The translations under genes were made by a program, and so were the position numbers. From positions 1 to 64,000 of the forward strand of contig NZ_CDBI01000074.1 in assembly GCF_000820025.1 (NCBI RefSeq): DNA of 64,000 nucleotides, read 5' to 3'. The notes below the pieces were generated by a model that was not told the origin of the DNA, searched no databases, and saw only the letters and a program-made list of their open reading frames with translations. Shown here piece after piece: positions 1 through 64,000 of the stretch (position 1 is the stretch's first letter; each line of letters starts with the position of its first letter). The DNA is from Aeromonas popoffii (GTDB lineage Bacteria; Pseudomonadota; Gammaproteobacteria; Enterobacterales; Aeromonadaceae).

Positions 1-98
1 CCCGCCGTTTTTTACTATATAGCGAATAAAGTAGTCTGTTGGAGATCTAAAATTATCTATAAAAACTACTTGTGGGTAATCCGGTTGCAGAATGAATC
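1..98 (-). other. Open frame running off the window edge, downstream of the AT-rich cassette
   Basis: Leftward of the deoxyribosyltransferase-like gene, one minus-strand frame stays open to the window edge (about 32 codons, including the residues QPDYPQVVFIDNFRSPTDYF). It looks protein-like but has no ATG, GTG or TTG start. Just after the upstream stop, an ATG in another frame gives only 15 codons. It may be the start of a fourth cassette gene using a rare start codon or damaged by a frameshift. I do not recognise it. Confidence 0.25.
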
Positions 99-101
99 AT
101 T

Positions 102-986
102 TTATAATGTTGACTTTTTTAGCACTCGGCGAGTTCTTATCTTATCTTCTGGGGAAAGATTATTTAACATGTTATGAATCATGACCTCGATTTGTTCACA
201 TGTACTCGGATCTGAAGGGATTACCAGCAGATGCCTATGATCAGGTTCTCGTTCAGAAATTTCAGCCCGCAATACATCTGGATGAATTGTTAGTCGTTTT
301 AACATGGCTCGGGCTGTTGATTCGCTAACATCACCTAGACAGATATCAACACTCCCAGTCGATGGTTTTGGTTCAGGTTCTCGCTCCCTTTGATTTCTCT
401 CCATTCGCCGCATGGTCATGCGTAAAGATCTTAATTCTTCGAGGATAAATTCTTGTCCAGACACTTCTTTTTTGTCCAGTTTGGCAACAGTGAACTCCCC
501 AAAGTGTTTCAGGAAGGTTGTGTAGTTACTATCGGCAGTTGCTTTTTCATGTGTTGCCCTAATTTTTTCTGCAAGTTTTTTCTTAAAATCAACAATACGA
601 GAAAACCTAAGATCTCTGGGGTACTCTAGATGTTCAATTGGTGATGTATCAAATGAATAAGTTGTTCTGTCGTCTTTGACTATAATAGTTGGTTTGTCAA
701 ATGCTAGACGCAATCCAAGTTCAAACATTACATTCGGGTTTTTTCCGCTAACGTCGCATACTACTACTGGGTTGTCATATAGATTTTGGATTATTCTTTT
801 CTGAATAATACCTACATCATCGGCATTACTTACAAGATTACCCTCAAATCCAGCCTGCTCAATAGATTCAGTCAATATCTCTAAGACATCTGCCCAGTGA
901 GCTTCGGTGCACCCATCTAAGGTGGAGATTGGCATCACAATGCCGCACACGGGGGGGATCTTTGGCTCGCTCAATTTTTTCTCCAA
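102..986 (-). CDS. Nucleoside 2-deoxyribosyltransferase/TIR-like domain protein, probably 5' frameshifted
   Basis: About 294 residues from a TTG start. The N-terminal half (about 13-110) has the signature of the nucleoside deoxyribosyltransferase/TIR-like fold: a first strand VCGIVMPIS, then VVVCDVSGKNPNVMFELG, then KPTIIVKDD. This fold cleaves N-glycosidic bonds, and in several anti-phage systems such domains act on NAD or nucleotides; that activity is inferred here. A charged coiled linker (about 180-210) leads to a small C-terminal alpha/beta domain. The TTG start lacks a Shine-Dalgarno sequence. The preceding frame opens with GTG at 1056, directly abutting the HEAT gene stop, and reads a plausible N-terminus (LGFNPQNLYSIPLAGGINDP) that would join this frame if the G7 run at 951-957 were G6. 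Either the TTG is real or the gene is frameshifted. It is AT-rich compared with the phage genes. Confidence 0.6.
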   Translation of the reverse strand: MEKKLSEPKIPPVCGIVMPISTLDGCTEAHWADVLEILTESIEQAGFEGNLVSNADDVGIIQKRIIQNLYDNPVVVCDVSGKNPNVMFELGLRLAFDKPTIIVKDDRTTYSFDTSPIEHLEYPRDLRFSRIVDFKKKLAEKIRATHEKATADSNYTTFLKHFGEFTVAKLDKKEVSGQEFILEELRSLRMTMRRMERNQREREPEPKPSTGSVDICLGDVSESTARAMLKRLTIHPDVLRAEISEREPDHRHLLVIPSDPSTCEQIEVMIHNMLNNLSPEDKIRTRRVLKKSTL

Positions 987-1056
987 TGTCTATGGGGTCA
1001 TTGATTCCGCCAGCTAGTGGAATCGAATATAAGTTCTGTGGATTGAACCCAAGCAC

Positions 1057-1509
1057 TCACTTTTTAGGGAGGTTCTTGTAGATATCTTCGATCCAGGAAT
1101 CCAACTTATCCCCTTTCTCAAAAGACATAACATCTAGCATTTCAGGATTAATGTTCTCAAAAGCTGTTTTGAACTTGATCAGATCCAGCTCTATCATTTT
1201 TTGCTCGCGCTTAATTCTTTGGAAAATTTTTGTGAAATCAGATGGCTTGAAGCCAATGTCCTTTTTACCAAGCCGAATAGGTACCCCACCTTTCGTTATG
1301 CCCAGGGCTTGTGCTGCCCTGAATGCCTCTTCTTTGACTTTGTAGACCTTATCATGGAGTGCAAGTCTAGTTATTACATCCCGAGACTGCTGGCAATCGT
1401 ACTTCCGTAATTCTTCTAACGCCGAGATACGAGTTTTCCAACAATGCTTTTTGTTTGCATCTGCCACAAGTTGTTGGATGTTCTGGGGTGTCTGATTGAT
1501 GAAGTCCAT
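1057..1509 (-). CDS. Small HEAT-repeat protein
   Basis: A 150-residue soluble protein. Residues about 10-75 form paired amphipathic helices typical of HEAT repeats (RISALEELRKY, then DVITRLALHDKVYKVKEEAF). A second helical and basic part follows, with KIFQRIKREQKM near residue 110. HEAT repeats are protein- or nucleic-acid-binding scaffolds with no catalytic residues, so the function is unknown. It lies 3 bp after a 57-codon ORF and its TGA directly abuts a GTG that opens the next frame. This suggests a translationally coupled minus-strand operon with the deoxyribosyltransferase-like gene. A sensor/effector pair is possible but is inference. It is AT-rich and opposite in direction to the prophage tail genes, so probably acquired separately. 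Confidence 0.65.
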   Translation of the reverse strand: MDFINQTPQNIQQLVADANKKHCWKTRISALEELRKYDCQQSRDVITRLALHDKVYKVKEEAFRAAQALGITKGGVPIRLGKKDIGFKPSDFTKIFQRIKREQKMIELDLIKFKTAFENINPEMLDVMSFEKGDKLDSWIEDIYKNLPKK

Positions 1510-1511
1510 AG

Positions 1512-1685
1512 TTATTTTGCTCGCCTATCCTTAAGCCTAATGTCAAGTTCGTTACCATTTACTAACCTAGTATAATCAAACGGTTGTACTCTTCCTGTGA
1601 CCAATCTCAGTAATTCGCCATAAACCCATCTATTTTGCCATATCTCCACAATAGGGCATATCTGAATCTGATCGGAATGCCCCAT
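1512..1685 (-). CDS. Short AT-rich ORF, probably a 5'-truncated gene
   Basis: This 57-codon frame begins MGHSDQIQICPIVEIW and ends RLKDRRAK, with its stop 3 bp before the HEAT gene. Its composition matches the two downstream AT-rich genes. The only ATG (1683-1685) overlaps the start codon of the rightward tape-measure gene, and no Shine-Dalgarno precedes it. Above that point the frame enters GC-rich phage sequence and reads as antisense noise. I infer that this is the 3' end of a gene whose 5' part was lost when AT-rich and phage DNA were joined at about 1684. The product is unknown. Within it, on the minus strand, TTGACA (1541-1546) and a TATACT-like hexamer (1569-1574) occur but not in promoter spacing to each other. 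Confidence 0.4.
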   Translation of the reverse strand: MGHSDQIQICPIVEIWQNRWVYGELLRLVTGRVQPFDYTRLVNGNELDIRLKDRRAK

Positions 1686-4521
1686 GTCCACCTCAACCAC
1701 CCTCAAACTTGCCCTGGAGCTGGCGGCCAAGGTCACCGGTCGGGAAGACCTGGCCGCCTTGGCGGGTGAGGTGCAGGAGCTGGGCCCTATCTCCGACGAG
1801 ACGGCCGCCGAAACGGCGCAGTTGGCCGAGAGCCTCGAATCGTTAAGCCGCCAGCAGGCGCTGATCCAGCAGTTCAATGATTCAAAGACCGCCCTCACCC
1901 AGCTCGAACTGGCGACCGTGCTCAGCCGTGACAAGCTGGAGCAGTTGCGCCGCGAGCAACAAGCAGGCAGTGGCGATGCCAAGGCGCTGGCCGAACAAGA
2001 GCGGTTGCTGACTTCCGAGGTCAAGCAACTGGAGCGCCAGCTGGTCGCTCAGTCCGCCAGTCATACCCGCCTGCATGCCGGGCTCAAGCAGTCCGGGCTC
2101 GATACCAAGAACCTTGCCCAGGAACAGCAGCGCCTGCAGCGTGAGCTGACCAGGAGTGTCGCCCAGACCGAACGGCTGGGGCGCGAGCTTAGCCAGAGCA
2201 GTCAGCATGCCGGTGGTTTTCAAGGGGCCATCGGCAGTCTGACCGGCCGCCTGGTGGCGTTGGCGGGTACCTGGTTCGGTATTCAGACCCTTACCACCCA
2301 ACTGATGGCCATGTTCCAGACTGGCGATCAGGTCGAGCGCCTCGATGTGCAGCTCAAGGCGGTGATGGGGTCGATTGCCGGTGGCAAAGAGGCGTCAGCC
2401 TGGATCCAGGACTTTGCCAAGAACACCCCCCTACAGCTCAGTGAAGTCACCCAGGTATTCGTGCGCCTCAAGGCGTTCGGCATTGACCCCATGGCGGGGG
2501 CCATGCAGGGCATTGTCGATCAGGCGTTCAAATTGGGCGGCGGTTTTGAAGAGGTGCAAGGCATCTCCCTGGCGCTCGGCCAAGCCTGGGCCAAGCAGAA
2601 GCTGCAGGGGGAGGAGATCCTGCAACTGATTGAGCGTGGCGTGCCGGTCTGGCAGATGCTGGAGCAGGTGACTGGCAAGAATACCACCGAACTGCAGAAG
2701 CTCTCTGAGGCGGGCAAGCTGGGCCGCGAGACCATCTCTGCCCTGATGAACGAGATTGCGGCCCAATCGCGCGGTGCGGCTGCCGACAACATGAGCCTGC
2801 TCTCCGGGCTTATCTCCAATGCCCAGGACAACCTCGGCAAGTTTTACCGGATGGTGGCCGAGAACGGGGCGCTGGCCTGGCTCAAAAACCAGCTGGCCAG
2901 CCTTAATGCCGAATTTGAGGCGATGGCCAGGGATGGCCGCCTGCAGGAGTGGGCCAAGCGCCTCTCCGATGGTTTTATCTCCATGGGGGAAACCCTCAAG
3001 TCGCTGATCCAGACCCTCTATGAGTGGCGCACCGCGCTGACCGTGCTGGCCCAGGCGTGGGTCGGCCTCAAAATCGCGGGCTGGATTGGTGATCTGCGCA
3101 GCCTCTATGCCCAGTTTATTGCCATGCCTGTGGCGACAGCGACAGCAGCAGGCGGTATGACGACAGCGGGCACAGCAGCAGCCGGTGCTGCGATAGGGGT
3201 CAGGGTACTGGGCGCAGCCGTCAAGGGGTTGCTGGCCGCCGTGACGGTCGAGTCCATCATCCAGATCACCCAATTTGCCTCTGCCCTGCGTCAGCTGGTG
3301 CGGGCTGAGCTGGCACTTCGAGAGGCGCAAGGGCTGCGCTCCGAGACTCAGGCCCGCCTCAATGGTCAGTTTGCCGCCCTGTCAACGGAGCTGGGTTTTG
3401 CCATCACCAGCATGGCGGATCTCGATCGCCTGGTGGCTGAGGGCAAGGTGCATTACGACGAGGCCACTGGGAGCTGGCGACAAGGCGCCGCAGCCGTTAA
3501 AGCGCTGGGTGATGAGGCCAAGAGTACCCGTGATTATCTGGCCGAGATCAATGCGGTGGCCAAGCAAACCGCCGCCGATGGCCCGGCTAAGTTGGCCAAG
3601 GCGTTTGAGGAGTTGGGGCTGGACTTCGAACGGGCTAATGGTCGTATAGGTGCGGGCTTTCAGAAGACCATCGGCGCCCTGGATGTATTGGTGGCGCACA
3701 CGGGGGCCAGTAGTGCCGCCATCGAGGAGGCGATGGCGGCCGCCTACAACAGCGCCAAGACCACCGCCGAGATCGATGCGGTGATCGCGCGGCAAAAGCA
3801 ACTGGCCGCCCAGGGCAAGATCACCGGGGATGCGCTGGCCCGCTCCATGGCCATCGCTGCCGATGCCATGGCCAAGGTGAAAGGGGGGAGTGGCGATACC
3901 AAGCAGGCAGTCGCGGCCATTGGTGATGGTTTTGACGAGGCTGCCGCTCGGGCCAAAGGGGCCACCGATGCGATGCGGGCAGGACTTAAAGGGGTACAAG
4001 ATGAAGCCAAGCAGACCAATGCCAGCCTTGCCAGTAGCGGCGGGGGCGGTGGTCGAGGCGATATCACCCGCACCGTGAATGCCGGTTCTTTCTACTACAA
4101 GAGCGTGGATATCAATAGCCTGCGCGGCAATGCCGAGGGGCTGGCCAATACCCTGGCCGGGGTGGAGGAGGAGCTGGCCCGCTACAGCCAGAAGGTCAAG
4201 GACATTCCGGCCTACAGCGAGTGGAGCAAGTATTACGGCGAGAAGTTCCAAAAAGAGATGGAGGCGATGCAGGCCCGCCTTAAAGAGGAGCTCAACAAAG
4301 CGTTGGCCAAGGAGAGTGCCAAAACCAACCAGGCCGCTGCCCGGCCACCAGTCCCAACTGCAGAGCCATCTACCCCCAGCACCCCAGGGACACGCAGGCC
4401 CTTGTCCGAGCGGATCACCATAGAGCTCAAAGGGGCAGGGGGCTCGGCCGAACTGCAGGCCGATGAGGCCAATGCGAATGCCTTGATTTCCCTTCTTAAA
4501 CAGCAAGGGTTACGTCAATGA
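1684..4521 (+). CDS. Phage tail tape measure protein
   Basis: A 945-residue protein that sets tail length and passes through the tail tube during DNA ejection. Residues about 20-165 are Gln/Glu/Leu-rich coiled coil. Residues about 200-400 match the conserved tape-measure domain, including GDQVERLDVQLKAVMGS, NTPLQLSEVTQVFVRLKAFG and EEILQLIERGVPVWQML. Two hydrophobic stretches follow (around LTVLAQAWVGLKIAGWI and GAAIGVRVLGAAVKGLLAAV), then an Ala-rich helical region and a Gly-rich, Pro-rich C-terminus. Phage tape measures usually have this order. The ATG at 1684 sits exactly where base composition changes, with only a weak Shine-Dalgarno. The usual tail-assembly chaperone genes are not directly upstream, where the AT-rich cassette stands instead. 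It overlaps the next gene by four bases. Confidence 0.92.
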   Translation: MSTSTTLKLALELAAKVTGREDLAALAGEVQELGPISDETAAETAQLAESLESLSRQQALIQQFNDSKTALTQLELATVLSRDKLEQLRREQQAGSGDAKALAEQERLLTSEVKQLERQLVAQSASHTRLHAGLKQSGLDTKNLAQEQQRLQRELTRSVAQTERLGRELSQSSQHAGGFQGAIGSLTGRLVALAGTWFGIQTLTTQLMAMFQTGDQVERLDVQLKAVMGSIAGGKEASAWIQDFAKNTPLQLSEVTQVFVRLKAFGIDPMAGAMQGIVDQAFKLGGGFEEVQGISLALGQAWAKQKLQGEEILQLIERGVPVWQMLEQVTGKNTTELQKLSEAGKLGRETISALMNEIAAQSRGAAADNMSLLSGLISNAQDNLGKFYRMVAENGALAWLKNQLASLNAEFEAMARDGRLQEWAKRLSDGFISMGETLKSLIQTLYEWRTALTVLAQAWVGLKIAGWIGDLRSLYAQFIAMPVATATAAGGMTTAGTAAAGAAIGVRVLGAAVKGLLAAVTVESIIQITQFASALRQLVRAELALREAQGLRSETQARLNGQFAALSTELGFAITSMADLDRLVAEGKVHYDEATGSWRQGAAAVKALGDEAKSTRDYLAEINAVAKQTAADGPAKLAKAFEELGLDFERANGRIGAGFQKTIGALDVLVAHTGASSAAIEEAMAAAYNSAKTTAEIDAVIARQKQLAAQGKITGDALARSMAIAADAMAKVKGGSGDTKQAVAAIGDGFDEAAARAKGATDAMRAGLKGVQDEAKQTNASLASSGGGGGRGDITRTVNAGSFYYKSVDINSLRGNAEGLANTLAGVEEELARYSQKVKDIPAYSEWSKYYGEKFQKEMEAMQARLKEELNKALAKESAKTNQAAARPPVPTAEPSTPSTPGTRRPLSERITIELKGAGGSAELQADEANANALISLLKQQGLRQ

Positions 4522-4886
4522 ACGTGACCTTAAACAGCGTGCTGCTGCCAGATGATCTGGTCTGGCGCGATGAGTTCGAGTGGGCGCCGGTCGAGCAGGT
4601 GGTGACCCCGACCTTGAGCGGCGCCCTGTTGGTGGAGGAGACCGCCAAGCCCGAGGGGCGGCCGCTGACCCTGAGCGGGCATTGCTCCCGCTCCAAGGTG
4701 CAGGAGATCAAGGTGCTGGAGGCGCAGGTGGCCCAGCTGATGACGTTGACCCTGCTCGATGGTGTTGCTCGCACCGTAGTGTGGCGCCGCCCTGGCGTGG
4801 TGGCCACGCCACTGGTCGAGATGGCCGACCCGGAAGGGGGCGACCCCTATGCCTTGACCCTGAATCTCACAGAGGTAACCCCATGA
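4518..4886 (+). CDS. Small phage tail protein
   Basis: A 122-residue soluble protein with alternating beta-strand pattern and no signal or membrane segment. Its start overlaps the tape-measure stop and its stop overlaps the next start (ATGA at both ends), which places it in the tail operon. Its position directly after the tape measure is where siphophages often encode distal-tail or adaptor proteins, but I see no family motif, so the role is inferred from position only. Confidence 0.7.
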   Translation: MNVTLNSVLLPDDLVWRDEFEWAPVEQVVTPTLSGALLVEETAKPEGRPLTLSGHCSRSKVQEIKVLEAQVAQLMTLTLLDGVARTVVWRRPGVVATPLVEMADPEGGDPYALTLNLTEVTP

Positions 4887-7800
4887 CCATTCTCTCTGGC
4901 GATATCGTGCTGTTGGCCAGCCAGCGCCTGGTTGATACCGATGACGGCGGTGGTCGCATCACTGGCCGCGAAATCATCAGCGGTAACCATAACAGCCTGT
5001 TTCCCGATATCAGCGATATGGATCGGGCCTATGGCACCGTGAATATGCGCAAGGCGTTTCTGGCGGTGCAGACGGACGACACCGACACCTACTATGGCGC
5101 TAATGCCATGGTGCTGCTGCCGCCCAGTGATCCCAGCGTCAACCTGACGCTGATGACCACCAAAGACCACAACGACACCCGCGACAACGCCCGCAACACT
5201 CTGGAGCGCTATCAGGCCAGAGGCCCGAAGTGGCAGGGGGTGCTCTACGATACCCAGCTGGAAGGGCAGCGGGCGATCCGCATCCTGCAACGCATTGAGG
5301 TGCGGTTGCCGGAGGTCGGGGAGGTGCTGGTGCTGGTCGGCAACGAAGGGAAGGGGAACGAGGTTGAGCAGTATGTACGGATTGACCGGGTAACCGCCGA
5401 GCTGCGCAAGTTCGGGGTATCTGGCTACCAGGGCGAGTTCACCCGCAACGTGGTCACCTGCGTGATCACTGACCCACTGCGCTACACCTTTGAAGGGGAG
5501 CAGCCCAGCCCCTATGACCAGGCAACCACCAAGACCACTCTGCGGGAAACCGTGGTGGCCGATGCCGCCAACTACTTTTCTACCACCAAGCTGGTCGCGG
5601 ATGCGGCGCTGGGTGCAATGCGGGTGCAGGCCAAGACCATCTTCACCCAGCTGGTACCCAGTGCCCGCAGTGAAACCCCGGTGGTGGATCTGACTGCTGC
5701 CGGTGAGCTGGGCGCCCTGCTGGAGTCCGGGGTGGGCAGTCCCCACACCTTCACCACCACCTCACCGGTCAGCCCGAGTCAGGGGCTGTTCCTGGGGATT
5801 GGTGCCATGCCGGGCAGCGTATCGGTCACCATAGGCGCGGCAGTGATCACCGACAAGGGCGGCGAGCTGTTCCTGGTCGGTACCGTGGTGGGGGCTATCG
5901 ACTACGGGCGCGGCCTGCTGACCTTCAACAGTCAGTGCCCGAACTATGGCGCGGCCAGCAAAACCGTGAGCTTTCGCCCGGCAGTGATGCCATCGCGCAT
6001 CGCTGACACAGCCCAGATCCAGATCGCCGCCAACAACCGGGGCTATGCCTACACCGCGACCCTGCTACCTACCCCTTGCCCCGGTTCGCTGACCGTCAGC
6101 TATCTGGCCCAGGGCAAATGGTACGACCTGAAAGACAATGGGCGCGGGGAGCTGTTTGGCCAGGACAAATCCTATGGCTCTGGCCTGCTTAACTTCACCA
6201 CCGGCTCTGTGGTGTTGACCCTGGGGGCGCTGCCGGATGTGAACAGCGCGATCATGTTCAGCTGGGGTACCAAGGTCTCTTACCTCAACCGCGCCAGCAT
6301 GGTGCTGGATCCGGTGCAGCTGACCCACAAGCTGGCCCATGAGGGGATCACTCCCAACAGCCTGACCCTGACCTGGCAAGCCGGTGGCGCGACCAAAACC
6401 GCCATCGACAACGGGGCGGGCCAGCTGACCGGCGATGCCACCGGCACCATCAATTATGTGACCGGCGATCTGGCCCTGCGGGTGGCGACCCTGCCGGATG
6501 GCGGTCAGGAGTACCAGGTTGTTTACCAGTACGGCGACCCGGACTCCCAACGCTTTGACTACCCAGCCCGCAACCCGGACGGGACGATCACCATGCAGCT
6601 GGCCAAGCAGAACCTGACCCCGAGAATGGTCTCATTGCGCTGGAATGCCCTTTATGAGGATGTGAAGGACGACACCGAACTGGTGATCGCCCAGCGTGAC
6701 CCGATCATCAGTGTCCGTGACAACGGCGCGGGCAAGCTGCTGGATGCGGCAGGGGTGGAGCGGGGTACCGTCAACTACACCACCGGCCAGATCACCATCA
6801 AGCCGGATGGCCAGGGCGGCATTCCGAAAACCCGCTATGAGTGGCGCACCATCGGCACCTATGGCGATGGCCACGGCAACACCATTGCCCGCCAGCGCTG
6901 GACACTGGTTGAAATCTACTATGTGCAGGCCGCCTACCTGTTCCCGGTGGACGACAGTGGTTGGGTCGAGGTGGAGTACCGCAGCAACAATGCAAGCCAA
7001 GCGGGCCAAGACACCGTGACCGCCACCCCGCTGGTGCTGGATATCACCCCGCGCAGCGGCGAGGCGATCCTGGCCAACTCAGTGCGCTTTGCGCTGGGCG
7101 GGTCTGTCTATGTGGACAGGCAAGGGATCCTCTATCGCAACATCGACCCATCCACTGGGGCCGGTGAGCAGGCCGGTACACTGGATTACGCCACCGGCAA
7201 GGCGACCGTGACGGTCTGGAACCCTGGCGCGGTGCCAGTGGCTGCCCTGAGTTCGCTGGTCACCAGCCTGGTGGCCCAGACGGTGGACGAGGTGACATTC
7301 AGAACGCCGGGGGCACCCATTGCGCCATCCAGCCTCTACCTTAGCGGCAACACCGCAGACGGTCGCCGGTTTGAGGTGACCGCCAACGGCGATGGCACCA
7401 TCACCAGCCAGGATGTAACCGGCAAGGTGGACTATCAGACAGGTGTGGTATCGGTGCGCTTTGGCCGCTTGGTGACGGCGGCGGGCAACGAGAGTAAACC
7501 CTGGTTTGACCCCGATATGGTGGTCGATGGCAAGATTTGGCGCCCCTTGTCGGTGGTGGCGGACACCATCCGGTTTAATGCGGTGGTGTATAGCTATCTG
7601 CCGCTCGATGCGGATCTGATCAAGCTGGATCCGGTGCGCCTGCCATCCGATGGCCGGGTGCCCTTCATTCGCAAGGGATACATCGTGGTGGTGCATTCCA
7701 CCAAGCGCAGCGCCTTTCCCATGGGGGGACAGGCCGGGCAGCAGCTCAACACCGGGCGCGAGCGGCTGACCTATTGCCGGGTGGAGGATAAGAACGGCAA

Positions 7801-8476
7801 GGAGCTGGCGCCGCAGCTTTACAGCGTCAACATGAACAGCGGGATGGTGACCCTGGCCAGCCCACTGGATCTGACCGGCTATATGGAGCCGCTGATCGTG
7901 GTTCACCGGGTCGAGGATATGAGTCTGGCCACCGATGTGGAGATCTCGGGCCGCATCACCCTGGCGCGGCCCCTCAGTCACAACTATGAGGCGGCGGATA
8001 CCCTGGTATCCAGCGCCCTGATCATCGGTGACCTGTGGGCCCGCTATGGGGCGCTGTTCGACCAACGCACCTGGACAAATAACTGGTCTGATTTTCTGAT
8101 TGGCGACCCCTGCACGGTGGAATACAACGATACGGACTTCCCGATCGTGGTGACCAACCGTGCGACCCTGCAAGAGCGCTGGGCCATCATCTTCCAGACC
8201 ACCACCACGTTTATTTTGGTCGGCGAGCATGTGGGCCAAATTGCGGTGGGGGACGTGAATACCGACTTTGCCCCCATCAACCCCAACAACGGCCAGCCCT
8301 ATTTCAGGCTTGACCGGCGTGGCTGGGGCGCCGGTTGGGCTGCGGGCAACGTGCTGCGGTTCAACACCTACGCCGCCAATTACCCGATCTGGTTTATCCG
8401 CACCATCTTGCAGTCGGTGGCTGCGGTAGATACCGACCGTTTCGAGGCCCAGCTCAGGGGCAACGTCAACCGTTAA
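4883..8476 (+). CDS. Large modular phage tail protein
   Basis: A 1197-residue, beta-rich protein. The ATG at 4883 overlaps the preceding stop; an open frame continues upstream but is antisense-like filler and has no ribosome site. The N-terminal third (about 1-200) looks globular. From about residue 320 to 860 the protein carries degenerate copies of a module with the pattern N-G-x-G-x-L then G-T-hydrophobic-x-Y-x-T-G-x-hydrophobic. Examples are NGAGQLTGDATGTINYVTG and NGDGTITSQDVTGKVDYQTG, at about 5851, 6133, 6408, 6718, 7156 and 7384. Size and position suggest a structural tail-tip or baseplate protein. No enzyme motif was recognised. Confidence 0.8.
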   Translation: MTILSGDIVLLASQRLVDTDDGGGRITGREIISGNHNSLFPDISDMDRAYGTVNMRKAFLAVQTDDTDTYYGANAMVLLPPSDPSVNLTLMTTKDHNDTRDNARNTLERYQARGPKWQGVLYDTQLEGQRAIRILQRIEVRLPEVGEVLVLVGNEGKGNEVEQYVRIDRVTAELRKFGVSGYQGEFTRNVVTCVITDPLRYTFEGEQPSPYDQATTKTTLRETVVADAANYFSTTKLVADAALGAMRVQAKTIFTQLVPSARSETPVVDLTAAGELGALLESGVGSPHTFTTTSPVSPSQGLFLGIGAMPGSVSVTIGAAVITDKGGELFLVGTVVGAIDYGRGLLTFNSQCPNYGAASKTVSFRPAVMPSRIADTAQIQIAANNRGYAYTATLLPTPCPGSLTVSYLAQGKWYDLKDNGRGELFGQDKSYGSGLLNFTTGSVVLTLGALPDVNSAIMFSWGTKVSYLNRASMVLDPVQLTHKLAHEGITPNSLTLTWQAGGATKTAIDNGAGQLTGDATGTINYVTGDLALRVATLPDGGQEYQVVYQYGDPDSQRFDYPARNPDGTITMQLAKQNLTPRMVSLRWNALYEDVKDDTELVIAQRDPIISVRDNGAGKLLDAAGVERGTVNYTTGQITIKPDGQGGIPKTRYEWRTIGTYGDGHGNTIARQRWTLVEIYYVQAAYLFPVDDSGWVEVEYRSNNASQAGQDTVTATPLVLDITPRSGEAILANSVRFALGGSVYVDRQGILYRNIDPSTGAGEQAGTLDYATGKATVTVWNPGAVPVAALSSLVTSLVAQTVDEVTFRTPGAPIAPSSLYLSGNTADGRRFEVTANGDGTITSQDVTGKVDYQTGVVSVRFGRLVTAAGNESKPWFDPDMVVDGKIWRPLSVVADTIRFNAVVYSYLPLDADLIKLDPVRLPSDGRVPFIRKGYIVVVHSTKRSAFPMGGQAGQQLNTGRERLTYCRVEDKNGKELAPQLYSVNMNSGMVTLASPLDLTGYMEPLIVVHRVEDMSLATDVEISGRITLARPLSHNYEAADTLVSSALIIGDLWARYGALFDQRTWTNNWSDFLIGDPCTVEYNDTDFPIVVTNRATLQERWAIIFQTTTTFILVGEHVGQIAVGDVNTDFAPINPNNGQPYFRLDRRGWGAGWAAGNVLRFNTYAANYPIWFIRTILQSVAAVDTDRFEAQLRGNVNR

Positions 8477-8515
8477 GCGGTGAGGCGTTGCGCCTTGCCC
8501 GTGGAGAGAAAAGCA

Positions 8516-9721
8516 ATGGCTGAATACAAGGTCAAATGGTTCGCAAGCGAGATGCAGGGAGCACCCAGCTTAGGGGATGACAAAGACGGCGCCCTGGCGG
8601 CGCTGCTCAAGGCGGTGCTGGTCACCGGCTTTGGCACCCTGACCATCAACGCGCTGGCTTTCGATGTCGCCAAGGGGTGGGCGGTGGCGACCTTTACCGG
8701 TGGTCATGCCTATCTGCAAGACTCAGTTGTTCAGGTCGAGGGGGGATCGCCTGCCGCCTACAACGGCGAGCATCGGGTGATGCAGATCAGCAGCACCCAG
8801 GTGTGGTTCGAGCTGGATGCCGGGGATCCGGGGGCGTCGGGGTCTGGCGCGGCCATGACCATGAAGGTGGCGCCGCTGGGTTGGACGATCACCCACGAAA
8901 GCGGGGATGGTAAGATCTTCATCGTGCGCCCCACCAATGTCAGCGAGTCGGGGAATGTCAGCCTGCGCATCGACAATAGCCCGTATAGCGGATGGGTTGG
9001 TGCATCTAACCCTGCATACCTCGCCAAGGTAGCGATGGTTGAGGATGTAGTGGATATCAATACCTACACTACGATTTTTGAGCACCGTTGGCCGTGTACC
9101 GGGCGCTACTCAAATAAGCGATGGGATGTGATTGGTGATAGTCAGCTGTTCTACTTTATTCCTGCGTATGCAGCTAGGAGTTATCAATTCATTTACTGCT
9201 TTGGCTATATCCGCTCGGTTCGACCAGGTGATCGCTATCATGCCATTTTGAATCATTACTCAACGACCAATGCTGCTGATCAGGGCAAGGCTTGGTCAAG
9301 TGGCCTTGGTGCGTACTATGGGGCATCTTGGGGGCAAGACTTCGCAAAATTTGATAGCGCAGGATACCGCGTTATTGCCAGGCCGTATCATCAATTGTTC
9401 GGTGCAACCAACTGGTTTTTAAAAGGACTTTTTACCAGGTTTGGGAATGGGTTAAACACACCGAATGGCCCAGATAATGGGTTCTATCTTTCAACAGACC
9501 CGATCATGGTATTAGAAAGCGGCAGCCATTTGAGAGGGTATTTGCCGGGTTTAGTTTGTCCATATGCGACTGTACCAGCTTGGGATAGAAAGAATTTCAA
9601 AGACCTCCCGGCACTGCCAAATAAACTGCTTCGCTTCATTCGAGCAGGGTATGAAGAACAGTGCTCCAGTGGAGACCCCATCACCATGGTCGGGTTTGAC
9701 CTTACCGGCCCATGGAGATAA
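8516..9721 (+). CDS. Phage tail protein with divergent C-terminal domain
   Basis: A 401-residue protein. The ATG at 8516 is preceded by GGAGAG, which decides this start over an earlier in-frame one. Residues 1-155 are GC-rich in codon use and may form the virion anchor. Residues 160-400 are visibly richer in A/T at third positions and in Tyr, Trp and Asn, with no match I recognise. This break resembles phage receptor-binding proteins, where a conserved N-terminus carries an exchangeable host-range domain. It lies between the large tail protein and a LamG protein. Receptor binding is inferred. Confidence 0.75.
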   Translation: MAEYKVKWFASEMQGAPSLGDDKDGALAALLKAVLVTGFGTLTINALAFDVAKGWAVATFTGGHAYLQDSVVQVEGGSPAAYNGEHRVMQISSTQVWFELDAGDPGASGSGAAMTMKVAPLGWTITHESGDGKIFIVRPTNVSESGNVSLRIDNSPYSGWVGASNPAYLAKVAMVEDVVDINTYTTIFEHRWPCTGRYSNKRWDVIGDSQLFYFIPAYAARSYQFIYCFGYIRSVRPGDRYHAILNHYSTTNAADQGKAWSSGLGAYYGASWGQDFAKFDSAGYRVIARPYHQLFGATNWFLKGLFTRFGNGLNTPNGPDNGFYLSTDPIMVLESGSHLRGYLPGLVCPYATVPAWDRKNFKDLPALPNKLLRFIRAGYEEQCSSGDPITMVGFDLTGPWR

Positions 9722-9724
9722 GTC

Positions 9725-10897
9725 ATGGCAAGCGATCAAGCATTGCGAGATCTGATCATGGCCAGCAATCCGGTGGGGTATCACCCACTGGACACCATCG
9801 CCAATCTTGGCCGGGATATATCTGTCATCGCCAATCATGGCAGCCAGAACGGCAGCTTTCGCCAGCAGGTGTTGACGTTAGCCGACATGGATATTGTGGC
9901 GACGAGTGGCGTTTCCTCTCCTTTGGTCGCTATTCCTGACCGGGTGGAGTATCGCGGTAGAACCTTCACTATGGAGTGCATCATCAGTCATAACGAGGAT
10001 GCCAACCTGGTGATTGCCGAGCGCGGTGGGGATAACCAAAACTGGTCGCTGCAAAGCATTGGGTCGGCAGCGGGGATGAGCACCCCCTCATATCAATTCG
10101 TGCTGGGGGCGAGTACGGCACCTGCAAATGGACGAGCAAGCCCCGTCCTGGCTGGCCATATGGTGTTTACCAGCGTGAACGGGGTCACCAAGATTTACCT
10201 GAACGGTGTTCCCTTGATGATAGGAGGCCCCGCAACGGGCAACGGGATCCAAGGCAATCAGGGTAATTTGCCAGTTCACCTATTTTCCCGTAACGGCTTA
10301 TATGCCACCTCTGCGGCGCTGGCCCACGTTGCTTTTTATAACCGGGAGCTGACGGCAGTAGAGCTTTCAGCCCGCCGAGATCTGTTAAATAAGCCGGTTA
10401 ACTTCAAGCTGCAACCGATGACAGCCATAGCTGCCAACCAGGAGTCGCGCAGCCAATTCCAGCTGCAAGATGTGACATGGCGCGGCGCCCCGTCGATGTA
10501 TGCGGGGCCGGTCAACCTCCAGCAACAGACCCAGTACCCGCTCTGTAAGGGACGGGACTATTTCTGGATCCGTGATGGGGGGCGCAATGTGGAGCAGGGG
10601 TTTATTGAAAGCACGGTGACCATCAGCGGGGTGGGAGTGCGGCGCCGGGTGCTCTGCTTCACCCAGGATGGCGAGCTGGTTGGCGAGACCTACAGCCGCG
10701 CATCGGATGGGGTCTATCGGTTCGATCTGCTGTGGCTGAACAAGCGTTATATGTTGGTCGCTCAGGACGACCCCGCCTTTGGCCCCGCCGACTACAACGC
10801 CGTGGCCGCCGACTATCAGGCACCGAAACCCTACCCGCCTGGCGGAGGCGTGGCGCCTGCGCCGTTCCCCATGATTGCCCCGCTCAAGAGGAAATAA
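9725..10897 (+). CDS. Phage protein with concanavalin/LamG-like domain
   Basis: A 390-residue protein starting 4 bp after the preceding stop. Residues about 60-215 fit a LamG/concanavalin-like jelly roll. The signs are YRGRTFTMECIISHNED, TKIYLNGVPL and the typical last strand and helix HVAFYNRELTAVELSARRDLL. Such domains bind carbohydrate or other surface ligands. Residues about 230-350 are beta-rich, and the tail is Pro-rich. In phage tails this domain occurs in adhesion proteins, so a role in host recognition is likely but unproven. Confidence 0.8.
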   Translation: MASDQALRDLIMASNPVGYHPLDTIANLGRDISVIANHGSQNGSFRQQVLTLADMDIVATSGVSSPLVAIPDRVEYRGRTFTMECIISHNEDANLVIAERGGDNQNWSLQSIGSAAGMSTPSYQFVLGASTAPANGRASPVLAGHMVFTSVNGVTKIYLNGVPLMIGGPATGNGIQGNQGNLPVHLFSRNGLYATSAALAHVAFYNRELTAVELSARRDLLNKPVNFKLQPMTAIAANQESRSQFQLQDVTWRGAPSMYAGPVNLQQQTQYPLCKGRDYFWIRDGGRNVEQGFIESTVTISGVGVRRRVLCFTQDGELVGETYSRASDGVYRFDLLWLNKRYMLVAQDDPAFGPADYNAVAADYQAPKPYPPGGGVAPAPFPMIAPLKRK

Positions 10898-10899
10898 CC

Positions 10900-11304
10900 A
10901 TGATCTCCTATGCCGAAGGGCTGCGCACCAGTCGCGCCCAGTTATTGGCCACGGCCATTGATACGGGCAGCGGGGCCAGTGCCAAGCTGACCATCTACAC
11001 CGGCACCAAACCGGCGCCAGGGGCGGCCATCACCGACCAGCTGGCTCTGGTGGTGCTCACGTTCAGCCACCCTTGTGCCAAGACGATCGCTGGTGGGGTG
11101 CTGACCTTGAAACCCTTGGCCGAACAGATGGCCACTGGCAGCGGCGCCCCCACCTGGGGGCGCATTATTGACCGGGATGGGGCCTTTGTGGCGGATCTCT
11201 ATGTCGGGGTGCCGGGCAGCGGCGCCGATCTGGAGCTGCCAGCAGCGGAGTTTTTTGCCGGTGCGCTGATCCGCATCAATACCGCCACCATCACTGAACC
11301 GTAA
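10900..11304 (+). CDS. Small phage tail-region protein
   Basis: A 134-residue protein. The ATG at 10900 follows AAGAGGAAA, a good ribosome site, and rejects a longer frame that overlaps the LamG gene. The central segment KLTIYTGTKPAPGAAITDQLAL is a pattern I associate with small phage proteins found near tail-fibre genes. The rest is beta-rich with Gly/Ala loops. No enzymatic motif is seen. It lies 11 bp before the next gene. Confidence 0.7.
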   Translation: MISYAEGLRTSRAQLLATAIDTGSGASAKLTIYTGTKPAPGAAITDQLALVVLTFSHPCAKTIAGGVLTLKPLAEQMATGSGAPTWGRIIDRDGAFVADLYVGVPGSGADLELPAAEFFAGALIRINTATITEP

Positions 11305-11315
11305 CCGGGGGCCCC

Positions 11316-13265
11316 ATGGCCAGAAAGGATGCGAGCTTAGAACTACGCAAGGCCAGGAACAGCACCGGCCAGCTGGAGCTGAATCAGTCTGAGGTGGTGC
11401 GGCTGGTCGGCATCCTTAACGGTACCACCATGCCGCCGCGCCTGAGCGCGTCACCAGGGCTGGTGCTGGCATCGGTATTGGCTGGCGCCCCGCATCGCAC
11501 CAGTGCTCAGCTGGGCGGTTCGGTGGTGTTGCCGGGGCGGCTGAGCAGCCATACCCATAGCCGGGGGGAACTGGTCGGCACGTTCGTCATTGAGTGCGTC
11601 ATGGCCAGCACATCCCGCGCCCCGGTACCGGTGATCGCCGGGCAGTATGACCAGAATGTATTTCGGGGCCCTGCCAGTGCAATGGGGGATGCTTGGGATC
11701 GGGCAGATAGCCATTCCCAGCACCTCAGTAGCGAATGGCAGAAGGCAGGCACCGAGCGGGCAACCAGCCACGACCGGTGGCAACAGGCAGACGCGCATCA
11801 GCAGCAGGTGGCCGAGTTGGGCGAGCAGATGCCCCAGACGTTCATGGCCAATCAACAGGGCTTTGCCGAGGGGCTGCCGGTCAGCCAGCAGAACCGCCAG
11901 GGCTATGACAGCCTGGCCGCTGGCCATGTGGCGAATCAGTCCCTGTGGGTTGAGGCTGCGCCGGTTGGCAGCTGGCGCCTGGTCGGGTTCACCAACCCGT
12001 CGCGCTTTGACAAGGTCTGGCAGGCTGACCAGTGGCAAGAGGGCATCCCCATCGGTAAGGGGGTGGCCGCTCAAGCCTGGCACCACGGCAAGCCGCTGAT
12101 AGAGGGCTGGCGTGATGGCTGGGATGAGGCCATCACGCCCACCTGGGGCAAGACGCCGCCGCCAGAACCACCCAAGCCACCCATTCGCCCCGATAAGCGG
12201 GTGCTGCGCCTGGCGTTCGGGCGCAAGCGCGACACGGCAGAGCTGGAGTTTGTCTGGCAGGGCAGTGATGCGGCAATCGTCATTCCAACCCGGAGGGTTT
12301 ATCTGGTGAGCAATACAGCGGAGATTGTGCGGGTACGCGATGGTCTCGATATCCCAGCTACCGCGGTGAGTATCGAGCTCGATACAGACTCCTGGGCGTG
12401 GCAGTTTAGTGCTCAGATCCCCCGTATTGCGGCGGCTGCGTTGACCGATGAGGAAGAGGTCAGCATTCATATCAACGGTCAGCAATGGGACTGCGTGTGC
12501 GATGGCTGGCAATCGAGCCAGAGCTTTGGTCGTGAGTCGGCAACGCTGACGGGACGCTCTCGCACCGCTTATCTGTCTCCGACCCATGTATTGGCGCAGG
12601 CGGTGAGTGAGCGCGCTGCCGCGACCATGGCCCAGCTGGCGGCCGCCGTCTTGCCTGTTGGTTGGACGCTGGATTGGCAAGCGGCTGACTGGTTGGTGCC
12701 TGCCGGGTTCTTTAGCCTGGATAACCAGACCCCGATCGAGGTGGTCAGGTACCTGGCCGAGGCGGCCGGTGGCTTTGTGCTGCCACACCAGCGCACCCGT
12801 CATCTGGTCATCAAGCCACGTTATCCCACAGTGCCGTGGCAGCTCGATACTGCTCAGGCCGATGTGGCGATCCCCCGCGCCATCATTACCACCCTGGGCA
12901 GTGACTTCCAGCCGGGTCATGCCGCCAACGGGATCTGGGTCAGCGGTGGCCACCAGGGCATCAGTGCGCGGGTGGTACGCCAGGGGACGGCTGGCGAACA
13001 GCAAGCGCCGACTATTACCCACCCGCTGGTATGTGATGTGACGGCAGCCCGTGCCCAAGGTGTGGTGGGGCTGGCCAAGACCATGCCTAAGCGTACCCAG
13101 ACCATCGAGCTGCCGTTGTCTGCCGATACCGGTTTGATCTTACCGGGCGCTCTGCTCGCCGTGGACGGTTGGAAGGGTTACAACCGGGGCATCAGGGTCT
13201 CTGCTGCGCTGCAGAATCGGGCCATGACGGTACGCCAGCAACTGAGTGTGGAGCGATTTGTATGA
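11316..13265 (+). CDS. Phage tail-tip/baseplate-like protein
   Basis: A 649-residue protein. Residues about 1-110 are Ser/Gly/Leu-rich. Residues about 110-270 are rich in Gln, Trp and His in an irregular helical arrangement (for example WQQADAHQQQVAELGEQM), and a Pro-rich hinge follows (TPPPEPPKPPIRPDKR). The C-terminal half (about 290-649) is beta-rich and resembles central tail-hub proteins in layout, ending with a strand LPLSADTGLILPGALLAV. Assignment rests on position near the end of the tail operon and on layout. It overlaps the next gene by four bases. Confidence 0.65.
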   Translation: MARKDASLELRKARNSTGQLELNQSEVVRLVGILNGTTMPPRLSASPGLVLASVLAGAPHRTSAQLGGSVVLPGRLSSHTHSRGELVGTFVIECVMASTSRAPVPVIAGQYDQNVFRGPASAMGDAWDRADSHSQHLSSEWQKAGTERATSHDRWQQADAHQQQVAELGEQMPQTFMANQQGFAEGLPVSQQNRQGYDSLAAGHVANQSLWVEAAPVGSWRLVGFTNPSRFDKVWQADQWQEGIPIGKGVAAQAWHHGKPLIEGWRDGWDEAITPTWGKTPPPEPPKPPIRPDKRVLRLAFGRKRDTAELEFVWQGSDAAIVIPTRRVYLVSNTAEIVRVRDGLDIPATAVSIELDTDSWAWQFSAQIPRIAAAALTDEEEVSIHINGQQWDCVCDGWQSSQSFGRESATLTGRSRTAYLSPTHVLAQAVSERAAATMAQLAAAVLPVGWTLDWQAADWLVPAGFFSLDNQTPIEVVRYLAEAAGGFVLPHQRTRHLVIKPRYPTVPWQLDTAQADVAIPRAIITTLGSDFQPGHAANGIWVSGGHQGISARVVRQGTAGEQQAPTITHPLVCDVTAARAQGVVGLAKTMPKRTQTIELPLSADTGLILPGALLAVDGWKGYNRGIRVSAALQNRAMTVRQQLSVERFV

Positions 13266-13486
13266 ACCTGTTTAAGCGATTCCTGGAGCTAGTGCCCGGC
13301 GCCGATCCGCTGTTGGTTGGAACCGTGACCGCAGTAGGTACCACAACGACCACTCTTAGTTCGTTGGCGGGTGGGACGGTCACAGTACGGGGCACTGGGG
13401 TAGCCGTCGGCAAGAAGGCGTTTTACAGGGGAGGGGAGCTGGCAGGAGAGGCGCCGGATTTACCGACCTATGAGATAGAGGTTTAA
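13262..13486 (+). CDS. Last small protein of the prophage
   Basis: A 74-residue protein whose ATG overlaps the preceding stop (ATGA). It is mostly Thr/Val/Gly-rich beta strand (GTVTAVGTTTTTLSSLAGG) with no cysteine or membrane segment. It is the final gene before the hairpins at the prophage end, possibly a tail-tip accessory. Function unknown. Confidence 0.65.
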   Translation: MNLFKRFLELVPGADPLLVGTVTAVGTTTTTLSSLAGGTVTVRGTGVAVGKKAFYRGGELAGEAPDLPTYEIEV

Positions 13487-13487
13487 T

Positions 13488-13592
13488 GCCGGTTTAACCG
13501 GCTTATCAAATTCAGTGATTGCGGTGCCATCAAGTTTGATAAACTACTGAGCTGGTAGTTTCTCATTTTCCCCGTAACTCTTTTTCATTTTC
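13488..13592 (+). repeat. Hairpins and direct repeats at the prophage right end
   Basis: Three inverted repeats follow the last phage gene: a 7-1-7 palindrome (13488-13502), TTATCAAA paired with TTTGATAA (13503-13510 and 13535-13542), and AAACTAC paired with GTAGTTT (13541-13547 and 13555-13561). Then come TTTCTCATTTTC (13559-13570) and TTTTTCATTTTC (13581-13592), matching 11 of 12 bases, 22 bp apart. The hairpins may terminate phage transcription. The direct repeats may be recombinase or transposase sites. Confidence 0.5.
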
Positions 13593-13928
13593 GGCGGCGG
13601 GCTACACCTGATGCTGTTTGCCCTCGGTATCCGCCTGATGGAAGGGGAGCTTGACCACCTGGGGCTCGCCCTCAAGTGCAACCTGCTCTACCTGTTGGCG
13701 GGCGGCGTCTCGCTCTGGCTGGCGGTCTGGTTGCTGCCGTTGCAGGCGGAGTGGATCCCGCTGCTGATGCTGTCGGTGGCGCTGCCCCCTGCGGTGCTCA
13801 ACTACATGCTGTGCGAGCAGTACCAGTGCCAGCCCGAGAAGGTGGCCAGTATCGTGCTCGGCGGCAATGCGCTCTCGGTCGTGGTGATCCCGTTGGCGGT
13901 CTGGCTGGCCCTGCATCTGAGCGGTTGA
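13593..13928 (+). pseudogene. AEC-family transporter, 3' remnant
   Basis: About 105 residues matching the last four membrane helices of auxin-efflux-carrier (AEC) family permeases. The characteristic parts are LMLFALGIRLMEG, then a Pro-Pro motif in VALPPAVLNYMLCEQY and a final helix ALSVVVIPLAVWLAL. Full AEC proteins are about 310 residues, so the first two-thirds are missing. The frame remains open upstream only to a TAA near 13578, inside the prophage-end sequence. The gene was evidently interrupted by the prophage. The 5' part should lie at the left end of the prophage, outside this window. Confidence 0.8.
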
Positions 13929-13945
13929 CCCTGTGTTGCTTGCAA

Positions 13946-13963
13946 GGACGCCTGCTGGCGTCC
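13946..13963 (+). terminator. Possible terminator hairpin after the AEC remnant
   Basis: A seven-base stem, GGACGCC paired with GGCGTCC around TGCT, lies 18 bp after the AEC stop codon. No T run follows directly, so intrinsic termination would be weak. Confidence 0.4.
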
Positions 13964-14135
13964 CTGGCTTGCTCCTTCGCTCTTATTTTCCCCTGTCTGC
14001 GCCAGCTCTCACTCCCGGCAGAGGGGGAGTGCAAGTTCCCTTTTCGTGATCCTCGGCGAAGTTGCTGCCGTCGAATTGGCATAGTATCTGGCCAGCATGA
14101 ATCCCACCCTGGGTGGGAGCCAAGGGATTAACAGC

Positions 14136-16028
14136 ATGATGTCCGTCAGTAACCAATGTTTGTTGATGCAGATCCAGCCCACCATCTTGCGCTTTGCCAA
14201 GATGCTGGCCAGCGTGCTGCAACTGGAAGTGGAAATCGTCGACGCCAACATGGTGCGGGTGGCGGGAACCGGCCCTTACGGCACGTTTTTCGGCCGCCAG
14301 CTGGAGGGAGACTCCCGCCTGTTGCGCTACGTGATCGAACACCAGAGCGAGAAGATAGTCACCCACACCAGCGAGGATCCTGTCTGTGAGGGGTGCAGCT
14401 GCAAGGATAGCTGCCGGGAACGCGCCTTCCTCGGGGTGCCCATCATGGTGGAGGAGACCTGCATCGGGGTCATCAGCCTGGTGGCCTTCAACGCCGAGCA
14501 GCAGGCCCGCCTCAATAACAATCTGCAGGAGGTGTGCGACTATGTGCAGCATATCTCCAGCATCTTCGTGGCCAAGCTGCTCGATTCCCGTGGCTTGTCA
14601 GACGGGGTCAACAAGGTGTTCCTGACCCTGATGAGTCACATGGATCAGGGGTGCCTGCTGCTCGACGAGAAGAGCCAGCTGCGCTATGCCAACGAGGTGG
14701 CGCTCAAGCAGCTCAACTGCCAGCAAGAGCAGTTGCTGGGGCGCGAGATTGGCGTGCGTCCGCTCACCTTCGCCCAGCAGGGGCTGACCGGGCACATGCA
14801 GCACATCATCACACTGGCTGATCGCCAGGAGCTCATCATAGGCCAGCTGCACCATGTGCAGGGCCAGCAGCTGTTTCTGATGGCGTTTCACCAGTCCCAC
14901 CCGGCCCTGAGCCAACCGCTGGAGCCGGACGAGGGCATGGCGCTGCTGATCGGCGAAAGCAAGCCGATGCGGGCGTTGAAAAAACTGCTCCATCGCATCG
15001 CCCTGAGCCCCTCCAGCGTGCTGATCTGCGGTGAGAGCGGCACCGGCAAGGAGGTGGTGGCCCGCGCCATTCACCGCCTCAGCCCTCGCCATGACAAGCC
15101 TTTCATCGCCATCAACTGCGCCGCCATTCCGGAGCAACTGCTGGAGAGTGAGCTGTTTGGTTACGTGAAAGGGGCCTTCACCGGCGCTTCCAGTGGCGGC
15201 AAGCAGGGGCTGATCCAGGCTGCCCATCAGGGCACCCTGTTTCTCGACGAGATAGGGGACATGCCGCTCACCATGCAGGCCAAACTGCTGCGGGTGCTGG
15301 AGCTGCGGGAAGTGACGCCGATAGGCGCCAGCCGCCCCGTGCCGGTGGACATTCGCATCATAGCCGCGACCCACCAGCATCTGGAGCAGTACATTGCCGA
15401 GGGCAAGTTTCGCGAAGACCTCTTCTATCGTCTCAACGTCATCCCCATCCACCTGCCGCCGCTGCGTGAGCGGGCAGGGGATGTGGCGCTGCTGACCCAC
15501 TACTTCCTCAACTTGCACACCAGCCGCATTGGCCTCATCTATCCGGGGCTGAGCCCGGAGGTGATGGGCCTGCTTGAGGGATATCGCTGGCCCGGCAACG
15601 TGCGCGAGCTCAGCAACCTCATCGAATACCTGGTCAACGTGGTGCAGGCGGGGGAGGTGATCGAGAGCATACTCCTGCCCCCCAACATATTGCGCAACCA
15701 GCACCGTGATACAGAGGCGATATCTGAGGATTTGCAGCAGCCCTCCCATCTTTTGCACAATCAATGGCCCGGCGCCGGGGAGAACCCGGTGGCTGCGGGT
15801 CGTCCCGCGCCGGCCACGGCCTCTCCCGCCATGGCTGAAACCGGCCCGTCCGAGCGTAGCCGGGAGCTGCCTCTCGGGGAAAACGGGCTGGAAAGCATGG
15901 AGAAGCAGGCAATAGAGGAGACCTTGCTGCGCCTTGGCAACAAGAAGCTGGCTGCCCAGGCGCTGGGCATTGGAATTGCGACCCTCTATCGCAAGATCAA
16001 GAAGTACGAGATCGCCGTGCAAGCTTGA
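14136..16028 (+). CDS. ygeV: Sigma-54 dependent activator of the purine catabolism island
   Basis: A 630-residue regulator colinear with E. coli YgeV. The N-terminal part (about 1-170) is a GAF-like sensor with a cysteine group ([10 protein letters not shown] near residue 85), possibly a metal or redox site. A PAS-like segment follows (about 180-270), then the AAA+ sigma-54 interaction domain (about 280-510) with Walker A GESGTGKE near 299, the sigma-54 contact motif GAFTGA near 346 and Walker B LFLDEIGD near 367. A Fis-type helix-turn-helix closes the protein (about 590-630). I chose ATG 14136, since the next residues match YgeV and an AAGGGA precedes it; ATG 14097 is possible. A GC-rich hairpin (14102-14117) lies just upstream. 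The divergence from the ygeW promoter region and the motifs there indicate it controls the island. Confidence 0.93.
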
Positions 16029-16096
16029 TCCTCACACCGCCGCTGGTCGCAAGCGGCGGTTTGCTCGCAGATAATGGCTGCGTCTGGGGCACGGCC

Positions 16097-16172
16097 ATTA
16101 TCATTATGATAATTTACCCACCTTGCCTATCAATTCGCTGCCCGTATCTGATAGCCAGGGTGATAATTATCA
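16097..16172. promoter_or_regulatory. Two palindromic sites, probable YgeV enhancer
   Basis: A perfect 8-1-8 palindrome, ATTATCATTATGATAAT (16097-16113), and a perfect 12-bp palindrome, TGATAATTATCA (16161-16172), share the half-site ATTATCA. They lie 224 and 160 bp upstream of the sigma-54 promoter of ygeW, a normal distance for enhancer-bound activators. Similar sites recur before ygfK and xdhA. Confidence 0.65.
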
Positions 16173-16320
16173 GCGCATATCCTGGCACTATTTTAAATGT
16201 CACTGAGGTGTGCCGGCATTTATCGTGAAAGTGCCCCCCAGTATGTCTAAATGGCGCTCTCCTGTGCGCTGGCGCACATCTATTTTCCTGTTTTTCGTTA
16301 TTCCTCCTGAAATACCGCAT

Positions 16321-16336
16321 TGGCACGCTTATTGAT
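16321..16336 (+). promoter_or_regulatory. Sigma-54 promoter of ygeW operon
   Basis: TGGCAC, five bases, then TTGAT. This matches the -24/-12 consensus TGGCAC-N5-TTGCW except A for C in the -12 GC. It is about 110 bp upstream of the ygeW start, and the gene before it encodes a sigma-54 activator. Confidence 0.7.
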
Positions 16337-16444
16337 TGCTTTTATTTGACGCTGACCGATGAACTCACCCAATGACCCTATTTTCGGTGACCTTGTGAGT
16401 GGAAGGGGAGCAATCCATATCTCATCAACAGATTGGGGCTAACG

Positions 16445-17632
16445 ATGAAAGCAGTGAACCAGTTAATCAAAGAGATCAATGAGCTCAAATCCAACCTGCA
16501 TGAAAAGGACTTTCTGCTGACCTGGGAGCAGACCCCCCAGGAGCTGGCGCTGGTCCTCAAGCTGGCCGAGGCCCTCAAGGGGCTACGGGCCGAGAACATC
16601 GCCACCAGGCTGTTCAATACCGGCCTGGGTATCTCGGTGTTTCGTGACAACTCGACCCGTACCCGTTTCTCCTATGCTTCGGCCCTGAACCTGCTTGGCC
16701 TCACCCAGCAGGATCTGGACGAGGGCAAATCCCAGATTGCCCACGGCGAGACGGTGCGTGAAACCGCCAACATGATCTCGTTTTGCGCCGATGCCATCGG
16801 TATTCGCGATGACATGTATCTGGGGGCGGGCAACGCCTACATGCGTGAAGTGGGTGCGGCACTGGACGAAGGGTTCGAGAAGGGGGTGCTGCCCCAGCGC
16901 CCGGCCCTGGTCAACCTGCAGTGCGACATTGATCACCCGACCCAGTCCATGGCTGATCTCGCCTGGCTGCAGGAGCACTTCGGCAGCCTGGAGAGCCTCA
17001 AAGGCAAGAAAATTGCCATGACCTGGGCCTACTCCCCGAGCTACGGCAAGCCGCTCTCCGTGCCCCAGGGCATCATAGGGCTGATGACCCGCTTCGGCAT
17101 GGACGTGACCCTGGCGCATCCCGAAGGGTATGACCTGATCCCGGACGTGATCGCGGTGGCCCATGAGAACGCCAAGGCCTCCGGCGGCAGTTTCCGTCAG
17201 GTCACCTCCATGGAAGAGGCGTTCAAGGACGCCGATATCGTCTATCCCAAGTCCTGGGCTCCCTACAAGGTGATGGAGCAGCGCACCGAGCTGCTGCGGG
17301 CCAACGACCACGCCGGCCTCAAAGAGCTGGAGAAACACTGTCTGGAGCAGAACGCCAAGCACAAGGATTGGCACTGCACCGAGGAGATGATGGCCCTTAC
17401 CAAGGGTGGCGAAGCGCTCTATATGCACTGCCTGCCCGCCGATATTTCCGGCGTTTCCTGTCAGGCGGGCGAGGTGAGCGAAGGGGTATTCGAGAAATAC
17501 CGCATCGCTACTTATAAAGAGGCGAGCTGGAAGCCCTATATTATCGCCGCCATGATAGTTGCCCGTAAATTCTCGGCGCCGGGCGCCGCGCTTGAGGGCT
17601 TGCTCAAAGAGGCGCAGAAGCGCGTCAAATAA
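16445..17632 (+). CDS. ygeW: Knotted transcarbamylase YgeW
   Basis: A 395-residue protein, the length of E. coli YgeW, belonging to the aspartate/ornithine carbamoyltransferase superfamily. The carbamoyl-phosphate loop is FRDNSTRTRFSYAS (about 67-80), with a second signature DIDHPTQSMADL (about 163-174) in place of the usual HPxQ. The HCLPAD motif (about 328-333) is present. Its natural substrate is not firmly known; work on the cluster suggests it releases carbamoyl phosphate from a ureido intermediate of purine breakdown, which YqeA would use to make ATP. The start ATG 16445 is downstream of the sigma-54 promoter, with GGGG as a weak ribosome site. Confidence 0.93.
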   Translation: MKAVNQLIKEINELKSNLHEKDFLLTWEQTPQELALVLKLAEALKGLRAENIATRLFNTGLGISVFRDNSTRTRFSYASALNLLGLTQQDLDEGKSQIAHGETVRETANMISFCADAIGIRDDMYLGAGNAYMREVGAALDEGFEKGVLPQRPALVNLQCDIDHPTQSMADLAWLQEHFGSLESLKGKKIAMTWAYSPSYGKPLSVPQGIIGLMTRFGMDVTLAHPEGYDLIPDVIAVAHENAKASGGSFRQVTSMEEAFKDADIVYPKSWAPYKVMEQRTELLRANDHAGLKELEKHCLEQNAKHKDWHCTEEMMALTKGGEALYMHCLPADISGVSCQAGEVSEGVFEKYRIATYKEASWKPYIIAAMIVARKFSAPGAALEGLLKEAQKRVK

Positions 17633-17638
17633 TGGTTG

Positions 17639-17669
17639 GGCCGGGCCGGGAACATTTTCCCGCCCGGCC
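17639..17669 (+). other. Strong hairpin between ygeW and ygeX
   Basis: GGCCGGGC pairs with GCCCGGCC, continued by GGGAA/TTCCC after one bulged C, around a short loop. There is no T run, so it more likely stabilises or partially attenuates the transcript than fully terminates it. An ATTATCA follows at 17684. Confidence 0.5.
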
Positions 17670-17757
17670 ATCATGGCGAAATTATTATCACGAGTTCTCT
17701 CCCCGGGGCTCATTTTAATCAATGTCCCTCGGCGAGATGACTCTCTGTGAGGTATTC

Positions 17758-18957
17758 ATGTCCCAATTTTCTCTGAAGATGGATATTGCCGATAACCGCT
17801 TTTTTACCGCCGAGCCATCACCGCTGTTTTCCCGTGTTGAAGCACAAAAGGCGCGTGCCTTTCATAAAAAACTGGCCGGTTATGAGCCGACCCCCCTGTG
17901 CGACCTGAAAGCGCTGGCCGCCTATATCGGGGTGAAAAATATCTTGGTCAAGGACGAGTCAAAGCGCTTTGGCCTCAATGCCTTCAAGATGCTGGGTGGC
18001 GTTTACGCCATCGCCAACCTGCTCTGTGAAAAATACGGGGTGGCCATCGAGGATTTCTCCTTCGATCTCATCAAACGCACCATCAAGGAGCCGATGACCT
18101 TTGCCACCACAACCGATGGCAACCACGGTCGCGGCGTCGCCTGGGCCGCCAAGCAGGTGGGGCAGCATGCGGTGGTCTACATGCCCAAGGGTTCCACGCA
18201 GGAGCGGGTGGATCACATCCTGGCGCTGGGGGCCGAGTGTATCGTCACCGACATGAACTATGACGACACAGTGCGCCTGACCATGAAGATGGCCCAAGAG
18301 CGCGGCTGGCACATAGTGCAGGACACCGCCTGGGAGGGTTACACCAGGATCCCGACCTGGACCATGCAGGGTTACTCCACCCTGGCCGACGAAGCGGTCG
18401 AGCAGATGCAGGGGATGGGTATCAAGCAGCCCACTCACGTGCTGCTGCAAGCCGGGGTCGGGGCGCTGGCGGGTGGGGTGCTCGGTTATCTGGTGGACTG
18501 CTTCGGGGCGAGAAACCTGCACAGCATAGTTATCGAGCCGGATCAGGCCGACTGCATCTACCGCTCCGGCGTGGCGGGGGAGATGGTCAATGTGGGGGGC
18601 GACATGCGCACCATCATGGCCGGTCTCGCCTGCGGCGAACCCAATCCCCTCGGCTGGCCGCTGCTCAAAAGCTGCACCACCCAGTTCATCTCCTGCCATG
18701 ACAAGGTATCGGCGCTGGGCATGCGGGTGCTGGGCAATCCCCTTGGCAATGACCCTCGCATCATCTCCGGCGAGTCCGGCTCGGTCGGTACCGGCGTGCT
18801 GGCGGCGGTGCGTCATCACCCGGATCGCGCGGCGCTGATGGCGCGTCTCGGGCTAAGTCGCGACGCCGTGGTGCTGATCATCAACACCGAAGGGGATACC
18901 GATGTGACCCACTACCGGGAAGTGGTGTGGGAAGGCAAACACCCGGCCTGCGATTAA
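17758..18957 (+). CDS. ygeX: 2,3-diaminopropionate ammonia-lyase
   Basis: A 399-residue PLP enzyme of fold type II (dpaL in recent naming). It converts D- or L-2,3-diaminopropionate to pyruvate and ammonia. Lys77 in GLNAFKMLGG is in the position of the PLP-binding lysine and Asp120 in TTTDGNHGRG in that of the acid/base residue of the E. coli enzyme. A glycine-rich phosphate loop follows (AGVGALAGGVLG, about 235). ATG 17758 follows GTGAGGT and gives the family length; an upstream in-frame ATG at 17722 lacks this. It lies 125 bp after ygeW in the same direction. Confidence 0.95.
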   Translation: MSQFSLKMDIADNRFFTAEPSPLFSRVEAQKARAFHKKLAGYEPTPLCDLKALAAYIGVKNILVKDESKRFGLNAFKMLGGVYAIANLLCEKYGVAIEDFSFDLIKRTIKEPMTFATTTDGNHGRGVAWAAKQVGQHAVVYMPKGSTQERVDHILALGAECIVTDMNYDDTVRLTMKMAQERGWHIVQDTAWEGYTRIPTWTMQGYSTLADEAVEQMQGMGIKQPTHVLLQAGVGALAGGVLGYLVDCFGARNLHSIVIEPDQADCIYRSGVAGEMVNVGGDMRTIMAGLACGEPNPLGWPLLKSCTTQFISCHDKVSALGMRVLGNPLGNDPRIISGESGSVGTGVLAAVRHHPDRAALMARLGLSRDAVVLIINTEGDTDVTHYREVVWEGKHPACD

Positions 18958-19095
18958 CCCGGCTGCGAGTCACTTCCTGCAAGAGCAGAGACACGAATTG
19001 AAGAATTGATCGCGCCTCGCCCACGGGGCGCGGTGACGGGTACAGGGCGTTGCCGACGAACAGGCCGCCCACTCTCGAATGTTTGGAGAATCACA

Positions 19096-20313
19096 ATGAG
19101 CAAGCAAATTCCGTTTGAAATGGTGTTGGAGAAGGCTTACCAGTACAAGGCCGAGATGAGTCAGTTCCTGCGCGACATGATCGCCATCCCGAGTGAAAGC
19201 TGCGACGAGAAGCGGGTGGTGCTGCGCATCAAGCAGGAGATGGAAAAAGTGGGGTTCGACAAGGTCGAGATTGACCCCATGGGTAACGTGCTGGGCTATA
19301 TCGGTCACGGCCCGCACCTGATTGCCATGGACGCCCACATAGATACCGTGGGGGTCGGCAACATGGCCAACTGGACCTTCGACCCCTATGAGGGGATGGA
19401 AGATCACGAGATCATCGGTGGCCGTGGCGCCTCCGATCAGGAAGGGGGTATGGCCTCCATGGTCTATGCCGGCAAGATCATCAAGGATCTGGGGCTGGAA
19501 GATCAATACACCCTGCTGGTGACCGGCACAGTACAGGAGGAGGACTGCGACGGTCTGTGCTGGCAGTACATCATAGAGCAGAGCAAGATCCGCCCCGAGT
19601 TCGTGGTCAGTACCGAGCCGACCGACTGCCAGATCTACCGTGGCCAGCGTGGCCGCATGGAGATCCGTGTCGAGGTGCAAGGGGTGAGCTGCCACGGCTC
19701 CGCGCCGGAGCGTGGTGACAACGCCATCTTCAAGATGGGCCCGATCCTGGGCGAGTTGCAGGCGCTCAGCCACAACCTCGGCAACGATGACTTTCTCGGC
19801 AAGGGCACATTGACCGTCTCCGAGATCTTCTTCACGTCGCCAAGCCGCTGCGCCGTGGCAGACAGCTGCGCCGTCTCCATCGACCGCCGTCTCACCTGGG
19901 GCGAGAGCTGGCAAGGTGCGCTGGACGAGATCCGCGCTCTGCCTGCGGTGCAAGCCGCCGGAGCCGAGGTCTCCATGTACCAGTACGATCGTCCGGCCTA
20001 CACAGGTCTGGTCTATCCGACCGAGTGCTACTTCCCGACCTGGAAGGTGGAAGAGGATCACATCACAGTCCGGACCCTCTCCAAGGCTTATACCCAGCTG
20101 TTTCGCAAGGAGCCGGTGGTGGACAAGTGGACCTTCTCGACCAACGGGGTCTCCATCATGGGTCGCCACGGCATTCCGGTCATCGGCTTTGGCCCGGGTA
20201 AAGAGCCGGAGGCCCACGCGCCGAACGAGATGACCTGGAAAGAGCATCTGGTCAAGTGCGCCGCCATGTACGCGGTGATCCCCATGCTCTATCTGGCCGA
20301 GCTGGACAACTAA
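19096..20313 (+). CDS. ygeY: M20-family metallohydrolase YgeY
   Basis: A 405-residue enzyme of the ArgE/DapE/CPG2 (M20) family. Metal-site motifs are in order: MDAHIDTVG (about 77), [10 protein letters not shown] (about 112), QEEDCDG (about 150), STEPTD (about 175) and the dimerisation/lid domain from about 185 to 300. These enzymes hydrolyse amide or carbamoyl-amine bonds with two Zn or Co ions. In the island it probably frees diaminopropionate from an acyl or carbamoyl derivative made in purine breakdown, feeding YgeX. ATG 19096 is preceded by GGAGA; an earlier in-frame start is not supported. A hairpin (19011-19032) precedes it in the gap after ygeX. Confidence 0.93.
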
Positions 20314-20324
20314 GGGGGGGGGGG
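20314..20324 (+). repeat. Eleven-G homopolymer after ygeY
   Basis: An uninterrupted run of eleven G immediately follows the ygeY stop codon. It is non-coding and 110 bp before hyuA. Such runs slip during replication and in sequencing, so its length here should be treated as uncertain. Confidence 0.8.
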
Positions 20325-20433
20325 CGGAGGGCGCGCGCTATCGTCGCCCTACTGTTGCAAGTGTGGCAAGTACCCCGTCGTGGTCAGGCGGGGCCTTGGT
20401 GTTTGAAGCGATCTGAGGTTCGAGGTGGTGGGG

Positions 20434-21870
20434 ATGAAACGGCTGATCAAAAACGGTGTGCTGGTCGATTCACAAGGGGAATATCGTCAGGATCTGCTGA
20501 TCGAAAACGGGGTGATCCGCGCGCGAGCCGCCGATATCCAGCCCGATGGCGAGACCGAGGTGATCGATGCCAGCGGCTGCTATGTGATGCCCGGTGGCAT
20601 CGATGTCCACACCCACTTCAACATCGATGTCGGCATTGCCCGCAGTTGCGATGACTTTTTCAGCGGTACCCGTGCCGCCGCCTGTGGTGGCACCACCACC
20701 ATCGTCGATCACATGGGATTTGGCCCGGCGGGGTGCAATTTGCATCACCAGCTGGCCCGTTATCACGATTACGCCGCCGATCAGGCGGTGATCGACTACA
20801 GCTTTCACGGCGTGATCCAGCATGTGGATGACGCCATCCTTAATGAGATGGCCGCCATGGTGCAGGAGGAGGGGATCAGCAGCTTCAAGCTCTACCTCAC
20901 CTACCAGTACAAGTTGGGGGACCATGACGTGCTGCGCGCCCTGGCCCGCCTCAAAGAGGTGGGGGCGCTCGCCACTGTCCATCCCGAGAATGACGCTGCC
21001 ATCGCGGCGCGCCGTGCCGACCTGTTGGCTGCGGGCCACCATGAACCCTGGTATCACCCGCAAAGCCGTCCGCTGGAGTGCGAAGCCGAAGCGGTGGCCC
21101 GGATGATCAATCTGGCGGGGCTCGCTGGCAATGCGCCGCTCTATATCGTCCACCTCTCCAACGGACTGGGGCTGGAGTATCTGAAACTGGCGCGCCGTCA
21201 GGGTCAGCCGGTCTGGGTGGAGACCTGCCCGCAATATCTGCTGCTCGATGATTCCTGCTATTACCGGGAGAACGGTGTCGACTTCCTGTTGAGCCCGCCG
21301 CTGCGAGGGCGCAGCGAGCAGGACAAGCTGTGGGTCGGCGTCGCTGCTGGCGACATCGATACGGTGGCGACCGATCACTGCAACTTCTCCCACGCCCAGC
21401 GCATGACCCTGTCAGGGGGCGATTTCAGCCGCTGCCCCAATGGCTTGCCTGGGGTCGAAAACCGGATGCTGCTGCTGTTTGCCCACGGTGTGCTCGGTGG
21501 GCGCATCTCGCCGTCCCGCTTCGTGGCGCTCACCAGCGCCAATTCGGCGCGCCTGTTTGGCCTCTGGCCGCGCAAGGGCAATCTGCAGCCGGGGGCCGAT
21601 GCCGATCTGGTGTTGATGGATCCCCGTGGCGAGACCCAAATCCGCCACGCCGCGCTGCACGACAACGGCGACTACAGCCCCTATGAGGGGATGCGCTGTT
21701 CCGGCCAGATCAGGATGACCCTGAGTCGCGGCGAGATAGTGGCCCGCGACGGCGAATTTACCGGGCAACGGGGGCATGGCCGCTTTCTGGCCCGGGCACC
21801 CTTTGACCCGAAGCTTGGCGCGGCGGTCAGCGCGCCACCCCCTTGCGCCACGCAGTTGGCAACCCGTTAG
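20434..21870 (+). CDS. hyuA: Hydantoinase/dihydropyrimidinase-type amidohydrolase
   Basis: A 478-residue cyclic amidohydrolase homologous to E. coli HyuA. The binuclear metal site is visible: DVHTHF (His59, His61), the lysine carbamylated in this family (Lys152 in SSFKLYLTY), then ATVHPEN and YIVHLSN for two further His ligands, and the catalytic Asp in TVATDHCNF. Such enzymes open cyclic ureides (hydantoins, dihydropyrimidines); here it would open a ring in purine breakdown. ATG 20434 follows GAGGTGGTGGGG. The C-terminus is about 15 residues longer than E. coli's and Ala/Pro-rich. Confidence 0.93.
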   Translation: MKRLIKNGVLVDSQGEYRQDLLIENGVIRARAADIQPDGETEVIDASGCYVMPGGIDVHTHFNIDVGIARSCDDFFSGTRAAACGGTTTIVDHMGFGPAGCNLHHQLARYHDYAADQAVIDYSFHGVIQHVDDAILNEMAAMVQEEGISSFKLYLTYQYKLGDHDVLRALARLKEVGALATVHPENDAAIAARRADLLAAGHHEPWYHPQSRPLECEAEAVARMINLAGLAGNAPLYIVHLSNGLGLEYLKLARRQGQPVWVETCPQYLLLDDSCYYRENGVDFLLSPPLRGRSEQDKLWVGVAAGDIDTVATDHCNFSHAQRMTLSGGDFSRCPNGLPGVENRMLLLFAHGVLGGRISPSRFVALTSANSARLFGLWPRKGNLQPGADADLVLMDPRGETQIRHAALHDNGDYSPYEGMRCSGQIRMTLSRGEIVARDGEFTGQRGHGRFLARAPFDPKLGAAVSAPPPCATQLATR

Positions 21871-21965
21871 GGCGGGGGCCGTTTGCCACGGCACAAAAAG
21901 CAGCGATAGAGCGAATAATCAAGCCGGTATGACGCCGGCCCACCCTTATCATCGGAGAGCACAAG

Positions 21966-22898
21966 ATGAAACAGCGTATCGTACTGGCCCTGGGGGGCAA
22001 CGCTCTGGGCAACAACCTGCCCGAGCAGATGAAGGCGGTGCAGAGCACGGCGCACACCATCGCCGACCTGATTGCCCAAGGGCACGAGGTGGTGGTCACC
22101 CACGGCAACGGGCCGCAGGTGGGGATGATCCAGCAGGCGTTCGAGGTGGCGGCCCGCCACGACCCCAAGTCTCCCCATCTGCCCATGTCGGTCTGCGTGG
22201 CCCTGAGTCAGGGCTATATCGGTTATGACCTGCAAAACGCCCTGCGCGAGGCGCTGCTTGCTCGCGGCATCCACAAGCCGGTCGCCACTCTGGTGACGCA
22301 AGTGGAGGTGGATAAAAACGATCCCGCCTTCCTCGACCCCAGCAAGCCCATTGGCGGTTTCTTCAGCAAGGAGGAGGCCGAGGTACTGATGGCCAAGGGG
22401 GAGCGGCTCAAAGAGGATGCCGGTCGCGGCTATCGCCGGGTGGTGGCATCCCCCAAACCCATCGACATCATCGAAAAAGAGACAGTCGCTGCCATGCTGG
22501 CCGCCGGTCAGGTGGTGATCACCGTCGGGGGCGGCGGCATTCCGGTGCTGCGGGAGGGGAACCACCTGCGCGGCGTCAGTGCGGTGATCGACAAGGATTG
22601 GGCCAGTGCCAAGCTGGCGGAACTGATTGACGCCGACATGCTGATCATCCTCACCGCGGTGGAGAAGGTCGCCATCAACTTCGGCAAGCCCGATGTGCAG
22701 TGGCTCGATACCCTGAGCGTGGCCGATGCCAACAGCTTTATCGCCCAGGGGCAGTTTGCCAAGGGCTCCATGCTGCCCAAGGTGGAGGCAGCGCTCTCGT
22801 TCGCCACCTCGCTGCCTGGGCGAAAATCTTTGATCACCTTGCTGGAGAAGGCGGCCGAGGGGATCGCTGGCAAAACCGGTACCCTGATCAGCCTGTAG
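21966..22898 (+). CDS. yqeA: Carbamate kinase
   Basis: A 310-residue amino-acid-kinase-fold enzyme, the same length as E. coli YqeA. It makes ATP from carbamoyl phosphate and ADP. Features include the N-terminal LALGGNALG (about 7-15), TVGGGGIPV (about 180) and the substrate-region segment IDKDWASAKLAELIDADMLI (about 204-223). It is the energy-yielding end of this pathway, with YgeW as the likely source of carbamoyl phosphate. It starts 95 bp after hyuA with GGAGAGCACAAG upstream. A strong hairpin follows its stop codon. Confidence 0.95.
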   Translation: MKQRIVLALGGNALGNNLPEQMKAVQSTAHTIADLIAQGHEVVVTHGNGPQVGMIQQAFEVAARHDPKSPHLPMSVCVALSQGYIGYDLQNALREALLARGIHKPVATLVTQVEVDKNDPAFLDPSKPIGGFFSKEEAEVLMAKGERLKEDAGRGYRRVVASPKPIDIIEKETVAAMLAAGQVVITVGGGGIPVLREGNHLRGVSAVIDKDWASAKLAELIDADMLIILTAVEKVAINFGKPDVQWLDTLSVADANSFIAQGQFAKGSMLPKVEAALSFATSLPGRKSLITLLEKAAEGIAGKTGTLISL

Positions 22899-22925
22899 CG
22901 TGCTGCGCGATGACGGGTTGATAGA

Positions 22926-22945
22926 CAGGGGGCCTTGGCCCCCTG
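22926..22945 (+). terminator. Terminator-like hairpin after yqeA
   Basis: CAGGGGGC pairs with GCCCCCTG around CTTG, 28 bp after the yqeA stop. Only a short GTGTTT follows. It probably ends the ygeW-yqeA transcript. Confidence 0.55.
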
Positions 22946-22981
22946 CTGTGTTTGGCAAGGGCGCTGCCGTGGCTGAGGTCG

Positions 22982-23026
22982 ATTTGCCCACAGGCAATTT
23001 GTCCGTAGGCTATGTGCCCATAGATC
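22982..23026 (+). repeat. Three 15-bp imperfect tandem repeats
   Basis: The units are ATTTGCCCACAGGCA, ATTTGTCCGTAGGCT and ATGTGCCCATAGATC, back to back. They lie 95 bp upstream of the transporter gene at 23121. Function unknown; they might be a regulator binding array or a slippage product. Confidence 0.5.
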
Positions 23027-23120
23027 GTGGGCAGCCCGCCAGCACAGGGGTAAGATGGCCACCCCGAGAAAGGGTGACCAACTGAACAAAGGCGAAAGGC
23101 AGAGCAATGCGTGGTGAGAG

Positions 23121-24044
23121 ATGAGTGGAAAGATCAATATGGCGGCGCTGGGGGGACTGGTCCTGCTCACCGCCATCTGGAGTTACAGCTGGATCGTGAT
23201 GAAGCAGGTGATGCTCTACGCGGGGGCATTCGAGTTCACCGCCCTGCGCTGCCTGTGCGGTTCCCTGGTGTTATTGCTGGTATTGGCCCTGCGCGGGCGC
23301 CGTTATCTCAGGCCTACTCCATTTCGCTATACCCTCGCCATCGCCCTGTTCCAGACCTGCGGCATGGTGGGGTTGGCCCAGTGGGCCCTTATCAGCGGCG
23401 GGGCGGGCAAGGTGGCCATTTTGAGCTACACCATGCCGTTCTGGGTGGTGATCTTCGCGGCGCTCTTTCTCGGTGAGCGGATGCGCAAGTTGCACTATCT
23501 GGCGGTCGGGGTGGCCGCCTGCGGGCTGCTGTTGGTGATCCAGCCCTGGCTGCTGCACCTTGAATCCCTCAAGAGCGCGCTGCTGGGGATCGCGTCTGGC
23601 ATCTGCTGGGGGATCAGCGCCATCATCGCCAAGCGGATGTATGCCCGCTACCCCGAGGTGGATCTGATGTCCCTCACCACCTGGCAGATGATCTACGCAA
23701 CCATAGTGATGGCACTGGTGGCGGCGCTGGTGCCGGAGCGGCCCATCGACTGGCAGCCTTATGTGTTTGGTGCACTCGCCTACAGCGCCATCTTCGCCAC
23801 CGCGCTGGCCTGGAGCCTCTGGCTGTTTGTGCTGAAAAAATTGCCGGCGGGGATTGCCAGCCTCAGCACCTTGGCGGTGCCTGTGACCGGTGTACTGCTC
23901 TCCTGGTGGCTGCTCGGCGAAAGCCCGGGGCCGGTGGAGGGCAGCGGCATCGGCCTTATCGTGCTGGCGCTGTTGGTGATCAGCCGCAAGGGCAAGCGCT
24001 CCGTGGTGTCGGTGGCGGGGGCAACCCGCGTCAAGCTGGTGTGA
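23121..24044 (+). CDS. EamA-family (DMT) transporter
   Basis: A 307-residue inner-membrane protein with ten predicted helices in two EamA repeats (about 10-140 and 150-290). Typical signs are the N-terminal [10 protein letters not shown] and the second-repeat entry [17 protein letters not shown]. The family exports or imports amino acids, nucleobases and other small metabolites; the substrate cannot be read from sequence. In E. coli, yqeA is directly followed by yqeB, so this gene and the next are an insertion into an otherwise conserved order. Confidence 0.88.
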
Positions 24045-24211
24045 CGGTCGCGGCGGCGAGGGCCTCTTGCAGGTAAATGACCGGCCACTCAACAGAGCCC
24101 GAGACAGGGGCACAAGGCCCAGTTACAATGGCGAAAGATAGTTGTGCAGGCGCGCAGGCATCTGATTTGAAATGATAATTTCAAGGACTTTAACTGCAAG
24201 GATGAAACCGT

Positions 24212-25297
24212 ATGATGACGTTGTTGTGGTTGGCCATGGGCCTGGTGTGTCTGGTGGTGGGAGCTGAATACCTGGTGCGGGGGGCATCACGCCTTGCCAC
24301 CATGATGGGCATCTCCCCGTTGGTGGTGGGATTGACCATAGTGGCCTTTGGTACCAGTGCCCCTGAATTGGCGGTGAGCATTCAGTCGGGCCTCGAGGGG
24401 CAGGCGGGGATCGCCGTGGGTAACGTGGTCGGCAGCAATATCTTCAACGTGCTGTTTATTCTCGGCGTCTCGGCCTTGATCGTGCCGCTGGTGGTTTCAC
24501 AGCAGTTGGTGCGTTTCGATGTGCCCTTGATGATAGCCGTGTCGCTGCTGGTGCTGATGTTTGGTTGGGATGGCCGTATCTCTTTCTTCGAAGGTGCCTT
24601 GCTGTTTGCCGGTATCCTTGCTTACACCGTCTTTCTGTTTGTCCAGAGCCGCCGTGAAACCAAGGCGGTACAGGCCGAGTATGAGCAGGAGTTTGGCCAA
24701 AAAGAGCCGGTGACCCCGGCCAGCTTGCCCCGCAATCTGCTCTTTATCGTGGCAGGCTTGGCGCTGTTGATCCTGGGCTCCCGGCTGCTGGTCGGCAGCG
24801 CGGTAGAGATTGCCCACTACTTCGGGGTCAGCGATCTGGTGATTGGACTGACCATAGTGGCAGCCGGTACCTCGCTGCCGGAAGTGGTGACCTCCATCGT
24901 CGCTGCCCTGCGCGGTGAGCGTGATATCGCGGTGGGTAACGTGGTAGGCAGCAATATTTTCAATATTCTCTGCGTACTGGGGCTTACTTCCATGGTGACG
25001 CCAGGGGGACTTGAGATGTCGGCCACCGCCCTGCAGTTCGATATTCCGGTGATGATTGCGGTGGCGATCGCCTGCCTGCCCATCTTCTTTACCGGTTACA
25101 CCATCGCCCGCTGGGAAGGGGCGCTGTTTCTGGCTTTTTACATCGGCTACACCACTTGGCTTATCCTCCAAGCCACATCCAGTCCGCTGCAAAGCCAGTT
25201 CAGTGCGGCACTGATCGGTTTTGTGCTACCCCTGACGGCGATTACCCTGGCGGTGCTGGCGTTTCGTGCCTGGCGTCAGCAGCGGGTCATGCCGTGA
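24212..25297 (+). CDS. Calcium/sodium:cation antiporter (CaCA family, YrbG-like)
   Basis: A 361-residue inner-membrane antiporter. The two alpha-repeats of the CaCA family are plain: AFGTSAPELAVS with VVGSNIFNVL in the first half and AAGTSLPEVVTS with VVGSNIFNIL in the second, separated by a charged cytoplasmic loop (about 145-170). It would exchange Ca2+ or a related cation for Na+ or H+. ATG 24212 has AAGGATG upstream. A palindrome TTGAAAT-GATA-ATTTCAA lies about 35 bp before. It shares its terminator with the convergent yqeB. Confidence 0.9.
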   Translation: MMTLLWLAMGLVCLVVGAEYLVRGASRLATMMGISPLVVGLTIVAFGTSAPELAVSIQSGLEGQAGIAVGNVVGSNIFNVLFILGVSALIVPLVVSQQLVRFDVPLMIAVSLLVLMFGWDGRISFFEGALLFAGILAYTVFLFVQSRRETKAVQAEYEQEFGQKEPVTPASLPRNLLFIVAGLALLILGSRLLVGSAVEIAHYFGVSDLVIGLTIVAAGTSLPEVVTSIVAALRGERDIAVGNVVGSNIFNILCVLGLTSMVTPGGLEMSATALQFDIPVMIAVAIACLPIFFTGYTIARWEGALFLAFYIGYTTWLILQATSSPLQSQFSAALIGFVLPLTAITLAVLAFRAWRQQRVMP

Positions 25298-25332
25298 TAT
25301 ACGTTTGAGCGCAGTAACGTGACAGGTCGAAA

Positions 25333-25365
25333 AAAGCCCCACCATCACTGTGGGGCTTTCTCTTT
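25333..25365. terminator. Bidirectional terminator
   Basis: GCCCCAC (25336-25342) pairs with GTGGGGC (25350-25356), flanked by A-rich sequence on the left and TTTCTCTTT on the right. It serves the antiporter gene (+) and yqeB (-). Confidence 0.85.
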
Positions 25366-25404
25366 GTATGGCGGGTTGCGAGTCAGCAACTCGTGGCTCA
25401 TCCC

Positions 25405-26997
25405 TTATCTGCGCTTGGCCAAGTGCATCATGGCCTCCAGTACGGCGCCACCGATAGCGCGGGCCTTGTCAGAGACGGTAGTCGCATCGGCGCGCTCGCC
25501 GCGCGGGTCGATATCCCCGATCTTGAAGCCAACCGGCACCTCGATGCCATCGCTGAGCAGCCCCCGCACCATGCCCGATAGCGGCGCGATAATGGGGGCA
25601 TCCCCCACATGGGCAATCACATCGCCCTCCTGCACCAGATCGCCGAGCTTGATAATGCTCTTCATCACCCCGGGGGCGGGGGCGCGCACCACCCGGCGGG
25701 CGGAGTGCCCCTCGATCACCCCGGGAATGCCGGTGTTGGGCTGGGCGGGGCCCTGATAGATGACCCGCCCCAGATGGTGGCCACGGTTGGTCTCGATCAC
25801 TGCATCGCAGTCGCGCCCCGCCTCAAAGCCCGGGCCGAGGGCCACAGTGATAGGGGCCATCTCCTTGTGAGTGCCGAGGTTCTGCTTGGCCAAAATGGCA
25901 TCCACCAGATAGCGGGGCTTGAGCTCACTCAGGGTTGCGCAGTCGGGGTCAACCAGCAGCGGGATAATGCCCCGATCCAGCTGCTCGAACGCCTGCTCGA
26001 CGCTCTCGACCCGCTTGGCGCACACCCCTTCGACACTGGTTTCACCGTCAAACATCCCTTGCGCGAAGGCAACGGTGCGACGGATCACGGTAGGCTTGTC
26101 GAGATCCAGCATCACCACCTTGAAGCCCGCATTGTACAGCCGCAGCGCCACCCCGGTGGCGATGTCGCCGGAGCCGCGCATCACCACCAGCTGATCCCGC
26201 TTGAGGCGCACATCGTCCTGCATCAGGCCACCTGCCTTGCCGTTTTTCACTTGCAAGAGCTCGGCGAGGATGCTGATGGCGATCTCCTCGGGGGTCTCGG
26301 CACCTATGTTGTAGCCGATGGGGGCATGCAAGCACTGCAGTTGCTCCTGACTCACCCCTTGCTGGCGCAGTGCCTGGGTGAAGGTCTGCACCTTGCGCTT
26401 GCTGGCGAGCAGCCCCAGATAGGTGAGGGGACGGGTGATGAGCTTATCCAGCGCCTCCTTGTCCTGATGGTTGGTGGCGATGATGACGAAGTTGGCGGGC
26501 TCGATGGCCAGCGCCTCGATCACCGCGCTGATGGTATCGGCCTGTTTGAGATGGGTGCCGGCGGGGAAGTGATCGGGGTTGAGGCTCCCTTCAAAACAGT
26601 CGCCCACATGGATATCAAAGCCCAGCGGCGCGGCGGCATGGGCCAGCGCCCGGTTGACGTGACCGGCGCCGATCAATACCAGACGGGGGCGCAGCCCGTA
26701 GACGTCGATATAGACCGACATGGCGCCGCCGCAATCCGACCCCACCGCATGTTCGCCGTTGCGGGCCATCCGGCCGTGGAAGATGCGCGGCTTGCGCTCG
26801 GCAATGGCGGCCACCGCCTCGTCGATCACCAGCCGTTCAATCATGCCGCCGCCTATGGTGCCGAGGATCTGGCCATCGGCCATCACCAGCATCTGGGCCT
26901 GATGGCGGGGGGTGGAGCCACGGCTCTCGATGATCTGGGCAATGGCGAACGGGGTGTTGGCTTGTTCCAGCCGGGCTGCGTGTGAAAAAAGATTCAT
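25405..26997 (-). CDS. yqeB: Selenium-dependent molybdenum hydroxylase maturation protein YqeB
   Basis: About 530 residues. The N-terminal half is XdhC/CoxI-like: an opening FAIAQIIESRGSTPRHQAQM and a Rossmann segment LVLIGAGHVNRALAHAA (about 130). A second Rossmann-like part contains VVMRGSGDIATGVALRLYNAG (about 270). The C-terminus has a biotin/lipoyl-like barrel pattern (VRAPAPGVMKSI, DLVQEGDVIAHVG, PLSGMVRGLL). Comparative genomics ties YqeB and YqeC to selD and labile-selenium molybdenum hydroxylases; XdhD here is the obvious client. ATG 26997 has GAGG at good spacing; ATG 27009 also has AAGGA close by. It follows yqeC in the same minus-strand operon. Confidence 0.9.
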   Translation of the reverse strand: MNLFSHAARLEQANTPFAIAQIIESRGSTPRHQAQMLVMADGQILGTIGGGMIERLVIDEAVAAIAERKPRIFHGRMARNGEHAVGSDCGGAMSVYIDVYGLRPRLVLIGAGHVNRALAHAAAPLGFDIHVGDCFEGSLNPDHFPAGTHLKQADTISAVIEALAIEPANFVIIATNHQDKEALDKLITRPLTYLGLLASKRKVQTFTQALRQQGVSQEQLQCLHAPIGYNIGAETPEEIAISILAELLQVKNGKAGGLMQDDVRLKRDQLVVMRGSGDIATGVALRLYNAGFKVVMLDLDKPTVIRRTVAFAQGMFDGETSVEGVCAKRVESVEQAFEQLDRGIIPLLVDPDCATLSELKPRYLVDAILAKQNLGTHKEMAPITVALGPGFEAGRDCDAVIETNRGHHLGRVIYQGPAQPNTGIPGVIEGHSARRVVRAPAPGVMKSIIKLGDLVQEGDVIAHVGDAPIIAPLSGMVRGLLSDGIEVPVGFKIGDIDPRGERADATTVSDKARAIGGAVLEAMMHLAKRR

Positions 26998-27024
26998 AAG
27001 GTACCTCATTTCATCCTTAACGGG

Positions 27025-27879
27025 TCAGGTGCGCGGTGAAGCCACCAGTTCGCCATCCAGAGGGGCCTGGCGCACCACATGACGAATGGCGATAGGCTCG
27101 CGCACCGCCCCCTGCCAGATGGCGTGGATCTCGGGGTGCCGGGCCAGCAGCCTTATCAACTGCGGCTGCCATGACGCCTCATTTTGATAATCGCCATTGA
27201 TAAACCAGATCCGCCGCGCCCTGGCCGGGGTGCCCTTGAACACCCCCTGAGGGTGGGATATGAGCCGGTCAAACAGCGCCCAATCCAGCGGCTCACCGGC
27301 TGTAATCCCGCACAGGGCCTGGAGCTCGGCCCAGCGGTGGATCTGCTGCGGGTCTGCCTTGGCCCCCACCATGGCGCCACCCACCAGGGCGATCACCCAG
27401 TCGCTGCTCAGGGGAATGCAAGGTTCGTGCAAAGCGGGCACTTTCAATAACTTGTGATGGGCGCCGTCTGCCTCCACCAGGATGAGATCGAAGCGCTGCT
27501 GCCCCTTGAGCAGATCGACCTGCTCGGGTGTCAGGCCTGCCACCTTGCCGCTGGTCCGATCGATATGGCTGAACAGGGCGACCAGGGTGGGGCCATCGGG
27601 CACTTGCTGGCAGCGGGTAAGCTGGCGGACGGGGTCGGCTTCCAGGATCAATTCCCGATAGTGTGACTGGGCTGGCAGAAACATCCGGGTGGTGGTGGTA
27701 ATTAACACCCTTTTACCCTGCTGATAAAAATATTCGGCCAGCCAGAACAGGGTGCTGGTTTTGCCGCCTGCGCCACATAGGCTAATTAAGGTAGTACGGC
27801 TATCTATATTTTCGGTGAGCGGGTTTAATAGCGTGTCAATATCAGGAAAGGCACGCTGGACAGGTGAGGTAATGGGCAT
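27025..27879 (-). CDS. yqeC: Selenium cofactor biosynthesis protein YqeC
   Basis: A 284-residue P-loop protein with Walker A GAGGKTS at residues 36-42 and a Walker B-like segment FDLILVEADGAHH (about 132-144). YqeC family proteins are predicted GTPases/ATPases for the labile selenium cofactor of molybdenum hydroxylases. Length is typical plus about 20 N-terminal residues. The ATG at 27879 overlaps the mocA start on the other strand by two bases and has no clear Shine-Dalgarno, so the true start may be a non-ATG codon further in. Divergent from mocA, upstream of yqeB. Confidence 0.88.
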   Translation of the reverse strand: MPITSPVQRAFPDIDTLLNPLTENIDSRTTLISLCGAGGKTSTLFWLAEYFYQQGKRVLITTTTRMFLPAQSHYRELILEADPVRQLTRCQQVPDGPTLVALFSHIDRTSGKVAGLTPEQVDLLKGQQRFDLILVEADGAHHKLLKVPALHEPCIPLSSDWVIALVGGAMVGAKADPQQIHRWAELQALCGITAGEPLDWALFDRLISHPQGVFKGTPARARRIWFINGDYQNEASWQPQLIRLLARHPEIHAIWQGAVREPIAIRHVVRQAPLDGELVASPRT

Positions 27880-28510
27880 GGCAACGACCGATTCAAATAA
27901 GGGCGCAAGCAGTGAACAGCACTGTCATTCCAGAGCGAGATGCGACTGCATAATAACGGCGGCCGGCCTCTCGTCGCGAATGGGCGCGTGGAAACTGATG
28001 CTACCGTATCGCCAGAGCACGATTCTTGATGAAAGTCTCAAAAATGCCCTCGCTTTCTGTGATCGGATTATTCTGGTGGTGGGGCATAGGGGTGACGAGC
28101 TGAAGGCACGCTATGCAGACAGACCCGAGATCCTGCTGGTGGAAAACCATGATTATGCACAGGGGCTCGGCAGCTCCATCCGGCTGGCACTGGCGGCCAG
28201 CAGCAGCGACTATCTCTTCATCTCCCACGGCGATCTGCCCTGCATTCCCCTCGATGTCTACCAGAGGCTCTGGCAGGCACGGGGCCCCCACACACTTTTC
28301 CCCCGCTATCAGGAAGAGTCAGGGCACCCGGTGTTGCTGCCATCATCGCTTGGCAAGGCGCTGGCCGAGGCACCTGTTCAGGGCTCCATCCGCCGTTGGC
28401 TGATGGCACATCCCCATCGCTTCGTCGAGGTATACAGTGACGCCATCCTGCTGGATGTGGACACCCCGGATCGTTATCAGGCGCTGCTGCGGGCAGACGA
28501 TGCGGGCTGA
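27878..28510 (+). CDS. mocA: Molybdenum cofactor cytidylyltransferase
   Basis: About 210 residues, homologous to E. coli MocA (YgfJ), which transfers CMP to molybdopterin to make the cytosine dinucleotide cofactor of xanthine-dehydrogenase-type enzymes. The nucleotide loop is CIITAAGLSSRMGAWK (about 24-39), with a metal-binding segment ISHGDLPCIP (about 110) and a terminal LLDVDTPDRYQALL. GGTGAGG precedes two in-frame ATGs, 27872 and 27878; the second has better spacing. About 22 residues before the loop are unusual (CHSRARCDC). It would mature the XDH enzymes encoded downstream. Confidence 0.9.
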   Translation: MATTDSNKGASSEQHCHSRARCDCIITAAGLSSRMGAWKLMLPYRQSTILDESLKNALAFCDRIILVVGHRGDELKARYADRPEILLVENHDYAQGLGSSIRLALAASSSDYLFISHGDLPCIPLDVYQRLWQARGPHTLFPRYQEESGHPVLLPSSLGKALAEAPVQGSIRRWLMAHPHRFVEVYSDAILLDVDTPDRYQALLRADDAG

Positions 28511-28588
28511 GCCTGGCTGTCTGGAGTGCATAATTATGAAACTCTGAGCCAGGGCTAACAGGGCATTTTTGCCGGTGTGGTGGCCGAC

Positions 28589-28645
28589 ATTATCACCCTG
28601 CATGGCCTGATAAAGGCAGGCGTCACGAGATTATCAAACTGATAT
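28589..28645. promoter_or_regulatory. ATTATCA/TGATAA inverted sites upstream of ygfK
   Basis: ATTATCA (28589) pairs with TGATAA (28608), and ATTATCA (28630) with TGATAT (28640). The first lies 224 bp before the ygfK sigma-54 promoter, the same distance as the first site before ygeW. Probable YgeV binding sites. Confidence 0.55.
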
Positions 28646-28812
28646 TCAATCCCGCCAACGTGAGACTTTCTCAGCATCGGGCGCTATTACAATGTTATTA
28701 ACTCACGTTATTGATAGCCACTCTCATCCCCGAGGCCGGTATTGCAAGTCGATACATCATTAATTCGAGGTGCCTCACGCTTTTACGCTCACAAATTAAA
28801 ATGTGCCGGCAC

Positions 28813-28828
28813 TGGCCTGATTGTTGCT
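28813..28828 (+). promoter_or_regulatory. Sigma-54 promoter of ygfK operon
   Basis: TGGCCT, five bases, TTGCT, with exact GG-N10-GC spacing. It is 85 bp upstream of the ygfK ATG in a 400-bp non-coding region that otherwise holds only the motifs described before it. Confidence 0.8.
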
Positions 28829-28912
28829 CTTGTCTGTTTCAAGGGGTTGCCTTGTGAATGAACCCCATTTATTCACCCAGTCAATGAGCAAAGCCGCAGC
28901 AAGGAGATCACC

Positions 28913-31900
28913 ATGGGCGATATTATGCGACCCGTTCCGTTCAAGAACCTTCTGACCCGTATTTTCGCGGAATATAAAGAGAGTCAGAGCATTTTCGGTA
29001 TTCCCGCCGCGCAATTCTATCGCAAGCAGGACGCGCGCAAGATCACTGTGTTCGGTGAAACCTGCGAAACCCCCATAGGCCCGGCGGCTGGCCCCCATAC
29101 CCAGCTGGCCCAGAATATCGTCACTTCCTGGTTGACTGGCGGGCGCTTTATCGAGCTCAAGACGGTGCAGATCCTGGACCGTCTTGAACTGGCAAAGCCC
29201 TGCATCGATGCCGAAGACGAGTGCTTCAACACCGAGTGGTCCACCGAGTTCACTCTGCCCAAGGCGTTCGACGAGTATCTGAAGGCCTGGTTTGCCCTCT
29301 ATCTGCTGGAAGAGGTATTTGACCCGCGCCTTGACGGGGAGGCCAAGTCCTTCATCTTCAACATGAGCGTGGGGTACAACCTCGATGGCATCAAACAGCC
29401 GCCGATGCAGCAGTTCATCCACAGCCTGATGGATGCAAGCAGCAGCCCGAAATTTGCCGAATACCAGCAAGTGCTGCGCGAACTGGTGGCCGACCCGCAG
29501 TTTATTGCCGATCTGGGACTGGGGGCGCGTCGCAGCCGCCTGCAACAGCTGGCGGATCGCATTCCGGCCGATATGGTGCACGGCCTCACCCTCTCCACCA
29601 TGCACGGCTGCCCGCCGAACGAAATTGAGGCCATCTGCCGCTACATGCTGGAAGAGAAGGGGCTCAACACCTTCGTCAAACTGAACCCGACCCTGCTGGG
29701 CTACCCGCGGGTGCGCGAGATCCTCGATACCTGCGGCTTTGATTACATTGGTCTGAGCGAAGCGTCGTTCGATCACGACCTCAAGCTGGATCAGGCCAAG
29801 GCCATGCTGACCCGCCTGCTGGCGCTGGGGGCCGAGAAGGGGCTCACCTTCGGGGTCAAGCTCACCAACACCCTGGGCACCATCAACCGCAAGGGGGCGC
29901 TGCCGGGTGATGAGATGTACATGTCCGGCCGCGCGCTGTTCCCGCTCTCCATCAACGTAGCGGCCGTACTCTCCCGCGCCTTCGATGGCAAGTTGCCCAT
30001 CTCCTACTCGGGCGGTGCCAGCAAGTTCAATATCGCGGAGATCTTCGAGACCGGCATTCGCCCCATCACCATGGCCACCGACCTGCTCAAGCCGGGTGGC
30101 TACCTGCGCCAGATTGAGTGCCTCAACGAGATCGACGCTTCCGACAGTTGGGGCATGAGTCAGGTGGATGTGGCCAGGCTGGAGGCGCTTGCCGCCAAGG
30201 CCCTCACCATGGATTACACCCAGAAGGAGTGGAAGTCCGACGATCGTATCGAAGTGGGCGGCGGTCTGCCGATGACCGACTGCTACGTGGCACCCTGCGT
30301 CACCGCCTGCGCCGTGCATCAGGATATCCCCGAGTACATTCGCCTGATGGGCGAGGGGGAGTATGTGGCTGCGCTGGAACTCATCTATCAGCGCAACGCC
30401 TTGCCCGCCATCACCGGCCATATTTGCGATCACCAGTGCCAGTACAACTGCACTCGTCTCGACTACGACAGCCCGCTTAATATCCGCGAGCTGAAAAAAG
30501 TGGCGCTCGAGTTGGGCTGGGAAGGGTACAAGGCGCGCTGGCACAAACCGGCAGGCAGCGGTGACAAGCACCCGGTTGCGGTGATTGGCGCAGGTCCGGC
30601 CGGTCTCTCCGCCGGTTATTTCCTGGCCCGCGCCGGTCATCCGGTCACCGTGTTCGAGCGCGAAGCGGATGCCGGTGGGGTGGTCAAGCACATCATCCCC
30701 GAGTTCCGTATTCCGGCCGAGCTTATCCAGCACGATATCGACTTTGTCGCCGTCCACGGGGTCAAGTTCGAGTTCGGCTGCGATCCGGCGCTCACCGTCG
30801 ACAAGCTGCACGCCCAGGGCTTTACCTATGTCTTCGTTGGCATCGGTGCCGACAAGAACGGCGGCATGCGTCTTGAGGGGGGTCACGAGCGGATTTACAA
30901 ATCCTTCCATTTCCTGCGCAGCTTCAATCAGGGCAAACCGCTGCCGCTCGGCCGCCATGTGGCGGTGATCGGCGCCGGCAACACCGCCATGGACTGCGCC
31001 CGCGCCGCCCTCAAGGTGCCCGGTGTCAGCGATGTGACCGTGATCTACCGCCGCAGCGAGAAAGAGATGCCCGCCTATCGTGAGGAGGTTCTGGAAGCGA
31101 TGGAGGATGGGGTGCGTTTTTGCTTCCTCACCAATCCGGAACGTTTTGACAAAGATGGCAAGCTTGTCGTGCGGATGATGGCGCTGGGGGATCCTGACGA
31201 GCAGGGCCGCCGCCGTCCGGTGGCCACAGATCAGACCGAAGTGATGCAGATGGATGCGCTGATCACCGCCATCGGCGAGCAGCCTGACTGCGAAGTATTG
31301 AAAGCCATGGGCATTCCCCTTGGCAGCGATGGCTGGCCCGAGGTGGATAGCCAGAGCGGCGAGACCAGCCGTCGCAACGTCTTCCTGATCGGTGACGTGC
31401 AGAGCGGCCCGTCCTCCATCGTCGGTGCCATCGGCGGTGCCCGCCGCGCCGCGGATCGGGTGCTGGCCCGCGAGCATATCGCTGGCAGCCATGCCGAGGT
31501 ATCAATCCAGCCGTCGGGCAAGGATGAGATCTACCGCCGCAAGGGGAGCATAGCCGTCACCATGGTTGACAAGAGCGAGCGCGATGCCTTCGTGGCGCAA
31601 GAGGCGCACCGTTGCCTCGAGTGCAACTACCTCTGCAGCAAGTGCGTAGATGTCTGCCCCAACCGGGCCAACGTCGCCATTGCGGTGCCGGGCTTCAAGG
31701 ACGAGTTCCAGACCCTGCACCTGGATGCCTACTGCAACGAATGTGGCAACTGCGCCCAGTTCTGCCCGTGGCAGGGCAAGCCCTATCAGGACAAGGTCAC
31801 CATCTTCAGCCTGCCCGAGGACTTCGACAACAGCCGCAACCCCGGTTTCTATCTGGAGGACAGTGGCAAAGGGGAGGGCGAGCTGCGGGTGCGTCAGGAT

Positions 31901-32035
31901 GGCGAGACCTATCGCCTGACCATAGACGCCCAGAGCCGGATCAAGGATGCCCCCGAGGCGCTCGGCGACATGTGCCGCATCATCAGCCATGTCCATGCTC
32001 ATCACCACTACCTGCTGGGGGCCGTCGAGGTCTGA
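28913..32035 (+). CDS. ygfK: Putative FAD/Fe-S oxidoreductase YgfK
   Basis: A 1040-residue multidomain enzyme colinear with E. coli YgfK. The N-terminal part (about 1-440) resembles the dihydropyrimidine-dehydrogenase barrel. A cysteine-rich Fe-S region follows (CYVAPCVTAC near 458, CDHQCQYNC near 504). Two dinucleotide folds come next (VAVIGAGPAGLSAG near 555, VAVIGAGNTAMDCA near 683). At the C-terminus are clusters CLECNYLCSKCVDVCP (about 902) and CNECGNCAQFCPW (about 942). It likely carries electrons from NAD(P)H through FAD and Fe-S centres for a reductive step on a purine-derived ring; the exact reaction is inferred. It opens a sigma-54 operon with ssnA, ygfM and xdhD. Confidence 0.95.
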   Translation: MGDIMRPVPFKNLLTRIFAEYKESQSIFGIPAAQFYRKQDARKITVFGETCETPIGPAAGPHTQLAQNIVTSWLTGGRFIELKTVQILDRLELAKPCIDAEDECFNTEWSTEFTLPKAFDEYLKAWFALYLLEEVFDPRLDGEAKSFIFNMSVGYNLDGIKQPPMQQFIHSLMDASSSPKFAEYQQVLRELVADPQFIADLGLGARRSRLQQLADRIPADMVHGLTLSTMHGCPPNEIEAICRYMLEEKGLNTFVKLNPTLLGYPRVREILDTCGFDYIGLSEASFDHDLKLDQAKAMLTRLLALGAEKGLTFGVKLTNTLGTINRKGALPGDEMYMSGRALFPLSINVAAVLSRAFDGKLPISYSGGASKFNIAEIFETGIRPITMATDLLKPGGYLRQIECLNEIDASDSWGMSQVDVARLEALAAKALTMDYTQKEWKSDDRIEVGGGLPMTDCYVAPCVTACAVHQDIPEYIRLMGEGEYVAALELIYQRNALPAITGHICDHQCQYNCTRLDYDSPLNIRELKKVALELGWEGYKARWHKPAGSGDKHPVAVIGAGPAGLSAGYFLARAGHPVTVFEREADAGGVVKHIIPEFRIPAELIQHDIDFVAVHGVKFEFGCDPALTVDKLHAQGFTYVFVGIGADKNGGMRLEGGHERIYKSFHFLRSFNQGKPLPLGRHVAVIGAGNTAMDCARAALKVPGVSDVTVIYRRSEKEMPAYREEVLEAMEDGVRFCFLTNPERFDKDGKLVVRMMALGDPDEQGRRRPVATDQTEVMQMDALITAIGEQPDCEVLKAMGIPLGSDGWPEVDSQSGETSRRNVFLIGDVQSGPSSIVGAIGGARRAADRVLAREHIAGSHAEVSIQPSGKDEIYRRKGSIAVTMVDKSERDAFVAQEAHRCLECNYLCSKCVDVCPNRANVAIAVPGFKDEFQTLHLDAYCNECGNCAQFCPWQGKPYQDKVTIFSLPEDFDNSRNPGFYLEDSGKGEGELRVRQDGETYRLTIDAQSRIKDAPEALGDMCRIISHVHAHHHYLLGAVEV

Positions 32036-32065
32036 GCGAACCACGAATAAGCGAAGGAGCAAACC

Positions 32066-33394
32066 ATGTTTATTCTGAAGAACGTCACCGCCGTCCAGCT
32101 GGAGCCGACTCTGGTGCTGGAAGGGGTGGATATCGCCATTGAAGGGACGCTGATCAAAGCGGTGGGGCCCAATCTGCGGGCCCTCTACCCACAGGCCAAC
32201 TATCGGGAGATGGGCGGCAAGCTGGTGATGCCGGGCATCGTCTGTGCCCACAACCACTTCTACTCCGGCCTGTCGCGGGGGATCATGGCCAATATCGCCC
32301 CCTGTCCGGACTTTATCTCCACCCTGAAAAACCTCTGGTGGCGGCTCGACCGGGCCCTCGATGAGGAGTCCCTCTACTACAGCGGCCTTATCTGCTTGCT
32401 GGACGCGATCAAGAGCGGTTGCAGCGCGGTGATCGACCACCACGCCTCGCCCAACTACATCAAGGGTTCCCTGAACGTGCTGCGCAAGGGGTTTGTGGAG
32501 GCGGGTCTGCGCGGCATGACCTGCTTCGAGACCACGGATCGCAACGGCGGCCTCGCCGAACTGCAGGCCGGGGTGGAGGAGAACATCCTGTTCGCCCAAC
32601 AGATCGATGCGGCCAAGGCCAAGGGGAGTGAACCTTATCTGGTGGAGGCCCATATCGGCGCCCATGCCCCCTTCACCGTGCCTGACGAGGGGCTGGCCAT
32701 GCTGCGCGAAGCGGTGCAGGTCACCGGTCGTGGTCTGCATATCCATGTGGCGGAAGACCGCTACGACATGGCCCACGGCCATCACCACCATGGCAAGGAG
32801 CCCATCGCCCGGCTGGATGAGTTTGGCCTTATCGACAGCAAGACCCTGATCGCCCACGGCATCTACCTGAGCCCGGCTGATATCGATCTGCTCAACAGCC
32901 GCGATGCCTTCCTGGTGCACAACGCCCGCTCCAACATGAACAACCACGTGGGCTACAACATGAACCTGCCTGAGTATCGCAATCTGGCGCTCGGCACCGA
33001 CGGCATCGGCTCCGACATGCTTGAAGAGCTCAAGTTTGCCTACTTCAAGCACAAGGATGCTGGTGGCGCGCTGTGGCCCGACAGCTTTGCCCGCTTCCTC
33101 TGGAACGGTAACACCCTGCTGGAGCGCAACTTCGGCGCCAAATTTGGCCGCCTGGAGCCGGGTTATAAAGCCGATCTCACCATCTGCGACTACGACGCGC
33201 CAACCCCGCTGGCCCCGCGCAACCTCGGTGGCCATCTCGCCTTCGGCATGGGTTCTGCCAGCGTCAACAGCGTGATGGTGGAGGGGCGCATGGTCTATCA
33301 GGACCGCGAGTTCCCGTTCGATGTCGCGCCCATTTATCAGCAGGCCCGCAAGGTGGCGAGCCGCCTGTGGCAACGGATGGATCAGCTGGCCTAA
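32066..33394 (+). CDS. ssnA: SsnA-type amidohydrolase
   Basis: A 442-residue metal-dependent amidohydrolase, the same length as E. coli SsnA. Metal-ligand motifs are VCAHNHFYSG (about 59-68), LHIHVAEDRYD (about 225-236), LIAHGIYL (about 263) and LGTDGIGSDM (about 311). It belongs to the cytosine/guanine/chlorohydrolase-like group that deaminates or opens N-heterocycles. Within the urate cluster it acts on a purine-ring intermediate; the precise substrate is inferred. AAGGAG stands at proper spacing before the ATG, 30 bp after ygfK. Confidence 0.93.
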   Translation: MFILKNVTAVQLEPTLVLEGVDIAIEGTLIKAVGPNLRALYPQANYREMGGKLVMPGIVCAHNHFYSGLSRGIMANIAPCPDFISTLKNLWWRLDRALDEESLYYSGLICLLDAIKSGCSAVIDHHASPNYIKGSLNVLRKGFVEAGLRGMTCFETTDRNGGLAELQAGVEENILFAQQIDAAKAKGSEPYLVEAHIGAHAPFTVPDEGLAMLREAVQVTGRGLHIHVAEDRYDMAHGHHHHGKEPIARLDEFGLIDSKTLIAHGIYLSPADIDLLNSRDAFLVHNARSNMNNHVGYNMNLPEYRNLALGTDGIGSDMLEELKFAYFKHKDAGGALWPDSFARFLWNGNTLLERNFGAKFGRLEPGYKADLTICDYDAPTPLAPRNLGGHLAFGMGSASVNSVMVEGRMVYQDREFPFDVAPIYQQARKVASRLWQRMDQLA

Positions 33395-33474
33395 GGCCAC
33401 CTTCCACCGTTTTGGACCAGATTGCCCGCCCTGTGGATTTGCCCGGCGGCGGGCAGCAAGAGTAAGGACGACAC

Positions 33475-34251
33475 ATGATTGAGCAATTCTTCCGACCCGA
33501 GCAACTGGGTCAGGCTTTGGAACTCAAGGCCCGCTTTGGCAACGACGCCGTCTACATGGGGGGCGGCAGCAAGCTCAACGCAGCCCCGACCCGCACCGAC
33601 AAGAAGGTCGCCATCTCGCTGGACAAGCTCGGGCTTGGCCAGATTGAACAGCAGCACGGCCAGCTCCATATCGGCGCTACCGTCACCCTGCAGACCTTGA
33701 AAGATGATCCCCGCACCCCGGCCGCCCTGTGCGAGGCGCTGGGGTTTGTCTACTCCCGCCATCTGCGCAATCAGGCCACCATTGGTGGCGAACTTGCCTG
33801 CCAGCTGCAGGACTCCCCCTTGCTGCCGGTGCTGCTGGTGCTCGAAGCCGTGGTAGTGCTGGAGAACAACCTGCTGCAACCCATCGACGCCTATCTGGCG
33901 GGTCAGCGCAATGCCCTGGTGCTGGGCGTTGTGCTGCCGGAGCCTGAACTGCGCTGCGCGACTCGCCGCATCAGCCGCAACGCCGATGGCTTGGCGGTGA
34001 TGACCGCCGCCGTGGCCCTCGACAGCATTGGCGAGATGCGGGTGGCCGTCGCTGGCGTCACCCCGCAGCCAATGCGCCTGCGGGATCTGGAGCGCCGCGA
34101 TCTGCATGATGCCGCGCTGGAGGCCGCCGTGAGTGAGCTGATTTCGCCCCGTGAGGATCTGGCGGGCAGCATAAGTTACAAGCGGTATATCACCGGCGTG
34201 GTGGTGGCGGATCTGCTGGTGGACTGCCAGCAGCAGGAGGTGCAAGCATGA
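33475..34251 (+). CDS. ygfM: FAD-binding subunit of molybdenum hydroxylase
   Basis: A 258-residue protein of the CO-dehydrogenase/xanthine-dehydrogenase FAD-subunit family (E. coli YgfM). FAD contacts are visible at AVYMGGGSKLNAAPT (the family's AGGT-type loop, here MGGGSKL, about 23-30) and RNQATIGGELACQ (about 97-109). It should pass electrons between the XdhD molybdenum site and a partner. The start is 81 bp after ssnA and it overlaps xdhD by four bases, showing tight coupling. Confidence 0.92.
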   Translation: MIEQFFRPEQLGQALELKARFGNDAVYMGGGSKLNAAPTRTDKKVAISLDKLGLGQIEQQHGQLHIGATVTLQTLKDDPRTPAALCEALGFVYSRHLRNQATIGGELACQLQDSPLLPVLLVLEAVVVLENNLLQPIDAYLAGQRNALVLGVVLPEPELRCATRRISRNADGLAVMTAAVALDSIGEMRVAVAGVTPQPMRLRDLERRDLHDAALEAAVSELISPREDLAGSISYKRYITGVVVADLLVDCQQQEVQA

Positions 34252-37145
34252 TGGAACTCAACTTTACCCTGAACGGTGCCCTGCGTACCGTCATCTGCAA
34301 GGCCGGTGATAACGCCCAAATGGTGCTGTTCAACCAGTGCCGGATGCACTCGGTGCGCAACAGCGACGACGGCTTCGGTTTCGCCGGCTCCGACGCCATC
34401 CTGTTCAACGGCAAGGTGATCAACGCCTCCCTGCTGATCGCCGCCCAGCTGGATGGATCAGAGGTGCGCACCGCCGAGTCGCTGGGCAGCTGGAACCAGC
34501 TCAGTCTGGTGCAGCAGGCGATGGTAGATGTGGGCGTGGTGCAGTCCGGCTACAACGATCCGGCCGCCGCGCTCATCGTCACCGACCTGCTTGATCGCCA
34601 CCCCGAGCCCACCCGTGATCAAATCGACGATGCCCTCTCGGGCCTGTTTCACCGCGATGGCGGTTACCAGCAGTTCTATCAGGCTATCGAGCTTGCCTGT
34701 TCGCGGATGAAGAACCCGGATTATCTGTGCCAGATCGCCCCCGAGTTTCGCGACGATCTGCGCCATATCGGCAAGAGCTGCCCGAAAGTGGACGCCGCCA
34801 AGATGGTGCAGGCCAAGCCCTGCTACGTGGAGGACAGGGTCACCGAGGATGCACTGATCATCAAGATGCTGCGCAGCCCCCATCCCCATGCGGTGATCAC
34901 CAAACTCGACGTGAGTCGTGCCGAAGCGCTGCCGGGCGTCGTGCATGTCATCACCCACCTCAACTGCCCGGATGTGTTTTACACCCCGGGTGGTCAGAGT
35001 GCTCCCGAGCCGTCACCGCTCGATCGCCGTATGTTCAGCCGCAAGGTGCGCCACGTGGGTGACCGGGTGGCCGCCGTGGTGGCCGAGAGCGAAGCGGTGG
35101 CGCTGGCGGCCCTCAAACTCATCGAGGTCGAGTATCAGGTGCTGCCTTCGGTCATGAACATCGATGAGGCGATGGCCCCCAATGCACCACTGGTCCATGA
35201 CGAGCCCATCCTCTACATGGCCGGTGCGCCAGCGGATCTGGAGCAGCAGAACGCCTGCTCGGTACGTCGTGGCGACGAGCACATGATCATCAACTTCCCC
35301 ATCGGTTCCCGTCCGCACGAGAACCTGGCGGCCAGCGTCCATGGCCAGATCGGTGATGTGGCCAAAGGCTTTGCCGAGGCGGACGAGATTGTCGAGCGCA
35401 CCTACGAATCGACCCAGGCCCAGCAGTGCCCGACCGAGCCGCACATCTGCTTCACCTACATGGATGGGGATCGTCTGGTCATTCACGCCTCCACTCAGGT
35501 GCCGTGGCACGTGCGCCGTCAGGTGGCGCGCATCGTCGGCCTCAAGCAACATCAGGTGCATGTGATCAAGGAGCGGGTAGGGGGCGGCTTTGGCTCCAAG
35601 CAGGACATCCTGCTGGAAGAGGTGTGCGCCTGGGCGACCAGGGTCACCGGCCGTCCGGTCACCTTCCGCTACACCCGTGAAGAGGAGTTCATCAGCAACA
35701 CCTCCCGCCACGTGGCCAAGGTGAAGGTGAAAGTGGGGGCCAAAAAAGATGGCACCATCACCGCCATCGAGATGGATTTTCGCGCCAACACCGGCCCTTA
35801 CGGCAACCACTCATTGACGGTGCCGAGCAATGGCCCGGCACTCTCTTTGCCGCTCTATCCGTGCGACAACGTGCGCTTTACCGTCAACACCTACTACAGC
35901 AACATCTGCCCAACTGGCGCCTATCAGGGTTACGGCGCGCCCAAGGGTAACTTCGCGCTGACCATGGCCATTGCCGAACTGGCGGAGAAACTGGGCATCG
36001 ATCAGCTCGACATGGTGGAGCACAACCGGGTGCACGAAGGGGATATCCTCAAGGTGCTGGGGGCCATCGGTGAGGGCAAGATGCCTACTTCTGTACCCCA
36101 CGCCGCCAGCTGCGCTCTGGAACCCATCCTCAAGCAGGGTCGGGAGCTTATCGCCTGGGACAGCCCCAAACCCGCAGACGGGGATTGGCGCATCGGCCGT
36201 GGCGTCGCCATCATCATGCAAAAATCGGGGATCCCCGACATCGATCAGGCCAACTGCATGGTCAAACTGGAATCGGACGGCACCTTTATCGTCCACTCCG
36301 GTGGCGCCGATATCGGCACCGGCCTCGATACCGTGGTGGCCAAGCTGACCGCCGAGGTGCTCGGTTGCCCGCTCAGCGATGTGCATGTGATCTCTGGCGA
36401 CACCGATCACGCCCTGTTCGACAAGGGGGCCTACGCCTCGTCAGGTACCTGCTTCTCCGGCAACGCGGCCAAGATGGCGGCCGAGAACCTCAAGGAGAAA
36501 ATCCTGTTCCACGGCGCCGCCATGCTGGGGGAACCGGTGGAAGATGTAGTACTGGCGTTCCCGGGCATAGTGCGCGGCAAGCTGGGGGAGGTCTCTTTTG
36601 CCAAGATTGCCCACAAGTCAGAGACCGGCACCGGTTTTGGCATTCTGGTGGGCACCGCCAGCTACATCACCTCTGAGCTTGCCTTCCCGTATGGCGCTAA
36701 TTTCGCCGAGGTGGCGGTCAACGTCAGAACCGGCCAGATCCGTCTCGACAAGTTCTACGCCCTGCTCGACTGCGGCACCCCCATCAACCCGGAGCTGGCG
36801 CTCGGCCAGATCTACGGGGCGACCATGCGGGCCATCGGCCACACCATGACCGAAGAGATCTGCTACGACGGCAAGGGCATCCCGCTCACCCGGGATCTGA
36901 AGAGCTATGGCGCGCCCAAGATTGGCGACATTCCCCGCGATTTTCGGGCCTTCCTGGTGCCGAGTGATGACAAAGTCGGCCCTTACGGCGCCAAGTCCAT
37001 CTCGGAGATCGGGGTGAACGGCGCCGCGCCCGCCATCGCCACCGCCATCCACGACGCCTGCGGTGTCTGGCTGCGCAAGTGGCACTTCACGCCGGAGCAG
37101 ATCCTGCGCGAACTGGGCAAGCTGGAGCACAACGTGTCGGCATAA
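34248..37145 (+). CDS. xdhD: Molybdenum hydroxylase XdhD with degenerate ferredoxin domain
   Basis: A 965-residue protein homologous to E. coli XdhD. The C-terminal part (about 190-960) is the Mo-binding XDH domain. It has CYVEDRVTEDALIIKML, the molybdopterin loop ERVGGGFGSKQD (about 441), the segment GAYQGYGAPKGNFA (about 560) and a glutamate in KSISEIGVNGAAPAIA near the C-terminus at the place of the catalytic Glu. The N-terminal 150 residues keep the fold pattern of the two-[2Fe-2S] domain but no cluster cysteines: the first site reads DDGFGFAGSDAILFNG and the second SGYNDPAAALI. E. coli XdhD has lost them too, as far as I recall. Electrons must leave by YgfM, YgfK or another partner. Likely a selenium-dependent hydroxylase given yqeB/yqeC nearby. 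Confidence 0.94.
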   Translation: MMELNFTLNGALRTVICKAGDNAQMVLFNQCRMHSVRNSDDGFGFAGSDAILFNGKVINASLLIAAQLDGSEVRTAESLGSWNQLSLVQQAMVDVGVVQSGYNDPAAALIVTDLLDRHPEPTRDQIDDALSGLFHRDGGYQQFYQAIELACSRMKNPDYLCQIAPEFRDDLRHIGKSCPKVDAAKMVQAKPCYVEDRVTEDALIIKMLRSPHPHAVITKLDVSRAEALPGVVHVITHLNCPDVFYTPGGQSAPEPSPLDRRMFSRKVRHVGDRVAAVVAESEAVALAALKLIEVEYQVLPSVMNIDEAMAPNAPLVHDEPILYMAGAPADLEQQNACSVRRGDEHMIINFPIGSRPHENLAASVHGQIGDVAKGFAEADEIVERTYESTQAQQCPTEPHICFTYMDGDRLVIHASTQVPWHVRRQVARIVGLKQHQVHVIKERVGGGFGSKQDILLEEVCAWATRVTGRPVTFRYTREEEFISNTSRHVAKVKVKVGAKKDGTITAIEMDFRANTGPYGNHSLTVPSNGPALSLPLYPCDNVRFTVNTYYSNICPTGAYQGYGAPKGNFALTMAIAELAEKLGIDQLDMVEHNRVHEGDILKVLGAIGEGKMPTSVPHAASCALEPILKQGRELIAWDSPKPADGDWRIGRGVAIIMQKSGIPDIDQANCMVKLESDGTFIVHSGGADIGTGLDTVVAKLTAEVLGCPLSDVHVISGDTDHALFDKGAYASSGTCFSGNAAKMAAENLKEKILFHGAAMLGEPVEDVVLAFPGIVRGKLGEVSFAKIAHKSETGTGFGILVGTASYITSELAFPYGANFAEVAVNVRTGQIRLDKFYALLDCGTPINPELALGQIYGATMRAIGHTMTEEICYDGKGIPLTRDLKSYGAPKIGDIPRDFRAFLVPSDDKVGPYGAKSISEIGVNGAAPAIATAIHDACGVWLRKWHFTPEQILRELGKLEHNVSA

Positions 37146-37149
37146 CAAA

Positions 37150-37180
37150 GAAAAGGTGAGGGGCGGGCGCAAGCTCGCCC
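37150..37180 (+). other. Hairpin after xdhD
   Basis: GGGGCG and CGCCCC pair around GGC-GCAA-GCT, 12 bp after the xdhD stop. No T run. It may be a leaky terminator or a stabiliser before the xanQ relic. Confidence 0.4.
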
Positions 37181-37188
37181 CCAGCACC

Positions 37189-37347
37189 TGGCTGCAGGTA
37201 AACCGTTATGACCCCATAGGATCGGGCCTGCTTTCCATCCAGTCGGTCAACTTCTCCTTCGTGACCGTGATGATCGCCCTGGGCGGTGCCATGAAGAAAG
37301 ATGGCCTGCACGAGGAGCTGATCGTGCCTCAAGTCGATCGCATCTGA
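37189..37347 (+). pseudogene. Relic of a XanQ-type xanthine permease
   Basis: One frame reads GSGLLSIQSVNFSFVTVMIA followed by a short segment ending MKKDGLHEELI, a signature from the first third of NCS2 xanthine permeases (XanQ/UraA group), then seven unrelated codons and a stop. The family protein is about 460 residues, so over 85% is missing. In E. coli the intact xanQ lies exactly here, between xdhD and guaD. An internal deletion explains it. It should not give a working carrier. Confidence 0.75.
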
Positions 37348-37398
37348 TTGCTGAAGCCACAAGAACGTCAACAGAACAAGAGAAACAGGGAAACGGTT

Positions 37399-38715
37399 AT
37401 GAAAAACGACAACTCTGTCAAAGCGGTGCGCGGCAGCTTCTTCGATATCACCCGGGTGGTGGATCAACCCGAGGAGATTGAGCCCAATGCCCGTCTGGTC
37501 GAGGATGGGCTGCTCATCATTCGCAACGGCTGCATCGACTGGTTCGGTGAGTGGGAAGAGGGCCGGGATCGCATTCCGGCCGAAGTGCGGGTGCGGGATT
37601 ACCGCGGCAAGATGATAGTGCCGGGATTTGTCGATACCCACATTCACTACCCCCAGAGCGAGATGGTGGGGGCTTACGGTGAGCAGTTGCTGGAGTGGCT
37701 CAACCGCCACACCTTCCCGGCCGAGCGGCGCTACAACGATCTCGAGTATGCCCGCGAGATGTCCACCTTCTTTATCAAGCAGCTGCTGCGTAACGGCACC
37801 ACCACGGCGCTGGTGTTCGGCACCGTCCACCCCGAGTCGGTGGATGCCCTGTTCGAGGCGGCGAGCCGCATCAATATGCGGATGATTGCGGGCAAGGTGA
37901 TGATGGATCGCAACGCCCCCGACTATCTGCTCGATACCGCGCAGAGCAGTTATGAGCAGAGCAAGCAGCTTATCGAGCGCTGGCACGGCAATGGCCGACT
38001 GCTTTACGCCATCACACCACGATTTGCGCCCACTTCGACACCCGAGCAGCTGACGATGGCGCGGCGACTGCGCGAAGAGTTTCCCACCACCTATCTGCAC
38101 ACCCATCTGTGCGAGAACAAGGACGAGATCGCCTGGGTCAAATCTCTGTTCCCAGAGCATCAGGGCTATCTCGATGTCTATCACCAGCATGGCCTCACCG
38201 GCCACAACTGCGTGTTTGCCCACTGCGTCCATCTGGAAGAGCAGGAGTGGGATTGCCTGAAGGAGACCGGCTCCACCATCGCGTTTTGCCCCACCTCGAA
38301 TCTTTATCTGGGCAGTGGTCTGTTCAAGCTGCACAAGGCGTGGCGCAAGCAGATAAAGGTGGGGATGGGCACCGACATCGGTGCGGGCACCACCTTCAAC
38401 ATGCTGCAGACCCTCAACGAGGCTTACAAGGTGATGCAGTTGCAAGGGGAGCGGCTCTCGGCCTATCAGGCTTTCTATCTGGCCACCCTGGGCGGCGCCC
38501 ATGCGCTGGGGCTGGATGAGAAGATCGGCAGCTTTGCGCTGGGCAAGGAGGCGGATTTCGTGGTGCTCGACCCGGTCGCCACCCCGCTGCAGCAGCTGCG
38601 TTATGACAACTCCACCACCCTGCGGGACAAGCTCTTTGTGCTGCTGACGTTGGGGGATGACAGATCCATCTACCGCACTTATGTGGATGGCCAACTGGTG
38701 CACGAACGGGGGTAG
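37399..38715 (+). CDS. guaD: Guanine deaminase
   Basis: A 438-residue amidohydrolase, one residue from the E. coli GuaD length. It deaminates guanine to xanthine. Metal and substrate motifs are [12 protein letters not shown] (about 74-85), [11 protein letters not shown] (about 233), VFAHCVHL (about 273) and the Asp in [10 protein letters not shown] (about 330). AGGGA precedes ATG 37399. It supplies xanthine to the XDH enzymes encoded on either side. It follows the xanQ relic in the xdhD-to-ghxQ line. Confidence 0.96.
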
Positions 38716-38795
38716 GGGATGGAGGGGCTGCCACGGCGCAGCCCCGAGGATACGGTGGCTGGCGTGCCCACAGGGAGGCCAACACCCAAGTAAGA

Positions 38796-38814
38796 GCGGG
38801 GCACGTTTCCCCGC
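38796..38814 (+). terminator. Hairpins between guaD and ghxQ
   Basis: GCGGGG pairs with CCCCGC over a 7-base loop; another stem (GGGGCTG with CAGCCCC, 38723-38744) lies before it. Neither has a T run. The 278-bp gap also holds a weak GG-N10-GC match near 38900, not convincing as a promoter. Confidence 0.35.
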
Positions 38815-38993
38815 AACAGAAGGTGAAATGGCCCGGTTTTTTTGATCAGCAAGGCAAACGTTTGAGTCAAGGCTGCCTCTCCTGGTCTCTCTGTCGCGTC
38901 AGGCTGTGGCCACACAGACTGGACATAAACAGATCCACAGATCCTGCCGCCATTTCGTCATGGAACACTCAGGCGTATGTGAAGGAGTTGGGT

Positions 38994-40403
38994 ATGACCC
39001 AAGCAAACAGCAGGACAAACAGCGTGGAACCGCTGGCCAATGATGACGCCGGCAAGAGCGCATCGCAGCAACAGCCGATCACGGCTCTTGATCGCTACTT
39101 CATGATCAGCGAGCGGGGCAGCAACGTCAGACAGGAGGTGCTGGCGGGGCTCACCACTTTCCTTGCCATGGTCTACTCGGTGATCGTGGTGCCGGGTATG
39201 CTTGGCAAGGCGGGCTTTCCCCCCGGCGCCGTGTTTGTCGCCACCTGTCTGGTGGCAGGCTTTGGTTCGCTGCTGATGGGGCTCTGGGCCAAGCTGCCCA
39301 TGGCCATCGGCTGCGCCATCTCGCTCACCGCCTTTACCGCCTTCAGCCTGGTGCTGGGGCAGCAGATCCCCATTCCGGTGGCGCTGGGCGCCGTCTTCCT
39401 GATGGGGGTGATCTTTACCGCCATCTCGGTGACCGGGGTGCGTAGCTGGATCCTCGACAACCTGCCGATGGGGATCGCCCACGGCACTGGGATCGGGATC
39501 GGTCTCTTCCTGCTGCTCATCGCCGCCAACGGGGTGGGGCTGGTGATCAAGAACCCGCTGGAGGGGCTGCCGGTAGCGCTGGGGGCCTTTACCTCCATGC
39601 CGGTCATCATGTCCCTGATTGGCCTTGCGGTGATTGTCGGGCTGGAGAAGCTGAAAGTACCGGGCGGGATCCTGCTGGTGATCATCGCCATCTCCCTCTT
39701 CGGCCTCATCTTCGATCCGGCGGTGACCTATCAGGGGCTGTTCGCCCTGCCGAGCCTCTCGGACGAGCAGGGCAAGTCCCTCATCTTCACTCTGGATATC
39801 ATGGGGGCCCTCTCGCCGCTGGTGCTGCCAAGCGTGCTGGCGCTGGTGATGACGGCGGTGTTTGATGCCACCGGCACCATACGGGCGGTGGCGGGGCAGG
39901 CCAACCTGCTGGATCAAGATGGTCACATCATCAACAGCGGCAAGGCGCTCAGTGCCGACTCCCTCAGCAGCATCTTCTCCGGCCTGGTGGGGGCTGCGCC
40001 GGCTGCCGTCTATATCGAATCGGCAGCGGGCACGGCAGCGGGTGGCAAAACCGGCCTGACCGCCACCGTGGTCGGCGGCCTGTTCCTGTTGATGCTGTTC
40101 CTCTCGCCGCTCTCCTATCTGGTGCCGGCCTATGCCACGGCGCCGGCCCTGATGTACGTGGGGCTGCTGATGCTGAGCAACGTCACCAAGCTCGATTTCG
40201 ATGACTTTGTCGGCGCCATGTCCGGCCTGCTGTGCGCCGTCTTTATCGTGCTCACCTGCAATATCGTCACCGGCATCATGCTGGGCTTCAGCGCCCTGGT
40301 GATTGGCCGCATCTGCTCCAACGAGTGGCGCAAGCTCAATCCGGGCACCGTCATCATTGCCCTTGCGCTGGTGCTCTTCTACGCCGGTGGCTGGGCCATC
40401 TAG
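38994..40403 (+). CDS. ghxQ: Guanine/hypoxanthine permease (NCS2, AzgA-type)
   Basis: A 469-residue inner-membrane carrier with about 12-13 helices after a hydrophilic N-terminus of 35 residues. AzgA/GhxQ signatures are [14 protein letters not shown] (about 51), [28 protein letters not shown] and [14 protein letters not shown] (about 288), and [16 protein letters not shown] (about 343). It imports guanine or hypoxanthine with protons for GuaD and XDH. AAGGAG at good spacing decides ATG 38994. The position matches E. coli, where ghxQ follows guaD. Confidence 0.92.
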
Positions 40404-40433
40404 TCCAGGGGGCTGGTGTCATTACGGGAGTCT

Positions 40434-40470
40434 CATCGGGGGTGACCGACAGGTGGCCCCCGATGCTTTT
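40434..40470 (+). terminator. Terminator after ghxQ
   Basis: CATCGGGGG (40434-40442) pairs perfectly with CCCCCGATG (40457-40465), followed by CTTTT. It separates ghxQ from the xdhABC promoter. Confidence 0.75.
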
Positions 40471-40491
40471 CGGGCGCGGCAGGTACCATTT

Positions 40492-40518
40492 TGATAATGG
40501 GGATTACCAGATTGATAA
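40492..40518. promoter_or_regulatory. TGATAAT motifs upstream of xdhABC
   Basis: TGATAAT (40492-40498, inside a CCATT/AATGG inverted repeat) and TGATAA (40513-40518) lie 154 and 133 bp before the sigma-54 promoter of xdhA. Same half-site as before ygeW and ygfK. Confidence 0.5.
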
Positions 40519-40645
40519 CGGGTCGTATGCCAGCGGTTGAATGTGCATGAAAAATCGGCAATCCGGCAACGCCATCAGCCTGGCCGGGGTGCCGGATGGG
40601 ATCTTCTTCACACTTATCCTCATCGCTGGCCTGTCTGCGGGAAAC

Positions 40646-40661
40646 AGGCGCATATCTTGCT
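40646..40661 (+). promoter_or_regulatory. Sigma-54 promoter of xdhABC
   Basis: AGGCGC, five bases, TTGCT, with exact GG-N10-GC spacing, 49 bp upstream of the xdhA ATG. The rest of the 306-bp gap has no supported ORF. Confidence 0.65.
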
Positions 40662-40709
40662 GTTTTTTATGCCGGTTCCAGATTTTTCCCTTCGAAAAAG
40701 GACTTGCAT

Positions 40710-43028
40710 ATGTCCATAGGATTACCGCTCAAGCGGGTGGATGCCGAGGCCAAGGTGACCGGCAGCGCCCGCTATACCGATGACAACATCATGCTCGGGA
40801 TGCGCCACGCCAAGTACGTGAGAAGCAAGATCGCCCACGGCAAGGTGCTCGCCATCGACGCGACCGAGGCGCTGGCCCTGCACGGGGTCGAAGCCGTGTT
40901 TACCCATGAAGATGTCCCCACCACCTGTTTTCGCACCGCCGGTCACGCCTGGTCCCTCGATGAGGCCAAGCGGGATGTGAAAGACCGCCGTCTGCTCACC
41001 GACCATGTGCGCCACTTTGGTGATGGGGTCGCCATAGTCGTGGCGCGCGATCCGCTCACTGCCGAGAAGGCGGCCTCGCTGGTCAAGGTGACCTACGAGC
41101 CGCTGCCGGTGATGACGGATGCCGAGAGCGCCCTCGCGGAGGGGGCTTATCCCATTCACCCGAGCGGCAATCTGCTGCGCCAAAGCCAGCTTCGCGCCAA
41201 TGAACCGGAGCAGGCTATCGCGGCCGCCGATCTGCAATTTCAGGGGCACTACCGGACGCCAGTGGTGCAGCACTGCCATCTGGAGACGGTGACCTGCTAC
41301 GCCTACATGGATCAACCCGACCACATCATTGTCGTCTCCAGTACCCAGATCCCCCAGATAGTGCGCAGCCGGGTCGCCAAATCCCTCGGCCTGCCCTGGT
41401 CCAGTGTGCGGGTGATCAAGCCCTATATGGGCGGCGGTTTTGGTAACAAGCAGGATGTGCTGGAAGAGCCGATGGCGGCGTTTCTGAGCTACCAGCTCGG
41501 CGGCGTGCCGGTCAAGGTGACCTTGAGCCGGGAAGAGTGCTTCTTCGCTTCCCGCACCCGCCACGGCTTTGCCATCGATGGCAAGATGGGCCTCAACCGC
41601 GACGGCACCCTCAAGGGCTATCAGCTCGACGTGCTCTCCAACACCGGCGGCTATGCCTCCCACGGCCACTCCATCGCCAGCGCTGGTGGCAACAAGATCA
41701 GCTACCTCTATCCGCGCAGCGCTTTTGGTTATGACGCCACGACCTTCTACAGCAACCTGCCCACCGCCGGTGCCATGCGCGGCTACGGCGCGCCCCAGGT
41801 GATTTTTGCCCTCGAGTGCATGCTCGATGACGCTTGCGTCGAGTTGGGGTTAGACCCGCTCGATGTGCGTATCGCCAACGTGGCGCGGGAAGGGGATGTT
41901 AATCAGGTCAACCAGAAGACCATCTACAGCGCCGGGCTGCCCGAGTGCCTGCTGCGTGGTCGCGAGATGTTCGAGTGGGATCGGCTCAAAGCCGAGTGTT
42001 TGGGGCAGGAACCTGCAAGTCGGGTGCGACGTGGCATCGGGGTGGCCTGTTTCAGCTACGGCTCCAACACCTATCCGGTGGGGGTCGAAATTGCTGGCGC
42101 CCGCATGCTGCTCAATCAGGATGGCACCGTCAATCTGCAGATCGGCGCCACCGAGATAGGGCAGGGGTCGGATACCGTCTTTGCCCAGATGGCGGCCCAG
42201 ACGCTTGGCATTCCGTTTGAGCAGATCCGGGTCATCTCGACCCAGGATACCGACATCACCGCCTATGATCCGGGCTCGTTCGCCTCACGCCAGAGCTATG
42301 TGGCGGCCCCCGCTATCCATCAGGCGGCGCTGCAACTGCGGGCGCGCATTTTGTCGCTGGCGGCCCAGCTCTGTCATCAGGATGTGGGGTCGCTCACCCT
42401 TATCGACGGCTACGTGGTGCTGGCCGGTGCGCCGGACAAGGTGCTGATCAGCGTGGCCGAGGTGTCGGTCAACGCCTATTACCACCTCACCATTGGCGGC
42501 CAGATCACCTCGGAGGTTTCTCACAAGACCACCACCAACCCGCCCAGTTTCGGCTGCACCTTTGTCGATCTCAGCGTCGATGTCGATCTCTGCAAGGTGA
42601 CCATCAATCGCATCATCAACCTGCACGATGCCGGCAAGATCCTCAATCCACAGCTGGCAGAGGGGCAGGTGCACGGCGGCATGGGGATGGGGATCGGCTG
42701 GTCGCTGTTCGAGGAGATGATCATCGATGCCAACACCGGCGTGGTGCGCAATCCCAACCTGCTCGACTACAAGTTCCCCACCATGCTGGATTTGCCGGAG
42801 CTCGAATGCGACTTCGTGCAGACCTATGAGCCCCAGTCGGTCTATGGACATAAATCCCTGGGGGAACCGCCCATCATCTCACCGGGCCCTGCGATCCGTA
42901 ACGCCATTCGCATGGCGACCGGGGTCGCCATCAACGAGCTGCCCATCACCCCCAAGACCCTGTTTCGGGAGTTTGTCGCGGCGGGTTTGATTGCCGAGGG
43001 ATCACGGGAGGAGCAACGCCATGTTTGA
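40710..43028 (+). CDS. xdhA: Xanthine dehydrogenase, molybdenum-binding subunit
   Basis: A 772-residue Mo-binding subunit homologous to E. coli XdhA. It opens with LPLKRVDAEAKVTGSARYTDD, typical of the family. It has the molybdopterin loop IKPYMGGGFGNKQD (about 243), MRGYGAPQVIFALE (about 357), LQIGATEIGQGSDTVFAQ (about 477) and the catalytic Glu in GHKSLGEPPIISP near the C-terminus. It hydroxylates hypoxanthine and xanthine to uric acid with XdhB (FAD) and XdhC (Fe-S). AAGGA precedes ATG 40710. Overlaps xdhB by eight bases. Confidence 0.95.
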   Translation: MSIGLPLKRVDAEAKVTGSARYTDDNIMLGMRHAKYVRSKIAHGKVLAIDATEALALHGVEAVFTHEDVPTTCFRTAGHAWSLDEAKRDVKDRRLLTDHVRHFGDGVAIVVARDPLTAEKAASLVKVTYEPLPVMTDAESALAEGAYPIHPSGNLLRQSQLRANEPEQAIAAADLQFQGHYRTPVVQHCHLETVTCYAYMDQPDHIIVVSSTQIPQIVRSRVAKSLGLPWSSVRVIKPYMGGGFGNKQDVLEEPMAAFLSYQLGGVPVKVTLSREECFFASRTRHGFAIDGKMGLNRDGTLKGYQLDVLSNTGGYASHGHSIASAGGNKISYLYPRSAFGYDATTFYSNLPTAGAMRGYGAPQVIFALECMLDDACVELGLDPLDVRIANVAREGDVNQVNQKTIYSAGLPECLLRGREMFEWDRLKAECLGQEPASRVRRGIGVACFSYGSNTYPVGVEIAGARMLLNQDGTVNLQIGATEIGQGSDTVFAQMAAQTLGIPFEQIRVISTQDTDITAYDPGSFASRQSYVAAPAIHQAALQLRARILSLAAQLCHQDVGSLTLIDGYVVLAGAPDKVLISVAEVSVNAYYHLTIGGQITSEVSHKTTTNPPSFGCTFVDLSVDVDLCKVTINRIINLHDAGKILNPQLAEGQVHGGMGMGIGWSLFEEMIIDANTGVVRNPNLLDYKFPTMLDLPELECDFVQTYEPQSVYGHKSLGEPPIISPGPAIRNAIRMATGVAINELPITPKTLFREFVAAGLIAEGSREEQRHV

Positions 43029-43899
43029 TATTGCCCGTTACTACAAGGCGCACAGTGTGGCCGAGGCCGTTGCCCTGCGCCTGGCCGACCCCGAGGCGCG
43101 CCTCTTGGCCGGTGGCACCGATGTGATGATCCAGCTTCATCACCTCAACCCTGCCTATCGCCATATCGTCGATATTCACGACTTGCCCGAGCTCAAAGGG
43201 GTGAGCGAGCTGGCTGATGGATCGATCCGCATCGGCTCTGGCACCACCTTTACCGAGATCATCGAAAACGAGCTGGTGCAGCGCCGCCTGCCGATGCTGG
43301 CAGAAGCGGCCGCCACCATAGCCGGCCCGCAGATCCGCAACGTCGCCACCTATGGCGGCAACATCTGCAACGGCGCCACCAGTGCTGACTCGGCAGCGCC
43401 CACAGTGGCACTGGAAGCAGAGCTGGAAATCGCCGGGCCCAATGGCACGCGCCGTATCCCCATCGCCGGTTTTCACACAGGCCCGGGCAAGGTAGCGCTA
43501 CATCCGGCGGAAATTCTGGTGGCGTTTCATTTTGCCCCTGATCCCCATCCCCATGTGGGCTCCCACTACTTCAAGTACGCCATGCGCGGTGCCATGGATA
43601 TCGCCACCATCGGTTGTGCCGCTTACTGCCAGATTGAGGATGGCCACTTCAAGCGCCTGCGGCTGGCCTACGGGGTGGCGGCACCGACACCGGTGCGCAC
43701 GCCGCATGCGGAGGCTGCAGCTGAAGGGCAACCCTTGACCCGCGCGACGCTCGCGGCCATTGCCGAGGCGGTGGTGGCCGATGTGGCGCCGCGCTCCTCC
43801 TGGCGGGCGGAGAAAGCCTTTCGCCTGCACCTGATCAAAACCCTGGCGCAGCGGGTGGTCGCCTGCGCTGTCGAACGTGCCGGAGGCAAGATCCTATGA
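43021..43899 (+). CDS. xdhB: Xanthine dehydrogenase, FAD-binding subunit
   Basis: A 292-residue protein, the same length as E. coli XdhB. FAD loops are [12 protein letters not shown] (about 31-42) and the second FAD contact [20 protein letters not shown] (about 103-122). It passes electrons from the Fe-S subunit to NAD+. The start overlaps the xdhA stop and it overlaps xdhC by four bases, so the three are translationally coupled. Confidence 0.95.
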
Positions 43900-44381
43900 T
43901 GCAACCGCAAACCTGTCCCACTGTTGCGATCCAGTGCGAGATCAACGGCAAGCCTTACTCCTATGCGGTGTCACCTACCATGTCGCTGCTCTATTTCCTG
44001 CGCGGGCAGGGGCTGATCAGTGTGAAAGAGGGGTGCAGCGTCGGCGAGTGCGGCGCCTGTACCGTGCGGGTGGATGGCGTGGCCATCGACAGCTGCCTCT
44101 ATCTGGCAGTGTGGGCCGATGGCAAGTCCATTCGTACCGTGGAGGGGGAGCGGCAAGGCAACCAGCTCTCCGATGTGCAGCAGGCCTTCATCGACGAGGG
44201 GGCGGTGCAGTGCGGTTTTTGCACCCCCGGCCTCGTGATGGCGAGCGCGGCACTGCTCGACAAGACAGATCGCCGTCCGCTGACCGATGCGGAGATCCGC
44301 CGCGGCCTTTCGGGCAATCTCTGCCGCTGCACCGGTTATCAGAACGTGGTGCGGGCGGTGAAAAAGTGCTGCAAGGGGTAG
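43896..44381 (+). CDS. xdhC: Xanthine dehydrogenase, iron-sulfur subunit
   Basis: A 161-residue protein with both [2Fe-2S] sites intact: the plant-type ferredoxin motif [15 protein letters not shown] followed by SC (about 46-69), and the helical-domain motifs CGFCTPG (about 107) and CRCTGY (about 145). It links the molybdenum centre to the FAD subunit. This contrasts with XdhD, whose equivalent domain has no cluster cysteines. Last gene of xdhABC. Confidence 0.96.
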
Positions 44382-44392
44382 GGTGAGATTAG

Positions 44393-44417
44393 CGCCCCGA
44401 ACACCCTGTGCGGGGCG
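44393..44417 (+). terminator. Hairpin after xdhC
   Basis: CGCCCCG pairs with CGGGGCG over an 11-base loop, 12 bp after the stop, with no T run. Probably the end of xdhABC. Confidence 0.45.
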
Positions 44418-44938
44418 GCTATGTTGGGGACATGCCTGCTCCCGATATAACCGCCAGCAAGGCGGCATCTGGCGGCCATGCAAACAAAGGAGAGGGGGCC
44501 TGGAAAACATTATTTTGGTTGTCTCATATTAAGGGTGTGATATTTATCCATAGGAGGTCGGGAGTATTTTCGCCCGGCGACACAGGGGCGCCATATGGTC
44601 GGGTATCATCTGCCGTCGTCGCTATTTCCACCTTATTGTCCCGTGAATGGCCGCTCGCGATTCGGCCTGGGTATCGTTGGCGTGCTCCTTTCTCAAGCTG
44701 CTGTTTTTTATTGCTATGTCAGCCAGTGTCGCCATCTTGTGCGCCGTTACGGGATATTGGTGGCCGCAAATGCCAATGGTCGAGCGCCGCTCATCTTGTG
44801 GCAGACGTGTCACTTGAAAACATTATTTTTTCGTCACCTGCTCGCAACAATTTTCTGTCATTGTTAGCCAGCTCGCGGCGGCCCGCATAACGCGGGGCAC
44901 CAATAACATATCTGCTAATAAGAAAAGGAACATTGGCT
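44418..44938. other. Non-coding region before the nuclease gene
   Basis: About 520 bp with no supported ORF. It holds a 14-bp direct repeat, GAAAACATTATTTT, at 44503-44516 and 44816-44829, in AT-rich patches. The second copy is about 110 bp upstream of the nuclease gene and could belong to its control region. Confidence 0.4.
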
Positions 44939-47900
44939 ATGTCAGGAAGACACTCTCTGGTGGCGCTCGCGGTCGGGTTGGCGCTATCAGGACAGGTACA
45001 GGCACAACTGCTGATCAGCGAATATCTGGAAGGATCCAGTAACAACAAGGCGGTGGAGCTGAGCAATCTGGGCGCGGCTCCCGTCGCGCTCTCTCAATAC
45101 CGGCTGGCGCTCTATGCCAACGGCAAACCTCTCACCGATGCCCCCACCAACAGCCTGGCGCTGCAAGGCACCCTCGCCCCGGGCGCCAGCCTGGTGCTGG
45201 CCAACCCTTCCGCCAACGCCGAGATCCTGGCCAAGGCCAATCAGACCAGCGGCAATCTGGTGTTCAACGGTGACGACGCCCTGGTGCTCTATCACGGCAG
45301 CGAGATAGTGGACAGCTTAGGGCAAGTGGGGGTGGATCCGGGCACGGCCTGGGTGTCTGGCAGCGTCTCGACCCTGGACATGACGCTGCGCCGCAAGGCC
45401 ACCGTCACCACGGGCCGGACTGATGCGGCTGGCCCCTTCAATCCGGCGCTTGAATACGTGGCCGCCGCCAAGGATGACGCCAGCGGCCTGGGTTGCAGTG
45501 GCGATGGTCCCTGCGATGGCCCTCTGCCCCCGGCCTTCGTCTGCCCGATCAATCAGCTGATACCCGTGCCTGCCATTCAGGGCCCGGGCAGCAGCAGCCC
45601 GCTGGTGCCGACTGGCAAGTTTGAATCCGAGCAGACCTATGCCACTCGTGGTGTGGTCACTCAGGTGGTAAACGGTCTCTACAAGGGCTTCTTCATTCAG
45701 GACCTGCAAGGGGATGGGGATCCGGCCAGCTCGGACGGTCTCTTCGTCTACAGCACCCAGACCAACAGCGCCATAGTGCCGGGGGCCGAGGTATGCGTCT
45801 CGGGCAAGGTGAAGGAGTACTTCAACCAGACCCAGCTCAATGCAGATCAGCTGGTGGTGACCCAGCCCATGGTGGCCTTGCTGCCGGCGGTGGATCTGGT
45901 GCCGGTGGCGGGTGAAACGCTGCACCAGCTGCTGGAGCGCCACGAGGGGATGCTGGTGCGGTTGGTACCCGAGTCCAGCCTGGTGGTGACCCGCAATTTC
46001 AGCTTCGATTATGACGGCAAGCGCAACAACCTGGTGCTGGCTTATGGCGCGCCTCTCATCAAGTCGACCCAGAAGTTTGCCGCCCTGAGCGAGGAGGCGA
46101 GCCAGTGGGCCCTGCGCAACCAGCAAAACCAGCTGGTGGTGGAAACCGACGCCAAGGCGCCGGACGGCGTGCTGCCCTGGTATCCCGCCTTTAATGCCGA
46201 GGATGGTTACCTGCGCATCGGTGACAAACTCAATGGGCTGGAGGGTGCACTGGGCTACTCCTACAACCTGTTCCGGTTGGTGGCGAACAACCGCATCGAG
46301 GCCAGCCAGATCGATCACAGCGGCTGGGATCGGGTCGAGACCCCGGCGCTGGCAGAGGCGGGGGATCTGCGGGTCGCCAGTTTCAACGTGCTCAACTTCT
46401 TCACCACTGTGGTGGGCGGGGATGCCAACCCCACCGGCAGCAACCGGGGCGCCCTGACGGTGGCGGAGTTCGAGCTGCAGCGTACCAAGATCGTCAGCGC
46501 TATCACCCGCCTCAACGCCGATGTGGTGGGGCTGATGGAGATAGAGAACAACGGCTACGGTGGCAACTCCGCCATCGCCAATCTGGTCGAGGCCCTCAAC
46601 GCCGCCCAGCCGGATGAAGCGGATCACTACCGCTGGATCGCCTCGCCCGATGGCCAGCCCATCGGCACCGATGCCATTACTGTGGGGCTCATCTACCGGC
46701 CTGCCAGCGTGACGCCGCAAGGTGCCGCCAGCCTCATATTGCTGCCGGTGCAGCAGGCCGAGGCCTTGGACGCCAGCGGCAAGCCGGTTGCCATCAATCA
46801 GGGCATGCGTGAATCCCTGTTACAGCAATTCAGCTCGCCCAAGGGGGATGCGCCCCTGACGCTGGTGGTCAACCACCTCAAGTCCAAGGGTTCTGCCTGC
46901 TTTGAGGATTACCCCGACTATGTCAGCACCGATCCGCTGGATGGTCAGGGCCACTGCAATGCCCTGCGGGTCTCCGCTGCCAAGGTGCTGGGGGAGAGTC
47001 TCAAGGCGCTGAGCGGGGATCTGCTGCTCATCGGCGACCTGAACGCCTACGGCATGGAGGATCCTATCCGGGTGCTGACCAGCTATGATCCGGCCGCGCA
47101 GCCGCGCCAGATCATGAGCGCCTCCTTCACCACACTGGCGGGTCAGCCCTATGAGGAGAGCGGCAGCGCCCTTGGCAAGGGATATGGTTTTGTGAACCTC
47201 AATACCCGCTTCCATGGCACCGACACCTACTCCTACAGCTACGAGGGGGAACTCGGCAACCTGGATCACGCCCTGGCGAGCCCCAGCCTGGCGGCCAAGG
47301 TGATCGGTATCGAGGATTGGCACATCAACTCCGCCGAAAGCAACTTCTTTGAGTACGGCAGCAAGTACACGGGCCAGCTGGCCAAATCGGACGGCCCCTT
47401 CAGCGCCTCGGATCACGATCCCGTACTGGTGGCGATCCAGTATCCGCTGCCGCCTGCCGGGGTGATCAGTCTGGATAGCGCCGCCGCCAGCGTGGAGGAG
47501 GGCAGCGCTCTGAGCCTCACCGTCACTCGCCGCGATGGCAGCCATGGCGAGGCCAGCGTGCACTACCGCATCGCGTTTGGCAGCGCCGATGCCAATGATG
47601 TGGCGCCACTGACCGGCACCCTGAACTGGGCGGCCGGCCAGAGCGACAGCCAGACCATCACTATTCCGGTGAAGAGCGACACCCTGCGCGAGGGGGATGA
47701 GACCTTCACCCTGGAGCTGTTCGATGCCAGCGGAGCCAGCCTTGGTGAACAGCGCCAGACTCTGGTTACCATCAAGGACAAGCTGGCGCCGTCCACCATT
47801 GCGCTGGTCCATGCCAGCATGACGGTGAACGAGGGGCAGTGGTTTGCCGAGATCCCCGTGATACGCAGCGGCGATCTGAGCAAGCCGGCCCGCGCCCAGT

Positions 47901-48157
47901 TGGGCCTTGAGGGGATCACGGCGCGCTGGGGGCTGGATTTTCTGCCCTGGTTTAGCCAATCGGTGAGCTGGGCCGCCGGTGAGGGGGGCAGCAAATCCAT
48001 CAAGGTGCTGATCCTGGATGACTGGTTTGTCGAGCCCACCGAGCAGTTCAAGGTGAGTCTGCGCCAACTGCAGGGGGGCAAACCGGGCGTCGTGCAGGAG
48101 ACCCGTGTCGATATTGTGGACAACGACAAGTCCTGGTGGCCGTTTGGCCGTCACTGA
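44939..48157 (+). CDS. Secreted ExeM-type nuclease
   Basis: A 1072-residue exported protein. A signal peptide with hydrophobic core LVALAVGLAL ends at about VQA-QL (residue 22). A lamin-tail domain follows (about 22-150, LISEYLEGSSNNKAVELSN), then an OB-fold-like segment (about 220-330). The endonuclease/exonuclease/phosphatase domain (about 475-840) has VASFNVLNFF, the metal Glu in GLMEIENNG, VNHLKSKGS, LIGDLNAYG and the terminal ASDHDPVLV. Two Calx-beta-type repeats occupy the C-terminus (about 850-1065). ExeM-like enzymes degrade extracellular DNA and affect biofilm and nutrient supply. The C-terminus (WWPFGRH) lacks the GlyGly-CTERM anchor found in some relatives. ATG 44939 follows AAGGA; a TTG six bases earlier is possible. 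Confidence 0.9.
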   Translation: MSGRHSLVALAVGLALSGQVQAQLLISEYLEGSSNNKAVELSNLGAAPVALSQYRLALYANGKPLTDAPTNSLALQGTLAPGASLVLANPSANAEILAKANQTSGNLVFNGDDALVLYHGSEIVDSLGQVGVDPGTAWVSGSVSTLDMTLRRKATVTTGRTDAAGPFNPALEYVAAAKDDASGLGCSGDGPCDGPLPPAFVCPINQLIPVPAIQGPGSSSPLVPTGKFESEQTYATRGVVTQVVNGLYKGFFIQDLQGDGDPASSDGLFVYSTQTNSAIVPGAEVCVSGKVKEYFNQTQLNADQLVVTQPMVALLPAVDLVPVAGETLHQLLERHEGMLVRLVPESSLVVTRNFSFDYDGKRNNLVLAYGAPLIKSTQKFAALSEEASQWALRNQQNQLVVETDAKAPDGVLPWYPAFNAEDGYLRIGDKLNGLEGALGYSYNLFRLVANNRIEASQIDHSGWDRVETPALAEAGDLRVASFNVLNFFTTVVGGDANPTGSNRGALTVAEFELQRTKIVSAITRLNADVVGLMEIENNGYGGNSAIANLVEALNAAQPDEADHYRWIASPDGQPIGTDAITVGLIYRPASVTPQGAASLILLPVQQAEALDASGKPVAINQGMRESLLQQFSSPKGDAPLTLVVNHLKSKGSACFEDYPDYVSTDPLDGQGHCNALRVSAAKVLGESLKALSGDLLLIGDLNAYGMEDPIRVLTSYDPAAQPRQIMSASFTTLAGQPYEESGSALGKGYGFVNLNTRFHGTDTYSYSYEGELGNLDHALASPSLAAKVIGIEDWHINSAESNFFEYGSKYTGQLAKSDGPFSASDHDPVLVAIQYPLPPAGVISLDSAAASVEEGSALSLTVTRRDGSHGEASVHYRIAFGSADANDVAPLTGTLNWAAGQSDSQTITIPVKSDTLREGDETFTLELFDASGASLGEQRQTLVTIKDKLAPSTIALVHASMTVNEGQWFAEIPVIRSGDLSKPARAQLGLEGITARWGLDFLPWFSQSVSWAAGEGGSKSIKVLILDDWFVEPTEQFKVSLRQLQGGKPGVVQETRVDIVDNDKSWWPFGRH

Positions 48158-48182
48158 TAGGTATCATGAACATGCGTGATAC

Positions 48183-48205
48183 AAGGGGCCTGCGGGCCCC
48201 TTTTT
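48183..48205 (+). terminator. Intrinsic terminator of the nuclease gene
   Basis: GGGGCC-TGCG-GGCCCC followed by five T, 28 bp after the stop codon. Confidence 0.9.
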
Positions 48206-48268
48206 ACTGAGCATGATGGGGTTGGACAGGGTGGGTAGCCAGGCCAGATGAGGCGGCTGGCGCGTAAC

Positions 48269-48290
48269 AAAAAGGCCCATCGGATGGGCC
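48269..48290 (-). terminator. Intrinsic terminator of ycfJ
   Basis: Read on the minus strand: GGCCCAT-CCG-ATGGGCC followed by TTTTT, just downstream of the ycfJ stop. Confidence 0.85.
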
Positions 48291-48316
48291 TTGGGGTGCT
48301 CATAGGACGGGGCTTG

Positions 48317-48859
48317 TCAGGATTGACTCTGGCTGTCGATCACCAGCCTGCCATCCTTGACCGGTATGGTGGCGCCGGGGGCCTTGTCCATGCGGATGAC
48401 GCCTTCCTGACCGGCGAGGCGGTAGGTGACATCATAACCCAGGGTACGGGTGCTGCTCTCCTGCACCGTCTTGCAGCGTTGCTCGGTGGTGGTGTAGGTA
48501 TCGCCCGCCTGCATGTTGCCCTGCACCTGATTGCCAGCATAGCCACCGGCCACGGCGCCTGCGGCTGTGGCCACCTTCTTGCCGTTGCCGCCACCAAACT
48601 GGTGGCCGACTACGCCGCCCAGCGCCGCGCCAACCACGGTACCCAGGATCTTGTTCTCATCCTGCACCGGTTTGCGGTGGGTCACTGTCACGTTGCGGCA
48701 CTCCTGACGGGGTGTCTTGATGGTCTCGGTCACCGGCTTGCTGGCCAGTACCTCGGCAAACTGCGGTTGGGCTGAAAACAGGGATCCGCTGGCGGCGGCC
48801 GACAATGCCAGCGCAGAGGCCACACCGATCCCGACACCTGCCAACATGGATTTGTTCAT
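48317..48859 (-). CDS. ycfJ: Glycine-zipper protein YcfJ
   Basis: A 180-residue protein highly similar to E. coli YcfJ. An N-terminal hydrophobic segment (MLAGVGIGVASALALSAAAS) serves as signal or anchor. TPRQECRNVTVTHRKPVQDE comes next (about 50-69), then the glycine-zipper pair (about 71-113; LGTVVGAALGGVVGHQFGGG and AGAVAGGYAGNQVQG) and a C-terminal beta part with a Cys in TTEQRCKTV. The family is periplasmic or outer-membrane linked and tied to surface properties and biofilm; mechanism not known. Convergent with the nuclease gene, each with its own terminator. Confidence 0.93.
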   Translation of the reverse strand: MNKSMLAGVGIGVASALALSAAASGSLFSAQPQFAEVLASKPVTETIKTPRQECRNVTVTHRKPVQDENKILGTVVGAALGGVVGHQFGGGNGKKVATAAGAVAGGYAGNQVQGNMQAGDTYTTTEQRCKTVQESSTRTLGYDVTYRLAGQEGVIRMDKAPGATIPVKDGRLVIDSQSQS

Positions 48860-49473
48860 TTTGCGTTCTCCTGAAATGCATCACCTGATGCGGCTGTTGC
48901 TTGCCGCGATCTTGGCACAAGCCGGGGGATGAACAAGGTGGCCAGTGTGCAGGCACGACAAGCCCTGACTGCACTAAAAAGCCCCTCGTCAAAAAGGTGT
49001 CGGGCTTTGGCGACACAGGGCATGGAGGGCGGTTCAGCGGCTGGGCGGCATGTCACCCAGGTTCGGGTGGATGCGTCGCAATGTGCGATACATATGGACG
49101 CTTTTTATCTATGTTGCGTCAAGCCATCGCTATCGGGCTGCAATCTGCTGCCCCTTGTCCTCTGACGCGGGCGTGAAGGGCTGGCCTGCTCGCACCGACT
49201 CGTGCGGTAAGTGCTTGATAAATCGCTTTACTGACGGGAACAGACTGTCGATAACAGATCACGGCAAGCATTTTGCTTGGTCTTGTGGCAGAGAGGGTGA
49301 CGTGCCCATGAGTGACAGTGGCCCACCCCTTCTCGGCGCGATGCAGTACCGATGAGCCAGATAAAGCCGTCAGCATCTCGGGGCGAAGCAAAGCGATAAC
49401 GGTAATGCAGGGGCCATCCCGATGCGGCACGCGTTGGGATTGCAGTGGTCAAGCAAGTCGGCAAGGGGGACTT
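48860..49473. other. Non-coding region upstream of ycfJ
   Basis: About 610 bp. Short open frames exist on both strands but none has a ribosome site with coherent composition. An imperfect hairpin AAAGCCC...GGGCTTT lies near 48976-49008. It should contain the ycfJ promoter (minus strand); no clear -35/-10 pair stands out to me. Confidence 0.4.
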
Positions 49474-49662
49474 ATGTCGATGCTGCCAAGATGGATACAG
49501 CCGGCCGTACAGGCCGGGATCATTACCCAGCAGCAGGCACAGCGGCTGCTGGCCTCTCTTTATCAGCCCCTCGGTGAGGCGGCGCAGGAGCTGCCCGCCG
49601 ACATAGTCGATATCAGTCTCAAGCTTTACTGCTTTCGCCAGCAAGGTCGGGTGCGCCATTAA
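49474..49662 (+). CDS. Small hypothetical protein
   Basis: A 62-residue ORF (starts MSMLPRWIQPAVQAG) with AAGGGGGA at ideal spacing before ATG 49474. It is helical, with a Gln-rich segment (IITQQQAQRLLASL) and one Cys; no signal or membrane segment. I do not recognise it. The overlapping minus-strand frame is less plausible because it lacks a ribosome site. Located convergently with the YfcC-type gene. Confidence 0.5.
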   Translation: MSMLPRWIQPAVQAGIITQQQAQRLLASLYQPLGEAAQELPADIVDISLKLYCFRQQGRVRH

Positions 49663-49759
49663 TACACGAGTGAGAGGGTGTATCCCCGAGCCGCTGGAGC
49701 CGCGTGCCCCATAGCGTGCCACTTTTTGGGCCAGGCTCTCTCTGGTAGTGAGCGCCGCC

Positions 49760-51286
49760 TCAGATCATCATCACCTGCACCACCAGCATCAGGGCGCCAA
49801 AGCCCAGCACAAAGCCCACCATGGGCAGCACGAACTTGACCCACTTGTTGAACTGGATGCCGAGCATCTGCAAGGTGACCAGCACCAGCCCGGTGGGGGC
49901 GAGGAACAGCATGGCGTATTGCCCCCAGTTGTAGGCCGACACCACGATATAGCGCGGGATCATCACTGTATCTGCCAGCGGCGCCATGATGGGCATGGAG
50001 AGCACCGCCAGCCCCGAGGAGGAGGGCACCACCAGCCCCAGCAGGGTGAACACCAGCATCTGCGCCACCGCGAACACGGCGCCGTGCATGCCACAGACCA
50101 GATCGGAGGCGTAGGCCAATATGGTGTCCGAGATCATCCCCTGATCCAGCACCAGATTGACCCCCCGCGCCAACCCGATAATCAGCGAGACCGCAACTAG
50201 CTCCGATGCGCCCTGGGTGAAGGCCTCGACCGCCTCTTTCTCTTTGAGGCCCGAGATGAAAATAATGATGATGGCGATGGAGAGGAAGGAGGCCGCCATC
50301 TGCGGGAACCACCAGCCCGCCATGGAGACACCCCACACCATCAGCGGAAAGGCGAGGATAAACAGGGTCAAGATGATCTTGCGGCGCAGGGTGAAGGGGA
50401 CACTTTCATCCAGTGCCCCTTGTTTGAGGAAACGAGCGCGAAAGCTGGTGCGATCCTCATAGGTGTAGGAGAAGGCCGGGTTGGCCTTGAGCTTCTTGCA
50501 GTACCAATAGAGATAACCGATCACCACCAGGGTGCCCACCAGACAGCCGACGGCGCGAAAGATCAGCCCCTCGGTAAAGGGGATGCCGGCGGCGTTGGAG
50601 GCTATCACCACCGAGAAGGGGTTGATGGTGGAGAAGCTGGTGCCCATGGAGGCGGCGAGAAAAATGGCCCCCACGCAGACGATGGCGTCATAGCCGAGCG
50701 CCAGAAAAATGGGTACCAGTATGGGGTAGAAGGCGACTGCCTCTTCCTCCAGCCCACAGGTGGTGCCCCCCAGCGCCATGACGACGCAAACCAGCGCCAC
50801 AAACAGGAACTCGTTGCCCCGGGTCTTGCGAGAGAGCGCGACCAGCCCCGCGCTGAAGGCGCCGGTCTTGTTGATGACACCGATAAGCCCGCCCAGCACC
50901 AGAATGAAGACGATGATATCCGCCCCCTCTATGGTGCCCTTGACCATGCTGACCGCCACGTCGGCGAGTCCCTTGGGGGCCTGCAACAGCCGCTCATAGG
51001 TGCCGGGAATGGCGATGGGCTTGCGGATGGTGCCGCTGGTGAATTGCTCCACCGCAATATTGATATTGAGTTGTGCCAACGCATTCTGGGTGGCGGGTAT
51101 TCGGCTAATGTCGCCCTGCGGGTTATGGACCATCAGGGTGTTGTTGGCCTGGTTATAGGAGAGCTTGGAATAGGCCCCTGCCGGAATGATCCAGGTCAGC
51201 GCAATGGCCAGCAACATAATAAGAAACAAAATGGTAAAGGCAGTGGGAAATTGTCTGCGTGGCTGGGTATTCGGCTCGGCACACAT
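49760..51286 (-). CDS. yfcC: YfcC-family membrane carrier
   Basis: A 508-residue inner-membrane protein with about 12 helices, belonging to the YfcC/DcuC-type anaerobic C4-dicarboxylate carrier family (some members carry basic amino acids or peptide-like substrates). Typical signs are the first helix LLAIALTWIIPAGAYSKL, the loop GALDESVPFTLRRKIILTLF, MGTSFSTINPFSVVIASNAA (about 235) and VVPSSSGLAVLSMPIMAPLAD (about 420). The ATG at 51286 has GAGGAG six bases upstream; a longer frame has no such site. The substrate is unknown. Confidence 0.85.
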   Translation of the reverse strand: MCAEPNTQPRRQFPTAFTILFLIMLLAIALTWIIPAGAYSKLSYNQANNTLMVHNPQGDISRIPATQNALAQLNINIAVEQFTSGTIRKPIAIPGTYERLLQAPKGLADVAVSMVKGTIEGADIIVFILVLGGLIGVINKTGAFSAGLVALSRKTRGNEFLFVALVCVVMALGGTTCGLEEEAVAFYPILVPIFLALGYDAIVCVGAIFLAASMGTSFSTINPFSVVIASNAAGIPFTEGLIFRAVGCLVGTLVVIGYLYWYCKKLKANPAFSYTYEDRTSFRARFLKQGALDESVPFTLRRKIILTLFILAFPLMVWGVSMAGWWFPQMAASFLSIAIIIIFISGLKEKEAVEAFTQGASELVAVSLIIGLARGVNLVLDQGMISDTILAYASDLVCGMHGAVFAVAQMLVFTLLGLVVPSSSGLAVLSMPIMAPLADTVMIPRYIVVSAYNWGQYAMLFLAPTGLVLVTLQMLGIQFNKWVKFVLPMVGFVLGFGALMLVVQVMMI

Positions 51287-51740
51287 AAATGCTCCTCGAT
51301 AAAGCAGGTTCGGGCTCGGCGGAATATCGGGTCGACAGGGTTCCTTCGTCATGGGGCGGGAGTGCACAGTTATACTGGTAATGACGCGCTCGTTGGCGAG
51401 AAATCTGGCCTGATATTGAACATCCGGTAGATCGTTTCACACTGCAACCGTAACCCGAACGCTGTTGGATGAACATGGGGGCATGTTCGCTTTATGGGAT
51501 GGCTCACACAATGAATTTACCGCTGATTTTAATTACTGATATGTAATGTACAGCATTATGCAATAACTATTTCATTGCATAGGCAAGGTGACCTGCCTTG
51601 AATTAACGTCATGAACATAATGCGCAGTCAGATGAATGAAGTATCAGATAAACCGATTTTAACTAAACAGTGTTTAGCCACCTTCAACCTGAACTCTGTG
51701 CCATAAAATAAACAATGAAAAATCGGAAGTATTTTCCGTA
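51287..51740. other. AT-rich non-coding region upstream of yfcC
   Basis: About 450 bp with no supported gene. It contains a perfect palindrome CTAAACA-G-TGTTTAG (51663-51677) and many A/T runs. The yfcC promoter should lie at its left part on the minus strand. Confidence 0.4.
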
Positions 51741-51830
51741 AACAAGCGCATCATCTTCACTCACTTGTCCTTGCCCAAGACCACCACCGGCAAGGTGCAA
51801 AAATACGTGCTGTGCCAGCTGTTGGGATAG
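51738..51830 (+). pseudogene. 3' relic of an acyl-CoA synthetase
   Basis: One plus-strand frame reads NKRIIFTHLSLPKTTTGKVQ then KYVLCQLLG and a TAG. The LPKTxTGKxQK motif is the C-terminal A10 motif of AMP-forming acyl-CoA synthetases, with the acylation lysine. No other part of the roughly 540-residue enzyme is present upstream. The rest was deleted and the tail left between yfcC and the GGDEF gene. Confidence 0.8.
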
Positions 51831-51912
51831 AGAACGTCAGCGCAGTGGTAATACAAGCAGGAGGGAAAAGAGAAGGGGATATGGAGGGCCGGGAGCCCTC
51901 CCGTGGCGTTAC

Positions 51913-53214
51913 CTAGCATGCCTTGGTCGCGACACAGTTGCGACCGCTCTGCTTGGCTTGATAGAGCATCTGATCGGCGCGGGCATAGAGGCTCTCCATC
52001 GGTTCTTCTTTGCCATTTTCCACCAGTCCGGCGCTGATGGTGATGATCAGCTCATCGCCATCGGGCAGCGGCAACGGGCTTTGCATGACGTGAAGGCGCA
52101 GCCGTTCGGCCAGTGACGCAGCGGCTGAGAGTGTGGTATTGGGCAACCAAATGGCAAACTCGTCGCCGCCGATACGGGCCAGCACATCTTCACTGCGCAG
52201 CACCGATAACATGACCTTGCCCAGATGAACCAGCGCGCTATCCCCCAGCGGGTGGCCATAACGATCGTTGATGCACTTGAACTGATCCACGTCCAGCACT
52301 ACCAGCACAGAGGTGAGGTGGTGGCGGGCATTCAGACTCAGGTTCTTTTCGCACACCTCAAAGAAGAAGCGGCGATTATAGAGACCGGTGAGACCGTCTC
52401 GCACTGACTGCTGATGCAGTTGCTCCTTGAGCTGGTGCAGTTCGGTGATATCGGAGGCTATCCCGATCAAGGTTGGTGTGCCATCGGCCAGCAGAAAGGG
52501 CACCTTGACGGACCAATAGTAGTGCTGCTTGCCCTCGATGTCGGTCAGCATCTCTTCCCCGGCTTGCAGTTCACCGGTTTCAAATACCGGGTTATCCAGC
52601 CGCCTTGGCTGGCAGGCACTGGTTGGTGGAAACAGATCATCATCGCGTCGGTTGATGATCTGCTCGGCAGGCATGCCCAGCAGGTCGGAGACCTTTTGAT
52701 TGACGTAGAGAAAGCGGTGCTCACTGTCTTTCATATAGATAAGGGCATCCACGTTGGCGAGGACAATCTCCAGCAACTGGTGCTGCTCCGCCAGGCGCGC
52801 CTCGATCAGCTTGTGTTCGGTGATATCGGTGGAGATACCGCACAGGCCGATCAGGTCGCCATCCCGGTCATATATGGGCTTTTTGACGGTCCAGTAGAAC
52901 CGCTTTTCACCTGTGGTGTTGAGGTAGTTGATCTCCTCTCGGGCGAGGGCGACCTGCTGATCCAGCACCAGCCGGTCGTTGCGCGCAATGGCATCCGATA
53001 ATGCAAGATCAAAAAAGGCCCGATCATCCTGCCCCTGCAACTCGGCAAGGGTACACCCAAAGAGATCCAGCACCGCCTGATTGGCATAGGTGTAACGGCC
53101 CTCCAAATCCTTGGTAAAGAGGTAAGCATCCGTCTCGTTGAAGATGGATTTGAGGTGATCCAGCTCATGCTGCAACCGGGTGGGGAAGGGGTCATCCTTC
53201 ATGGGGTTGGCCAT
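51913..53214 (-). CDS. PAS-PAS-GGDEF diguanylate cyclase
   Basis: A 433-residue protein with two PAS/PAC units (about 15-135, ending GLCGISTDITEHKL, and about 140-260, ending IGIASDITELHQL) and a GGDEF domain (about 270-430). The active site is RIGGDEFA (GGDEF at 349-353) and the inhibitory I-site RxxD is RSED at 340-343, so the enzyme should make c-di-GMP and be product-inhibited. No membrane segment, so PAS domains sense a cytoplasmic cue. An alternative start is four codons later (53202), with AAGGA upstream. Neighbours give no clear target. Confidence 0.93.
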   Translation of the reverse strand: MANPMKDDPFPTRLQHELDHLKSIFNETDAYLFTKDLEGRYTYANQAVLDLFGCTLAELQGQDDRAFFDLALSDAIARNDRLVLDQQVALAREEINYLNTTGEKRFYWTVKKPIYDRDGDLIGLCGISTDITEHKLIEARLAEQHQLLEIVLANVDALIYMKDSEHRFLYVNQKVSDLLGMPAEQIINRRDDDLFPPTSACQPRRLDNPVFETGELQAGEEMLTDIEGKQHYYWSVKVPFLLADGTPTLIGIASDITELHQLKEQLHQQSVRDGLTGLYNRRFFFEVCEKNLSLNARHHLTSVLVVLDVDQFKCINDRYGHPLGDSALVHLGKVMLSVLRSEDVLARIGGDEFAIWLPNTTLSAAASLAERLRLHVMQSPLPLPDGDELIITISAGLVENGKEEPMESLYARADQMLYQAKQSGRNCVATKAC

Positions 53215-53554
53215 CCTTGAACAATGGGACCTGTGTATACGGGGCCAATATGTATCAACTGTTTTAAATTAAGCACTGATCCCGACATATTTCGCGATTA
53301 TTTCCGCGACTTTTGCGTTATGTCACAAGATCGCGCGATTGACGAGTTGCCGCCATAAATCCACTGGATTCAAATGTTTTCATTCGATTCCTATCCTGCT
53401 TGTCACTCCCCATTGCTCTCTCTGTCGGTGATTTACTACGTTGGCCACATATGGGCGTCCAAGTGGTTAAAAGGGAAGCAAACAGGTCTTTAATCAATTT
53501 TTTCCAAGATGACCCTGTTATCATCCCCATACGATTGGTTTGGAGAGTGGCGGG
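53215..53554. other. Intergenic region between divergent GGDEF and KAP genes
   Basis: About 340 bp with no supported ORF. Repeated CGCGA-type words occur at 53290-53350. Promoters for both divergent genes are expected; no strong consensus is evident. Confidence 0.4.
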
Positions 53555-55036
53555 ATGACAGAACAAGCGGCATTTGATTGGCAGGATCCGGTTACATGGG
53601 ATGGACCGGGGGCCATTGCGGGCAGCAAAGAGATCTTGAGTGCCGATCGGCTGGATCGCGCCCGCTATGCCAAATTTCTTACCAACTACCTCGCCGCCGA
53701 AGGCAAGCAGCGCAACTATGTGCTTAACCTCAATGCCGAGTGGGGGGCGGGTAAAACTTGGTTTATCAAGCGTTGGTATATGGAGCTGAAAGCGCACTAT
53801 CCCACCGTCTATATCGATGCCTGGCAGCAGGATTTTTCCGATGATCCCTTATTGACGGTTATCTCGTCTATTATCGACCAGTTAAAAATGATTGCGGGAA
53901 AAGAAAACCCGATTCCAGAAGGCATGCGTCAGCGGCTGCTTGGATTATTTAAGGTCGGCGGCAAACTGGCCCTGAAAGCGGCCATTAAGAAGGCTGGATT
54001 GGAAGAAGATGACTTTTCGCTGGAAGGGGATGATGCTAATCAGCTGGTCGATGCGTTATGCAGCAATCAGAAAGAGCGTTATGAATCTATTCAGTATCTT
54101 AAACAAGAGATACGGCAATGGGTTGAGGGAGCTGTTGGTTTAAGTGAAGGAGAACTGGATTATCCCGCCTTTATTTTGATTGATGAGTTGGATCGTTGCC
54201 GTCCCTCCTATGCGGTCGAAATGCTGGAGACTATCAAGCATATATTCGATATACCAAAGGTTGTTTTTGTATTAGCAACAGATACCGAGCAGTTGCAACA
54301 TGCCATTAAGGTAATTTATGGGGAAGGTTTTGATGCTCAGACTTATTTAGGCCGTTTTTTCAAAAGACGCTTTCATTTGAATAAATGCCCTAGCCATTTT
54401 CTCATAGAAGAGTTTGTTGCGGACCGGTTTGAGCTTTTATGTAGTAAAACATTTCATTGCTTTTCAGATGCTAATGACTTTTCTAAAACACTTGCAAAAA
54501 TTGTGGATGCATACCATCTCTCTGCAAGAGAGGTTGAGTCATTCCTAGATACTTTATTTGCTATATTGCATTCAGTATCGGAGCATTCCATAGACATTAT
54601 CTATTTGTCGGCCTTACTTATTATGCACTCAAAAGTTTCTACGGCATATATGATTCTTCGTAATGGTGGTATTCTCTTAGATGCTGAGACTGCTAATATT
54701 AGTCTGAATAAAGATACTGTACTGTCATTTAAAAGTAAGGCTAAACTGCCATTAACGATTAGTTATTGGTCTGGTATTCAGTCAGGATGCAATGAAAAGG
54801 TGGTTTGGAAAGTGGATGACTTTTACGCATATATAATACAGGTTCACAAAACACTCAATGATTACTACTTATCTAGTAATAAGTATGCGCTGAATGAAAT
54901 GAATCAGATAACTGTTATAAAATCAGGTGTCAGGTGTGATGACAGCGGTGTGTATTATCAAGTATGCCTGAAAAGTAAAGGGTTGGGAAATTCTGACTAT
55001 ATAGAGCTGGTCGAATTATCTACCTTGTTAATATGA
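53555..55036 (+). CDS. KAP-family P-loop NTPase
   Basis: A 493-residue protein. Walker A is AEWGAGKT (residues 61-68), and Walker B with the family's charged end is FILIDELDRCRPSYA (about 206-220), then IFDIPKVVFVLATDTEQLQHAI and the KAP segment YLGRFFKRRF (about 264). These mark the KAP group of STAND-like NTPases, some of which act in phage defence; no membrane insertion is seen. The first half has normal GC-rich codons, whereas from about 54200 the sequence is strongly AT-rich. ATG 53555 follows GGAGAG. It is a lone gene between the GGDEF gene and his operon, perhaps acquired. The partner or target is unknown. Confidence 0.85.
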   Translation: MTEQAAFDWQDPVTWDGPGAIAGSKEILSADRLDRARYAKFLTNYLAAEGKQRNYVLNLNAEWGAGKTWFIKRWYMELKAHYPTVYIDAWQQDFSDDPLLTVISSIIDQLKMIAGKENPIPEGMRQRLLGLFKVGGKLALKAAIKKAGLEEDDFSLEGDDANQLVDALCSNQKERYESIQYLKQEIRQWVEGAVGLSEGELDYPAFILIDELDRCRPSYAVEMLETIKHIFDIPKVVFVLATDTEQLQHAIKVIYGEGFDAQTYLGRFFKRRFHLNKCPSHFLIEEFVADRFELLCSKTFHCFSDANDFSKTLAKIVDAYHLSAREVESFLDTLFAILHSVSEHSIDIIYLSALLIMHSKVSTAYMILRNGGILLDAETANISLNKDTVLSFKSKAKLPLTISYWSGIQSGCNEKVVWKVDDFYAYIIQVHKTLNDYYLSSNKYALNEMNQITVIKSGVRCDDSGVYYQVCLKSKGLGNSDYIELVELSTLLI

Positions 55037-55062
55037 TAGATGGGCTTTACGCCCATCTATCA
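55034..55062. terminator. Bidirectional terminator hairpin
   Basis: TGATAGATGGGC pairs perfectly with GCCCATCTATCA over TTTAC. It includes the KAP stop codon and stands 10 bp from the hisI stop of the convergent his operon. Confidence 0.7.
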
Positions 55063-55071
55063 CAGTACAGT

Positions 55072-55707
55072 TTATTTATTATGCCGCTCATAAAGCCGCT
55101 GGACGACATCCTGTAATCCCAGCCCTTCGTTTTGCAGCAGCACGGTCAGGTGGTAGAGCAGATCGGCGGATTCGTTAATGAGCTCCTCCCGATCCTTGGC
55201 CATGGCAGCCAGCGCCACCTCAACCCCTTCTTCACCGACCTTCTGGGCGATGCGCTTGGTGCCTTTGCCGTAGAGGCTGGCGGTGTAGCTGGTGGCCGGA
55301 TCGGCCCCTTTGCGGGCAGCCAGTACCTGCTCCAGCTCTGCCAAAAAACCGAGGGGTGGCAGCGGGTGGCCATTAAAGCAGGAGGTTGTCCCTTTGTGAC
55401 AGGTGGGACCGACGGGGTTGGCGGCAATCAGCAGGGAATCCTGATCGCAGTCGGTGCTGATGGCCACGAGTTGGAGCACATGGCCCGAGCTTTCACCCTT
55501 GGTCCAGAGCCGCTGCTTACTGCGGCTAAAGAAGGTGACCTGGCAGGTAGCCAGGGTCTGTTCCAGCGCCTCGCGGGTCATAAAGCCCTGCATCAGTACC
55601 TCGCCGCTGGCGGCGTGCTGGACGATGGCGGGGATCATACCATCACACTTTTCCCAGTCGAGCCGCTCCACGAGCGGGATCTGGTTTGCAATCTCTTGAT
55701 TATTCAC
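55072..55707 (-). CDS. hisI: Bifunctional phosphoribosyl-AMP cyclohydrolase / phosphoribosyl-ATP pyrophosphatase
   Basis: A 211-residue fusion (HisIE) of steps 2 and 3 of histidine synthesis. The cyclohydrolase half (about 1-115) carries MVQG-type [17 protein letters not shown]-like [19 protein letters not shown] and the Zn-site Cys in [12 protein letters not shown]. The pyrophosphohydrolase half (about 118-211) carries [13 protein letters not shown] and [13 protein letters not shown]. Last gene of the operon, overlapping hisF by eight bases. Confidence 0.97.
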
Positions 55708-56472
55708 GGATGGCGACTCCTTCGGTTTTCAGCCAGCGTTTCAATTCGGGAATGGGGATAAGGCCCTTGTGGAACACAGAGGCGGCCAGCGCCCCGTCCA
55801 CATCGGCGAGGGTAAAGGCATCGCGAAAGTGTGCCATGGCCCCGGCGCCGCCGGAGGCAATCAGCGGCACCTTGCAGACGCTGCGCACCAGTTTGAGCTG
55901 TTCGAGATCATAACCCTGACGCATGCCGTCCTGATTCATCACGTTCAGCACGATTTCACCTGCGCCGCGCTTTTGCACCTCCTGCACCCAATCGAGGGTG
56001 TGCCAAGCGGTGGTGCGGGTGCGGCTCTCGTCACCGGTAAACTGTTTGACCTGATAGTGACCCGTCTCGGCGTCGAAGTAGGAGTCAATGCCCACCACCA
56101 CGCACTGCACGCCAAAGCGCTCGGCCAGTCGGCTGATCAGGGTCGGGTCGGCCAGGGCCGGAGAGTTGATGGAGACCTTGTCGGCGCCAAATTCGAGGAT
56201 CTGGCGGGCATCTTCGACTCTTTTGATGCCACCTGCGACGCAGAAGGGGATATCGATCACCTCCGCTACCCGGCTCACCCAGCTCTTGTCCACCACCCGC
56301 GCATCGCTGGAGGCGGTGATGTCATAGAACACCAGCTCGTCTGCCCCTTCCTCGGCGTAGCGGCGTGCCAGCTCGACAATGCCGCCCATCACCTCGTGGT
56401 TGCGAAACTGCACCCCTTTGACCACCACGCCATCTTTCACGTCTAGGCAGGGGATAATGCGTCTTGCCAGCA

Positions 56473-56473
<1 letters not shown>
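55700..56473 (-). CDS. hisF: Imidazole glycerol phosphate synthase, cyclase subunit
   Basis: A 257-residue TIM barrel that with HisH turns PRFAR and ammonia into imidazole glycerol phosphate and AICAR. Starts [19 protein letters not shown] with the catalytic Asp11; the second catalytic Asp is in [17 protein letters not shown]. Phosphate loops CVAGGIKR and [10 protein letters not shown] are present. Overlaps hisA by one base. Confidence 0.97.
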
Positions 56474-57234
<761 letters not shown>

Positions 57235-57876
57235 TCATAGCTCCAGAAAATTTTGCAGCAAACGGGCACCGGCTGCGCCTGAGCGCTCCGGGTGGAATTG
57301 GGCGCCAAAGAAGTTACTGTGCTCTGCGACCCCGCCCACGATGGCGGTGAAAGGCTTGCCGTAGTCGCAGGTCGCCAGCGTCGCGTCGGTCACCTCCAGC
57401 GCATAGGAGTGAACGAAGTAGAAGTAGCTGCCGCTCGGGATCCCCTTGAGCAGAGGATGGCTCTCGTCATGCTCAATCTGGTTCCAGCCCATATGGGGCA
57501 GGCGCAGGTTACCCACTTCCATCAGCCGGATCTTGCCCGGCACTATGCCAAGGCAGTCGATAAGCGTATCTGGCAAACCCTGCGTGCCCATGCTCTCTTC
57601 GGAAGCCTCCGCCAGCATCTGCATGCCGAGGCAAAAGCCCAGCAGCGGCTGCTTGGCGGCGCGGATAAGGGGCACCAGCCCCCGTTCGTTGAGGTTCTTC
57701 ATGGCGGCCACCGCAGTGCCGACACCGGGCAGGATCAGCTTGTCGGCCTGCTCGATATCAGCCGCTTGGCTGGAGACCAAGGGCCGTACGCCGAGGCGCT
57801 CGAACGCCATTCTGACCGAGGCCAGATTTGCACAGCCTGTATCGATAATGACCAGCTTCTGCTTGCTCACCTCCAT
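57235..57876 (-). CDS. hisH: Imidazole glycerol phosphate synthase, glutaminase subunit
   Basis: A 213-residue class-I amidotransferase that supplies ammonia to HisF. The nucleophile is in GFCLGMQMLAE (Cys near 84), and the His/Glu pair in GAQFHPERSG (about 192). About 15 residues longer than E. coli HisH. ATG 57876 overlaps the hisB stop; a GTG one codon earlier is possible. Confidence 0.96.
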   Translation of the reverse strand: MEVSKQKLVIIDTGCANLASVRMAFERLGVRPLVSSQAADIEQADKLILPGVGTAVAAMKNLNERGLVPLIRAAKQPLLGFCLGMQMLAEASEESMGTQGLPDTLIDCLGIVPGKIRLMEVGNLRLPHMGWNQIEHDESHPLLKGIPSGSYFYFVHSYALEVTDATLATCDYGKPFTAIVGGVAEHSNFFGAQFHPERSGAAGARLLQNFLEL

Positions 57877-59000
57877 CACAGCACTCCCTTGCTGGAGGGG
57901 AGGTCACTCCCTTCCACCCGAATGGCCTGACGCAGGGCGCGGCCAAAGCCTTTGAACAGCGCCTCCACCTGATGGTGGGTGTTGCCGCTGCCCACCTTCA
58001 TTTGCAGGGTGATGGCCATGGCGTCCGAGAGAGAGCGGAAGAAATGGGGCACCATCTCGGTGGCCATCTCGCCCACGTTGTCGCGGCCAAAGCCGCTCGG
58101 GCAGTCAAACACGAAGTAGGGGCGACCGCTGAGATCCAGCGCTGTGCTCACCTCCTGCTCGGTCAGCGGGCGGGCATCGATCACCGCCTCTACCTCGTCC
58201 ATCGCCAGCACGAAGCCGAAACGGCCGATACCGCGCTTGTTGCCTAGGGCCTGACGCAGCGCCTGGCCGAGGGCCAGCCCGACGTCTTCTACCGTGTGGT
58301 GATCGTCGATATGCAGATCGCCGCTGACGTTCAGCTTGAGCTGAAAACCGGCGTGGGTCGCTATTTGATCCAGCATGTGATCAAAGAAGCCGATGCCGGT
58401 GGCGATCTGGTTGCCGCCGCTCTTGTTTGTGGCAGAAGGGTCCAAGTCAACCCCCACCTGAATGCGGGTCTCTTTGGTGTAGCGTTCCACCTCGGCAGTG
58501 CGGCCCTTGGACAGTAGCTGATCACGGATGGCGAGCCAGTCGTGATCCTGCGGGTGGTAGCGAATACCGCCAATGCCCATGTTCTCGGCAAGCTGCAGAT
58601 CGGTCTGGCGATCGCCAATCACGAAGGAGTTGGCAAAGTCGATGCGACCCGAGGCGAGATACGCCTTCACCAGCCCGAGGTGGGGTTTGCGGCAGCTGCA
58701 ACCGTCGGTGGGGAAGTGCGGGCAGATCAGCACCTGCTCCCATTTCACCCCTTGCGATTCAAATAAATGCATCATCAGGTCGTGGGGTGGCTGGAAGTTC
58801 TCCAGCGGCAGGCTGGCGGTGCCCAGCCCATCCTGATTGGTCACCATCACCAGTACGTAACCAGCGGCCTGCAGCTCGCGCAGCACCGGAATGACCATGG
58901 GCTCGAAGCGCAGCTTGGCGAGGCTATCCACCTGCTTGTCGGTCACCGGCTCTTCAATCAGGGTGCCGTCGCGGTCGATAAACAAAAACGGGGTCTTCAT
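57876..59000 (-). CDS. hisB: Bifunctional histidinol-phosphatase / imidazole glycerol phosphate dehydratase
   Basis: A 374-residue fusion of two pathway steps. The N-terminal HAD phosphatase (about 1-165) starts [14 protein letters not shown] with the DxD nucleophile, and has a Zn loop [14 protein letters not shown] (about 94). The C-terminal dehydratase (about 175-374) has [37 protein letters not shown] and [19 protein letters not shown] metal sites. About 20 residues longer than in E. coli. Confidence 0.97.
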
Positions 59001-59015
59001 CGCTACATCCTTGTC

Positions 59016-60086
59016 TTACAAAGTGGGAGAGGGCAGATCACGCAGTACGGCCAGCACGGCGTCCATCTCGCCCTGATAGCCGATGGTGACGCGAATGCTG
59101 TTGTCCAGACCCGGTTTGCTGGAGAAATCCCGCAGTATGATGCCGGCGGCCTTCATGGCGGCAAAGACGGCGGCGCCATCCACAAAGCGCACCAGCACGA
59201 AGTTGCCCTTGTCCTCGAATACTTCCTTCACGCAGGCAAGCCTAGCCAGCTCTGCCTTGAAGGCGGCTTTTTGCTTGTTGAGCTCCATCACTCGCTCGCG
59301 CATCAGCGCCAGCCCCATGGGGGAGAGGGCCTGCGCCGCGATCTGGGCGATGGGCTCGGGGATGGGATAGGGGGCGATCACCTTGGCCAGCATGGCGATC
59401 ACCTCGGGATGGCCTAAGGTAAAGCCGCAGCGGATCCCCGCCAGGGCAAAGGCCTTGGAGAGGGTGCGGGTCACCACCAGATTGGGGAAGCGGGCCAGCA
59501 GGTCCACCACGGACGCCTCTGGGCAGAATTCGATATAGGCCTCGTCCACCACCACGATGGCGCGATTCCGGGCCTTCTCCAGCAGGGCAATCAGGCCATC
59601 GCGACCCACCAGATCCCCGGTGGGGTTGTTGGGGGAGCAGAGAAATACCAGCTTCACGTCGCCGAGGCGATCGGCGATGGCGGGCCAGTCCGGCTGGCGG
59701 CTGGTGGTGAGCGGTTGCTCGACGATACCGACGCCACAGGTCTCGGCGCTGATGGCGTACATGCCGTAGGTGGGCGGGCAGATGAGGATCTGATCTTCAC
59801 CCGCTTCGCAGAAGGTGCGAATAAGCAGCTCGATGGCCTCGTCGGCGCCGCGACTGACCAGCACCTGATCGGGGTTGACTCCGGCGTAGGCGGCATAGCC
59901 GCTCACTACCTCGGCCGGTTGGCACTCGGGGTAGCGGTTGAGGCGGCTCCCCTCGATGGTAAAGGGATAAGCCTGCGGCGCCTCGTTGGCGTTGAGCCAG
60001 ACGTGGCCCTTGCCGCCAATGCGGCGGGCGGATTGATAAGGGGTGAGAGCCCGCACCACGCGGCGCGCCAGATTGGCAATGCTCAT
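59016..60086 (-). CDS. hisC: Histidinol-phosphate aminotransferase
   Basis: A 356-residue PLP enzyme (fold type I). [11 protein letters not shown] comes near the N-terminus (about 29-39). PLP contacts are [13 protein letters not shown] (about 83), [11 protein letters not shown] (about 152), [11 protein letters not shown] (about 182) and the Lys in [15 protein letters not shown] (about 213). ATG 60086 overlaps the hisD stop as ATGA; a longer frame that runs into hisD is spurious. Confidence 0.97.
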
Positions 60087-61408
60087 GACAAATCCTTCTG
60101 CTGTGCTGTTTGTTGGGGCGAGGCGGCCAGGGCGTTCAACCTGAGGGTGACGGCATTTTTGTGGCCATCCAGTCCCTCTGCCTGGGCGATGCGCTGAACG
60201 ATGGGGCCGAGCCCCTGAATGCCCTCGACGCTCAGCTCCTGCACCGTGTAGCGGCGCTGATAATCCGCAAGGCCCAGGCTGGAGCAGGTGCGTGCGTAGC
60301 CATAGGTGGGCAATGTGTGGTTGGTGCCGCTGGCGTAATCGCCGACCGACTCGGGCGTCCACTGGCCAAGAAAGATTGAACCGGCGTTCTCCAGTTTATC
60401 CAGCAGATCGCGAGGCGCCTGGGTCTGCACAATCAGGTGCTCCGGCGCGTAAGCGTTGGAGATGGCGCACGCTTCGGCCAGATCGTCACAGAGGATCACC
60501 AGACTGCTGCCAAGCGCCTGCGCGGCGATATCCCGGCGGCTCAACTTGGCCAGCTGGCGCTTGATCTCCCCTGCGATGGCATCGGCCAGCAGGGGCGAGG
60601 TGGTCACCAGCACCACCTGACTGTCGGGGCCGTGCTCGGCCTGGGAGAGCAGATCTGCCGCCACGAAGGCCGGATTGGCGCTCTCGTCCGCAATCACCAG
60701 CACCTCGGAGGGGCCGGCTGGCATGTCGATGGCCGCGCCGCGCCAGTCGCGGGAGACCTGCCCCTTGGCTTCGGTCACAAAGGCGTTGCCCGGGCCAAAG
60801 ATCTTGTCCACTTTGGGAATGCTTTCTGTGCCGTAAGCCATGGCGGCGATGGCCTGGGCACCGCCGATAGCGAACACCTTTTCGACCCCGCAGGCGCGGG
60901 CGGCGAACAGGATCTCGTCGCTGGCGGGGGACGGGGTGCAGAGCACCACTTCACGGCAACCGGCGATAGCAGCCGGAATGGCCAGCATCATCACGGTGGA
61001 GGGGAGCGGTGCGCTGCCCCCCGGCACATAGAGACCGACCCGGCTGATGGGTTGGGTGCGCAGCTCGCACACCACCCCGGGCTGGGTTTCCACCCGTACC
61101 ACTGGCTGCACTTGGGCCGCGTGGAAGGTGCGAATGTTGGCAATCGCCGCTTCGATGGCGCTTTTGATGTCGTCATCCAGCCGCGCGCAGGCAGCTTCAA
61201 TCTCATCTTCGCTGACGCGCAACCGCTCACGGGGGGCGCGCTCGAAGCGCAGGCTGAGCTCGCGCAGGGCCTCATCGCCACGGCTGCGCACCGCTGCGAT
61301 GATCTCTTTGACCACGGCGCCGATATCGGCCTCGTCATTGAGGGCGGGGCGGGTCAGCACGTCGGCCTGCTGGGCAGGAGAGAGGGTCTTCCAGATCAGG
61401 GTCTGCAT
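60083..61408 (-). CDS. hisD: Histidinol dehydrogenase
   Basis: A 441-residue Zn enzyme for the last two oxidations to histidine. It shows [19 protein letters not shown] (about 123), [12 protein letters not shown] (about 205), [14 protein letters not shown] (about 226), [13 protein letters not shown] (about 250; His general base) and [13 protein letters not shown] (about 327). Starts 12 bp after hisG. Confidence 0.97.
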
Positions 61409-61420
61409 GATATCCCTTCC

Positions 61421-62317
61421 TTATTCCATCATTTTTTCGATGGGCAGCACCAGAATGGAGCTGGCGCCGAGGGCCTTGAGCTGCTCCATGGTCTCCCAGA
61501 ACAGGGTCTCGCTGGAGACGACGTGCAGGGCCACCTGATTGGTGTCTCCGGCCAGCTGCATGATGGTGGGGCGCTCGGCACCCGGCAGCAGATCGGTGAT
61601 GGCATCGAGCTTGTCTTTGGGGGCGTGCAGCATGATGTACTTGCTCTCGCGCGCCTGCTGCATCCCCTGAATACGGGGCAGCAGTTTGTCGATAAGCTGC
61701 TGCTTGGCATCGGACAAGGGGTTGGGGGCCTGTACCAGTACCGCCTTGGAGCGGTAGATCACCTCGACCTCTTTGAGGCCATTGGCCTCCAGCGTCGCGC
61801 CGGTGGAGACCAGATCGCAGATGGCATCGGCCAGCCCGGCACGGGGGGCCACTTCCACCGAACCACCCAGCATGACGCTCTTGAACGCGAGCCCTTTTTC
61901 GTCGAAGAAGCGCTTGAGCAGCCCCGGATAAGAGGTGGCGATACGCTTGCCTGCCAGACTCTCTGGCCCTGTATAGGTCACATCATCCGGCACCGCCAGC
62001 GAGAGGCGGCAGCCGCCGAAATCGAGCTGCTTGAGGGTTTTGACCTGTGCAGGCAATCCTTGTGAAGCGCGAATAAGCTGTGCCTCTTCCAGCACGTTCT
62101 CACCGATGATGCCAAGGTCGACCACCCCTTCCATCACCAGACCCGGGATATCGTCATCACGCACCCGCAGGATATCGATGGGCATGTTTTCCACATGGGC
62201 GATAAGACGCTGCTCGCGCAGGTTGATTTTCAGGCCACAGCTCTTGAACAGGGCTTGGGAGTCCTGGCTCAGACGACCGGACTTTTGCATGGCGATACGC
62301 AGGCGTTGTGTTTCCAT
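61421..62317 (-). CDS. hisG: ATP phosphoribosyltransferase (long form)
   Basis: A 298-residue long-form HisG, the committed step of the pathway. The catalytic part has [23 protein letters not shown] and [10 protein letters not shown], and the PRPP loop is in [19 protein letters not shown] (about 165-183). The last 75 residues are the regulatory ACT-like domain that binds histidine for feedback inhibition. First structural gene after the attenuator. Confidence 0.97.
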
Positions 62318-62345
62318 TTGCTCGATTTCCTTCTAGTCAAAAACG

Positions 62346-62379
62346 AAAAAACCCTCGGAAGTATGTGCTTCCGAGGGTT
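62346..62379 (-). terminator. his operon attenuator
   Basis: Minus strand: ACCCTCGGAAG, loop CACATA, CTTCCGAGGGT, then TTTTTTCG. The 11-bp stem and U run form the attenuator terminator between hisL and hisG. Confidence 0.93.
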
Positions 62380-62446
62380 TATGAATCTTGCGGTCCTTTT
62401 GGAAGTCACCAGTTAAGTGTCTTCCAGCAGTCAACCTCCTGAAAGA

Positions 62447-62497
62447 CTAGTCGGGATGATGATGGTGGTGATGAGTCTTCAGGGTGGTGAACTGCAT
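62447..62497 (-). CDS. hisL: his operon leader peptide
   Basis: A 16-codon ORF reading MQFTTLKTHHHHHHPD, with six consecutive His codons and AAAGGA upstream of the ATG. Ribosome stalling on these codons when charged tRNA-His is scarce would prevent attenuator formation at 62346-62379. E. coli HisL has seven His and ends in the same HPD. Confidence 0.96.
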   Translation of the reverse strand: MQFTTLKTHHHHHHPD

Positions 62498-62657
62498 GTA
62501 ATCAATCCTTTACAAATAAGATGTCGTAGTTGACGCCTGATTTACACTACCTGCCTTGACAGAAAATGCAACCGGAAACTGTAATTTGATCGATTAAAGT
62601 TGAGGAAACGGTTTTCTGGTCGATAACTAGACAATACCCCCTACAGGAGTCGCTATC

Positions 62658-62900
62658 ATGCCCAGCCAGGACCTGTTGTTCCCCATTTTGCCGCGGGCGC
62701 CAGCGACCCCGAGTCCTGACGACATCAAGCGGGAAGTGACCCAGATCAGTCAGAAGCACCAGCTGCGCAAGACCAGCACCGACAACGGTGAGTCCCAGCA
62801 GCGTCAGCAGGCCTATCCCTCTGCCAAGCGTGATCAGTCAAAGCCTAAAGAGGACGATCACAAGCCGGATCCCGAGCACCAGATCGATCTCTTCGTCTGA
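62658..62900 (+). CDS. Small hydrophilic protein of unknown function
   Basis: An 80-residue protein with CAGGAG at good spacing before the ATG. The first 15 residues are hydrophobic and Pro-rich (LLFPILPRAPATPSP); the rest is charged and disordered, rich in Gln, Lys, Asp and Ser, ending QIDLFV. No known motif. A possible promoter, TTGAGG-N16-GATAAC, lies at about 62600-62630. It is divergent from the his operon and precedes the helicase gene by 67 bp. Confidence 0.65.
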   Translation: MPSQDLLFPILPRAPATPSPDDIKREVTQISQKHQLRKTSTDNGESQQRQQAYPSAKRDQSKPKEDDHKPDPEHQIDLFV

Positions 62901-62967
62901 ACGCATTATCAGTCCCGTTTTAACCGCATTTTTGGCATAATGCCCGCTTTTGCTGCGGGACGCCCTT

Positions 62968-64000
62968 TTGACCATCCAGACCCTGTTCAAGCCAGATGGC
63001 CCTCTGGCCAGCCACATCGACGGCTTTGTTGCCCGCGCCCCACAACTGGCCATGGCCGAGGCCGTCTCCAGTGCCATCAAGCGCGGTGGCCGTCTGCTGG
63101 TGGAGGCGGGGACTGGCACCGGCAAGACTTATGCCTATCTGGTGCCTGCGCTGGAGTCCGGCAAGCGGGTGGTGATCAGCACCGGCTCCAAGAACCTGCA
63201 GGAGCAGCTTTTCTATCGGGATCTCCCGACCATCACGGGGGCGCTCTCATACACCCCGCCAGTGGCCCTGCTCAAGGGGCGCAGCAACTATCTCTGCATC
63301 GAGCGGATGAACCGGCTCTTGAGCGAATCCCATCTGCAAAAGCCGGAAGTGCTCAATGATCTGGTGAAGGTCAAATCCTGGTCCACCGCTACCGATAACG
63401 GCGATGTGGGGGACATTCCGGGGCTGCAGGAGAACGCCGAGATCCTCACCCACGTCACCAGCACCAACGACAACTGCCTAGGTCGCGATTGCCCCTATTA
63501 CGACGACTGCCATCTGGTGGTGGCCCGACGCCGCGCCATGGATGCCCAGGTGGTGGTGATCAATCATCACCTCTTCTTCGCCGATATGGCGGTGAAAGAC
63601 ACAGGGTTTGGCGAGTTGGTGCCCGAAGCGCAAGTGTATGTGTTCGACGAGGCGCACCAGTTGGCGGAGATCGCCACCAACTACTTCGGCAAGTCGGTGG
63701 GCAGCCGCACCATCCAGGATCTGGCGCAGGATATCCAGCTGGCCTATCGGGCCGAGGCGCACGACATGGCCCAGCTCGGCAAGGCGGCGGACAGGCTCTC
63801 CATCGCCAGTCAGGATCTGCGTCTCGCTTTTGGCGTGGATGGCGGTCGTGGCAATACCCGTGACATGCTGCGCCAGCCGCTCTGGGGGCAGGCGTTGGCC
63901 CGTCTCAACGACGCCATCGGGCTCTGCTACGAGGTGTTGAAGTTGGCGCTCGGGCGCGGCGAGCAGCTGGATCACGCCTTCGAGCGGATCTGCGAACTGC
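62968..64000 (+). CDS. yoaA: YoaA/DinG-family Fe-S DNA helicase, N-terminal part
   Basis: The frame is open from TTG 62968 to the window end (344 codons; the full protein is about 640). It belongs to superfamily 2 XPD-like helicases. Walker A is EAGTGTGKTYAYL (about 47), motif Ia STGSKNLQEQ, four cysteines of the Fe-S cluster are in YLCIERM and DNCLGRDCPYYDDC (about 108 and 168-180), the NHHLFFAD segment precedes the DEAH box in VFDEAHQLAEIAT (about 226). YoaA unwinds DNA, interacts with the polymerase chi subunit in E. coli and aids repair of stalled forks. The TTG start lacks a strong ribosome site but gives the right N-terminus; I saw no better one. Confidence 0.92.
   Translation, partial: MTIQTLFKPDGPLASHIDGFVARAPQLAMAEAVSSAIKRGGRLLVEAGTGTGKTYAYLVPALESGKRVVISTGSKNLQEQLFYRDLPTITGALSYTPPVALLKGRSNYLCIERMNRLLSESHLQKPEVLNDLVKVKSWSTATDNGDVGDIPGLQENAEILTHVTSTNDNCLGRDCPYYDDCHLVVARRRAMDAQVVVINHHLFFADMAVKDTGFGELVPEAQVYVFDEAHQLAEIATNYFGKSVGSRTIQDLAQDIQLAYRAEAHDMAQLGKAADRLSIASQDLRLAFGVDGGRGNTRDMLRQPLWGQALARLNDAIGLCYEVLKLALGRGEQLDHAFERICEL

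Follow-up and report, generated by a model that had tools for sequence, protein, structure and literature searches.

A predicted YgeV regulon in Aeromonas popoffii: a shared palindrome at sigma-54 promoters and a putative enhancer within yqeC

In the genome of Aeromonas popoffii, the gene of the sigma-54 activator YgeV adjoins ygeW and lies near further genes of uric-acid and purine catabolism, which raises the question of what DNA word YgeV might recognise and which promoters it would serve. The initial annotation of this locus had proposed a YgeV regulon of three sigma-54 promoters sharing the words ATTATCA and TGATAAT. Here, the proposal was followed through the window, by which is meant the whole stretch of 64,000 nucleotides analysed (contig NZ_CDBI01000074.1), and through related genomes. 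The genes concerned are the following.

14097..16028, + strand: ygeV, sigma-54 activator with weak GAF and PAS, AAA+ and Fis-type HTH
16445..17632, + strand: ygeW, knotted carbamoyltransferase (NCBIfam PRK07200)
25405..27009, - strand: yqeB, predicted target of the yqeC-internal promoter (TIGR03309 matur_yqeB, 389.5 bits)
27025..27879, - strand: yqeC, housing the intragenic promoter and the proposed enhancer (TIGR03172 YqeC, 198.6 bits)
28913..32035, + strand: ygfK (TIGR03315, 1617 bits)
40710..43028, + strand: xdhA (PRK09970, 1298 bits, matching from residue 39 of a longer ORF)

The xdhA start given is the ATG preceding the family match, the longer ORF starting at 40596. The E. coli YgeV start aligns at about 14136, and the ygeV ORF of the window begins at 14097. 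The yqeC and yqeB products are 42% and 67% identical to E. coli YqeC and YqeB, respectively, the first E. coli YqeB residue aligning at 26997.

A shared palindrome at three promoters

The proposed words were present at 16097, 16107, 16161, 16166, 28589, 28630 and 40492, and the window contained 14 of them against 3.65 expected, a number reached in 0 of 100 shuffles. The half-site was rejected as the binding unit because a palindrome scored better. What the promoters share is a palindrome of 17 bp (ATTATCA-N3-TGATAAT, with the core TMTCA-N3-TGAKA), found upstream of the sigma-54 boxes of ygeW, ygfK and xdhA, where the best palindromes scored 14/14, 13/14 and 12/14, respectively (each p = 0.001, 1000 shuffles of its own region).

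16097..16113, no strand assigned: YgeV-type site of the ygeW promoter, ATTATCATTATGATAAT, 14/14, 25.6 bits
16151..16167, no strand assigned: possible weak second site of the ygeW promoter, ATAGCCAGGGTGATAAT, right half only, matrix score below -3 bits
16321..16336, + strand: sigma-54 box of ygeW, TGGCACGCTTATTGA, TTGA replacing TTGC at -12
28589..28595, + strand: isolated half-site at ygfK, 9/14 only
28630..28646, no strand assigned: YgeV-type site of the ygfK promoter, ATTATCAAACTGATATT, 13/14, 21.5 bits
28813..28828, + strand: sigma-54 box of ygfK, TGGCCTGATTGTTGC
40482..40498, no strand assigned: YgeV-type site 1 of the xdhA promoter, GGTACCATTTTGATAAT, 13.7 bits
40503..40519, no strand assigned: YgeV-type site 2 of the xdhA promoter, ATTACCAGATTGATAAC, 13.9 bits, 21 bp from site 1
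40646..40661, + strand: sigma-54 box of xdhA, AGGCGCATATCTTGC

At xdhA, the single half-site of the initial annotation gave way to two adjacent imperfect palindromes (40482 and 40503). A distance of exactly 224 bp between first site and promoter, claimed for two promoters, holds for ygeW (16097 to 16321), whereas at ygfK it had been counted from the weak half-site at 28589. The true ygfK palindrome (28630) lies 183 bp from its box, and 26 of 29 loci, the window included, fall at 163-185 bp. The double 224-bp spacing is partly a coincidence, and 224 bp was rejected as a fixed distance. The ygfK site-to-box distances step by one helical turn (163-164, 173-174 and 183-185 bp), and paired sites are spaced by 20-21 bp.

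The -24/-12 elements were found at 16321, 28813 and 40646, as had been annotated. As evidence on their own the boxes were rejected: with up to 2 mismatches allowed, 98 matches were counted and 99 expected; being at chance level, they are credible only because of the relatives. The boxes of ygfK and xdhA have the canonical GG (-24) and GC (-12) at a spacing of 12 bp, and the -12 element of ygeW, TTGA in the window, reads TTGT, TTGA or TTGG in most relatives. The E. coli counterparts of the three boxes bind sigma-54 in ChIP-seq (PMC4591121), that of ygeW being CTGGCACACTTATTGTT, and in genomic SELEX the RpoN holoenzyme gave a peak between E. coli ygeV and ygeW (PMC8743547).

Absence of the motif from relatives had been named as a result that would speak against the regulon; motif and boxes were instead conserved at all three promoters. 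A scoring matrix trained solely on ygeW promoters of 25 lineages reached p<=0.05 within 400 bp upstream of ygfK in 28/28, xdhA in 11/13, ygfT in 6/6 and uacT in 2/2 regions. The controls of this first test were 250 bp long (ygeX 0/47, yqeA 5/37, ygeY 3/48), and a rerun with both sets at 400 bp gave ygeX 0/47, yqeA 5/37, ygeY 1/48, hyuA 4/49 and ssnA 0/12. At a threshold of at least 12 bits (400 bp), one of 193 control regions scored, in contrast to 28/28 regions of ygfK and 10/13 of xdhA. Monte Carlo variation moved the xdhA count from 11/13 to 12/13 on repeat, one Endozoicomonas locus being borderline.

A fourth site within yqeC

The proposal of three promoters stood for those three and was incomplete, in that a fourth site, located inside yqeC, had been missed.

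27418..27432, - strand: intragenic sigma-54 box for yqeB, inside yqeC, TTGCACGAACCTTGC, TG where GG is expected
27175..27191, no strand assigned: YgeV-type site inside yqeC, 13.0 bits, 241 bp downstream of the intragenic box

The yqeC-internal promoter is already known in E. coli, where the counterpart box TGAGCACGAACCTTGCA was proven by mutation to be a yqeB promoter (PMC4591121); new here are yqeB as a predicted fourth target and the palindrome within yqeC, for which the E. coli candidate is TTTCTCAATGTGAGAAT. In 22 of 24 yqeC genes, among them five from Aeromonas, box and palindrome keep the same spacing, the palindrome following the box at exactly 241 bp, which places it at about +215 to +231 relative to the start predicted from the box. 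Together with the xdhA sites, the yqeC site of the window is the weakest of its kind (13-14 bits). It is likely that yqeC hides a remote-control unit for yqeB, common to Aeromonas and Enterobacterales, in which an intragenic sigma-54 promoter would be served by a putative YgeV enhancer embedded in the coding sequence, fixed 241 bp downstream and working backwards from the transcribed region.

The yqeC palindrome might instead simply follow from the encoded protein sequence, or form a hairpin in the leader RNA of yqeB, since it sits in coding sequence and in the transcribed leader; the YgeV iModulon list as printed, possibly a selection, also speaks against yqeB as a target by lacking it (PMC12132413). 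This explanation is unlikely, because synonymous recoding seldom yields the palindrome (17 genes, every p<=0.03, range 0.001-0.03) and the mean amino-acid identity across it is only 0.43. Synonymous conservation within yqeC has its top peaks at palindrome and box, the identical word serves upstream of the other promoters, outside any leader, and at loci without yqeC before yqeB both elements survive as non-coding DNA in five of seven cases. A tblastn search for residual yqeC coding in the Klebsiella-type leaders gave nothing better than E=1.4, and such remnants were rejected.

The downstream placement could also mean that YgeV represses yqeB, or stands as a roadblock in the path of its transcription, and does not activate it. 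This is distinctly improbable, as the equivalent yqeB site of Pantoea, Mixta and Erwinia is located upstream of a sigma-54 box, the usual position of an activator, and as sigma-54 promoters need an activator, for which, in 19 of 22 genes, the sequence upstream of the intragenic box (up to 600 bp) contained no other site above 8 bits. Between the yqeC palindrome and yqeB, no further conserved sigma-54 box was seen.

Equally improbable is NtrC as the activator of the yqeC-internal promoter, since an NtrC consensus matches the E. coli region only with 2 or 3 mismatches. NtrC was suggested by the nitrogen-limitation data of 2015, in which the yqeB transcript was induced, although the same authors found the link between nitrogen starvation and YqeB not obvious and other activators probably active under that condition (PMC4591121).

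YgeV as the probable binder and the extent of the regulon

YgeV carries the domains of an enhancer-binding protein, with a Sigma54_activat match (PF00158, 1.1e-72), a GAFTGA loop visible in the alignment and a Fis-type HTH (PF02954 HTH_8, 1.5e-10). Its family-match listings contain weak GAF and PAS matches and no receiver domain, and do not bear out the label of response regulator given to IsrR/YgeV (PMC9426417). The protein is 63% identical to E. coli YgeV, a 16-residue stretch of the HTH being identical, and the HTH helix G-I-G-I/V-A-T-L-Y-R-K is retained in 46 of the 46 YgeV orthologues listed.

The sites mostly accompany this gene. For the ygeW regions, the Fisher p was 2.7e-26 over 46 loci with ygeV nearby and 0.33 over 34 loci without it, these combined values being too small because related sequences are not independent. 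Singly, only 24 of the 46 reached p<=0.05; the E. coli ygeW site alone gave p=0.11, and those of Pantoea, Mixta and Erwinia were weak (p=0.70 at L043, p=0.71 at L047). No significant site was found in 30 of the 34 loci, in which the lack of ygeV refers to the stretch fetched, and in three of the four exceptions ygeV occurred elsewhere in the genome. In a Rhodoferax MAG, site and box were present and ygeV was not found; in Endozoicomonas, ygeV was present, yet clear sites at xdhA or yqeB were not found. With YgeV assigned as binder from sequence, the Rhodoferax case and a Crp site mentioned for the E. coli ygeV-ygeW region (PMC12507026) would suit another regulator of the same genes, be it a second activator or a repressor, but this is very improbable given that site and ygeV co-occur in most loci having either, even with ygeV far off, that a significant site is missing from 30 of the 34 loci whose fetched stretch has no ygeV, and that palindrome and spacing fit a Fis-type enhancer-binding protein.

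It is very probable that YgeV docks on the palindrome, and its binding would be activating. The YgeV-regulon reading of the initial annotation is supported by the conserved motif and boxes, by the absence of significant sites from most loci whose fetched stretch has no ygeV, by the published sigma-54 binding in E. coli (PMC4591121) and by matching iModulon genes (PMC12132413). The regulon as a whole, with YgeV activating ygeW, ygfK, xdhA and yqeB by looping from the 17-bp palindrome, appears highly likely from sites, boxes, conservation, helical phasing and selection on silent positions. YgeV dimers would bind the palindrome, often at two neighbouring sites, and loop the DNA so that sigma-54 polymerase becomes active at promoters serving reductive uric-acid and purine genes, with a purine, formate or the redox state as candidate signals. 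They would act from upstream in the usual manner at ygeW, ygfK and xdhA, and at yqeB from the yqeC coding sequence. No published YgeV binding site was found in a search confined to passages of open-access papers.

The predicted regulon is wider than first annotated: within the window it gains yqeB, and in A. popoffii or related genomes also uacT, ygfT and purine permeases. Scanning six genomes gave 27 matches against five in total for the reversed pattern; 15 preceded genes of purine catabolism, among which yqeB is counted and permeases distant from the cluster occur, and one was possible (a GhxQ-like gene, L128). The 11 others, seemingly unrelated, we take as chance; a family scan of the genes flanking nine of them (all but L111 and L115) gave, for example, a UvrA-like ORF, an ABC transporter and a fimbrial usher. 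The uacT gene elsewhere in the A. popoffii genome is a probable further target. No site was found in the 205 bp upstream of E. coli aegA or in the 130 bp preceding E. coli ybiY.

Significance and comparison with known systems

YgeV gains a testable DNA site by this analysis, and uric-acid genes that lie scattered in gut-dwelling and aquatic gammaproteobacteria are tied into one predicted regulon. YgeV is also a candidate answer to the question, left open in 2015, of what activates the intragenic E. coli yqeC promoter. A codon-written enhancer downstream of its own promoter, if true, would mean that intragenic sigma-54 promoters can carry control sites within genes. FleQ of Pseudomonas is a sigma-54 activator that uses sites downstream of some promoters, for which a search of one paper gave no confirming passage, and its regulon differs from that of YgeV. 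DioR of Clostridiales, likewise an enhancer-binding protein, is predicted to control ygeW-ygfK-ssnA-ygeY, yqeB and pbuX (PMC6615313), a likeness of predicted targets. In the E. coli sigma-54 map, the promoters of xdhA, ygeW and ygfK, that of ygfT and the yqeC-internal one correspond to the orthologous boxes, and for the last no description of an enhancer was found there (PMC4591121). The E. coli YgeV iModulon, as printed, comprises xdhABC, ygeWXY, hyuA, ygfK, ssnA, ygfM, xdhD, ygfT, uacT, ybiY and rcsB (PMC12132413). It is derived from expression, no binding site was found alongside it, and it differs in lacking yqeB and in listing ybiY, a gene without a site here, whereas its operons match the three promoters of the window.

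Palindromes and sigma-54 boxes in the uric-acid cluster

The genome containing the window comprises 4.76 Mb in 105 contigs, and Aeromonas bestiarum was the closest among the named fetched loci (YgeW 98%). A cluster for reductive uric-acid breakdown lies within the window and consists of ygeV, ygeW, ygeX, ygeY, a hydantoinase gene (hyuA), a carbamate kinase gene, yqeB, yqeC, mocA, ygfK, ssnA, ygfM, xdhD, guaD, a xanthine/uracil-type permease gene and xdhABC; biochemical roles were assigned to its enzymes after PMC12507026.

The initial annotation had placed sigma-54 (-24/-12) boxes before ygeW (16321), ygfK (28813) and xdhA (40646), and all three were found there. Since box matches with at most two mismatches occur in the window at chance level (98 versus 99), these boxes alone prove nothing. 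The associated ATTATCA words were present in excess, with 14 copies against 3.65 expected, and combine into a single 17-bp palindrome, ATTATCA-N3-TGATAAT. The best palindrome in each of the three regions had p = 0.001.

Palindromes in the window (position, matching bases, location)
16097, 14/14, ygeW region
28630, 13/14, ygfK region
40503, 12/14, xdhA region
40482, 11/14, xdhA region

The spacing of 224 bp previously noted at two promoters holds for ygeW; at ygfK it had been counted from a half-site, and the palindrome there is 183 bp from the box. In the -12 element of the ygeW box (16321-16336), TTGC is replaced by TTGT, TTGA or TTGG in most relatives, an unusual conserved weak -12.

Conservation of the palindrome in relatives

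Eighty loci surrounding ygeW were fetched and their genes located by tblastn. The unaltered window consensus was used to scan 80 ygeW upstream regions, from E. coli K-12 and 79 of the 80 fetched loci, the last being left out because its upstream was too short. With ygeV nearby (n = 46), 24 regions had p<=0.05 and the median best score was 11/14; the figures were 4 and 9/14 for the 34 regions whose fetched stretch contained no called ygeV, an absence which for 30 of them refers to that stretch only. Three of these four exceptions are Aeromonas species whose ygeV sits elsewhere, and in the fourth, a Rhodoferax MAG, ygeV was not found at E<=1e-80. The weakest sites among ygeV-bearing loci were those of Pantoea L043 and Erwinia L047 (p about 0.7), and the E. 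coli site is weak taken singly (p = 0.11). The ygeV copy of A. fluvialis (loci L090 / L123) has two in-frame TGA codons, reflecting decay or sequencing error, yet the ygeW site and box remain.

A matrix trained solely on ygeW promoters of 25 lineages was then applied to other promoters. In a first run sites were detected at ygfK (28/28), xdhA (11/13, both misses being Endozoicomonas loci), ygfT (6/6) and uacT (2/2), E. coli uacT and ygfT having one site in common. The motif is kept upstream of ygfK and xdhA in relatives. The controls of this run, ygeX (0/47), yqeA (5/37) and ygeY (3/48), covered 250 bp versus 400 bp for the targets. With 400 bp throughout, the targets gave 28/28 for ygfK and 12/13 for xdhA, and the controls 0/47 for ygeX, 5/37 for yqeA, 1/48 for ygeY, 4/49 for hyuA and 0/12 for ssnA. 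At >=12 bits only 1 of 193 control regions remained, against 28/28 for ygfK and 10/13 for xdhA. Several loci per genus were included, so that combined p-values are too small.

The exact core TMTCA-N3-TGAKA occurred 14 times in the own genome, against 8 for the reversed control, and only the ygeW and ygfK sites among these exceeded 20 bits. A third own-genome site (11.5 bits), TATCAAAGTGAGA, is located outside the window on contig C57, about 320 bp before uacT (L124 / L097); 41 bp further along comes a degenerate second copy, and no better than a poor sigma-54 box accompanies them. Six other genomes contained 27 occurrences of TMTCA-W3-TGAKA (control, 5), of which 15 sit upstream of purine-catabolism genes.

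Core occurrences at purine-catabolism genes in six genomes
Morganella, 6/8: ygeW, xdhA (by position), yqeB, a UacT-like permease and two XanQ-like permeases
Escherichia, 3/5
Serratia, 3/5
Edwardsiella, 1/6, with a possible second before a GhxQ-like gene
Klebsiella, 1/2
A. bestiarum, 1/1

In Morganella, three purine permease genes beyond the fetched cluster (L133, L135, L136) each have a site and a sigma-54 box. A xanthine-dehydrogenase-like gene of Serratia oryzae (L112) has a site of 21.5 bits with a box 118 bp on.

The distance from site to box at ygfK was 163-164, 173-174 or 183-185 bp in 26 of 29 loci, window included (30 entries, L003 duplicating the window), and 111, 112 and 144 bp in two Mixta loci and one enterobacterial MAG. 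At xdhA it was 111-114, 132-134 or 143 bp (12 loci). Where there is a second site, it was 20-21 bp off in 11/16 cases at ygfK and 9/12 at xdhA. Distances at ygeW were more scattered (141-238 bp, 51 loci; 10.5-bp phase R = 0.46 over distinct values). Such a pattern is what would be left by a looping activator bound as tandem dimers.

A palindrome inside yqeC

The fifth-best matrix match in the window (27175-27191) falls within yqeC, 166 bp ahead of the yqeB start codon (ATG at 27009). A site was present upstream of yqeB in 35 of 37 regions, 13 of the 37 not being independent of the ygfK test because yqeC is absent before yqeB and the ygfK intergenic region is common to both. In E. coli, a yqeC-internal sigma-54 promoter for yqeB was demonstrated by mutation, according to PMC4591121, which sees "no obvious connection" between YqeB and nitrogen starvation. 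The equivalent box is present in the window at 27418-27432.

In 22 of 24 yqeC genes, five of the 22 from Aeromonas, the start of the palindrome lies exactly 241 bp downstream of this box; the two genes without it are both from Endozoicomonas. Recoding with synonymous codons matched the palindrome score with p<=0.03 in each of 17 yqeC genes. Synonymous conservation, compared over sequence pairs that are not independent, peaks at the box (E. coli codons about 134-140) and at the palindrome (codons 214-219). The stretch 27175-27432 holds an intragenic promoter and a downstream palindrome, both strongly constrained at synonymous positions. Amino-acid identity was 0.43 in the palindrome versus 0.52 between box and palindrome. 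The latter stretch is gap-free in 17 yqeC genes, with gaps in both flanks, so that the constant 241 bp may owe something to the protein in addition to the DNA. A search of up to 600 bp upstream of the box gave no other site exceeding 8 bits in 19 of 22 genes, four of them with only 205-292 bp available.

Seven Klebsiella-type loci without yqeC before yqeB all retain a similar box, 80-138 bp before yqeB. In five of them (two Pluralibacter, two Klebsiella, one Enterobacter) a palindrome of 8.9-19.1 bits follows the box, 74-86 bp before yqeB, additional to the site common with ygfK. Pantoea, Mixta and Erwinia have the usual arrangement, with the site upstream of the yqeB box.

YgeV as the candidate activator

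Domain searches of YgeV (14097-16028, plus strand) listed AAA+ and Fis-type HTH domains and no receiver domain; PMC9426417 terms YgeV an orphan response regulator and reports the renaming of EHEC ygeV to isrR after its indole response. The HTH stretch G-I-G-I/V-A-T-L-Y-R-K is conserved in all 46 orthologues listed. In the N-terminus (14136-14930), C84, C87, C93 and C109 (numbered from 14136) are invariant in 28/28 aligned orthologues and adjoin weak GAF and PAS matches; they could possibly form a metal or Fe-S redox sensor.

The present analysis documents the sites, their conservation and the selection at silent positions, and sigma-54 binding at orthologous E. coli promoters was shown by others. 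From these we infer that YgeV most likely recognises the palindrome as its enhancer, activating ygeW, ygfK, xdhA and uacT from an upstream position and yqeB from a downstream one. Against this reading, yqeB is not in the printed YgeV iModulon list, ybiY is in that list and has no site, two promoters of Endozoicomonas show no clear sites, the E. coli ygeW site is weak by itself, and the xdhA, yqeC and uacT sites of this strain are weak (11.5-13.9 bits).

Expression data (YgeV iModulon) had already given the outline of the regulon, and ChIP and genomic SELEX its promoters. In the open-access literature searched, neither a YgeV site nor a yqeC enhancer was found described. A functional counterpart of YgeV is DioR of Clostridiales, for which PMC6615313 gives a predicted site of its own.
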